Positions 1-32,542 of a stretch of 32,542 bases of DNA are shown here, piece by piece. How positions within the stretch are numbered: position 1 is the stretch's first letter; each line of letters starts with the position of its first letter. The DNA is from an uncultured Thiotrichales bacterium (GTDB lineage: Bacteria > Pseudomonadota > Gammaproteobacteria > CAZUMV01): NCBI GenBank assembly GCA_938041655.1, contig CALISW010000194.1:1-32542 (forward strand), given 5' to 3'. The notes beneath the pieces are model-generated. The model was not told the origin of the DNA. It did not search any database and saw nothing but the letters and a program-made list of their open reading frames with translations. The translations under genes and the position numbers were made by a program.

Positions 1-2283
1 ATTCCAGTTTCCATCAGCAGAACCAATGCCTATGCGTGCGTTCAGGATGGTGTAGTCTTCAGTGGCATCTTCAATTTGAACGCCACCAGTGGTTTCGCCG
101 GTGTAGTTAATGTCTCCACCAACATTCATCATCAGGCCATTCGCTAATGACCATTCATAGTTTGCACGAGCGCTATACGATAGATCAGGAGACTGTGCTA
201 ATTCACCACCAGATCCGTCACGGAATACGATGTTTGGCCAGGCACTGGCCGCACCGTCTACTGCAGTAAATTTATCAACTTTGGTGTCGAGCCATGCTAC
301 TGCAAAATTCAACATCAATGCATCTGTTGCCGCCCATTGAATATCAACTTCAGCACCATTAATGGTTGACTCTTCCACATTGGTCAAACCCGATATGTTG
401 CCTACCAATGCTACCGCAATGTCTTGCTCTTGCTTGTCTTTGTAGTCGTAGGTAAACGCGGCTGCGTTGAGTTGCATTCTGCCATCTAGAAGAGTGGTTT
501 TGGCGCCGATTTCCAGCGAGGTTAGTTCTTCTGGTCGATAAGAATTTAATTGACGGGTCGTGTTAGAGTTCGCACCGTTAAAGCCACCTGACTTGAATCC
601 TTGAGAAAGTGTGGCGTAGAGAAGCACATCATCACTTAGTGAGTAATCAAGACCAATTTTCCCCATCCACTTACCCGTATCGATAGTTTCCTGATAAAGC
701 GGGAAAGCATCGTTTGCATTGGCTGTGCCTAACAAGGGGGCAAAGAATGTAGGTGAGGCAGGGTCATCATCGATCGTACCGCAATCACCAGGGCCGAGTG
801 TTGAACCAAACAGCAGGTTCAGGAATGCGCCCAAGCTGCCGTCATCGGCAACTTCGGTACAACCACTCCACTCACGTTCTTCATCGGTATAACGTGCACC
901 AAGGGTTAAGCGCAGCGCATCGGTGAATTGCCATTCAACATGGCCAAAGATAGCGGCTGATTCAGTCTTCTGACGATACTTGGTGTCCAACTCCACTATG
1001 GGTGCGAGCACAAATGGTGCGGCGTTGAATGGGATGGAGCCTGTTCCGAAAATCGAGTCTGACATGAAGTAGTGATAATACTCGTCCATATCATCCTGCG
1101 AATAATAAATACCTGCTATCCAGTTCATGTTTTCTGTTTCACCACTGAGTCTTACTTCTTGTGAGAATACGCTCAGATCGGTGGTGTTGATGTTGCTCGA
1201 ATCATTGTAAAAACCACCATCCCAGTCATTGGCTTCTACGCGATCAAACTGATCATAGCCAGTTATCGAAGTGAGTGTGTAAGCACCCAACTCAGCCTCG
1301 ATCTTGGCAGAGAATCCGGCGAGTTGGTTGTCACGCTGTGGACGCAGATCAAAGGTTCTGCCGGTAATTGGGCTGGTATAGCTGTTAGTCCAGTCGGCGG
1401 CTTCATTGTCTCCGGTTGAGTACCAGGGTGGCGTTTGGCCAAAGTTGGATCCTGTTGGAAGAATATAGTCTGCTAGTTGTCGATACGGGTTGGAAAATTC
1501 CGGTTCTCCGATCAGGGTGCCATTGTAGGCTGTTTGAGCTTTATTGTCTGACTGGTCATCGATGTAGTGAACGTTAAGCATCATGCTGGTGTTCTCAGAG
1601 AGATCAATGTCGAACAAGGCACGAACTGCGGTTGCGTCTTTTTCGCCGAGCTCATCATCACGAGTCAGACTTTTCTGCCAACCTTCTCTAGAGCTAGTAT
1701 GTTTAAAGGCCAATCTGCCGCGCACGCTATCCGAGATAGGGCCGCTAACAAAACCTTCGAGGTCGATGGTCTCATAACTGCCAATGCCGAACCGTACACC
1801 GCCTTCAGCTTCATCAGTTGGTTTGTTGCTGACGAAATTGATCTGTCCAGCAGTAGTGTTGCGACCGTACAAGTCTCCTTGTGGGCCTTTAAGTACTTCA
1901 ACACGCTCAACATCAAATAACATGCCGCGGCTCATGACTGTGTAGGGTATGGCTACTTCGTCGAAATACAGGCCAACGGTAGAAGAGGCTGCGGTCGAAT
2001 AATCCTGAAAGCCAACGCCACGAATCGTATACAGAGGTACGCCGGTCGCAGCGGTATCGTTAACTGTCAGGCCCGGTGTAAAGCTGGCAAGGTCTTCTGA
2101 AGCGAGTACACCCAGTGCTTGTAACTCATCGCCACTAAATGCGTTGACGGTGATACCAACATCATTCACGCCTTGTTCACGCTTTTGTGCGGTGACTGTT
2201 ATTTCTTCCAGTTCTGCTAGTGCGATGTTAGAAAGGATGCTGAGTAATATACCCGAGCATATAAGTGATAGTCTCAATTTCAT
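1..2283 (-). CDS. TonB-dependent receptor, 3' end beyond the window
   Basis: Outer-membrane active transporter that takes up a substrate using TonB energy; the substrate is unknown. The reverse strand is open for 761 codons from an ATG at 2283 to the left edge. It begins with a signal peptide of about 23 residues ending SNIALA, followed by a TonB box (EEITVTAQKRE). A plug domain comes next, with the typical FDVERVEVLKGPQGDLYGRN stretch, and then repetitive aromatic beta-barrel strands. The C-terminal strands, likely 50-100 residues, lie outside the window. An AGGGAAG ribosome site precedes the ATG. Its promoter region carries one copy of a motif also found before the second receptor and the amine dehydrogenase operon, so it is probably co-regulated with them. 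No frame break is seen. The receptor family is certain; the ligand is not, although the context suggests an amine or amine-containing compound. Confidence 0.93.
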   Translation of the reverse strand, partial: MKLRLSLICSGILLSILSNIALAELEEITVTAQKREQGVNDVGITVNAFSGDELQALGVLASEDLASFTPGLTVNDTAATGVPLYTIRGVGFQDYSTAASSTVGLYFDEVAIPYTVMSRGMLFDVERVEVLKGPQGDLYGRNTTAGQINFVSNKPTDEAEGGVRFGIGSYETIDLEGFVSGPISDSVRGRLAFKHTSSREGWQKSLTRDDELGEKDATAVRALFDIDLSENTSMMLNVHYIDDQSDNKAQTAYNGTLIGEPEFSNPYRQLADYILPTGSNFGQTPPWYSTGDNEAADWTNSYTSPITGRTFDLRPQRDNQLAGFSAKIEAELGAYTLTSITGYDQFDRVEANDWDGGFYNDSSNINTTDLSVFSQEVRLSGETENMNWIAGIYYSQDDMDEYYHYFMSDSIFGTGSIPFNAAPFVLAPIVELDTKYRQKTESAAIFGHVEWQFTDALRLTLGARYTDEEREWSGCTEVADDGSLGAFLNLLFGSTLGPGDCGTIDDDPASPTFFAPLLGTANANDAFPLYQETIDTGKWMGKIGLDYSLSDDVLLYATLSQGFKSGGFNGANSNTTRQLNSYRPEELTSLEIGAKTTLLDGRMQLNAAAFTYDYKDKQEQDIAVALVGNISGLTNVEESTINGAEVDIQWAATDALMLNFAVAWLDTKVDKFTAVDGAASAWPNIVFRDGSGGELAQSPDLSYSARANYEWSLANGLMMNVGGDINYTGETTGGVQIEDATEDYTILNARIGIGSADGNWN

Positions 2284-2340
2284 TTTACTTCCCTCATTTT
2301 GGCGTGACTTTATTTTTTTAGATACACTATTACCATATAT

Positions 2341-2346
2341 AGTATA
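2341..2346 (-). promoter_or_regulatory. Likely -10 element of the left TonB receptor
   Basis: On the minus strand the hexamer TATACT sits 58-63 nt upstream of the receptor ATG. It begins 24 nt downstream of the second half-site of the shared activator motif. The expected -35 position is a poor match (AAATAC), which fits an activator-dependent promoter. This was assigned by eye only. Confidence 0.4.
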
Positions 2347-2389
2347 GCAACATGTGTCGATTTGTATTTGGCATCGAGTGCATGTTGCT
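2346..2389. promoter_or_regulatory. Large dyad symmetry in the divergent intergenic region
   Basis: AGCAACATG (2346-2354) is a perfect inverted repeat of CATGTTGCT (2381-2389). Inside it, TCGAT (2357-2361) mirrors ATCGA (2373-2377). The dyad lies between the receptor -10 element and the upstream half of the shared motif, and 86 nt upstream of the AtoE-type gene. It may be an operator for a dimeric regulator serving both divergent genes. A cruciform or RNA role is less likely because no T-tract follows. Confidence 0.45.
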
Positions 2390-2403
2390 TGTACCAGAAT
2401 GAA
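2366..2403 (-). promoter_or_regulatory. Shared activator motif, copy C (left TonB receptor)
   Basis: On the minus strand TTCATTCTGGTACAAG occupies 2403-2388. A second half-site, CAAAT, starts at 2370, exactly 21 bp after the first CAAG (2391). The same arrangement occurs before the second TonB receptor and the amine dehydrogenase operon. The two direct half-sites, two helical turns apart and next to the -10 element, resemble AraC-family class II activation sites. The first half-site starts 108 nt from the receptor ATG. Confidence 0.6.
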
Positions 2404-2474
2404 CTTAAATGGATTAATTGTCCTGCATTTCATTTTAGATATTGATCATTTAATACTCACGTAGAGGCTGATAA

Positions 2475-3824
2475 ATGCTTGAAAAATTTAGTGCATGGAT
2501 TGTCAAGATTGTAGATAGGTATTTACCCGACCCGTTTGTATTTGCCATTCTCATGACTTTCATCGCCGCTGTGCTTGCGTTGTTATTGACTGATTCGACA
2601 CCTGTTGGTGTTTTGAGCGCATGGGGGGATGGCTTGTCTATGTTGCTTTCGTTTATTTCGCAGATGGCGCTAATGTTGTTGTTTGCTTATGCCATGTCGA
2701 GACTGGAGCCAATACCCACGCTATTGAACAAAATAGCTTCTCTTCCAAATACGCCCAGGGCTGCCTATATCACGGCAACTCTATTCACCGGTTTGGTGAG
2801 TTATTTTAGTTGGCCGCTTGGGTTGATTCTGGGTTCTTTGTTTGCTCGTTCACTAGGAATTTCGGCGCGAGCAAAAGGGCTTAAATTGCATTATCCATTA
2901 GTAGCAGCCGCAGCGTTTGCAGGTTTTATAGTGTGGCATATGGGCTACTCCGCCTCGGCGCCATTGTTTGTTGCTACAGAAGGGAATGCGATGCAGGAAC
3001 AGATGCAGGGTTTAATCCCGGTCAGTGAAACCATTTTCGCCGGTTGGAATATAGGCATCGCCATAGTCACTTTGATGATGGTTGCGATAACATCAGCATT
3101 GCTGCACCCCAAAAATGCAGATGAGATTGAGGAGTGTGAGCAGGGTGTGTATGACTCAGGTGACCTTGAGACTGAGCGAAGCGATCAAGGAGGGCTGGCC
3201 GACTGGGTTGAGCATAGTCGGATACCCGTCTTTTGCATGGGCTTGTTGATTTGTGCCTATTTAATGCACTGGTTCATTAGCAAAGGTCTGGTGATTGATT
3301 TGAATGTGGTCAACTGGAGTTTTTTGGCGATTGGATTGTTGCTGGCAAAATCCAGTGCGCAATATGCCAAAGCTTTTTATTCGGGCGCAAGGACTGCTGC
3401 TCCAGTGATGCTTCAGTATCCGTTTTACGGTGGCATTATGGGAATAATGCTTGGCACCGGAATTATTGCGAGCATTGTGCCGGTATTCACTCGTATTGCT
3501 ACTGAACATACTTTACCGGTGATTGCTTTTTTTCTTGGTGGTTTAATAAACTTTTTCATCCCATCTGGTGGTGCCCAGTGGGCGGTGCAGGGGCCTGCTT
3601 TTGTCGAAGCTGCTCAGGAACTCGGCACAGACTTACCGCTGGTAGTCATGGGTATCGCCTATGGTGATCAATGGACCAACATTATCCACCCGTTCACAGT
3701 CATTATTTTCGTTATCATTACCGAGCTAAAAGCACGACAAATCATCGCCTACACGGCGGTCATGTGGTTGGTTTCAACCTTGCCTTTAGCATTAGGGTTG
3801 TATTTCGCCAGCGCTTTAGGCTAG
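2475..3824 (+). CDS. atoE: AtoE-family short-chain fatty acid transporter
   Basis: Inner-membrane carrier of the AtoE (SCFA_trans) family, associated in Escherichia coli with short-chain fatty acid uptake. At 449 residues it has the usual family length. It shows the family's N-terminal pattern (RYLPDPFVFAILMTF), a QMALMLLFAYA helix, an SGGAQWAVQGP segment and AYGDQWTNIIHPF near the C-terminus, all of which line up with remembered E. coli AtoE. Around ten or more hydrophobic helices are visible, with a hydrophilic acidic loop near residues 215-245. An AGAGG ribosome site precedes the ATG. It is divergent from the TonB receptor and may share its regulatory region. The actual substrate here could be another carboxylate, for example an acid formed from an oxidised amine. 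Confidence 0.85.
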   Translation: MLEKFSAWIVKIVDRYLPDPFVFAILMTFIAAVLALLLTDSTPVGVLSAWGDGLSMLLSFISQMALMLLFAYAMSRLEPIPTLLNKIASLPNTPRAAYITATLFTGLVSYFSWPLGLILGSLFARSLGISARAKGLKLHYPLVAAAAFAGFIVWHMGYSASAPLFVATEGNAMQEQMQGLIPVSETIFAGWNIGIAIVTLMMVAITSALLHPKNADEIEECEQGVYDSGDLETERSDQGGLADWVEHSRIPVFCMGLLICAYLMHWFISKGLVIDLNVVNWSFLAIGLLLAKSSAQYAKAFYSGARTAAPVMLQYPFYGGIMGIMLGTGIIASIVPVFTRIATEHTLPVIAFFLGGLINFFIPSGGAQWAVQGPAFVEAAQELGTDLPLVVMGIAYGDQWTNIIHPFTVIIFVIITELKARQIIAYTAVMWLVSTLPLALGLYFASALG

Positions 3825-3844
3825 CTAAGCTTCCAAGATTTGAT

Positions 3845-4393
3845 CTAGTCTTTGAGTAGTAAGCCATCCGGGCTTGGGGTGTCGATGTCTCGATATATTT
3901 TCCATGCGCCATTTTCATTTTTTCTTAGCATGATCAAGTAGTAGTCTGGAGCTTCTACGTCTTTTGGTGTATCGATAACCAGAAAGCGGCCAATTACAAT
4001 CGCAACGTCTCCGATTACACGTAACTCGTCTACCTGATTAAACATTTCTCGGGTCGAGCCTTCGTAATAATTTTGAGCATAAAAAGCGCGCACACCGTCA
4101 TGCCCCCGCAATATGGTTTGATCTCTGGTCATGATCAACATGTCGGGATCATGTACAGCAACTACACCGTCGACATTTCCCGCATCTCGAGCGCTGCCCC
4201 AATCGGCAAAAACTTGCATTACCGCAGCGATATCTTCTTTTGTGCCTTCCATAATCGGGCCTGATGTCTTTGTGGTTTCTACCTGTACATTGGGGCTGGT
4301 TATGCTGGGGGAATCGTTAGTTTGGCAAGCGAATAAAACACTGCAGAGAATTAGTAGTAGACGTAATTTGCAGGTTGACTGCATGTTTTTCAC
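3845..4393 (-). CDS. NTF2-like (SnoaL/DUF4440-type) lipoprotein
   Basis: Small lipoprotein with a single NTF2-like fold domain; function unknown. The start is either a GTG at 4393 or an ATG at 4384. A hydrophobic signal segment ends in the lipobox LFAC, with the lipidated Cys at residue 23 counting from the GTG. The domain, roughly residues 52-180, has the layout of DUF4440/SnoaL proteins: an N-terminal helix (EDIAAVMQVFADWGSARDAG), a HDPDMLIM strand and the C-terminal WKIYRDIDTPSP. It begins 4 nt after the stop of the amidohydrolase, which itself carries two NTF2-like domains, so the two products probably work together. It ends 20 nt from the convergent AtoE-type gene, with no terminator hairpin between them. 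Confidence 0.75.
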   Translation of the reverse strand: MKNMQSTCKLRLLLILCSVLFACQTNDSPSITSPNVQVETTKTSGPIMEGTKEDIAAVMQVFADWGSARDAGNVDGVVAVHDPDMLIMTRDQTILRGHDGVRAFYAQNYYEGSTREMFNQVDELRVIGDVAIVIGRFLVIDTPKDVEAPDYYLIMLRKNENGAWKIYRDIDTPSPDGLLLKD

Positions 4394-4397
4394 CGGG

Positions 4398-6998
4398 TTA
4401 CTTCACGTGAAAGGTTTTGTTAGAGATTGCCCATTGGTCGTTGGCTTTTATCAGTGTGAAGTGAGTGATGAAATTCATGCCAAAAAAACCATTTTCGTTT
4501 AGCGTGGCGCGGGCGATAGTGCCATTGCTTTCTAGGTTGCGTAGCTCAGTGTTATAGCTGGCTTGTGAGGCAGGGCTGGCAGGATTTTGTTTTAAAAACT
4601 CGTAATAGGGTTCTGGTCCACCATTCAACAGATCTGGTCCCATATAGCCAACCATACTAGCCGCCGGATGAAACGCCTGTTCTAATATCTCAACGTCACT
4701 AGCTGCGGAGCCATCGATGTATTTCTGTATCGCTGCCTGTATGCCAGCCTCGTCAGTAGTTGTCTGGGTTGCTTCACCTTTAACAACAAACGATTTGTGC
4801 ACAATTGACCAAGTGTCGTTTTCATTAAGCAGCATAAAGTGGTTAGTAAAATCTTGGCCAAATAACCCGTCTTCGTCGAGTGTCACAATCGCTACATTGC
4901 CATTCACCTCGATGTTTCGAATGGTGGGTTTATAGCTCGCACGCATGGTGTCGTTTGGAGGGTTGTCGATTAATGCTGAGTAAAAGGGTTCGGGACCATC
5001 ACTCAATAGATCTCGCCCCATGTATCCCACCATGCGGGCCTTGGGGTGAAAGACTTTTTTCAGTAACTCGATGTCGCCTGTTTTTGTGCCTTCGATATAA
5101 TTTTCTACAACCTTTTGAACAGCGGCTTCAGCCGAATCTGAATTTGTGCTGGTCGCAGCAGTTTTTGTTGCCGCCGCAGTTGTGCTTGCCGCGGTATTGG
5201 TGCCTGGCAGTTCATTCACAACAGGGTTTCCACCAACCACAGACATAACAACTTTAGTATCGCCAACCGCCATAATATCAACCTCAAACAGGTTTTGATC
5301 TAGCACGATAAAGTCGGCATCTTTACCAGCTTCAATCGAGCCGGAAGAGTCACCTACCTTATTGGCGATTGCGCTGTTGTGGGTAAAGATTCTGATCGCT
5401 GTAGCAAGATCTACTGCTTCTTCAACAAATTCGGTTTTTAACTCAGCTTGATAGGGATCACTACGTGTCACCATGGCTTCTATACCGGGCCAGGGGTTTG
5501 CTGTAGGTACTACCGGCCAGTCCGATCCATAACTAACGACAGCGCCGGAGTCATAAAGAGTTTTGACTTGCCATTGAGGGATTCGATCGCCAAACCAGGC
5601 TTCCCATGTCAGGCCGGGTATCGGATACCAAATGATAGGACACATCTCTGCCACAACATTTAATTCTTTGAAGCGGGCAACATCATCTGGATGAATCATC
5701 TCTGCATGTGATACTTCGTGTATTACATCAGAGACTCCATTGGCCTCACGTGCCGCTTCAAATGCATCCAAAGCAGCACGCGCCGATCCATCACCTGTAG
5801 CATGTATTTTTATCGAAAGTCCTTGTTTGTCGAGTTCGACGACATCTTTAATTAACTGATCCGCTGGAATCATAAGCTCACCACGATGATCAGGTCCGAC
5901 TACATCGTTCGGCTCATAGGGATCGATAAGTGCCGAGGTATAAGTCATAGGCACGCCATCAAGCATGATCTTGACGAAGTCGGTATCGATCATCTCGTGT
6001 TTGAATTTATCGCGACTAGCAATCAAATCTTTTTCATGTTGATGTGATTTGGCCCAGGCACTTTTCCATGTCAGATTGGTTTTTACCCTGATTGGGAGTT
6101 GGCCGGTGTTTGCGAGTTCCTGATATGCCGCCATGTTCGAGTCAGTCACAATGGCATCTTTAATTGTGGTAATTCCATACTGTTTTATTTCGTTCATAGA
6201 CCAAAGCAAGGCATTGGTTTCTTCATCCAGGCTGTATGGAGGAAGTTCATGACGTTTACTGTATGCAGCGTTGTCATAGAGCAAGCCAGTAGCTTCTCCA
6301 GAATCAGCGTCTCGTTTAATAACGCCGCCAACTGGATCAGGCGTTTCGTTATCTACGTTGAAGCGGTTTAGTGCGTCGGAATTTACCCAGGCGTGGTGTA
6401 CCGACCAGTCCATCAGGAAGACCGGGTTGTTGGGAGCGATTTCGTCAAGAATTTCTTTTGGTTTTTTGGGGTTGTTGACGAAATAGCCTTCATTCCATTG
6501 GCCGCCTCTAATCCACTCGCCTGGAGCTGCTTCAGCAACGCAGCCTTTGAGGATTTCAAGAACCTCGTTTAGATCATTAGACAGAAAGCTGCACTCCAGA
6601 GTTCTGGATATACCGGCATCAGCAGGGTGGATGTGAGTGTCGTGTATACCGGGCATTAGCATGCGTCCACCCAGATCAACCATTTTGGTGGTAGCGCCAG
6701 CTAGTTTTAAGACCTCGTCATTACTGCCTACAGCGACGATCTTGCCGTCAGTTACAGCGATGGCTTCTGCCCAGCTATTGATGGCATCTACGGTATAGAC
6801 TTTTCCCTGGTGGTAAATGCTATCGGCGGATTCATCAATAATGATTGCATTGGTTTCTTGTTCTGTTGTACTTGTATTGTTAGATGCACTTGATGCAGCT
6901 ACATCGTTTCGTGCTTCGGGTGCAGTAGCATTATTATTGTTGTCACTGCAGGCTATGATGAGCATGGCGCTGGCTAGTACGAGAAATACGTTTTTCAT
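4398..6998 (-). CDS. Lipoprotein amidohydrolase (YtcJ/amidohydrolase_3-like) fused to two NTF2-like domains
   Basis: An 866-residue metal-dependent amidohydrolase anchored by lipidation; the signal ends IIAC with Cys17. The catalytic part, about residues 55-600, has the amidohydrolase_3 signatures. These are a metal-binding HIH at 122-124 after PGIHDT, an HATGDGS segment, an EVSHAEMIH segment and SYGSDWPVVPTANPW. A low-complexity Ala/Thr linker follows. Then come two tandem NTF2-like domains at about 622-741 and 750-866, each containing a FHP..MVGYMG.DLL..GPEP(F/Y)Y core. Single-domain YtcJ-like enzymes end near 550-600 residues, so the C-terminal pair is an addition. A GGGAG ribosome site precedes the ATG. 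A palindromic hairpin lies just upstream. It probably hydrolyses an amide or related bond in the periplasm or at a membrane surface; the substrate is unknown. Confidence 0.85.
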   Translation of the reverse strand: MKNVFLVLASAMLIIACSDNNNNATAPEARNDVAASSASNNTSTTEQETNAIIIDESADSIYHQGKVYTVDAINSWAEAIAVTDGKIVAVGSNDEVLKLAGATTKMVDLGGRMLMPGIHDTHIHPADAGISRTLECSFLSNDLNEVLEILKGCVAEAAPGEWIRGGQWNEGYFVNNPKKPKEILDEIAPNNPVFLMDWSVHHAWVNSDALNRFNVDNETPDPVGGVIKRDADSGEATGLLYDNAAYSKRHELPPYSLDEETNALLWSMNEIKQYGITTIKDAIVTDSNMAAYQELANTGQLPIRVKTNLTWKSAWAKSHQHEKDLIASRDKFKHEMIDTDFVKIMLDGVPMTYTSALIDPYEPNDVVGPDHRGELMIPADQLIKDVVELDKQGLSIKIHATGDGSARAALDAFEAAREANGVSDVIHEVSHAEMIHPDDVARFKELNVVAEMCPIIWYPIPGLTWEAWFGDRIPQWQVKTLYDSGAVVSYGSDWPVVPTANPWPGIEAMVTRSDPYQAELKTEFVEEAVDLATAIRIFTHNSAIANKVGDSSGSIEAGKDADFIVLDQNLFEVDIMAVGDTKVVMSVVGGNPVVNELPGTNTAASTTAAATKTAATSTNSDSAEAAVQKVVENYIEGTKTGDIELLKKVFHPKARMVGYMGRDLLSDGPEPFYSALIDNPPNDTMRASYKPTIRNIEVNGNVAIVTLDEDGLFGQDFTNHFMLLNENDTWSIVHKSFVVKGEATQTTTDEAGIQAAIQKYIDGSAASDVEILEQAFHPAASMVGYMGPDLLNGGPEPYYEFLKQNPASPASQASYNTELRNLESNGTIARATLNENGFFGMNFITHFTLIKANDQWAISNKTFHVK

Positions 6999-7017
6999 GA
7001 TTGGTCTCCCTTAGAAA

Positions 7018-7042
7018 TAATCATGGTGTGTCTCCATGATTA
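7018..7042. promoter_or_regulatory. Perfect hairpin or operator upstream of the amidohydrolase
   Basis: TAATCATGG (7018-7026) and CCATGATTA (7034-7042) are perfect 9-bp inverted repeats around a 7-nt loop. On the minus strand the hairpin lies 20-44 nt before the amidohydrolase ATG, within the only sizeable gap (125 nt) of the long minus-strand series. It may be an operator or an mRNA structure that adjusts downstream expression. No T-tract supports termination. Confidence 0.4.
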
Positions 7043-7123
7043 ATAAGTTTACATGTTTTGTCTTGTTTGTGGGTGTCGAGGCATTGTACGAGTGCGAACT
7101 GCATTGCTGGTTCTAGTGGACGA

Positions 7124-7531
7124 TTAGTTAGTAGAATCCTGTTTTCTCTGTTCGAAATTGGCCAGCCAGCAGATCAGGTTTTTACGTTGATGCTCATCGC
7201 GAATACCGGCGAATGCCATACTGGTTCCGGATACGACTGTCATAGGTGCTTCAAGATAGGTGTTCAGGCTATCTTCGTCCCAGGTAATTTCAGCCTTTTC
7301 CATGGCTACACTATAAATGAACCCGGAAAGTGTCCCCGACTCTCTGCCGAACAGGCCTTTTAATGAAGGGCCCAATGGCGGGTTTTCTGTATCTGGTTGA
7401 CCATGACAGGCAGCACAAATTCCATAGACCTTTTTAGCTAGATCAATATCGCAAGTCTCAGCAGACAGCACAGAGGTGGTGAATGTCAGTGTTAATAGCG
7501 ACAAGCTTAATCTGAATAGTGTTGATTTCAT
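7124..7531 (-). CDS. Periplasmic class I cytochrome c
   Basis: Monohaem electron carrier of 135 residues. The signal peptide ends near VLSA (residue 24). The haem site is CAACH at 39-43, with His43 as proximal ligand. The likely distal ligand is Met105 in GTSMAFAG, a pattern typical of mitochondrial-type and c2-type cytochromes. Two further Cys residues (27 and 121) could form a disulfide. The ATG overlaps the stop of the unknown secreted gene by 4 nt (ATGA), and that gene is coupled the same way to a flavin amine oxidase. The three genes are therefore translationally linked, and the cytochrome is the natural electron acceptor candidate for the flavoenzyme. Cytochrome identity is certain; the partnership is inferred from context. 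Confidence 0.92.
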   Translation of the reverse strand: MKSTLFRLSLSLLTLTFTTSVLSAETCDIDLAKKVYGICAACHGQPDTENPPLGPSLKGLFGRESGTLSGFIYSVAMEKAEITWDEDSLNTYLEAPMTVVSGTSMAFAGIRDEHQRKNLICWLANFEQRKQDSTN

Positions 7532-8004
7532 TTTGATGTGCTGATCGAGCCAGAGCCGTTATCAGTGCCGAGGTATACAGTTTCACTAGCGCTGGGAAGA
7601 TAAGTAATATCAGTAGTGATTTCACCTGATGCATTGCTCCATTTCCCTGTGCCGCCGGTGATGGTGTATACATTTTTTTCGCCGCGTGTGCTAACGGTGA
7701 CATACAGGTGATGATCTTCGCTGTCTCGCCAGATGCATCTTCCGGTGCCGACGGTTCCTGCGCTGGAGCCAAGTTCATCAAAACCCAGACAGTCTATAGA
7801 AACCTTGACTGTGTTTTTTTTATCGTAGGATGTTAAGACCGAGGCGCCTTTAACCTCATAAACAAAAGCGCTGGATTTTTCTCCAGTGGTAATCGAAGGG
7901 CTGGCTGTAGCGTGAAACCCACCTGCCAAATTGTACGCTGTTGTTTCTGCGACTAGCACAGGGGTAAAGAGTGATAGTGTGAAAACAGCAATCAGATTTT
8001 TCAT
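7528..8004 (-). CDS. Secreted protein of unknown function between amine oxidase and cytochrome c
   Basis: I do not recognise this family with certainty. The product has 158 residues with a clear signal peptide (cleavage after PVLVA, about residue 19). The mature part is rich in beta strands and carries two Cys residues in a DCLGFDEL...GRCIW arrangement. A late YTITGGTGKWSNASGE segment loosely recalls the Gly-rich turn of allene oxide cyclase-like or dirigent-like beta barrels; that likeness is only suggestive. Both ends overlap neighbours by 4 nt: its ATG overlaps the stop of the flavin amine oxidase and its stop overlaps the start of the cytochrome c. This points to a role in the same periplasmic redox unit, such as substrate handling or complex assembly. 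Confidence 0.8.
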   Translation of the reverse strand: MKNLIAVFTLSLFTPVLVAETTAYNLAGGFHATASPSITTGEKSSAFVYEVKGASVLTSYDKKNTVKVSIDCLGFDELGSSAGTVGTGRCIWRDSEDHHLYVTVSTRGEKNVYTITGGTGKWSNASGEITTDITYLPSASETVYLGTDNGSGSISTSK

Positions 8005-9431
8005 GCAGTGGTTACTCCCAGTTTAGTGTGCACGGCTTGTGCTACCTGGGCTCCCGATTCAATCGCGCCATCTATGAAACCGCGCCAGCCATCGGCAATA
8101 TCAGCATTGGCAAACTGAATGTTACCTTCAGGGCGTTGTAGCTCAGCTAAAGCTGATGTCAGCATGCCTTTTGGATACATACACCAGGTACCTTTGGACC
8201 ATGGGTCAAGATTCCAGTCGTAACCGAATGTTTCCAGTACTTCTGCTTCTGGTAAATATTGTTTTACAGCAGCTTCTACAGCGATGGGGTTGTTGATATC
8301 CAACAAGTCAGGACTGGCACCAAAGCCACACAAGACCTGATCAGCTTCGTCAGCTGAGTCATATTCAGTCCAGAGAAAACACAACGGCATGTCTTGAGTG
8401 CCATTGCCAAAGAATTTTGGAAACTTGCCTTTGACCTTGGCATAAATTTTAGTACCTGAACCAGTGTGGCCTTCATTGAACGCGCTGGTTTTGACCGGGG
8501 AAAGTGCCGGGCTGAATTCAATGTCTTTGCACGTGTTTAATGGCACTGCCATGACCACTTGTTTGGCTTTAAATTGTTCCTCGCGATTGGTGGTTACAGT
8601 TACCGTGCCGTTGCTCTGGGAAACTTTAACAGCGGCTGAACCGAGTTTAGTGGTCGCTCTGTTGTCCGCCTGCATTTTATCTGCCAGAACTTTGGTGCCG
8701 CCTTTGAGTTTGAAGCGGCTGAGGTTATCCCACATTACCCATTTGTCATGTCCACCTAAAGCTACCCAGCGTAGTTGATCAAGATAGCTTGAGTTATACG
8801 AATTGGAGTGGCCATTGATGCAGGCAAACGCATGAAACAATTCTTTCTGTAGAGGGTTGAGATCGAGTGAGTCGATCACTTCACCAGCAGATTTCTGATC
8901 AAGTTGGTCTGTATCTGCAACTTTTAAAGGATCAAACGGATGAGGGTACTGAGCTCGCGATGGCGCGTAAAACTGGTCGTAGGCAGGGACCATCATGCCC
9001 CAGTAATCATCAGGGCTACCATTAACCGGATTACCATTTTCAAACCAGATGATTTCTTCAGAAGCCGCTGCGGCTGACTCTTCAACTTCAAGATCGTAAC
9101 GCATCTTTTCGGCCCACACCGAAGGTTGTCCTGAACCAAACCAGGTGCCACCCATATCAGTTTGGTGATCTGCAAATTGCGTGGTAAAGGTGCGACCACC
9201 AATGCGACCACGGGCATCAAGCATTAAGACATTGTGACCATTTCTGCTCAGGTCTCTGCTGGCCGTGAGGCCGGCAAAACCAGCACCAACTACAATGACG
9301 TCATACAAAGTTGATTCTGATGCGGTGTTATTCTCGAGGTTGGCAGGAGTGTCAGTTGGTGTTGCGCAAGCTGTTACAGCTCCGGTAGCAACGGTTGCAG
9401 CAGCGCCTTTAATAAACTCTCTTCTTTTCAT
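8001..9431 (-). CDS. Tat-exported flavin amine oxidase-family protein (probable lipoprotein)
   Basis: FAD-dependent oxidoreductase of the monoamine oxidase/amino_oxidase family, 476 residues. The N-terminus has a twin-arginine signal (KRREFIKG) followed by a VTAC lipobox at Cys22, predicting a folded, lipid-anchored periplasmic enzyme. The dinucleotide motif is GAGFAG at 49-54, followed by an acidic strand end (MLDARGRIGGRT) typical of the family, and TDMGGTWFG. The C-terminal FAD segment is GNIQFANADIADGWRGFIDGAIESG. Gene coupling to a cytochrome c suggests it acts as a dehydrogenase passing electrons to haem rather than to oxygen, as known for nicotine oxidoreductase NicA2. It lies 63 nt downstream of the UPF0261 gene. 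The substrate is probably a primary or secondary amine, unidentified. Confidence 0.88.
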   Translation of the reverse strand: MKRREFIKGAAATVATGAVTACATPTDTPANLENNTASESTLYDVIVVGAGFAGLTASRDLSRNGHNVLMLDARGRIGGRTFTTQFADHQTDMGGTWFGSGQPSVWAEKMRYDLEVEESAAAASEEIIWFENGNPVNGSPDDYWGMMVPAYDQFYAPSRAQYPHPFDPLKVADTDQLDQKSAGEVIDSLDLNPLQKELFHAFACINGHSNSYNSSYLDQLRWVALGGHDKWVMWDNLSRFKLKGGTKVLADKMQADNRATTKLGSAAVKVSQSNGTVTVTTNREEQFKAKQVVMAVPLNTCKDIEFSPALSPVKTSAFNEGHTGSGTKIYAKVKGKFPKFFGNGTQDMPLCFLWTEYDSADEADQVLCGFGASPDLLDINNPIAVEAAVKQYLPEAEVLETFGYDWNLDPWSKGTWCMYPKGMLTSALAELQRPEGNIQFANADIADGWRGFIDGAIESGAQVAQAVHTKLGVTTA

Positions 9432-9462
9432 GATGTTCCGCCTGATGTGAATTAACCCTCAA

Positions 9463-9492
9463 GCATTATTAAACGCTCTTGATTGATAATGC
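9463..9492. other. Weak inverted repeat upstream of the amine oxidase gene
   Basis: GCATTAT (9463-9469) mirrors ATAATGC (9486-9492) across a 16-nt loop, in the 63-nt gap between the UPF0261 gene and the amine oxidase gene. The pairing is AT-rich, so it may be chance, a weak attenuator or an operator. Confidence 0.2.
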
Positions 9493-9494
9493 AA

Positions 9495-10751
9495 TTACTT
9501 CTTGCTCGTGGCTGGCTCTGTCAGCACTTTTCCAGAAGCTGTCCATTGGTCAAGAATCTCAAGTGCAAGATCTGCAAACTCCTGGTCATTGATATGTGCT
9601 TCCAGCTCGTGCAATTCGATGTTTTCATTCAGCGATTGTTTTATTTCCTGTGCGAAATCTATTAGTCCTTGCTGGTCTTCAAATGGGCCACCTTCTTTAT
9701 CCCATTCGTCAATACCTGCGAGTGGCATGATGAATGCAGTAGGTCCTTTGGCAGTGTTCAGTTTTTTAGCTATTACTTTTGCTACCTGTACGCGCTCAGC
9801 TGGACTGATTTTGGCGCAGGCAATTAATCGGTTGTGGGTGTAAATCTCACGGTCTTTGAAAGTATCAGGTACTTGAGCCCAGGTGCATAGATCAACCAGA
9901 GTGACGCCTCCTGGAGCAATAATCTGTGGCACAGCAGAAGCGCCTGCCGCTTCGAGTCTGTTACTGCCGGATGACATTGGTGAGCTGAAGACAGCATCGC
10001 AGACTTCAATAAGAGAGAAATCCATTACGGCAGCGAACTGATTTTTGCTGGCGAGCGATTCCAGTGCACGCCCACCCATACCGGTTGTATGAAACACAGC
10101 CAGATCAAAGCCTCTTTTTTCCAGCTCTGGCTTGATGAGTTTCATGTACTTCAGGGTTGAACTGCCGAGTGAACTCATGCCAATCAGTGGTTTGTCTTGT
10201 TGTAAAGGTTGCGCTGATTTGGAGGCGCCGACGACAGCACCTGCCGCTTGCCTGAGTACCGCTTCGCACACCGGGTTGAGTCCATACAGCCCGCCAGCCC
10301 ACAAGATCATCATCAGGTCTGCAGGAATGCGTTCGGGTGGAATGATTGCTGAGAAGGCGACGGTCGAAACAATAAACTTGGGAAAGCCTAGCGGAAGCGC
10401 GCTGGCAACATCCAGCGCCAGGTCTGTTGCCATGGATCCGCCGATGGATAACATGCCATCTATTTTTCCGGCCTCAGCGAGTTGCGCAGCAACTATAGAC
10501 GCACCTTTTGCCTGTTCAATCATTGCTTCATGTTCATTTCCCAGGTCGATGATGGCCTGGTTGGTAGTGTTGCCAGCGGCAGCTACATCATGTTTTGTAA
10601 CTTCCGGTGTAAACGGTGGGTCGCCCAGCACACCAACATCCATCATGGTGCAGACAGCGCCTGCTGATTCTATTTCTGTTTTAAGATAGAGGAGCTCATC
10701 GGCTTTGGTGTCGGCAGTGCCAATCACCAGTATGTTGGGCTGAGTCTTCAC
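9495..10751 (-). CDS. UPF0261 / Tm-1-like ATP-binding family protein
   Basis: A 418-residue member of the UPF0261 (Tm-1-like) family. The family is named after the N-terminal part of the tomato virus-resistance protein Tm-1; its bacterial role is undefined. Recognisable features are the N-terminal VIGTADTKADELLYL strand-loop, GMLSIGGSMATDLA, FSAIIPPERIPADLMM, and VFHTTGMGGRALE. A C-terminal TAFIMPLAGIDEWDKEGGPF region completes the usual family length. The start is a GTG overlapping the stop of the aminotransferase (GTGA), so expression is coupled. Its position between an aminotransferase and an amine oxidase suggests a step in the same catabolic route, but no reaction can be assigned. Confidence 0.85.
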   Translation of the reverse strand: MKTQPNILVIGTADTKADELLYLKTEIESAGAVCTMMDVGVLGDPPFTPEVTKHDVAAAGNTTNQAIIDLGNEHEAMIEQAKGASIVAAQLAEAGKIDGMLSIGGSMATDLALDVASALPLGFPKFIVSTVAFSAIIPPERIPADLMMILWAGGLYGLNPVCEAVLRQAAGAVVGASKSAQPLQQDKPLIGMSSLGSSTLKYMKLIKPELEKRGFDLAVFHTTGMGGRALESLASKNQFAAVMDFSLIEVCDAVFSSPMSSGSNRLEAAGASAVPQIIAPGGVTLVDLCTWAQVPDTFKDREIYTHNRLIACAKISPAERVQVAKVIAKKLNTAKGPTAFIMPLAGIDEWDKEGGPFEDQQGLIDFAQEIKQSLNENIELHELEAHINDQEFADLALEILDQWTASGKVLTEPATSKK

Positions 10752-12100
10752 TGTGCCGAGCCTAATGCGTGATCGAGAGCATGCACTATTGTTTGTGTTT
10801 CCAGTTTGGAAACAATCAAAGATGGCGAAATAATAATTTTGTTGCCGGAGACTCTGATCATTACACCAGCTTCATAGGCACCATCAAAGATTTTTGACAT
10901 GGTGGTTTTGTCCATGGCTTCTTTAGTGCTGCGGTTGCTGACAATTTCCAGTGCCAGCATCAAGCCGATTCCGCGCACGTCACCGATTATGTCGTATTTC
11001 TTTTGCAGGTTAAGACACTCTAGCATCAGTTCGTTGCCACGGTTAGTGGCGTTGGTTGCCACCTCAAGCCTTTTCATTTCTTCCAATGTTGCCAGCGCAG
11101 CGGCAGCACCAACAGGGTGGGCAGAATACGTATACCCATGGCCGATAGCGCCGGTAGCATCTTTGTTATTCTCAAACGTTTCTGCAATCTGGTTTGAGAG
11201 CATGGTGGCTGCAAAGGGAAAATAACCGTTGGTGATCGCTTTGGCAGAACAGAGTATGTCTGGTTTGACGCCCCATAATCGAGAGCCTGTCCAGGCCCCG
11301 GTTCTACCATAGGCAGTGATGACTTCATCGGCAATCAACAGCACGCCGTGACGATCGCAAATTTCGCGTACTAATGGCATAAAGCTTTTATGTGGAGGGA
11401 TTATTCCGCCTGCACCTAGCACCGGTTCCATTATAAATGCAGCAACTGTGTCAGCTCCCTGAAACTCAATCTCAGCTTCTAATAGAGCAACGCAACGTTG
11501 TGCTAATTTTTCGGGGTCAGTTTCATCAAAGGGGTTACGATAAGTCCACGGAGCGGGGATATGAAAGCAGCCCGCGAGCATGGGTTCGTAGTTGCGACGG
11601 AATCTTGCATTACCATTAATAGAGGCGCCGCCAAAATGTGTGCCGTGGTAGCCCTGTTTGAGGCTGATGAATTTAGTGCGTTCTTTATCGCCTCTAATCC
11701 GGTGGTACTGGCGAGCAAGACGCAGGGCGGTTTCAATCGAGTCTGATCCACCGGAGCTGAAAAATGCGCGGCTTAAGCCATCTTCTGAAAACCACTCACT
11801 TAAAACATAACTTAGCTCGATTGCGCTTTCATGTGAGGTACCTGAAAACGAGGTGTAGTAAGGCAGGGTCTGCAACTGCTGTTGCATCGCGGTTTTGATT
11901 TTTTGATTGGAATAGCCAAGATTAACGTTCCATAAACCGCCGACGGCATCGAGTACGGTTTTGCCGTTGCTGTCGGTCAAGTTTACGCCCTCTGCAGAGG
12001 TAATTATTTTTGGCGGGTTGGCTAGCATATCTGCGGGGTGTGCCATGGGGTGCCAAAAATGCTGCGCATTATGTTTTTCGAAAAATTCAGCGTCACGCAT
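10748..12100 (-). CDS. Class III PLP-dependent aminotransferase (omega-transaminase type)
   Basis: Cytoplasmic aminotransferase of 450 residues, probably moving an amino group from an omega-amino compound to pyruvate or a 2-oxo acid. Fold-type I features are present: SSGGSDSIETALRLAR (PLP phosphate pocket), YHGTHFGG, LIADEVITAYGRTG with Asp258 contacting the pyridine nitrogen, and the Schiff-base Lys287 in CSAKAITNGYFP. GHGYTYSAHPVGAAA follows, as in omega-amino acid:pyruvate transaminases. The ATG overlaps the HAD gene by 8 nt. Together with the IclR-divergent aldehyde dehydrogenase it could turn an amine into an aldehyde and then an acid. The paralogue at 29535 shares the same motifs but sits in the amine dehydrogenase operon. 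The substrate is not assignable from sequence. Confidence 0.92.
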   Translation of the reverse strand: MRDAEFFEKHNAQHFWHPMAHPADMLANPPKIITSAEGVNLTDSNGKTVLDAVGGLWNVNLGYSNQKIKTAMQQQLQTLPYYTSFSGTSHESAIELSYVLSEWFSEDGLSRAFFSSGGSDSIETALRLARQYHRIRGDKERTKFISLKQGYHGTHFGGASINGNARFRRNYEPMLAGCFHIPAPWTYRNPFDETDPEKLAQRCVALLEAEIEFQGADTVAAFIMEPVLGAGGIIPPHKSFMPLVREICDRHGVLLIADEVITAYGRTGAWTGSRLWGVKPDILCSAKAITNGYFPFAATMLSNQIAETFENNKDATGAIGHGYTYSAHPVGAAAALATLEEMKRLEVATNATNRGNELMLECLNLQKKYDIIGDVRGIGLMLALEIVSNRSTKEAMDKTTMSKIFDGAYEAGVMIRVSGNKIIISPSLIVSKLETQTIVHALDHALGSAQ

Positions 12101-12761
12101 GTGGTGCTCCGGTATTCAGTAATTTAATTAATAGGTTTTGTGCATTTGCATAACTGGCTTGCGGGTTTTGTACGTCAAACCAGACAGTGTTGAGATTTAC
12201 TTTATTAGCGCCTTCAATGTTTCGCATTTGGTCATCGACAAAGACGCAATCAGTGGCATCTTCGTTTAGTTCTGTGAGACACATTTCATAGGCTCGTGCT
12301 TCTGGTTTAAGGATGCCAGTGTGGGTTGCATCTACAATCACCTCAAACTCATTGAGTAAGGGCAGCTTGCTGCGAAATTCGCTGCCGTAAAAAAGATCAA
12401 GCTCATTGGAAAGGATGGCCAGGCGCACCTGGTTTTTTTTACACCAGGCTATGATTTTTTTTGCTTCAGGCCTGATCACCGCATCCGGATTCGCCCCACG
12501 AGCTGCAATGACAAATTCTGACATGTGCTGCCAGTTTTGATTTACCAGCGTTGCCACTTCGGCAGTGCGTGCTTCCCAGTAGTTTCTCTCGGTGATTTTA
12601 TTTTGTTGCATTTCTCGCCAGAGCGGGTCGTTTTCAGGGTCGAATGGGCCGAGCCAATTCAGCGTGCCCGGGCTTAAGCCCAGTGCTTCTTCAGTCAGCT
12701 TATGTGTTTCAAACAAAGTGCGGGAAATGACGCCACCAAAATCTAATACCAGCGTGGTCAC
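12093..12761 (-). CDS. HAD-superfamily hydrolase
   Basis: A 222-residue haloacid dehalogenase-like hydrolase. Motif I is LVLDFGGV with nucleophile Asp7; the usual second Asp is replaced by Gly, as in epoxide hydrolase-N or YihX-like members. Motif II is the LAILSNE region, motif III is the Lys in GILKPEARAYE, and motif IV is CVFVDDQ. A helical cap lies between motifs I and II. It probably acts as a small-molecule phosphatase or a relative. It starts with GTG sharing one base with the IclR stop (TAGTG), and its own end overlaps the aminotransferase start, so it is firmly in this operon. Its place in an amine pathway is unclear. Confidence 0.88.
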   Translation of the reverse strand: MTTLVLDFGGVISRTLFETHKLTEEALGLSPGTLNWLGPFDPENDPLWREMQQNKITERNYWEARTAEVATLVNQNWQHMSEFVIAARGANPDAVIRPEAKKIIAWCKKNQVRLAILSNELDLFYGSEFRSKLPLLNEFEVIVDATHTGILKPEARAYEMCLTELNEDATDCVFVDDQMRNIEGANKVNLNTVWFDVQNPQASYANAQNLLIKLLNTGAPHA

Positions 12762-13528
12762 TACGAGACATCCTTATATGCGTTGGCTTGACCACCGATT
12801 GCATCCGTCATGTTGGCGGCAGCAGCGAGAACCTGTTTAGTAATAGATTTGATGCTTGATGCTGTAAAGCGGGTTGAGGGGGTGGCTACCGAGATGGCGC
12901 CGACAGCGTGTTTGCTTTGATCAAAGACCGGTGCAGCAATACTGCAAACATCAGCCTCATAGAATCCAGTATTAATAATGTAGCCATCACTACGAGCAGT
13001 TTTCAATAGTTTGTCTAATTGCTTGCGTTGAATTGGCGTGTTTTTAGTGAAGATGGTTTTGGGTTTATCCAGCATTCGTTCTATAAACTCATCAGCACTG
13101 AAAGCAAGAATGACCAAGCCACTGCTGGTTGCATGCAAAGGGAAGTGCTCTCCTGCAGACATAGTGACTCGATTGGCGTGTTCACTTTCATGCACGGCGA
13201 TATTGGCAATTTGTTCGCCGGCCAATAAACCGAAATGCGCCGTTTCCCCGGTTGACTCAGCCAGACTCGCAAGTATCGTTTTAGCAATTGAGCGCATTGG
13301 GCGAGAGTCTTCACGTAGTTGTGCCAGCGATAGCAGGCCGGGCCCGAGACGATAATCACGATTCACAGGGTTTTGCTCAATTAATGAGTGCTTCATCAGC
13401 GATTGCAGTAGTCTGCGGGTAGTCGCTTTGTCAAATCCATTTAGCTTGGCAATAGCTGTCAGGCCTAATTCATGCTGCTCTTTGCTGAAGCTTTTGAGCA
13501 GTTGCATGGCGCGATCAACGGTTTTCAC
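12761..13528 (-). CDS. IclR-family transcriptional regulator
   Basis: A 255-residue regulator. The N-terminal winged helix-turn-helix, about residues 1-65, contains LGLTAIAKLNGFDKATTRRL and YRLGPGLLSLAQ. The C-terminal IclR effector domain ends with VGAISVATPSTRFT. It is the first gene of the long minus-strand series and is divergent from the aldehyde dehydrogenase gene. The 103-nt gap holds a promoter and a perfect short palindrome at the predicted transcription start. It most likely controls both directions in response to a pathway metabolite. It lies in the same strand and overlap chain as the HAD gene. Confidence 0.9.
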   Translation of the reverse strand: MKTVDRAMQLLKSFSKEQHELGLTAIAKLNGFDKATTRRLLQSLMKHSLIEQNPVNRDYRLGPGLLSLAQLREDSRPMRSIAKTILASLAESTGETAHFGLLAGEQIANIAVHESEHANRVTMSAGEHFPLHATSSGLVILAFSADEFIERMLDKPKTIFTKNTPIQRKQLDKLLKTARSDGYIINTGFYEADVCSIAAPVFDQSKHAVGAISVATPSTRFTASSIKSITKQVLAAAANMTDAIGGQANAYKDVS

Positions 13529-13541
13529 GGCTTTATTCCTG

Positions 13542-13570
13542 TTGCGATCAAAATAGCGAATGTGTAAAAT
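13542..13570 (+). promoter_or_regulatory. Sigma70-type promoter for the aldehyde dehydrogenase gene
   Basis: TTGCGA at 13542-13547 (4 of 6 to the -35 consensus) and TAAAAT at 13565-13570 (5 of 6 to the -10 consensus) are separated by an ideal 17 bp. They lie about 60 nt upstream of the aldehyde dehydrogenase ATG. Confidence 0.5.
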
Positions 13571-13575
13571 AATGA

Positions 13576-13587
13576 ATCACTGGTGAT
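13576..13587. promoter_or_regulatory. Palindromic operator candidate for the IclR regulator
   Basis: ATCAC-TG-GTGAT is a perfect inverted repeat at the expected transcription start of the adjacent promoter, in the IclR/aldehyde dehydrogenase divergent gap. Binding there would block transcription. Assignment to the IclR protein is by neighbourhood only. Confidence 0.4.
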
Positions 13588-13631
13588 AATAATGAACCCG
13601 CGGTATATGTCAATAACCCCGTTACATAGTC

Positions 13632-15122
13632 ATGCTTGATCAGACGACCATCGATTCATTAGCTTCGGCGCAGCTTTCTGCCCAACAACTTTTTGTGAAC
13701 GGTGAGTGGGTGAGCAGTTCTAACACTGACAGTATTGACGTCATTAGTCCTGTTGATGGCAGGGTCATCACAACGATTTCGGCGGCAAATGAAAAGGATG
13801 TTGATGATGCGGTAGCGGCTGCTAAAATCTCATTCGATCAAGGTGTATGGGCTAACACCGATCCAGCTGTGCGCAAGAATGTGCTATTGAAATTTGCTGA
13901 TTTGGTAGATGCAGCTGCTGCTGAGTTGGCGGTGCTTGGGGTGCGAGACAATGGCACTGAAATTAGTATGGCTTATAAAGCAGAGCCTAAAAGTTGTGCC
14001 GCTACGATTCGTTTCTACGCTGAATCTATTGACAAAATCTATGGCGAGATAGCCAACACAAAAAGTGATGTGGTCGGTTTGATCGAGCGAGAGCCGGTTG
14101 GTGTGGTTGGTGTGATAGTGCCTTGGAATTTCCCATTAATGATTTCTGCATGGAAGTTTGCTCCTGCGTTGGCGGTTGGCAATTCTGTGGTGATTAAACC
14201 CGCCGAGACTGCGTCCTTGACGTTATTAAAGCTGGCCGAGATTGCTGTCATTGCTGGCATACCTGCAGGCGTCTTTAACGTGATTACTGGATATGGTCAT
14301 GAAGCCGGGCGGGCGTTAGCGCTAAATAACAACGTTGATGTGTTGGCGTTTACCGGTTCTGGTGTGGTCGGTAGGAAGCTGCTTGAGTATTCAGCGCGTT
14401 CCAACATCAAGCCGGTCTATCTGGAGCTGGGGGGCAAGTCGCCGAATATTATTTTCTCCGACACGGCAGATATTGAGAAGGCAGCCAAGGCAGCGGCAAA
14501 TGGAATCTTTCGTAACAACGGACAAGTATGTGTTTCAGGTTCGAGATTATTGGTCGAGCGAAACATCTATGAGCAAGTAGCCGAACGAGTCAGTGAGTAC
14601 GCCAACGAGTATCAAGTGGGGAATCCGCTGAGTCTGCATAGTGACATCGGTGCGATTAATAGTGCCGAGCAACTGGATAAGAATTTAACGTATGTGAAAA
14701 GTGGTGCTAAGCAGGGAGCAGAGTTGCTGAGTGGCGGCGATCGTCTTCATGAAGGCAGTGGAGGTTACTATATGTCACCAGCAGTATTTAGCAATGTTAC
14801 CAATGATATGAAGATCGCCCGTGATGAAGTGTTTGGTCCATTGTTAGGGATTATTCCTTTTGATGATGAAGAGCATGCCACTGCTATTGCCAATGATAGC
14901 GATTACGGTCTGGCGGCCGGGGTATGGACCTCTAATTTGGCGCGTGCTCATCGAATGGTGAAGGCAATAAAAGCCGGGGTTATCCATGTTAACTGCTATG
15001 GGGGTACTAATATAACTGTACCAATGGGTGGTATGAAGCAATCCGGTAATGGCTACGACAAGTCAATACATGCACTGGATAAATATTCCGCGCTGAAAAC
15101 GGCCTGGATGGATATTAGTTGA
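13632..15122 (+). CDS. NAD(P)-dependent aldehyde dehydrogenase
   Basis: A 496-residue ALDH-superfamily enzyme oxidising an aldehyde to its acid. Catalytic residues are in place: Asn166 in PWNFP, Glu265 in LELGGKSPN, and nucleophile Cys300 in NNGQVC. The cofactor loop FTGSGVVGRKL and the C-terminal EVFGP(L)LG..PFDDEEHA segment are typical. The overall pattern is close to amine-derived aldehyde dehydrogenases (gamma-aminobutyraldehyde or PuuC-like), but motif reading cannot fix the substrate. It has no strong ribosome site before the ATG. It is divergent from the IclR operon and is followed after 42 nt by the AraC regulator gene. Context suggests it handles aldehydes made by the adjacent aminotransferase or amine oxidase. 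Confidence 0.93.
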   Translation: MLDQTTIDSLASAQLSAQQLFVNGEWVSSSNTDSIDVISPVDGRVITTISAANEKDVDDAVAAAKISFDQGVWANTDPAVRKNVLLKFADLVDAAAAELAVLGVRDNGTEISMAYKAEPKSCAATIRFYAESIDKIYGEIANTKSDVVGLIEREPVGVVGVIVPWNFPLMISAWKFAPALAVGNSVVIKPAETASLTLLKLAEIAVIAGIPAGVFNVITGYGHEAGRALALNNNVDVLAFTGSGVVGRKLLEYSARSNIKPVYLELGGKSPNIIFSDTADIEKAAKAAANGIFRNNGQVCVSGSRLLVERNIYEQVAERVSEYANEYQVGNPLSLHSDIGAINSAEQLDKNLTYVKSGAKQGAELLSGGDRLHEGSGGYYMSPAVFSNVTNDMKIARDEVFGPLLGIIPFDDEEHATAIANDSDYGLAAGVWTSNLARAHRMVKAIKAGVIHVNCYGGTNITVPMGGMKQSGNGYDKSIHALDKYSALKTAWMDIS

Positions 15123-15164
15123 TGGGGAAGGTAGACTGATGTTGATATTGATCAGAATAATGCG

Positions 15165-16139
15165 ATGACTATGTATCAAAGCTATCCACTGACGGTTGCC
15201 AAAAAGGCGGAGCGATTTGACTATTTCAGCAGTCTTGTTGACGAGTTGTTCAGTCCCAGTCAGTGTGATTTAGTTAATACCAATGTTTCCGAATTCAATG
15301 GTGAGTTAGAGGCGACCGACCTGGGGCAGGTCAAGATTGCCAAGGTAGGAACTTCAGCATTAACGGTCAACCGCACCAAAAGCCATATTTCTCACCTCAC
15401 CGACGCTCCTTATCTGGTCAAATTTCAGTTACAGGGCGAATCCTTTTTTACCCAAAGAAATAACGAGATTCATTTAACCCCCGGTGACTTCGTGATCTGC
15501 ACTACAGCAGAACCTTACAAGCTGCAGTTCACCAGTGATTACCAGATGTCGGTCCTCGCCGTTGCCGAAACATCCATGAACCGATTAATGCGTAATCCCG
15601 ATAACCTGCTTGGCAAGTGTATGCCTGCGGCTGACCCGTGTTGCGGTTTGTTAAGTAGTTTCGTCAGCTCTGTTGTTGAAAAAATGGCTGATTTACCGGC
15701 GCCGATGGCAGAACGCGTTGAAACCAATATTCTGGATTTACTCGGTGGAGTGATTAACTCGCATGGTGAGCAAAAACAAAGTCATCGTCTCAGTGCTACT
15801 GAACAAGTAGAAACTATAAAAACATACATTAATGATAATCTTCGTAATAGAAGGCTGGGACCGGTCATGATCGCCGAAGCGATGGGTGTCAGTACGCGCT
15901 ATATTCACAAGATCTTTGCCAGTCAGCCAAAGACAGTGACACGTTACATTCGGACCAAACGTCTGGAAGGCTGTCACCGTATGTTGGCGCACTCAGATGC
16001 TGATTCATTGTCGATTACCGAAATTGCATTACATTGGGGTTTTTACGATTTATCCCATATGACCAGAGCTTTTAGTGAGCAATATCATATGGCGCCAAGT
16101 GTCTTCAGGGCTAAATCAATAGCACTAACGACACACTAG
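15165..16139 (+). CDS. AraC-family transcriptional activator (FeaR-like layout)
   Basis: A 324-residue regulator. The N-terminal cupin-like sensor resembles AraC_binding_2 domains, with VKFQLQGESFF and LTPGDFVICTTAEPYKLQF. The C-terminal double helix-turn-helix, about residues 220-315, contains MIAEAMGVSTRYIHKIF and ITEIALHWGFYDLSHMTRAF. This layout is shared with FeaR, the E. coli activator of phenylethylamine oxidation genes; the link is by architecture only. The stop lies 15 nt before the first half-site of a motif found upstream of both TonB receptors and the amine dehydrogenase operon, so this protein is the best candidate to bind it. An alternative start is the ATG at 15171. The ribosome site is weak. 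Confidence 0.9.
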   Translation: MTMYQSYPLTVAKKAERFDYFSSLVDELFSPSQCDLVNTNVSEFNGELEATDLGQVKIAKVGTSALTVNRTKSHISHLTDAPYLVKFQLQGESFFTQRNNEIHLTPGDFVICTTAEPYKLQFTSDYQMSVLAVAETSMNRLMRNPDNLLGKCMPAADPCCGLLSSFVSSVVEKMADLPAPMAERVETNILDLLGGVINSHGEQKQSHRLSATEQVETIKTYINDNLRNRRLGPVMIAEAMGVSTRYIHKIFASQPKTVTRYIRTKRLEGCHRMLAHSDADSLSITEIALHWGFYDLSHMTRAFSEQYHMAPSVFRAKSIALTTH

Positions 16140-16141
16140 AG

Positions 16142-16180
16142 TTCACTCTGATACAAGTCTCGAGCAAGTATTTGCAAGAT
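16142..16180 (+). promoter_or_regulatory. Shared activator motif, copy A (second TonB receptor)
   Basis: TTCACTCTGATACAAG is followed by direct CAAG repeats starting at 16154, 16165 and 16175, i.e. 11 and 10 bp apart, about one helical turn each. The outer pair has the same 21-bp spacing as copies B and C. A -10-like CACAAT lies at 16199-16204, 24 nt after the last half-site start. The receptor ATG is 104 nt from the first half-site. Confidence 0.6.
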
Positions 16181-16257
16181 TCCTGGTCAGAATAGAAGCA
16201 CAATGAAGTTGAGTAGTTAATAACAAGCTTGCAAGAGCTGCATACGGAGGAGTGGTT

Positions 16258-18645
16258 ATGAGTAGTTGTAATAGATTGAGGGGAGCTTTACTGGTGTTGT
16301 GTTTTGCACCATTGAGCTTGATGGCTGAGAGTGTCTTGGAAGAGATTACGGTAACAGCACAAAAGCGAGAGCAGAGTATTCAGGATGTTGGTATTGCCAT
16401 CAATGCTTTTTCTGGTGAGCAGATTAAAGCGTTGGGTATTACCAATACCGTAGATATCACACAGCAAATCCCGGGTTTGCAGGTGACTACATTTTCACCA
16501 AACTTAACTGCGTTTAATATTCGTGGTGTATCGCAGAATAACTTTACCGATAATCTGGAAGCGCCGATTGCGGTTTACATCGACGGTGCTTATGTTGCCA
16601 GTATGAACGCCATCAATGGTCAGTTGTTCGACGTTGAGCGTGTTGAAGCATTGAAAGGGCCACAAGGTACATTGTTCGGACGTAATGCGACCGGTGGTGT
16701 TATTCACTACATTACTAAAGCTGCCGATGAGGAAGAGTTAAATGGTTATGCTGAGGTTAGCGCTGCCGAATATGGCAAATTAGTCTTTGAAGGTGCGGTC
16801 GGAGGTTCATTCTCTGACACCGTTCGTTATCGTTTGTCAGCACGCCAGGAAGAATCTGATGGGTATATTGAATCTGCTAATTTTCCTGAAGGTAATCCTC
16901 TGCCAGCGAGTGGTATCGACCTTGGTGGTAGTGACGGTTACGCCATCCGTGCTGCACTTCAGTTCGATATTGGAGACTCGGGCACGTTTGATCTTAGCCT
17001 GAAGCATACTAAGGACGACGGCGTTCCAACGGGTGGCTACAGCTTTTTACCTTATGCCGACTTAAGTAATCCTGATGTATATATTCCACCAGAATTTGAG
17101 GATTTTGTAACTAACGTCATTGGTGCTCCTGCAGCGGCAACTGGCGATATTTTCTTCTGCCCCAGTCAGCTGGATTGTTTTACGCCAGTTGATAGTGCAG
17201 GACGTACTTTGTTTACCGGTGATCACCCAACTCCGTTTAATCACTTTTCTGATTATGAAGGCTTCATGGATCGTGAAACGAACAGTTTAACCGGTGAGTT
17301 TGATGTTGATTTAGACAATGGTATGAATCTGGTCTCTATCACCAACTTTATGGATCTGGATAAGTTCTACACTGAAGACGGTGACGGTATTCCAGTGCCG
17401 ATTATCGAATTTACGACGGTTTCTGACTACAGCCAGTTCTCACAGGAATTCAGATTGTCAGAGCAGTGTGACAACTTTAACTGGCAAGTGGGTTTGTACT
17501 ATCTTGATATGGAAACCGATGCAGACGTAATCACAGTGGGTGCTCCGGTTTCTGGTGTCGCAGCGAGTCTGGGCTTTGATCCAACAATGTTGACTGGCGC
17601 TCAAGTTGTACAGGACTACAACCTAACTTCTGAAAATATTTCAGTATTTGCTCAGGCTGAGTGGGATTTAAGCGATGCAACCACTTTAATCACTGGTTTG
17701 CGCTGGTCACAAGACGATAAGAAAATGGATTTTGCGACAGGTTTCCAAGCTGATACGGTTCCATTAATAACGTCATTTAATCTTGCAAACGCAATAGCGG
17801 CTGCGGGAGGCGGTGATCAGGATACTGTTGATTATAGCGACTTTGCTTTTCGTCTCGGATTGGATGTTCAGTTGAGCGATGAGACCTTGGCTTTCTTCTC
17901 GGTCAACCGTGGTATCAAAGGTGGTAACTTTGCGCCTTCTGCTGACGTGACATTAGATGGCATTAGGCATGATGAAGAAGTCTTGACGTCATATGAAGCT
18001 GGTCTTAAAACAGAGATCTTGGATGGCAAAGGTCGGTTAAATGCCACAGCATTTGTATATGACTATGATGATTATCAGGCTTTCACCTTTGCTGGCGGTA
18101 CACCTAGTGTTGCTAACGCTGATGCAGAAAACATCGGTCTTGAGCTGGAAGTATTCCTGACGCCAAATGACAACTGGGATGTTGTGCTTGGTGCATCCTT
18201 CCAGGAATCTGAAGTGAATAATGTACAGACGCCTCAGTTCCAGTTTACTCCGGTAGGTTTTCCGGTTGATTGGCCGGTAGACTTCCTGAATGGCGTTGAC
18301 CTTCCAAACACGCCTTCAGCTGCTTTGAATTACCTGTTTCGTTACAACACAGACATTGCTAATGGCAATATAGCATTACAGCTTGATGGTGCCTGGTACG
18401 ACGATCAGTTCCTTGAAGTGAGTAACGGTGGTGCGGCAGCGCAGGGCGCTTACAACACCAGTAATGCCAGTGTAACCTGGACCAGTGGTGATGACAGATG
18501 GCAAGTCACCGGTTGGGTCAAGAACCTGACGGATGAAGTGTACAAGCAGTACGCACTGGATCTGGGTATCCTTGGTGGTACGGTTGTATACGCTCCGCCA
18601 CGCTGGGCCGGTGTTAACGTCACTTACAAATGGGGCGCACAATAG
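16258..18645 (+). CDS. TonB-dependent receptor
   Basis: Outer-membrane active transporter of 795 residues. The ATG at 16258 is chosen because GGAGG at 16246-16250 gives 7-nt spacing; an in-frame GTG at 16252 would be only 1 nt from that site. A signal peptide ends near LSLMA, then the TonB box EEITVTAQKREQ, then a plug domain with FDVERVEALKGPQGTLFGRN. The beta-barrel runs to WAGVNVTYKWGAQ. The N-terminal 150 residues closely follow the receptor at the left edge, so they are diverged members of one family. It lies after the AraC gene, carries the shared activator motif upstream and is closed by a strong terminator, so it is a single-gene unit. The ligand is unknown. Confidence 0.95.
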   Translation: MSSCNRLRGALLVLCFAPLSLMAESVLEEITVTAQKREQSIQDVGIAINAFSGEQIKALGITNTVDITQQIPGLQVTTFSPNLTAFNIRGVSQNNFTDNLEAPIAVYIDGAYVASMNAINGQLFDVERVEALKGPQGTLFGRNATGGVIHYITKAADEEELNGYAEVSAAEYGKLVFEGAVGGSFSDTVRYRLSARQEESDGYIESANFPEGNPLPASGIDLGGSDGYAIRAALQFDIGDSGTFDLSLKHTKDDGVPTGGYSFLPYADLSNPDVYIPPEFEDFVTNVIGAPAAATGDIFFCPSQLDCFTPVDSAGRTLFTGDHPTPFNHFSDYEGFMDRETNSLTGEFDVDLDNGMNLVSITNFMDLDKFYTEDGDGIPVPIIEFTTVSDYSQFSQEFRLSEQCDNFNWQVGLYYLDMETDADVITVGAPVSGVAASLGFDPTMLTGAQVVQDYNLTSENISVFAQAEWDLSDATTLITGLRWSQDDKKMDFATGFQADTVPLITSFNLANAIAAAGGGDQDTVDYSDFAFRLGLDVQLSDETLAFFSVNRGIKGGNFAPSADVTLDGIRHDEEVLTSYEAGLKTEILDGKGRLNATAFVYDYDDYQAFTFAGGTPSVANADAENIGLELEVFLTPNDNWDVVLGASFQESEVNNVQTPQFQFTPVGFPVDWPVDFLNGVDLPNTPSAALNYLFRYNTDIANGNIALQLDGAWYDDQFLEVSNGGAAAQGAYNTSNASVTWTSGDDRWQVTGWVKNLTDEVYKQYALDLGILGGTVVYAPPRWAGVNVTYKWGAQ

Positions 18646-18675
18646 GTCTCATCTATAGGTGGTAGATAGTTAAAT

Positions 18676-18708
18676 AAAAAGGCCCAGACGCGTGTTTGGG
18701 CCTTTTTT
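18676..18708 (+). terminator. Intrinsic terminator of the second TonB receptor
   Basis: AAAAAGGCCCA (18676-18686) pairs with TGGGCCTTTTT (18697-18707). The stem extends through GAC/GTT to a 4-nt GCGT loop, and a T-run follows. It lies 31 nt after the receptor stop. The A-run on the 5' side would let it work on the reverse strand too. Confidence 0.9.
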
Positions 18709-18773
18709 ATTAGTCAGAATTATTGTCATTTAATGCTTGTATGGTCAGCTGCTATCGCAGTATTGAGGTTAAT

Positions 18774-20474
18774 ATGTTGAATAAAGTTATGCGCATCATT
18801 GTTATTTGTCTTGCACTGTCATTACTGTTTGCTTGTGCTTCCGAGAATGTTGTTTCAAAGAGTGTCGATAAATCACAACCCAATATCCTGCTGATTCTCG
18901 TGGATGATATGGGCTATAGCGACATTGGAAGTTTTGGTGGTGAAATAGATACGCCCAACCTGGATGCGCTTGCTTACAACGGCACCCGGTTTACTAATTT
19001 CCACACGGCTTCTACTTGCTCACCCACCCGATCGATGTTGCTCAGTGGAGTTGATCATCATAAAGCCGGGTTGGGTAATATGTTGGAAGAGCTAAGTCCT
19101 AATCAAAAAGATCAGCCCGGTTATGAAGGTTATTTAAATGATCGAGTTGTGACAGTGGCGACCTTGTTAAAAGATGCGGGTTATTTTACTACCATGTCCG
19201 GTAAATGGCATTTGGGCCAGGGCGAAGGTTATCGTCCTTCTGATCGTGGTTTTGAAGATGCATTTTCTTTATTGGTGGGAGGGGCGAGTCATTTCGGTGA
19301 TATGCGTCCAGCGTACGCACCATCACCAGAGATAAAAGCAAAGTACGCTGAGAACGGTACCTTACTAGAGTCTTTGCCAGACGATTTTGAATATTCCTCA
19401 CAGTATTATGTTGATCGCATGATCACTTCGCTCGAGTCACGGGCTTCACGTGAGCAACCTTTCTTTGGCTATTTATCGTTTACTGCTCCGCACTGGCCGT
19501 TGCAGGCACCGGCGGCAAGCATCGAAAAGTATAAAGGCAATTACGCAGATGGTTATGACGTGTTGCTACAGCAGCGGCTGGCAAAATCGAAAGTACTGGG
19601 GGTTATTCCGGCAAGCGCAAATGCCAACAATGCACCGCCGGCTTATAAGCCATGGGATCAACTGGGCTCGGAGCGGAAGCAAATTGAAGAGCGTGCCATG
19701 GAAGTGTACGCAGCGATGATTGATGAAGTCGATGTGCAGACTGGACGTTTGATTAATTATCTGAAAAACAGTGGTGAGTTGGATAATACCGTTATCATCT
19801 TTATGTCGGATAACGGTGCCGAAGCACACGATCTGGACGAGACCTGGGATGCCAAGTTGTTTCCAGCAATTAGAAAAGTAATAGATGAGACGCATGACTT
19901 TAGTCTGGAGGCCATGGGTCATCCGGGGTCCTATGTATTGTATGGGCATGGCTGGGGGCGGGCAGGCTCGCCGGCATTTTCATTGTATAAAGCGTTTCCT
20001 ACAGAGGGGGGAACTCGAGTTGCCGCTTTTGCCTGGAACCCGAGGTGGGTGGCAAAAGGAAAATTACGCAATGAACTATTGTCCGTCAAAGATATAACAC
20101 CAACCTTGTTGGAGCTCGCCGGTGTCGAACATCCTGGTACTTCATATAAAGGAAAAGAGGTAGAGTCTATGACAGGCGTCTCGATGTTGCCTGTTTTGTC
20201 AGGCTCTGAAGCGTTGACGGATTATTCAACGCGAGTTTTGGGTGCTGAATTATTTGGTAAGCGCGCGATGCGACAAGGTGACTGGAAAATTGTTCATATG
20301 CCTGCGCCTTACAGTGACGAGGAATGGCATTTATACGATTTAGAATCTGATTTGGCAGAAAGCAAAAACCTGGCTGCAGTTGAGCCTGAAAAGTTTCAAC
20401 AGCTGTTGGGCTTATGGCAGGAATATTATGACGAGAATAATATAATCATCCCTGACTGGGTCAGCGGCTATTAA
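18774..20474 (+). CDS. Lipoprotein arylsulfatase (type I sulfatase)
   Basis: Sulfate-ester hydrolase of 566 residues from the ATG at 18774. This start has a GAGG ribosome site and directly yields a signal ending LLFAC (lipidated Cys21); in-frame upstream starts (TTG 18723, ATG 18741) would add a hydrophilic leader. Type I sulfatase signatures are DDMGYSDIG with metal ligands Asp44 and Asp45, and TASTCSPTRSMLLSG, where Cys82 of CSPTR is the residue converted to formylglycine. GKWHLG and IFMSDNGAEAHD complete the active site. It resembles Pseudomonas arylsulfatase around DHHKAGLGN. The enzyme that makes formylglycine is not in the window. It heads an operon with the SDR, PLP lyase-like and kinase genes, suggesting that desulfation releases an alcohol processed downstream. 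Confidence 0.93.
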   Translation: MLNKVMRIIVICLALSLLFACASENVVSKSVDKSQPNILLILVDDMGYSDIGSFGGEIDTPNLDALAYNGTRFTNFHTASTCSPTRSMLLSGVDHHKAGLGNMLEELSPNQKDQPGYEGYLNDRVVTVATLLKDAGYFTTMSGKWHLGQGEGYRPSDRGFEDAFSLLVGGASHFGDMRPAYAPSPEIKAKYAENGTLLESLPDDFEYSSQYYVDRMITSLESRASREQPFFGYLSFTAPHWPLQAPAASIEKYKGNYADGYDVLLQQRLAKSKVLGVIPASANANNAPPAYKPWDQLGSERKQIEERAMEVYAAMIDEVDVQTGRLINYLKNSGELDNTVIIFMSDNGAEAHDLDETWDAKLFPAIRKVIDETHDFSLEAMGHPGSYVLYGHGWGRAGSPAFSLYKAFPTEGGTRVAAFAWNPRWVAKGKLRNELLSVKDITPTLLELAGVEHPGTSYKGKEVESMTGVSMLPVLSGSEALTDYSTRVLGAELFGKRAMRQGDWKIVHMPAPYSDEEWHLYDLESDLAESKNLAAVEPEKFQQLLGLWQEYYDENNIIIPDWVSGY

Positions 20475-20483
20475 GGAGAGAGT

Positions 20484-21293
20484 ATGTTTGGAAAGCTAGA
20501 TAACAAGATTTGCATCATTACCGGTGCCGGTCAGGGCATTGGTGCGGGTATTGCTCGCGTGTTTGCAGAAGCAGGCGCTAAAGTCATGATCGCTACACGC
20601 ACCAAAGCCAGTGGTGAAGAAACCATGCAATCTATACTTGATGCTGGTGGTGAGGCTGCACTTTGCGCCGTTGATATAGGAACTCTAGAGAATGTTGAAA
20701 AGTCTGTAGAGCAAACGGTCGAGAAATGGGGTGGCGTGGATATCATGGTGCATAACGCGGCTTCTTTTCTAGGTGGCATGGTTTATGAGTATGATGAAGG
20801 TGATCTGGAAACCGTGCTCTCGGTAAACTTGAAGGCCTGCTTCCGTTATTCCAAAGCGTGCATCCCTCATTTCAGAAAGCGTGGTGGGGGTCGCTTGTTG
20901 TTTACCTCTTCGGTGACCGGGCCAAGAGTCGCCATGCCAGGCACTTCTTACTACGCTGCTTCCAAAGGTGGCATGAACGCGTTTATTCGCACTGCTTCAA
21001 TGGAGCTGGCGCGCGAAAATATTACCGTTAATGGAGTTGAGCCTGGTTACATACGTACCAAGGCGATGGAGCTGTTGGCCGATGAAGAAGGGCTGGCGCA
21101 AATGACCAAATATATACCAGCCGGTTATATGGGTAAGGCAGAAGATATCGCCTATGCCATGCTCTATCTTGCCAGCGATGAAGCAAGATACATTACGGGT
21201 CAAACCATTTGTGTTGACGGTGGTTCAACCTTGCCGGAGAGTCCGGTATTTCTGGAAGAGATGGATGGCATCAAGGAGCTTGCTGGTTCGTGA
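20484..21293 (+). CDS. Short-chain dehydrogenase/reductase
   Basis: Cytoplasmic classical SDR of 269 residues that interconverts an alcohol and a carbonyl using NAD(P). The cofactor motif is TGAGQGIG at 13-20, NAAS lies at 91-94, the catalytic Ser is in the TSS stretch at 141-143, and the YAASK motif gives Tyr157 and Lys161. GYIRTKAM and TGQTICVDGG follow as in FabG-like members. An AAGGAGAG ribosome site lies between the sulfatase stop and its ATG (9-nt gap), and its end overlaps the PLP enzyme start. It may oxidise the alcohol freed by the sulfatase or reduce an aldehyde formed by the lyase-like enzyme. The substrate is unknown. Confidence 0.93.
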   Translation: MFGKLDNKICIITGAGQGIGAGIARVFAEAGAKVMIATRTKASGEETMQSILDAGGEAALCAVDIGTLENVEKSVEQTVEKWGGVDIMVHNAASFLGGMVYEYDEGDLETVLSVNLKACFRYSKACIPHFRKRGGGRLLFTSSVTGPRVAMPGTSYYAASKGGMNAFIRTASMELARENITVNGVEPGYIRTKAMELLADEEGLAQMTKYIPAGYMGKAEDIAYAMLYLASDEARYITGQTICVDGGSTLPESPVFLEEMDGIKELAGS

Positions 21294-22570
21294 ACAAAAA
21301 TCAGGAGTTATTGGCGCGCAGGGAGCAATTACTCGGTACCGGTAATCCATTGTTCTACGAAGACCCTTTGCATCTGGTGAAGGGGGAGGGTGTCTGGTTG
21401 TACGATGCAGACGGGCGCAAGTATCTGGATTGTTATAACAATGTGCCTAGTGTGGGTCATTGTCATCCGCATGTGGTAGAGGCGTTGTGCGAACAAGCGA
21501 GAACTTTAAATATCCACACGCGTTACTTGCACGAAAATATTCTCGACTACGCCGAAAGATTATTACAGAAACTCGACCCGTCATTAGACAGGGTGATGCT
21601 AGCCTGTACAGGTAGTGAGGCAAATGAACAAGCCATGCGCATGGCGCGTCATTACACCGGTGGTACAGGTTTCATTTGCACCGACGCCAGTTATCACGGC
21701 AATACTTCATTGGTGGCGCAACTCAGTGCGATCTTTGAGCCCATAGAAGGCTATGCAGATTTTATTCGCATGGTTAAGTGGCCCGATTCCTATCGTTGTC
21801 TGGATGATCTGGAGGGTGAGGCGTTGGCTACCGCCTATGCTGATTGTGTAAAAGCAGCGATTGATTCCATGCATGAAGCTGGTATCAAACTAGCTGGCAT
21901 GTTGGTGTGCCCCATTTATGCGAACGAGGGATTGTCAGATGTATTGCCATCCTATTTGCAGCAAGCAGTAAAACACGTGCACGATGCAGGTGGCGTATTT
22001 ATCGCTGATGAAGTGCAATCTGCTTTTGGCCGTACTGGTACATTTTGGGGGCATGAGCAGGCCGGTGTGGTGCCCGATATTATGACGCTGGGTAAGCCCA
22101 TGGGTGCGGGTCATCCAATCTCGGGTGTGATCGCCAGATCAGAGATTATCGACGGTTACAGAAATGCAGCGATGTACTTTAATACCTTTGGTGGTAATCC
22201 GGTTTCTTGTGCCGCTGCCCTTGCCGTATTGGATGTTTTAGATCAGGAAAGCTTGGTGGAAAACGCAGCCGAAGTGGGTGACTATGTATTAAAAGGTTTT
22301 AAAGGTTTGCAAGACAAGCATGACATCATCGGTGATGTCAGAGGTTCGGGTTTGTTCTTTGGTATCGATATGGTCAAAGATCAAGCGACCAAAGAAGCGG
22401 CCCCGATTGAGACAAAAGCGTTGGTTAACAAAATGCGACATGCAGGTGTGTTAATGAGCAACATCGGCGCGCTGGATAATGTTTTAAAACTCAGGCCGCC
22501 ATTACCATTTTCAAAAGAGAACGCCGATTATTTGCTTGAGATACTGGACCAACAATTGAGTAGCCTATGA
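21290..22570 (+). CDS. Class III PLP enzyme, probable amino-alcohol phosphate phospho-lyase
   Basis: A 426-residue fold-type I PLP enzyme. The Schiff-base Lys269 is in TLGKPMGAGHP and Asp240 in FIADEVQSAFGRTG. Distinctive segments line up with remembered human ETNPPL (AGXT2L1), which eliminates phosphate and ammonia from phosphoethanolamine. They are YLDCYNNVPSVGHCHPHVVE, TRYLHENILDYAERL, YFNTFGGNPVSCA and IIGDVRGSGLFFGID. Plain omega-transaminases lack several of these. The start is a GTG whose last bases overlap the SDR stop (GTGA); the ATGA at its end overlaps an APH-fold kinase. The kinase/lyase pairing matches the known hydroxylysine kinase/phosphohydroxylysine lyase logic. An ordinary aminotransferase remains the alternative. 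Confidence 0.88.
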   Translation: MNKNQELLARREQLLGTGNPLFYEDPLHLVKGEGVWLYDADGRKYLDCYNNVPSVGHCHPHVVEALCEQARTLNIHTRYLHENILDYAERLLQKLDPSLDRVMLACTGSEANEQAMRMARHYTGGTGFICTDASYHGNTSLVAQLSAIFEPIEGYADFIRMVKWPDSYRCLDDLEGEALATAYADCVKAAIDSMHEAGIKLAGMLVCPIYANEGLSDVLPSYLQQAVKHVHDAGGVFIADEVQSAFGRTGTFWGHEQAGVVPDIMTLGKPMGAGHPISGVIARSEIIDGYRNAAMYFNTFGGNPVSCAAALAVLDVLDQESLVENAAEVGDYVLKGFKGLQDKHDIIGDVRGSGLFFGIDMVKDQATKEAAPIETKALVNKMRHAGVLMSNIGALDNVLKLRPPLPFSKENADYLLEILDQQLSSL

Positions 22571-23592
22571 GTGCAGCACAATACTTTTCGCTAAAGCCCG
22601 AACAGCAGCTGGAGTTGTTAACTAAGGCCGCTCATGCTTCTTTGCCCCATTGGTCGTTAGACGGCGCGCAACTGGAGCTTATCAAATTTCGTGAGAACGC
22701 AGTCTTTGCTGTTAATGCATCTGGCAAAAAAGTTGCACTGCGCGTACATCGTCTTGGCTACCATAGTAATCCTGCTTTGCAATCAGAATTGCAATGGATG
22801 CGCGCGCTGTCAGACAGCGGTATAGAAACACCCGTTGTAATACCGGCGCAAAACGGAGAGCTTTTTATTGAGCAAGCTCTGGAAGGGCTTTCTGCCAAGG
22901 TGCAGATCGATCTTTTCGAATGGATAGAGGGTGAGCAACTCGGGTCTGTTGAAGAAGGTGTGACAGATACTGCCAGCGTCAGTGCCTCATATTATTCAAT
23001 CGGTGAGCTGGCCGCTAAAGTGCACAATCAATCCAGTAGCTGGGAGTTGCCTGAAGACTTTACGCGTCACGCCTGGGATGAAGTTGGTTTGGCTGGCGAA
23101 CAGCCTTTGTGGGGTCGGTTTTGGGAAATAGAGCAAGCTAGCGATGCGCAAAGAGCGCTGTTAATAAAAGGTCGGGATCACGTGCTAAAAGCACTGTCAG
23201 CGTTGCCAAAAACGCGAAACGACTACGGCATGATTCATGCTGACCTGGTGACAGAAAATGTCATGGTTGATGATGGCAATGTAAAACTGATTGATTTCGA
23301 TGACGCCGGGTTTGGCTGGCATTTATTCGAGATTGCCACTGCTTTGTATTTTATTATCGATGAGCCGTATTACCAAAGCGCCCACGATGCCTTGCTGGAA
23401 GGCTATCGCAAACATCGTGAGCTCACGGATGCGCAGCTGGAACTATTGCCGTTGTTTTACCTGGCGCGTGCCTTCACCTATGTGGGCTGGGTTCATACTC
23501 GTCCGGAAACAGAGACGGCGTTAGAGTTAACCCCGGTGTTACTGGAGATGGCGTGTAAGCAAGTTAATCATTACTTTAAGAAGAGTCAATAA
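22567..23592 (+). CDS. APH-fold small-molecule kinase (hydroxylysine kinase-like)
   Basis: A 341-residue member of the aminoglycoside phosphotransferase/choline kinase-like family. The catalytic loop is YGMIHADLVTEN, giving Asp226 and Asn231. The metal-binding LIDFDDAGFGWHLFEIA has Asp243. The N-lobe has FRENAVFAV and a Lys/Arg-bearing KKVALRVHRLGYH strand. The family phosphorylates hydroxyl groups of small alcohols and amino alcohols. The ATG overlaps the stop of the phospho-lyase-like gene (ATGA), so the two are made together. The likely sequence is kinase phosphorylating an amino alcohol and the PLP enzyme then eliminating phosphate and ammonia to give an aldehyde. Resistance to an aminoglycoside is unlikely in this setting. 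Confidence 0.88.
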   Translation: MSAAQYFSLKPEQQLELLTKAAHASLPHWSLDGAQLELIKFRENAVFAVNASGKKVALRVHRLGYHSNPALQSELQWMRALSDSGIETPVVIPAQNGELFIEQALEGLSAKVQIDLFEWIEGEQLGSVEEGVTDTASVSASYYSIGELAAKVHNQSSSWELPEDFTRHAWDEVGLAGEQPLWGRFWEIEQASDAQRALLIKGRDHVLKALSALPKTRNDYGMIHADLVTENVMVDDGNVKLIDFDDAGFGWHLFEIATALYFIIDEPYYQSAHDALLEGYRKHRELTDAQLELLPLFYLARAFTYVGWVHTRPETETALELTPVLLEMACKQVNHYFKKSQ

Positions 23593-23597
23593 ATCAG

Positions 23598-23637
23598 GTT
23601 CATTCTCATACAAGTCCATTACACCGTCTGGCAAGAC
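23598..23637 (+). promoter_or_regulatory. Shared activator motif, copy B (amine dehydrogenase operon)
   Basis: TTCATTCTCATACAAG, with half-sites CAAGTC at 23611 and CAAGAC at 23632, lies 85 nt before the aldehyde dehydrogenase ATG. The spacing of 21 bp equals that in copies A and C. Copies A and B also share a further TGGTC(A/T)GAATA stretch downstream. CAAGTC (23611-23616) and GACTTG (23635-23640) form an inverted repeat as well. A -10-like GAGAAT lies at 23657-23662. Confidence 0.6.
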
Positions 23638-23695
23638 TTGAATGGTCTGAATATGAGAGAATACATAAATATACTATCGAACAGGAGCGAGAGTT

Positions 23696-25114
23696 ATGGC
23701 TAAAAAATACGATATGACCATTGGTGGTCAGACAGTGGCTACAGACGATTATATAGAGGTCCGCAATCCGGCAAATACAGATGAGGTAGTAGGTCTGGCT
23801 CCTGTCGGCAATAATTCACATGTCAATCAGGCTATCAGTGCGGCCAAGGATGCCTTCGCAACATGGCGTAAATCATCTGACGAAGAGCGTGTTGCCGCCG
23901 TACAAACTATCGCCAAAGTGTGTGAGGACAATGCTGAAGAACTCGCCGAGCTGCTTACCAAAGAACAAGGAAAGCCTCTCAATGGTAATGGTTCAAGATT
24001 TGAATTGGGTGGCTGTGCTGGTTGGGCTGGCTATACTTCTTCTATCGGTCTTTCTGAAAAAGTTCTGGAAGACAGTGAAGAAAGCAACATTGTCATGCAA
24101 CGTCACCCGCTGGGCGTGGTGGGCTCAATCACTCCATGGAACTGGCCGCTGATGATTGCTATCTGGCACATCGCACCGGGTGTTAGAACCGGTAACACCG
24201 TGGTGATCAAGCCATCCCCTTATACACCATTAAGCACATTACGTATGGTGCAATTGATTGCTGAGGCATTACCACCGGGTGTTGTTAACGTAGTCTCAGG
24301 TGGGGATGAAATCGGCGCACAATTGACTGATCATGATGACATCAACAAAATTGTATTTACCGGATCACTGGCAACTGGTAAGAAAGTAATGGCTTGCGCT
24401 GCCAAGCGTGTTACTCCGGTAACGCTGGAGCTGGGTGGTAATGATGCAGGCATTGTTTTGCCGGGCACGGATGTTTCCCAATTCGCTGAAGGGTTGTTCT
24501 GGGGTTCAATGTTGAATTCGGGTCAGACTTGTGGCGCGCTCAAGCGTTTATATGTACACGACGACCAGTATGATGCGGCGTGCAAAGCGATGGTGGAAAT
24601 CGCACAAGCAATACCAATGGGTGATGGCATGGATGAGAACAGTATTCTTGGTCCGCTGCAGAACAAACAACAGTTCGATATTGTTTCAAACCTGGTCAAC
24701 GATGCGCGTGACAATGGCGCTAAAGTATTGTGCGGTGGTGACCCTCAAGGTGGTAACAACTACTTCTATCCTGTCACGATTGTTGGTGATGCGGTCGATG
24801 GCATGCGTCTTGTTGATGAAGAGCAATTCGGAACTGCCTTACCCATCATTCGTTATAGTGATGTTGATGATGCCATTGCTGCTGCTAACGGGCTTGACTA
24901 CGGTCTGGATGCTTCAGTCTGGGGTCATGACAAGGATCAGCTTGCTGATGTAGCTGGCCAATTAGAGGCAGGTACAGTACTGATCAATAAGCACATCGGT
25001 ATTGCTCCACATGTGCCTTTCGGCGGCATAAAAGGCTCAGGGTTAGGCGTGGAATTTGGTCAGGAAGGACTTGAGGCTTACACTTACATAAAAGTAATTA
25101 ACGCTGCTGCGTAA
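23696..25114 (+). CDS. Aldehyde dehydrogenase of the amine dehydrogenase operon
   Basis: A 472-residue ALDH-superfamily enzyme. Catalytic Asn149 is in PWNWP, Glu245 in LELGGNDAG and nucleophile Cys279 in NSGQTCGALKR. The FTGSLATGKK cofactor loop is present. An AGGAG ribosome site precedes the ATG. It is the first gene after the shared activator motif and lies 12 nt before the amine dehydrogenase heavy chain. The natural inference is oxidation of the aldehyde released from a primary amine, for example an arylacetaldehyde; the aldehyde must first cross the inner membrane. It has the shorter form typical of succinate semialdehyde-like or phenylacetaldehyde-like groups, so substrate identity stays open. 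Confidence 0.93.
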   Translation: MAKKYDMTIGGQTVATDDYIEVRNPANTDEVVGLAPVGNNSHVNQAISAAKDAFATWRKSSDEERVAAVQTIAKVCEDNAEELAELLTKEQGKPLNGNGSRFELGGCAGWAGYTSSIGLSEKVLEDSEESNIVMQRHPLGVVGSITPWNWPLMIAIWHIAPGVRTGNTVVIKPSPYTPLSTLRMVQLIAEALPPGVVNVVSGGDEIGAQLTDHDDINKIVFTGSLATGKKVMACAAKRVTPVTLELGGNDAGIVLPGTDVSQFAEGLFWGSMLNSGQTCGALKRLYVHDDQYDAACKAMVEIAQAIPMGDGMDENSILGPLQNKQQFDIVSNLVNDARDNGAKVLCGGDPQGGNNYFYPVTIVGDAVDGMRLVDEEQFGTALPIIRYSDVDDAIAAANGLDYGLDASVWGHDKDQLADVAGQLEAGTVLINKHIGIAPHVPFGGIKGSGLGVEFGQEGLEAYTYIKVINAAA

Positions 25115-25126
25115 AGGGGAATAGTT

Positions 25127-26500
25127 ATGCAAAAGTTAATCTACATAGTTGGCGTTCTAGCGCTGATCACTTTGTTTGGTTGTAGTGATGATTCGCGCGA
25201 GACAATTTCTGATGCTTCGGATACGGTTCAGCGTGTTGCCGAAGTTGTGTCGGAAGAGGTAAGTGCAAATAATAGCTCTGTTGCGGAGGAGGCTACCGAG
25301 TCTGTTGAGAATTCTGGTGCTGAAGCTGTTGAGGAAGTTGCAGCGGCTGACATGGAGAATTCTGGTACTGAAGCTGTTAAGGAAGTTGCAGCGGCTGACA
25401 AGGGAAGTAAGGCTGAACTCAAGCCGGAACAAATTGGTGTAGTTGAAACTTTGCCAGAGCAATATCCAGCCGAATGGATACTGATTCAGGATGCCGCTTT
25501 TTTCCATATGTTAGATGGTCGTCTGTTAGTGGTAGATGCGAGTTCAGATGACTCGGCGCGTCGTTATAAGGGTATGTTTAATTCATCGATTATTGGCCAG
25601 TTTGCTCAGTCAACCACACGACCCGAACTGTATTCAGTCGATACCTATTTGTCCCGTGGTACTAGGGGCGAACGTACTGATGTATTTACCATATACGACA
25701 AACGTACTCTGGCACCGGTTGGTGAAGTTGTGTTGCCAGCCAAGCGTTCCAGTAATATGCCTACTATCTATAATCTACAACTGGTTGATGATGAGAAGCT
25801 CGCCCTGGTTTATAACTTTACCCCGGCAGCATCGGTTTCTATTGTTGATCTTGATAGTAGAACCTTTTTGGGTGAAGTACCGATTCCTGGTTGCGCCCTT
25901 GCATACCCGATGGCAGGCCGAGGATTTAGTACCGTCTGTGGTGATGGCACTATACAGACTGTAAATATCGGTGCTAATTCAGATGACATCGTATCCAATC
26001 GTACCGATGCATTCTTTGATTATGAAAATGATCCTCTAATGGAGAAAGCTGTGCAGATTGGAAGCATGACCTATTTTCCAACCTTCAAAGGTAATATTCA
26101 GCCTGTTGACATGAGTGGTGATATAGCTGTGCCCGGTGAAGCCTGGTCTATGCTGGGAGACGGTGATGAAGGCTGGCTACCTGGAGGATTGCAATCTACC
26201 GGTGTTGATGATGCGGGCAGAATGTATGTGCTCATGCATCCTGAGGGTGCTGAAGGCACACATAAAAACCCCGGTTCTGAAGTTTGGGTTTATGATGTTG
26301 AGAACCAACAACGTGTTGATCGTATTAAGCTCAAGTTACCGGCAATATCTATGGGTATCACTCGAGGTGAAGATCCGCTCATGGTTACGACCAATATAAA
26401 TCTCGTGATAGATGTTTATAAAGTCAAAAGTGGTGAGTATTTACGCACCATAGCTGACATCGGTGCAGAGACCCCGTTTATGTTGCATGGCGCACGATAA
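25127..26500 (+). CDS. aauB: Aromatic amine dehydrogenase heavy chain, lipoprotein-type
   Basis: Large subunit of the TTQ-dependent amine dehydrogenase, a seven-bladed beta-propeller that holds the light chain in the periplasm. The 457 residues include a signal ending TLFGC with Cys19 fitting a lipobox. An acidic low-complexity region of about 80 residues follows and contains a duplicated 16-residue unit. The propeller starts near residue 110. Segments such as AGRMYVLMHPEGAEGTHKNP and VWVYDVENQQRVDRI line up with remembered Alcaligenes faecalis aromatic amine dehydrogenase rather than with generic propellers. The light chain starts 11 nt after the stop. The extra linker and probable lipid anchor are unusual for this family. 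Methylamine dehydrogenase is the alternative name; light-chain features favour the aromatic type. Confidence 0.9.
   Translation: MQKLIYIVGVLALITLFGCSDDSRETISDASDTVQRVAEVVSEEVSANNSSVAEEATESVENSGAEAVEEVAAADMENSGTEAVKEVAAADKGSKAELKPEQIGVVETLPEQYPAEWILIQDAAFFHMLDGRLLVVDASSDDSARRYKGMFNSSIIGQFAQSTTRPELYSVDTYLSRGTRGERTDVFTIYDKRTLAPVGEVVLPAKRSSNMPTIYNLQLVDDEKLALVYNFTPAASVSIVDLDSRTFLGEVPIPGCALAYPMAGRGFSTVCGDGTIQTVNIGANSDDIVSNRTDAFFDYENDPLMEKAVQIGSMTYFPTFKGNIQPVDMSGDIAVPGEAWSMLGDGDEGWLPGGLQSTGVDDAGRMYVLMHPEGAEGTHKNPGSEVWVYDVENQQRVDRIKLKLPAISMGITRGEDPLMVTTNINLVIDVYKVKSGEYLRTIADIGAETPFMLHGAR
25307..25402 (+). repeat. 48-bp tandem duplication in the heavy-chain linker
   Basis: Two direct copies (25307-25354 and 25355-25402) differ at only three bases, all non-synonymous. 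Each encodes a 16-residue unit beginning ENSG and ending VAAAD plus Met or Lys (residues 61-76 and 77-92). The frame is preserved. The near identity points to recent duplication in a linker between the lipid anchor and the propeller. Confidence 0.95.
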
Positions 26501-26511
26501 GGAGTATACAA

Positions 26512-27030
26512 ATGAAATGGTTAGATAAGATCACTGAAACACGCGCCCGCAAAGTCGCTCAATCAACTTCTCGTCGTGGCTTTTTAGGTAAGCTCGCGAC
26601 GGTAGTGGTTGGTACAACCGCAGCCGTACCATTGTTGCCGGTAGCCAGAGCAGAACAATCAGGAGGCCAACAACCTGCTGAAGAGGGTGACCCTAATAGT
26701 TGTGACTATTGGCGCTTTTGTGCCATTGATGGATTTTTATGTGGCTGTTGTGGTGGCAGTATCAATACTTGTCCGCCAGGGACCGAGATGTCACCAATTA
26801 CCTGGATAGGTACCTGTGAAAATCCGGTTGATGGCAGAAACTATATCATCTCTTATAACGATTGTTGTGGTAAGACTAGCTGTGGAAATTGTCTGTGTCA
26901 GCGTAATGAGGGTGATCGTCCTATGTACCGGCCTCAACTGTCTAACGATCTTAACTGGTGTCTTGGTACACAAAGTGTCGCTTACAACTGTTCTACCGCA
27001 GTCGTAATTGGTACCGCTCTGGATGAATAA
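26512..27030 (+). CDS. aauA: Aromatic amine dehydrogenase light chain (TTQ subunit)
   Basis: Catalytic small subunit whose two tryptophans are crosslinked and oxidised to TTQ. The product has 172 residues. A twin-arginine leader (TSRRGFLGK) ends ARA at about residue 47. By alignment with remembered Paracoccus methylamine dehydrogenase, the TTQ tryptophans are Trp98 (ITWIGTC) and Trp149 (LNWCLG). Asp117 in YNDCCGK is the catalytic base position and Asp73 in AIDG matches a maturation residue. Fourteen Cys are present. The extra pair at 80 and 124 (CGCCGG, CCGKTSCG) matches the aromatic amine dehydrogenase pattern and is absent from methylamine dehydrogenase. An AAGGAG ribosome site lies right after the heavy-chain stop. 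Electrons probably pass to the cytochrome encoded next. Confidence 0.95.
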   Translation: MKWLDKITETRARKVAQSTSRRGFLGKLATVVVGTTAAVPLLPVARAEQSGGQQPAEEGDPNSCDYWRFCAIDGFLCGCCGGSINTCPPGTEMSPITWIGTCENPVDGRNYIISYNDCCGKTSCGNCLCQRNEGDRPMYRPQLSNDLNWCLGTQSVAYNCSTAVVIGTALDE

Positions 27031-27486
27031 GTGCTGCGTGGTTTAGCACTAGTTACCCTCAGCTTGCTTGCTTTCAACGCGTATGCTCAAGACAAGCGCG
27101 CATACAACAATTACATGCTGCATTGTCAGGGTTGTCATTTGCCGCAAGGCAAAGGAGCTTTGGGAGCCGTGCCACGTTTACAAAATTTCGTTGGTTACTT
27201 TCTTCATTCTCGTGAAGGCCGTGAGTTTATCGCTCAAGTACCCGGTGTAACCATGTCTTCGCTTGATAATGAAGAGCTGTCCGAGTTGCTCAACTGGATG
27301 GTACGTGCTTACAGCGAAGAGCAACTGCCTGAGCAGTTTGAGCCATACACATCCGCTGAGATTGCACAGCTACGAAAAACTCCAAACCCTGATCCGCTGG
27401 GACAGAGAAACTCAATTCTGGATGTGGTTGCTGAAGGATTGCCAGTGCTAGCTGACGAGATAGCAACAGATGGTTATGCGTACTAA
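27031..27486 (+). CDS. Periplasmic monohaem cytochrome c of the amine dehydrogenase operon
   Basis: A 151-residue secreted cytochrome c. Translation starts at a GTG placed immediately after the light-chain TAA. The signal peptide ends NAYAQ at about residue 20. The haem motif is CQGCH at 32-36, and Met75 in PGVTMSSL is a likely distal ligand. Only one CXXCH is present, so it is not a dihaem MauG-type enzyme. A small monohaem cytochrome gene is also described beside the Alcaligenes faecalis aromatic amine dehydrogenase genes. Its place directly after the light chain makes it the probable electron acceptor, since no azurin or amicyanin gene is seen. Dependence on the light-chain ribosome run-through is suggested by the zero-base spacing. 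Confidence 0.92.
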   Translation: MLRGLALVTLSLLAFNAYAQDKRAYNNYMLHCQGCHLPQGKGALGAVPRLQNFVGYFLHSREGREFIAQVPGVTMSSLDNEELSELLNWMVRAYSEEQLPEQFEPYTSAEIAQLRKTPNPDPLGQRNSILDVVAEGLPVLADEIATDGYAY

Positions 27487-27514
27487 TAACAATAACTAAA
27501 GTTAGAGGAAAGAG

Positions 27515-28696
27515 ATGCTGAATTCATTACTAGGTAAAAAAGATCGTGCCGTTGATATAGATTCCAGCGTTTCGATTCTTGCCATCTTGTGGATCGCATT
27601 CATTGGTACTCATGTATTCATTGTGCAGCCGGGGTTTGTGCAAGGTTTAATCGAGTACGTCGGCTTTGCCGAAGAGCAAGCCGGTTTGTTGGCATCCTGG
27701 GAGGGGTGGGGCATTGCAGTCGGTACTATATTGGTTATGTTTATTGCCAATAAATTCTCCTGGCGTTTGTTGACTCTGATTTTCATCGTTATGTGTGTGG
27801 CAGGAAATGCCTTGTCTATCGGTCAAGCGAGTTATGAGTCATTAAGAGCTTTGCGTTTTCTGACCGGTGTTGGTGCTGGTGGCATGATTGCTCTGACCTT
27901 TGTGATGGCAGGTCTTACTGCGAGAGCCGATCGTAATTTCGCTTTAATTATTGTGCTGGTGTTAAGTTACGGAACGATTGTAATGTGGGCGATGCCCAGT
28001 GCCTATCAGTCTATCGGTATGAAGGGCATGCTAATTTTCTTTTGTTTGTTCTGTTTGTCGGGTTTATTCTTTTTGCGCAACTTGCCAGACTCGGGTCAGG
28101 CTCATGCCGACCTGAAGGGCAACTATGATTATCAAAGCTGGTTACGCTTTTCGACACTGGCTGCAATTCTGGTCTTCAATATAGGTATTGGCATCGTCTG
28201 GGTGTTTTTGTTTCCGGTGGGACTGGAAACCGGCATGTCAGAACAAGGTGTCGCCAATGTCATCATGATCTCACAATTGTTTGGTATCACAGGTGCATTA
28301 TTCGTTGTCTTTAATGAGGTGCGCTTTGGACGCTTGATGCCGTTGATGATTGGCATGATTGCTCTGTCTTTTTCGATTTATATGTTGCTCGGTGATACCA
28401 GTCAACGGGATTTCTGGATCGCTGTCTGTGGCTTTAACTTGCTATGGAATGTGATCATGCCTTACACCTTGTCGACTTCGGGTGATTTTGATGCACATGG
28501 CAAAACGGTCTCGTATGCTGTGGCTTTGCAAATGATTGGTCTGGCAATAGGGCCGTTTGTAGCGACTCGATTACTCTCAACCGGTGGGTTTGATGCGGGT
28601 AGCCGGGCAGCAATTATTGCGTTCCTTGTTGCCGCCGTTTTAATTCTACCCGGTGTATTGGCTCAGCGTAGTCGTTTGCCGTCAAAGAGTGCCTGA
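27515..28696 (+). CDS. Major facilitator superfamily transporter
   Basis: Inner-membrane carrier of 393 residues with about twelve hydrophobic helices. It has an MFS-like first half (LRALRFLTGVGAGGMIALTFVMAG) and a central hydrophilic loop around SGQAHADLKGNYDYQ near residue 190. A GAGGAAAG ribosome site precedes the ATG. It is embedded in the amine dehydrogenase operon, 28 nt after the cytochrome gene and 3 nt before the dioxygenase gene. It may import the aldehyde or acid product, or the amine itself, into the cytoplasm where the aldehyde dehydrogenase and aminotransferase work. Substrate and direction are not readable from sequence. Confidence 0.88.
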   Translation: MLNSLLGKKDRAVDIDSSVSILAILWIAFIGTHVFIVQPGFVQGLIEYVGFAEEQAGLLASWEGWGIAVGTILVMFIANKFSWRLLTLIFIVMCVAGNALSIGQASYESLRALRFLTGVGAGGMIALTFVMAGLTARADRNFALIIVLVLSYGTIVMWAMPSAYQSIGMKGMLIFFCLFCLSGLFFLRNLPDSGQAHADLKGNYDYQSWLRFSTLAAILVFNIGIGIVWVFLFPVGLETGMSEQGVANVIMISQLFGITGALFVVFNEVRFGRLMPLMIGMIALSFSIYMLLGDTSQRDFWIAVCGFNLLWNVIMPYTLSTSGDFDAHGKTVSYAVALQMIGLAIGPFVATRLLSTGGFDAGSRAAIIAFLVAAVLILPGVLAQRSRLPSKSA

Positions 28697-28699
28697 TTC

Positions 28700-29530
28700 A
28701 TGGCGCGTAACCTTAGCGATAAAGAGATAACTGCATTTCGCCGGGATGGCGTAGTGCATGTTACTAATGCTATTGAAGAACAGTGGATGCAAAAAGTTGA
28801 TGCGGTTATTGAGCAACAACTTGAGCAACCGAGTAAGTGGGGTAATGACGGTAACCCCGGTCAGGCAAAAGACCGTATGTTTACCGATCGTTATCTGTGG
28901 AAATCAAATCAGCACATAAGAGATTTCGTGATGCAGGCAGGCTGTGGTCGTTTGGCTGGTCAGGCGATGGGCTCTAACTCCACCCGCTTTTATTTTGACC
29001 ATCTTCTGGTTAAGGAGCCGGAAACCAGCGCACCAACCCCATGGCATCAAGACGTTCCTTACTGGCCTTTTAACGGGCAACAGATATGTTCAGTCTGGGT
29101 CGCTCTGAGTGATACAACAATTCAAGGCAGTGCGATGGAGTTTGTGCGTGGTTCACATCTGGATGGTAAGTATTATATGCCTGAGTTATTTGCCGCGCGA
29201 GAGGATCATCCGTCATCCTGGCAGTTGGAAGGAGAGGGTGAGCGCGTACCAGATATTGAAGCTGACCGTGATCAATACGATATTGTCGGCTGGGATGTGA
29301 AACGTGGTGATGCTGTAATTTTCTCAGCCTGGATATTGCATGGTGCGCCTGGCAACAGTTCCTTAACCTCGAGACGCTCTGCAATTTCAACCCGCTGGTT
29401 GGGTGATGATTCTGTGTGGTATCCACATACAGGCGCTGACCCTACCGTCACCGATGATGATGTAAGCATCGCGGCTGGTGAATATCCGGCTGATGATGAC
29501 AACTTTCCGCATGTGTGGAACAAAGAGTAA
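28700..29530 (+). CDS. PhyH-family Fe(II)/2-oxoglutarate dioxygenase
   Basis: A 276-residue phytanoyl-CoA dioxygenase-type enzyme. The iron facial triad is visible as His116 and Asp118 in TPWHQDVPYWPF and His214 in WILHGAPGNS. Arg225 or Arg226 in SSLTSRRSA is placed to bind 2-oxoglutarate. VWVALSDTT and AMEFVRGSH are standard family segments. There is no signal peptide, so it is cytoplasmic. It starts 3 nt after the transporter stop and ends 4 nt before the aminotransferase start, so it is inside the amine dehydrogenase operon, where such a gene is not part of the classical set. It probably hydroxylates the substrate or a metabolite. A role in light-chain maturation is a more speculative option. 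Confidence 0.9.
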   Translation: MARNLSDKEITAFRRDGVVHVTNAIEEQWMQKVDAVIEQQLEQPSKWGNDGNPGQAKDRMFTDRYLWKSNQHIRDFVMQAGCGRLAGQAMGSNSTRFYFDHLLVKEPETSAPTPWHQDVPYWPFNGQQICSVWVALSDTTIQGSAMEFVRGSHLDGKYYMPELFAAREDHPSSWQLEGEGERVPDIEADRDQYDIVGWDVKRGDAVIFSAWILHGAPGNSSLTSRRSAISTRWLGDDSVWYPHTGADPTVTDDDVSIAAGEYPADDDNFPHVWNKE

Positions 29531-29534
29531 TACT

Positions 29535-30881
29535 ATGAGTAAGACAGCATCAAATTTTGGTCCAATGTGGCTTGGTATGGCTTCACCGCGAATGTCCGAA
29601 CAGGTAGATCCATTGATTGTTGAGCGTGGTGAAGGCGTCTATGTCTACGATAAAGATGGCAATCGCTTGCTGGATTCACAAGGCGGACTATGGTGTGTGA
29701 ATATTGGTCATGGCCGACCTGAGATGAAAGAGGCTATCACCAATCAATTAGACAAGATTGCCTGCTACAACAATTTTGTTGATACCTCGAATAATCCTGC
29801 AATCGAGCTGAGTAAAAAAGTCATCTCGATGACTCAAGAAGAAGACATGGCACGAGTCATGTTTTGCTCTGGTGGTTCGGATGCCAATGAAACAGCTTTA
29901 AAGCTGGCGCGGCAATACTGGAAGCTTAAGGGTATGCCGGAACGCACTAACTTCATTTCCATGCAGTACGGCTATCATGGTGTGCATTTTGGTGGCATGT
30001 CTATCAATGGCAATGACTACTACAAAGAGCCTTATGGTCCGGTATTGCCGGGTTGCTATCAGATCCCCAGTCCATTTACTTATCGTAATGAGATTTCAGA
30101 TGATCCTGTTGAGTTGGCCGAGCATTGTGCGCAAAAATTCGAAGAGAAATTATTAGAGCTTGGGCCTGAAACCGTTGCTGCATTCATCGGTGAACCTATC
30201 CAGGGTGCGGGTGGAGGCGTGGTTATACCTCCGAAAAACTTCTGGCCTCGTATCCGTGAGATTTGTGACAAGTATGAAGTACTATTGATTTGCGATGAAG
30301 TCATCACAGGCTTTGGAAGATCGGGCTCTATGTTTGGTAGTCGTGGTGCCGGTATCGCACCCGACATCATGTGTTTGGCGAAAGGAATCAGTTCTGGCTA
30401 TATACCATTGGGGGCTACAGTCGTTAACCAGCGGGTGGCTTCAGCCTGGGAAGTTGATGGCCCTGAAGGGTTGATTATGCATGGCTTTACCTATATGGGT
30501 CATCCATTAGCCTGTGCTGCCGGTTTAACAGCACTATCGATTGTGGAGAAAGAAAATCTCCCAGCTAATGCAGCTGATGTCGGGGCGTATTTCTTACAGC
30601 AGTTAATGCCTCTATTGGATAAGTATGAGGCTATCGGTGACGTGCGTGGTAAGGGTTTAATGATTGCTATCGAGTTGGTAAAAGACCGAGCCACTAAAGA
30701 ACCTTTAGGTCATGATGATGAGTCACCCTTAATGGTCTCACGAGCGGCTATGCAGCGCGGGCTGATCATAAGAGCCCTTGCCAATAGCTTGATAATGTCT
30801 CCGCCACTGATATTCAGTAAAGAGAATGCTGATGAGGCGGCTGCTATTATCGATCAAGCATTTGCTGCGGTTTACTCCTAG
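29535..30881 (+). CDS. Class III aminotransferase of the amine dehydrogenase operon
   Basis: A 448-residue PLP enzyme starting at ATG 29535. An in-frame ATG at 29478 would overlap the dioxygenase by 53 nt, so it is rejected. PLP-binding features are CSGGSDANETALKLAR, YHGVHFGGMSINGN, ICDEVITGFGRSG with Asp254, and Schiff-base Lys283 in CLAKGISSGYIPLGA. HGFTYMGHPLACAA follows, as in omega-amino acid:pyruvate aminotransferases. It shares many segments with the aminotransferase at 10748-12100, so they are paralogues in different operons. Its partners are a dioxygenase, a transporter and the TTQ dehydrogenase. It may act on a second amino group, a beta- or omega-amino acid, or a hydroxylated intermediate. 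Confidence 0.93.
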   Translation: MSKTASNFGPMWLGMASPRMSEQVDPLIVERGEGVYVYDKDGNRLLDSQGGLWCVNIGHGRPEMKEAITNQLDKIACYNNFVDTSNNPAIELSKKVISMTQEEDMARVMFCSGGSDANETALKLARQYWKLKGMPERTNFISMQYGYHGVHFGGMSINGNDYYKEPYGPVLPGCYQIPSPFTYRNEISDDPVELAEHCAQKFEEKLLELGPETVAAFIGEPIQGAGGGVVIPPKNFWPRIREICDKYEVLLICDEVITGFGRSGSMFGSRGAGIAPDIMCLAKGISSGYIPLGATVVNQRVASAWEVDGPEGLIMHGFTYMGHPLACAAGLTALSIVEKENLPANAADVGAYFLQQLMPLLDKYEAIGDVRGKGLMIAIELVKDRATKEPLGHDDESPLMVSRAAMQRGLIIRALANSLIMSPPLIFSKENADEAAAIIDQAFAAVYS

Positions 30882-30898
30882 CACTTGAGGTTTTTGAA

Positions 30899-31450
30899 AT
30901 GTCTTTAATCGAATCGGAACTGTTGTTTTCAACACTGGCACTAATCGTTCGTTTGGGGTTGTTGGTACTTTTCGTTTTTTCGTTGGCACACAAGCTGCGT
31001 AATCTTTCACTGTTTAATGAAAACATCAGAGACTATCGATTAACGCCTGAAGGGCTTAACGCGGTTGTTGCCGCAGCGATATTGTTTGTTGAGTTTTCTA
31101 TTGTGATTTTACTTGTAGCCAAGCCAGTAATCGGGTTTGCTTTGGCTGGGTCAATGTTGTTGCTGTATGCGGTGGCGATGTTTATCAATCTGATGCGAGG
31201 TAGGTCTACTATTGACTGTGGTTGTGGACGTGCAGGCACGGGCCAGACAATAAGTTACTCGCTGGTCATGCGAAATATAGCTATTAGCCTGGTGGCGTTT
31301 TTATCAACGCAAGGCCCTGCTATAGCATCATTCTCACAGCAGCAGTTATTGCTTGGCCTGGCGGGTCTGGTAGTGACTATGTTGTTATACAGTGCGATCA
31401 ATGAGCTCTTGGTGAACGCGCCAAAATTACATAAATTAAGGACACGCTAA
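30899..31450 (+). CDS. mauE: MauE-type membrane protein for light-chain maturation
   Basis: A 183-residue inner-membrane protein with four or five hydrophobic helices and a CXC pair (Cys107 and Cys109 in DCGCGRAG) in the loop after the third helix. MauE proteins work with MauD to export and form the many disulfides of the TTQ light chain; Alcaligenes faecalis has an equivalent, AauE. A TGAGG ribosome site precedes the ATG. It is separated from the dehydrogenase subunits by cytochrome, transporter, dioxygenase and aminotransferase genes, whereas in the known aau cluster it lies between the subunits. The mauD start follows the stop with no gap. Confidence 0.88.
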   Translation: MSLIESELLFSTLALIVRLGLLVLFVFSLAHKLRNLSLFNENIRDYRLTPEGLNAVVAAAILFVEFSIVILLVAKPVIGFALAGSMLLLYAVAMFINLMRGRSTIDCGCGRAGTGQTISYSLVMRNIAISLVAFLSTQGPAIASFSQQQLLLGLAGLVVTMLLYSAINELLVNAPKLHKLRTR

Positions 31451-32047
31451 ATGCTGGTAGTTTCAAATATAGTCTTGTGGATATTGGTCGTTGTTTTATG
31501 CGTTGTGGTTATCGCATTGACGCGTCAGATAGGTTTATTACATGAGCGCATCGCACCGGCAGGTGCTCTTGCTATGAGTAAGGGGCCGAAAGTGGGCGCG
31601 CAACTTCCAGCGTTATCGCTTGAAACCTTGTCTGGCAAGAATATGGATCTGTCAGTAGGGCAGTCATCTGGCAAGAGTCGTTTGTTCTTTTTTCTGTCCA
31701 CTACCTGTCCTGTTTGCAAAACACTCTTGCCGGTGTTGAAGTCCAGTCAGAATGCAGAAAGTAAATGGCTGGATATCATCTTAACCAGCGATGGTAAAGT
31801 TGAAGATCATGAGAAGCTGGTGTCTAAAGAAAAGCTGGAACAGTTTCCTTATATTGTGTCTGAAGAATTCGGGCGTGAATTACAGATCGGTAAGTTACCC
31901 TACGTGGTGCTGGCTAACAGCGACGGACAGATTCGTGCGCACGGTCTGGTGAACTCGCGTGAGCATATTGAGAGCATCTTTGAAGCTCATGAGCGAGGCG
32001 TTGAGTCTATTCAGGAATATCTAGAGCAACAAGGTATCGAAGCCTGA
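31451..32047 (+). CDS. mauD: MauD-type thioredoxin-like disulfide protein
   Basis: A 198-residue membrane-anchored thioredoxin-like protein. One N-terminal hydrophobic segment (residues 4-24) precedes a periplasmic redoxin domain beginning VGAQLPALSLETLSG. The active site is STTCPVCK with Cys86 and Cys89, a CPVC motif typical of MauD. A cis-Pro region is seen in IGKLPYVVL. It is thought to act with MauE in disulfide formation or isomerisation of the light chain, which has fourteen Cys here. AAGGA inside the mauE end gives the ribosome site and the genes abut. It is the last gene of the operon; a hairpin follows its stop. Confidence 0.9.
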   Translation: MLVVSNIVLWILVVVLCVVVIALTRQIGLLHERIAPAGALAMSKGPKVGAQLPALSLETLSGKNMDLSVGQSSGKSRLFFFLSTTCPVCKTLLPVLKSSQNAESKWLDIILTSDGKVEDHEKLVSKEKLEQFPYIVSEEFGRELQIGKLPYVVLANSDGQIRAHGLVNSREHIESIFEAHERGVESIQEYLEQQGIEA

Positions 32048-32055
32048 TTAATCAA

Positions 32056-32080
32056 GTGGGCATAAATATTATATGCCCAC
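32056..32080. terminator. Hairpin between convergent genes, possible terminator
   Basis: GTGGGCATA (32056-32064) and TATGCCCAC (32072-32080) are perfect 9-bp arms around a 7-nt loop, starting 8 nt after the mauD stop and 35 nt from the end of the convergent TPP-enzyme gene. No T-tract follows closely on either strand, so it may protect mRNA ends or aid factor-dependent termination. Confidence 0.55.
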
Positions 32081-32115
32081 CTGAAGATACTCTTTTAGAA
32101 TGCAGTGTTGTAGAT

Positions 32116-32542
32116 TTATTTACCATATCCTGCTGGCATAATGAATTTCCACGGTGAGCTTTCCGAACCGGTTTCAACCGGCACCTCAATAAAGGTTGGA
32201 CCATCATCAGTCTTTAGCGCATCTGCCAGAATGCCTTTCAATTCATCTGGTGATGTTGCAGTTGCTGTATGTGCGCCAAAACTTTTCGCCAGAGCAATAA
32301 AGTCAGGGTTTTTCAAGTCAGACGCGTAACTGTCGTCATAGAGGCTTATTTGATCGCGACGTACATTGCCGTAAGCATTGTTATTGAACAGTATGACGAC
32401 CAATGAGATTTTATATTGTACGGCGGTGGCAAGTTCCTGAACTCCGAACATGAATCCACCATCTCCGGTAATAGAGACTACGGCAGTATCCGGGTTACCG
32501 GTTTTAACGCCTAACGCTGTTTGAAAGCCATGCCCAAGGTTG
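32116..32542 (-). CDS. TPP-dependent enzyme of the acetolactate synthase family, 5' part beyond the window
   Basis: The last 141 codons of a thiamine-pyrophosphate enzyme enter from the right edge on the minus strand. The C-terminal TPP domain is clear: NLGHGFQTALGVKTG, then SITGDGGFMFGVQELATAV (GDG) and NNNAYGNVRRDQ, the GDG...NN thiamine/Mg2+ motif. FIEVPVETG follows near the end. Members include acetolactate synthase, 2-oxo acid decarboxylases and related lyases; which one cannot be told from this part. A phenylpyruvate- or benzoylformate-type decarboxylase would suit an aromatic amine setting, but that is context only. It converges with mauD, so it is in a separate transcription unit. Confidence 0.85.
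   Translation of the reverse strand, partial: NLGHGFQTALGVKTGNPDTAVVSITGDGGFMFGVQELATAVQYKISLVVILFNNNAYGNVRRDQISLYDDSYASDLKNPDFIALAKSFGAHTATATSPDELKGILADALKTDDGPTFIEVPVETGSESSPWKFIMPAGYGK

What the first reader, a model, noticed from the sequence alone, without database searches (positions are those of the whole stretch)
2366..23637. One 21-bp-spaced motif upstream of two TonB receptors and the amine dehydrogenase operon
Three copies were found by eye: minus strand 2403-2366, plus strand 16142-16180, plus strand 23598-23637. Each has TTCA(C/T)TCT, then TACAAG, then a second CAA(G/A) exactly 21 bp after the first. A -10-like hexamer starts 24-25 nt after the second half-site in each case (TATACT, CACAAT, GAGAAT). 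Direct half-sites two helical turns apart are typical of AraC-family activators, and an AraC-family gene (15165-16139) ends 15 nt before the first half-site of the second copy. This defines a small regulon joining outer-membrane uptake with periplasmic amine oxidation, which suggests that the receptors import the amine substrate or a precursor.
Basis: partly seen in the sequence, partly recalled or inferred. Interest (0 to 1): 0.82.

Follow-up and report, generated by a model that had tools for sequence, protein, structure and literature searches.

The report
FeaR-type switch for amine uptake, oxidation
Three copies of a 38-base control site, found nowhere else in this genome, have the same two-part layout as the sites of E. 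coli's aromatic-amine regulator FeaR, so one FeaR-like protein probably switches on two outer-membrane receptors together with a periplasmic amine-oxidizing enzyme.

Summary
Three exact copies of GTTCAYTCTNNTACAAG plus a second CAAR 21 bp downstream lie before TBDR1, TBDR2 and the ALDH/aromatic amine dehydrogenase operon. They are the only exact copies in the 2.93-Mb genome, and no other genome of 369 in the class has an exact copy. Each site is a direct repeat of NNNCA-N8-CAAR, 21 bp apart, and the downstream half overlaps the expected -35. The same tandem at exactly 21 bp lies in E. coli feaB and tynA, Klebsiella feaB and Pseudomonas tynA promoters, next to FeaR genes. The AraC-family protein at 15165-16139 is FeaR-like (best NCBIfam model FeaR, but below cutoff) and is one of only two proteins with this N-terminal domain found in the genome. 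It is therefore most likely the activator. A weaker fourth site precedes the amidohydrolase gene. The downstream genes include an AADH-type TTQ dehydrogenase, a phenylacetaldehyde-dehydrogenase-like ALDH, an amino-alcohol kinase/phospholyase pair and an AtsA-like arylsulfatase. That the receptors import the amine or a sulfated/hydroxylated precursor is plausible but unproved. Conservation could not be tested: no held relative has the regulator. This is a FeaR-like regulon with an unusual membership.

The parts
2367..2404 (-). Site 1: tandem GTTCA-N8-CAAG / ATGCA-N8-CAAA, 21 bp apart, upstream of TBDR1
2341..2346 (-). -10-like TATACT, 24 nt from the second CAA
1..2283 (-). TBDR1, TonB-dependent receptor-like ORF, cut by the contig end
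   Evidence: ORF; 28% identity to TBDR2, which is a Pfam-confirmed receptor
16141..16178 (+). Site 2: tandem GTTCA-N8-CAAG / GAGCA-N8-CAAG, directly after the regulator's stop codon, upstream of TBDR2
16199..16204 (+). -10-like CACAAT
15165..16139 (+). FeaR-like AraC-family regulator (PF14525 + HTH_18), 42 nt downstream of an aldehyde dehydrogenase gene (13632-15122)
16252..18645 (+). TBDR2, TonB-dependent receptor (a more likely start codon is ATG 16258)
18723..20474 (+). Arylsulfatase, closest to PDB 1hdh (P. aeruginosa arylsulfatase)
20484..21293 (+). Short-chain dehydrogenase
21290..22570 (+). Class-III PLP enzyme, closest to phospholyases (5g4i; ethanolamine-phosphate phospho-lyase 6tor)
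22567..23592 (+). APH-fold small-molecule kinase, closest to 6ef6
23598..23635 (+). Site 3: tandem GTTCA-N8-CAAG / TTACA-N8-CAAG, upstream of the ALDH-AADH operon
23657..23662 (+). -10-like GAGAAT (a stronger TATACT lies about 15 nt further down)
23696..25114 (+). Aldehyde dehydrogenase, aminobutyraldehyde/phenylacetaldehyde dehydrogenase-like
25127..26500 (+). Aromatic amine dehydrogenase heavy chain
26512..27030 (+). Aromatic amine dehydrogenase light chain (TTQ subunit)
27031..27486 (+). c-type cytochrome-like protein (CQGCH haem motif; no Pfam hit), recurrent next to the light chain in relatives
30899..32047 (+). MauE and MauD-like TTQ maturation genes
7062..7099 (-). Candidate site 4 (GTTCG-N8-CAAT / CGACA-N8-CAAG), weaker, upstream of the amidohydrolase gene 4398-6998

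Best explanation
The motif is the operator of the FeaR-like AraC/XylS-family activator encoded at 15165-16139. Each operator is a 38-bp tandem of two direct half-sites (NNNCA-N8-CAAR) 21 bp apart. The two helix-turn-helix motifs of each protomer would read the CA box and the CAAR box. The downstream half overlaps the -35 position, so two protomers bound on one DNA face would recruit RNA polymerase (class II activation). With the inducer, probably an aromatic amine or its aldehyde, the protein would switch on TBDR1, the TBDR2-sulfatase-SDR-phospholyase-kinase operon and the ALDH-AADH-mau operon together, and perhaps the amidohydrolase gene. Shown here: the sites, their uniqueness, their identical geometry to FeaR-linked promoters, and the regulator's family. 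Inferred: binding, activation, inducer and the receptors' substrate.
For: Exact copies occur only here in the genome, and the held-out site always outranks non-sites. Similarity is confined to the half-sites, so the copies are not simple local duplications. The tandem NNNCA-N8-(A/C)AA at exactly 21 bp is in E. coli feaB and tynA, Klebsiella feaB and Pseudomonas tynA promoters and in all three window promoters; among spacings 15-30 only 21 recurs, and the chance per promoter is 0.005 or less. The -10 distance is 24 nt in E. coli feaB, Klebsiella feaB, TBDR1 and TBDR2, and 25 at ALDH. The regulator's best NCBIfam model is FeaR (164 bits against 71 for the next), with 26% identity to E. coli FeaR. 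It is one of two PF14525 proteins found in the genome. It lies beside site 2 and in the same cluster as the targets. XylS has the same layout, two direct repeats with the second overlapping -35 by two bases (PMC4225500; PMC5481539).
Against: The regulator scores below the curated FeaR cutoff (164 against 199), and the FeaR model also scores regulators beside aldoxime and styrene genes at 134-169 bits, so family membership does not fix the inducer. No relative carrying the regulator was found, so conservation of the sites is untested. Eleven other AraC-type HTH proteins were found in the genome. The -10 elements of sites 2 and 3 are weak, and site 3 has a better TATACT about 15 nt further down.
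Confidence: 0.82

Rival explanations
1. The sites belong to another AraC/XylS-family regulator of the genome, for instance the paralogue beside the aldoxime dehydratase-like gene on contig 143 or a regulator in the missing part of the genome, and the neighbouring FeaR-like gene is a bystander.
For: 12 AraC-type HTH proteins were found in the genome, a second PF14525 protein exists, and the genome is about 85% complete.
Against: The neighbour has the right family and lies directly before one site. All exact sites are in this one contig. The paralogue's surroundings (L017) hold no such tandem.
Confidence: 0.1
2. The sites are real but repress rather than activate, or serve mixed roles, for example with site 1 also controlling the divergent short-chain fatty-acid transporter gene at 2475.
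For: Site 1 lies in a divergent intergenic region. Some AraC-family proteins both repress and activate (established knowledge).
Against: The downstream half-site overlaps -35 in the position of class II activators such as XylS, and the -35 regions are poor matches to TTGACA, as expected of activator-dependent promoters.
Confidence: 0.07
3. Chance or duplication: similar promoter stretches copied locally, with no regulatory meaning.
For: All copies are in one 21-kb region.
Against: Conservation stops outside the half-sites. Exact copies elsewhere in the genome are zero. The geometry matches independent FeaR promoters.
Confidence: 0.01

Closest known systems
E. coli FeaR regulon (feaR, feaB, tynA)
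   Same: AraC-family regulator; tandem NNNCA-N8-MAA half-sites 21 bp apart; same -10 distance at feaB; controls amine oxidation plus aldehyde dehydrogenase
   Different: Half-site letters differ (GTTCA...CAAG against TGNCA...AAA). The amine oxidizer is a TTQ dehydrogenase rather than the copper amine oxidase TynA. TonB receptors, a sulfatase and kinase/phospholyase genes carry the site. The protein is only 26% identical and below the FeaR model cutoff.
XylS/Pm of Pseudomonas TOL plasmid
   Same: Two direct repeats of TGCA-N6-GGNTA, second overlapping -35 by two bases (PMC4225500, PMC5481539)
   Different: Different box B, inducer and targets
Aromatic amine dehydrogenase (aau) clusters
   Same: Heavy and light chain, MauD/E-like maturation genes, cytochrome-like partner; best PDB matches are AADH
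   Different: Preceded by an ALDH gene and a FeaR-type site; none of the 10 other AADH-bearing genomes examined has the regulator or the motif near it

Membership tests
FeaR (NCBIfam NF007243 equivalog) | Protein score above the curated cutoff of 199 bits | tested here: not met
   164 bits; best model all the same, next model 71 bits
FeaR-like / AraC-XylS family with AraC_binding_2 domain | PF14525 N-terminal plus HTH_18 C-terminal domain above Pfam cutoffs | tested here: met
   57.4 and 63.8 bits against cutoffs 27 and 33.6
FeaR/XylS-type operator | Two direct half-sites 21 bp apart, each with a 5' CA box and a 3' box | tested here: met
   All three sites, same tandem as at four FeaR-linked promoters
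FeaR/XylS-type operator | Downstream half overlaps the -35 position | tested here: met
   -10-like hexamers 24-25 nt from the second CAA put a 17-nt-spaced -35 over its last 2-3 bases; transcription starts not mapped
FeaR/XylS-type operator | Bound by the cognate regulator | not testable with these tools
   Needs EMSA or footprinting
FeaR regulon | Induction by aromatic amine or its aldehyde | not testable with these tools
   Needs expression data
Aromatic amine dehydrogenase | TTQ-type light chain and heavy chain closer to AADH than to methylamine dehydrogenase | tested here: met
   Light chain 164 bits to AADH, at most 157 to MADH (a small margin); heavy chain 176 against 107

The most novel reading that the evidence does not exclude
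A FeaR-type regulator has recruited TonB-dependent outer-membrane receptors, so that the cell actively imports a bulky or sulfated aromatic (hydroxy)amine, removes the sulfate, and feeds two converging branches, TTQ dehydrogenase for the amine and kinase/phospholyase for the beta-hydroxy amine, to one aldehyde dehydrogenase and the phenylacetate pathway.
Probability: 0.22. Interest if true: 0.65.

Novelty: new variant of a known kind. Interest (0 to 1): 0.47.

Why it matters
TonB-dependent receptors are numerous in many bacteria and mostly lack known substrates. A shared operator that ties two of them to a defined periplasmic amine-oxidation pathway gives a concrete, testable substrate class. 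It also offers a regulator and operator for a TTQ aromatic amine dehydrogenase operon; a text search of the open library found no paper that names both TonB-dependent proteins and aromatic amine dehydrogenase.

Tried and rejected
Conservation test: the regulator has no close relative in the genome-contig scan, in the order or family (3 genomes held), in 369 genomes of the class or in 399 of the phylum. AADH loci of 10 other genomes have neither the regulator nor the motif nearby, so they cannot test it. Two 1-mismatch tandem hits in other genomes lie inside open coding frames and look like chance. The 1-mismatch copy on contig 117 (L004) does not score as a full site and stands by a terminator-like sequence. 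Four distant FeaR-model relatives on plasmids (L069, L071, L075, L076) show no strict tandem in the gaps checked, so the layout is not universal in this wider family at this strictness. No homogentisate dioxygenase was found, but PaaA/PaaC-type genes were, which favours a phenylacetate end-route. The original FeaR binding-site paper is not in the library; the TGNCA-N8-AAA consensus is from memory and was checked only by its presence in the E. coli promoters.

Full report
Observation. The three motif copies are real and at the stated places. In full, each is a 38-bp element: GTTCA-N8-CAAG-N4-NNNCA-N8-CAAR. The first half is nearly invariant (GTTCAYTCTNNTACAAG) and the second keeps only CA and CAA. 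Shuffled windows give 0.16 matches at up to 3 mismatches against 4 found. In the 2.93-Mb genome the only exact copies are these three, with none for the reversed pattern, and at 3 mismatches the rest of the genome is at the control level. A weight matrix from any two sites ranks the third above all non-sites of the window. One detail is wrong: site 2 starts within 2 nt of the regulator's stop codon, not 15.

Fourth site. The best non-site in the window is 7099-7062 (-), score 13.9, in the gap before the amidohydrolase gene. Simulated DNA gives 1.17 such scores per Mb and strand, so about 0.0025 are expected in the 1079 intergenic bases. It is probably a weaker member of the set, but was found after the fact.

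What reads it. The gene at 15165-16139 has AraC_binding_2 and HTH_18 domains. Its best curated model is FeaR, 164 bits against a cutoff of 199, with the next model at 71. The FeaR model also scores regulators beside aldoxime dehydratase or styrene genes at 134-169 bits, so it is FeaR-like rather than FeaR. Only two proteins with this N-terminal domain were found in the genome, against twelve AraC-type HTH domains.

Comparison with FeaR promoters. E. coli feaB has TGTCA-N8-AAA twice, 21 bp apart, and tynA has TGGCA-N8-AAA and TGGCA-N8-CAA, 21 bp apart. Klebsiella feaB and a Pseudomonas tynA beside feaR have the same tandem. Scanning spacings 15-30 in these four promoters and the three window promoters, 21 is found in all seven and no other spacing recurs; the chance per promoter is at most 0.005. 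The -10-like hexamer is 24 nt from the second (C/A)AA in E. coli feaB, Klebsiella feaB, TBDR1 and TBDR2, 25 at the ALDH promoter and 22 at E. coli tynA. No convincing -10 is visible at the Pseudomonas promoter. With a 17-nt spacer the -35 would overlap the downstream half-site by 2-3 bases. XylS at Pm has the same arrangement: two direct repeats TGCA-N6-GGNTA, the second overlapping -35 by two bases, an overlap essential for initiation (PMC4225500). FeaR controls tynA and feaB in E. coli (PMC4640556).

What it controls. Site 1: TBDR1, cut by the contig end. Site 2: TBDR2, an arylsulfatase (517 bits to 1hdh), an SDR, a phospholyase-like PLP enzyme (403 bits to 5g4i, 349 to ethanolamine-phosphate phospho-lyase 6tor) and an APH-fold kinase whose best structure is 6ef6 (157 bits; from memory, 6ef6 is an aminopropanol kinase). 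Site 3: ALDH with phenylacetaldehyde/aminobutyraldehyde dehydrogenase affinities, then AADH heavy and light chains, a cytochrome-like protein, MFS, PhyH, aminotransferase, MauE and MauD. PaaA/PaaC-type genes of phenylacetyl-CoA epoxidation are in the genome, and no homogentisate dioxygenase was found. Amine oxidation and kinase-phospholyase chemistry both yield aldehydes from (hydroxy)amines, so convergence on one ALDH is chemically reasonable. This is inference.

Limits. Conservation, the usual test, is not available: no held relative has the regulator, and ten other genomes with AADH lack both regulator and motif nearby. In one of them a receptor-like stretch lies directly before the AADH heavy chain (L033), the only hint that the receptor link recurs. 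Binding, activation, inducer and receptor substrates need experiments.

Verdict. The feature is real and is best read as the operator set of a FeaR-like activator, confidence 0.82. The mechanism is of a known kind; the membership (two TonB receptors and a TTQ dehydrogenase under one FeaR-type operator) is the new part.

Noticed in passing
window 25127-25450: The AADH heavy chain begins MQKLIYIVGVLALITLFGC, a lipobox-like signal, followed by an acidic linker with an internal repeat (GAEAVEEVAAADMENSGTEAVKEVAAAD); it may be a membrane-anchored lipoprotein.
   Followed up: no
L017 (G000 contig 143) and L016 (G001 contig 25): A paralogous FeaR-like regulator sits beside an aldoxime dehydratase-like gene and a nitrilase-like fragment in this genome and in its sister species; an Acinetobacter plasmid (L069) has a similar grouping.
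   Followed up: partly
L033 17254-19676, also L035 and L038 (G122): One relative carries three AADH loci; in one a TonB-receptor-like stretch directly precedes the heavy-chain gene.
   Followed up: partly
window 4398-6998: Amidohydrolase fused to two SnoaL/lumazine-binding-like domains, followed by a separate SnoaL-like gene; candidate site 4 lies upstream.
   Followed up: partly
window 7124-13528 (-): A second amine-related gene run (IclR regulator, HAD, aminotransferase, UPF0261, flavin amine oxidase with Tat-like signal, cytochrome c) without the motif at its IclR end.
   Followed up: no

Follow-up and report, generated by a model that had tools for sequence, protein, structure and literature searches.

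The window, a 32,542-nucleotide stretch of DNA, carries an operon predicted to encode a complete TTQ enzyme system of the aromatic amine kind. The reading that we put forward, as one that falls just short of probable, is that of a complete periplasmic aromatic amine dehydrogenase (AADH) operon whose TTQ would be made without MauG, a small cytochrome encoded directly downstream of the light chain, here called CytC2, being the likely replacement. MauG serves as the textbook case for the construction of a protein-derived cofactor by a haem enzyme acting at a distance. To our knowledge, how AADH, the other TTQ enzyme, obtains its cofactor has not been established. We found aau systems that have no MauG-family protein at all, and we name one small, near-perfectly linked gene with an unusual haem site. 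If its proposed role is correct, a 150-residue monohaem protein performs multi-electron tryptophan chemistry, which would revise the presumed need for two haems and for hole hopping over a long range, and a compact tool would be gained. Should it be wrong, CytC2 nonetheless stands out as an odd, Met-less protein that accompanies AADH at nearly all of its loci.

As judged from sequence, the enzyme is almost certainly a TTQ-dependent aromatic amine dehydrogenase of the AADH/aau type. The closest solved structures of both subunits are those of A. faecalis AADH rather than of methylamine dehydrogenase (MADH). The heavy chain AauB (25127..26500, + strand; Me-amine-dh_H, 1.6e-27) matches AADH (2h3x_A) at 1.2e-50 versus 9.5e-30 for MADH, and its N terminus consists of a lipoprotein-like start and an acidic extension of about 70 residues. 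In the light chain AauA (26512..27030, + strand; Me-amine-dh_L, 1.2e-52; 2agl_D, 2.7e-47), the TTQ tryptophans of the AADH light chain 2agl_D have their aligned counterparts in W98 and W149, D117 and D73 are present, 14 Cys residues follow the signal region, and the Tat signal contains the twin-Arg motif SRRGFL. The alignment of W98, W149 and D117 to 2agl_D bears out the initial annotation, according to which both TTQ tryptophans and the catalytic Asp are kept. The methylamine dehydrogenase models were not reached, with 164.9 for the light chain against a TIGR02659 cut-off of 196.85 and 105.5 for the heavy chain against 454. As expected of an AADH system, both MauE and MauD are encoded, after the aminotransferase gene. 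MauE/AauE (30899..31450, + strand; PF07291, 1.7e-22), a membrane protein for light-chain maturation, occurs as a single copy above the cut-off in the window's genome, and MauD/AauD (31451..32047, + strand; TIGR02661, 186 bits, cut-off 188.6) is a thioredoxin-like accessory protein. The missing MauG gene might be taken to mean that the dehydrogenase has no TTQ or that the operon has decayed, yet all the genes are open, the light chain retains its two TTQ tryptophans, its two aspartates and its cysteines, and mauE and mauD are kept. We regard this explanation as very improbable.

The operon consists of nine near-abutting ORFs at positions 23696 to 32047, all on the + strand, in the order given in the initial annotation, from aldehyde dehydrogenase (ALDH) to mauE and mauD. 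The ALDH gene (23696..25114; PF00171 [Aldedh], 9.3e-139) also adjoins aauB in related Woeseia-type loci, and its product is expected to oxidize the aldehyde produced by the amine dehydrogenase. Between aauA and mauE lie the genes for CytC2 (27031..27486), a monohaem c-type cytochrome with no Met ligand loop that we consider a candidate TTQ maturation factor from its linkage to aauA and its Arg-to-Asn spacing, an MFS transporter (27515..28696; PF07690 [MFS_1], 2.1e-12), a PhyH-type 2-oxoglutarate dioxygenase (28700..29530; PF05721, 5.5e-31) and a class III aminotransferase of the PRK07481 subfamily (29535..30881; NF005683, 627.6 bits, cut-off 575). For the aminotransferase, ATG 29535 is a likelier start than GTG 29478, as the latter overlaps the dioxygenase gene. 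Being an oxygenase encoded within the same operon, the PhyH-type protein might be proposed to hydroxylate a TTQ tryptophan. However, its gene is not conserved with aau, being found in 2/81 loci only, so that nearly all aau loci do without it, and the protein has no signal peptide, whereas AauA folds in the periplasm. Such a role is hardly credible, and the dioxygenase is better explained as a catabolic step.

The operon belongs to a larger island of genes on the same strand, which we interpret as devoted to the catabolism of aromatic amines. The island includes an AraC-family regulator whose nearest relative is the aromatic-amine regulator FeaR (15165..16139, + strand; NF007243, 164 bits, cut-off 199), a TonB-dependent outer-membrane receptor (16252..18645, + strand) and an arylsulfatase-like hydrolase (18723..20474, + strand; NF010322, 126 bits, under the cut-off). 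These are followed by an SDR oxidoreductase (20484..21293, + strand), with an SDR gene adjoining the same genes in loci L004-L008, and by a class III PLP enzyme resembling amine-phosphate phospho-lyases (21290..22570, + strand), which matches the phospholyase 5g4i at 1.8e-119 and the ethanolamine-phosphate phospho-lyase 6tor at 4.4e-103. Paired with the phospho-lyase is an APH-like small-molecule kinase (22567..23592, + strand; homoserine-kinase/PRK06148-like) that matches the kinase portion of the PRK06148 fusion with 35.5 bits and whose gene is conserved next to ALDH-aauBA within the window's clade. An aldehyde would be formed from a beta-hydroxyamine by the kinase and the phospho-lyase, and from an arylalkylamine by AADH, so that both routes could feed the intervening ALDH gene. 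A substrate of the octopamine/tyramine type, perhaps sulfated, would fit this island.

We scanned genomes for relatives of the light chain, which yielded 421 of them, and fetched the loci of the best 80. Searches at the family and order levels had given nothing, the order holding three genomes only. Among the best 80 of these 421 relatives, mauD lies between aauB and aauA in 49/83 heavy/light chain pairs and not in the other 34. The window falls within a 12-pair clade (supports 0.95-0.995), no member of which has mauD between the two genes. A strong MauD gene (at least 170 bits) is nevertheless present in 18/22 of the tested genomes with the B-A order, the window's own included, and as it is located outside the fetched locus in those other genomes, mauD has been moved rather than lost. 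The aauBEDA order is not found here, where the genes run B-A ... E-D, and the occurrence of B-A in 34/83 related pairs indicates that gene order does not define the aau family. The operon had been described as rearranged. Its order does differ from the B-E-D-A of most aau loci, but displaced mauE/mauD genes are common to the whole 12-member clade, and what is peculiar to the window is their position at the operon end, behind the aminotransferase gene.

No gene with two haem motifs was found within the operon, and mauG, mauF, mauJ and an amicyanin gene were all missing from the window, which was also the scope of the search for MauL, MauM and MauN. The absence of mauG noted initially therefore holds for the operon, but it is no local loss, as it proved to be the rule for aau. 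Among the loci of the best 80 of the 421 relatives, 79 have no mauG. The exception, L017, carries CytC2 plus a nearby dihaem gene, a divergent MauG-like gene whose product is 50% identical to P. denitrificans MauG. Similarly, mauG is absent from all seven aau plasmid loci that we read (two of P. aeruginosa and one each of Cupriavidus, Haematobacter, Paracoccus sp., Chimaeribacter and Burkholderia), whereas the four mau plasmid loci that we read all have mauG together with the mau gene set.

The MauG model TIGR03791 was rejected as the sole test for MauG, because its cut-off is 443.85 bits and even the MauG of P. denitrificans reaches 96.8 bits; no genome among 47 aau genomes exceeded that cut-off. 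PF03150 is a fair test, since four MauG proteins from mau clusters, that of P. denitrificans included, score 153-188 bits. In 9 of the 47 aau genomes the MauG model gave no match, and PF03150 then gave none above its cut-off. Seven of these nine are isolates according to their record titles, namely Alteromonas confluentis, Vibrio galatheae, Pseudomonas sp. BN411, P. marincola, Novosphingobium jiangmenense, N. taihuense and Alloalcanivorax xenomutans. Draft genomes may miss genes, yet so many misses are unlikely. In Pseudomonas, no dihaem protein above the PF03150 cut-off was found in 19/48 aau-positive versus 9/20 aau-negative genomes (Fisher P = 0.79). Dihaem CCP/MauG proteins and aau are thus not associated in this genus. 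In all likelihood, TTQ formation in aau systems is independent of MauG.

The window's own genome (2.93 Mb, 84.6% complete) encodes two dihaem proteins, C24 and C253, neither of them linked to the aau operon. Both are under the TIGR03791 cut-off, as is P. denitrificans MauG, and both score as high as the latter. The suggestion that TTQ might be made by genes located elsewhere thus finds two unlinked dihaem proteins in this genome, but it does not extend to the many aau genomes that have none. In the window's genome, the cofactor might be made by C24, a MauG-like protein of 397 aa. In the alignment, it has a Tyr at the position of the MauG axial ligand as well as the MauG pocket residues Trp, Gln, Pro and Glu. 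It scores above P. denitrificans MauG on TIGR03791, and it shares 32% identity with Methylobacterium MauG and 28% with that of P. denitrificans, those MauG proteins being 33-35% identical to each other. However, the other unlinked dihaem protein has the same pocket residues, and C24 is not encoded in the vicinity of aau. Many aau genomes also do without a PF03150 protein, and in Pseudomonas dihaem proteins occur irrespective of aau, so that we find C24 an improbable TTQ maker. We also considered a mauG gene accompanying a second aau locus and rejected it, because the genome has one light-chain gene only and hence no such locus.

CytC2 is found downstream of 80 aauA genes, in 78/81 loci. The three loci without it are L058, where the contig ends about 320 bp further on, L049, which is on a short contig, and L062, a paralogue whose genome does carry CytC2 at a further aau locus. 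Among 300 Pseudomonas genomes, 48 have the light chain (50 genes), and CytC2 is present in exactly those 48 (50 genes), with matches of 134-174 bits compared with a best score of 32 bits elsewhere. Light-chain and CytC2 genes are paired in 50/50 cases, on the same strand, with CytC2 18-402 bp downstream. In the plasmid records, CytC2 occurs in 7/7 aau and 0/4 mau loci. The Pseudomonas and plasmid sets are independent of the window, although, owing to kinship within the genus, the Fisher value counts more independent events than there were. Besides CytC2, the only gene clusters present at more than 19 aau loci are TonB-type receptors, MauE/MauD and ALDH. We also looked for a flavoprotein of the QhpG/LodB/GoxB kind (PMC7876137) at aau loci; none was recognized near aauA, among gene clusters of which the minor ones were identified in part. 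The initial annotation had mentioned, as another source of TTQ, an operon member not yet linked to this task. To this idea our analyses add a specific candidate, CytC2, whose involvement we consider plausible without calling it probable.

CytC2 contains one CxxCH motif, matches no Pfam family at E ≤ 0.001, PF03150 included, and is thus not a MauG-type protein. It is predicted to adopt a class I fold (mean pLDDT, 94.1). Its nearest solved relative is cytochrome c552 of Thermus thermophilus (1c52), with a profile match at 1.3e-23 and the top fold hit at E 1.6e-3. The profile alignment with c552 is made of two blocks and omits c552 residues 52-72, the segment with the Met ligand of the Thermus protein. 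Consistent with this, the conserved Arg and Asn are 24 residues apart in 79/79 measurable CytC2 proteins, versus 41-43 in c1, a neighboring Met-type cytochrome and paralogue that keeps its Met in 24/25 cases. CytC2 thus has no loop of about 18 residues bearing the Met, and this loop, which carries the Met sixth ligand in class I electron-transfer cytochromes, is missing in 79/79. In 56/67 aligned proteins, the region between the conserved Arg and Asn has no Met at all. The invariant residues of CytC2 are C32, G34, C35, H36, P48, G72, N88 and R115. At its haem, the usual sixth ligand is very probably missing, and with the Met loop gone the haem probably has an open site, although the iron could instead be bound by another residue, such as the invariant N88.

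These features must be weighed against a more conventional role. CytC2 might be the dedicated electron acceptor of AADH, TTQ being made by another enzyme, either unlinked or of the housekeeping kind, or forming largely through self-processing after the disulfides are in place. Linkage in the operon, even perfect linkage, is equally expected of an acceptor, the nearest relative of this class I fold, Thermus c552, is an electron carrier, and MauE/MauD are kept, elsewhere in the genome if not in the operon. Nevertheless, the deletion of the Met ligand loop in every member measured is unusual for a carrier. Moreover, conventional Met-ligated cytochromes are optional at aau loci, the Met-type c1 being present at 24, and so is a dihaem c4-like cytochrome, present at 18; CytC2 is alone at 38, the window included. 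As for self-processing, MADH requires MauG (PMC7699789), so unaided TTQ formation is not expected. An acceptor role combined with such a TTQ route thus appears rather unlikely, if still a serious contender. Linkage alone does not decide, and it is the loss of the loop in every CytC2, together with the optional nature of the Met-type carriers, that favors maturation.

On this basis, we propose tentatively, as something less than an even prospect, that CytC2 replaces MauG as the TTQ maturation factor. AauA would be exported by the Tat pathway and AauB through its export signal, and the disulfide-rich light chain would be supported by MauE and MauD. CytC2 would also be exported to the periplasm, where its open haem site would meet H2O2 or O2 and its haem would draw electrons from both tryptophans, as the high-spin MauG haem does in mau systems. 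The mature periplasmic AADH would then convert an arylalkylamine into an aldehyde, and ALDH the aldehyde into an acid. MauG completes TTQ from a mono-hydroxylated precursor through long-range electron transfer (PMC7876137), and, like the MauG-like protein BthA (PMC6405878), it combines a five-coordinate with a six-coordinate haem. One haem would thus have to do the work of two, which counts against a maturation role, and CytC2 shows neither a second haem nor an obvious Tyr ligand. The coexistence of CytC2 with a MauG-like gene in L017 and with two dihaem proteins in the window's genome similarly counts against CytC2 as a replacement. It is conceivable, though we would not yet call it the better bet, that in aau systems generally TTQ is formed by a single-haem cytochrome devoid of the Met loop, which would make this protein a second, independent solution to the chemistry of MauG.

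Compared with known systems, the window stands closest to aau and apart from mau. With the mau clusters of Paracoccus and Methylobacterium it shares a two-subunit TTQ enzyme with MauE and MauD. In contrast, those clusters have mauF, mauJ, the dihaem mauG and napG/napH-like genes, all of which are missing from the window, and amicyanin, absent here, is encoded in three of the four mau loci that we read. Conversely, the window has CytC2, and mau has no cytochrome without a Met loop. Compared with Thermus c552, which has the Met-ligand segment, the CytC2 of aau systems is devoid of that segment. The aau locus of A. faecalis and the plasmid loci annotated aauA/aauB of P. aeruginosa share with the window AADH-type chains, MauE, MauD and the absence of mauG, and there as here cytochrome c genes directly follow aauA. 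Unlike in those loci, where mauE/mauD lie between aauB and aauA, in the window they follow the aminotransferase gene. The window also has no Met-type cytochrome, and it adds genes for ALDH, an MFS transporter, the PhyH-type dioxygenase and the aminotransferase as well as the acidic N-terminal extension of AauB. The Woeseia-type aau loci (L003-L012 and L050) belong to the same clade (support 0.95-0.995) and likewise have aauB directly before aauA. Most of them keep a second, Met-type cytochrome that the window does not have. Most also have, like the window, the phospho-lyase, kinase and ALDH genes upstream. Their mauE/mauD genes are located elsewhere or on the opposite strand, whereas those of the window close the operon.

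The P. aeruginosa plasmid pF061_1, from a clinical isolate, carries a compact aau set at 4647-8416 (L109), comprising aauB-mauE-mauD-aauA and two cytochrome genes. This set is flanked on both sides by recombinase genes, with a Tn3 transposase close by. It is probably a mobile cassette, which suggests that its six genes are enough, housekeeping functions aside. Two heavy/light chain sets were present at each of six other loci (L009, L030, L041, L047, L055 and L067), which suggests that a pair of amine dehydrogenases is encoded there next to each other. A Thermomicrobium roseum plasmid (L106) carries a distant TTQ-like locus outside Pseudomonadota, with two light-chain-like genes and a MauE protein; no heavy chain or MauG was recognised within about 7 kb.

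The sole dihaem gene found adjoining an aau locus lies at 4678-5676 (minus strand) of L017, facing an aauA-CytC2 pair. Over 332 aa, its product shares 50% identity with P. denitrificans MauG, but it has Ala at the site of the MauG inter-haem Trp. The NCBIfam MauG model, TIGR03791, recognised the Methylobacterium-type protein (554 bits), whereas P. denitrificans MauG reached no more than 96.8 bits, the cut-off being 443.85. Identity between these MauG types is about 33-35%, and annotation with this model thus misses the characterised enzyme.

The window AauB starts (25127-25450) with a lipoprotein-like signal (LITLFGC) and an acidic extension of about 70 residues containing an internal repeat, VENSGAEAVEEVAAADM / ENSGTEAVKEVAAADK. 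As clade relatives with a readable AauB start have a short Sec-like signal instead, the window enzyme may be membrane-tethered.

In Woeseia-type loci, as in the window (21290-23592), a phospho-lyase and small-molecule kinase pair is kept beside ALDH-aauBA; this suggests that beta-hydroxyamines could be converted to the same aldehydes by a second route. Arylsulfatase-like genes lie close to aau in the window (18723-20474) and on a Cupriavidus plasmid (L102, 11170-12567); sulfated aromatic amines may be substrates.

The window also encodes, on the minus strand, a second PRK07481-type aminotransferase (10748-12100), which scores 727 bits where the cut-off is 575 and is paralogous to the enzyme of the operon. 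A possible second amine-oxidising unit occupies 7124-9431 on the same strand, with a cytochrome c (7124-7531), a flavin amine oxidoreductase (8001-9431) and a 158-aa protein with no Pfam match. This unit resembles cytochrome c-using flavin amine dehydrogenases.
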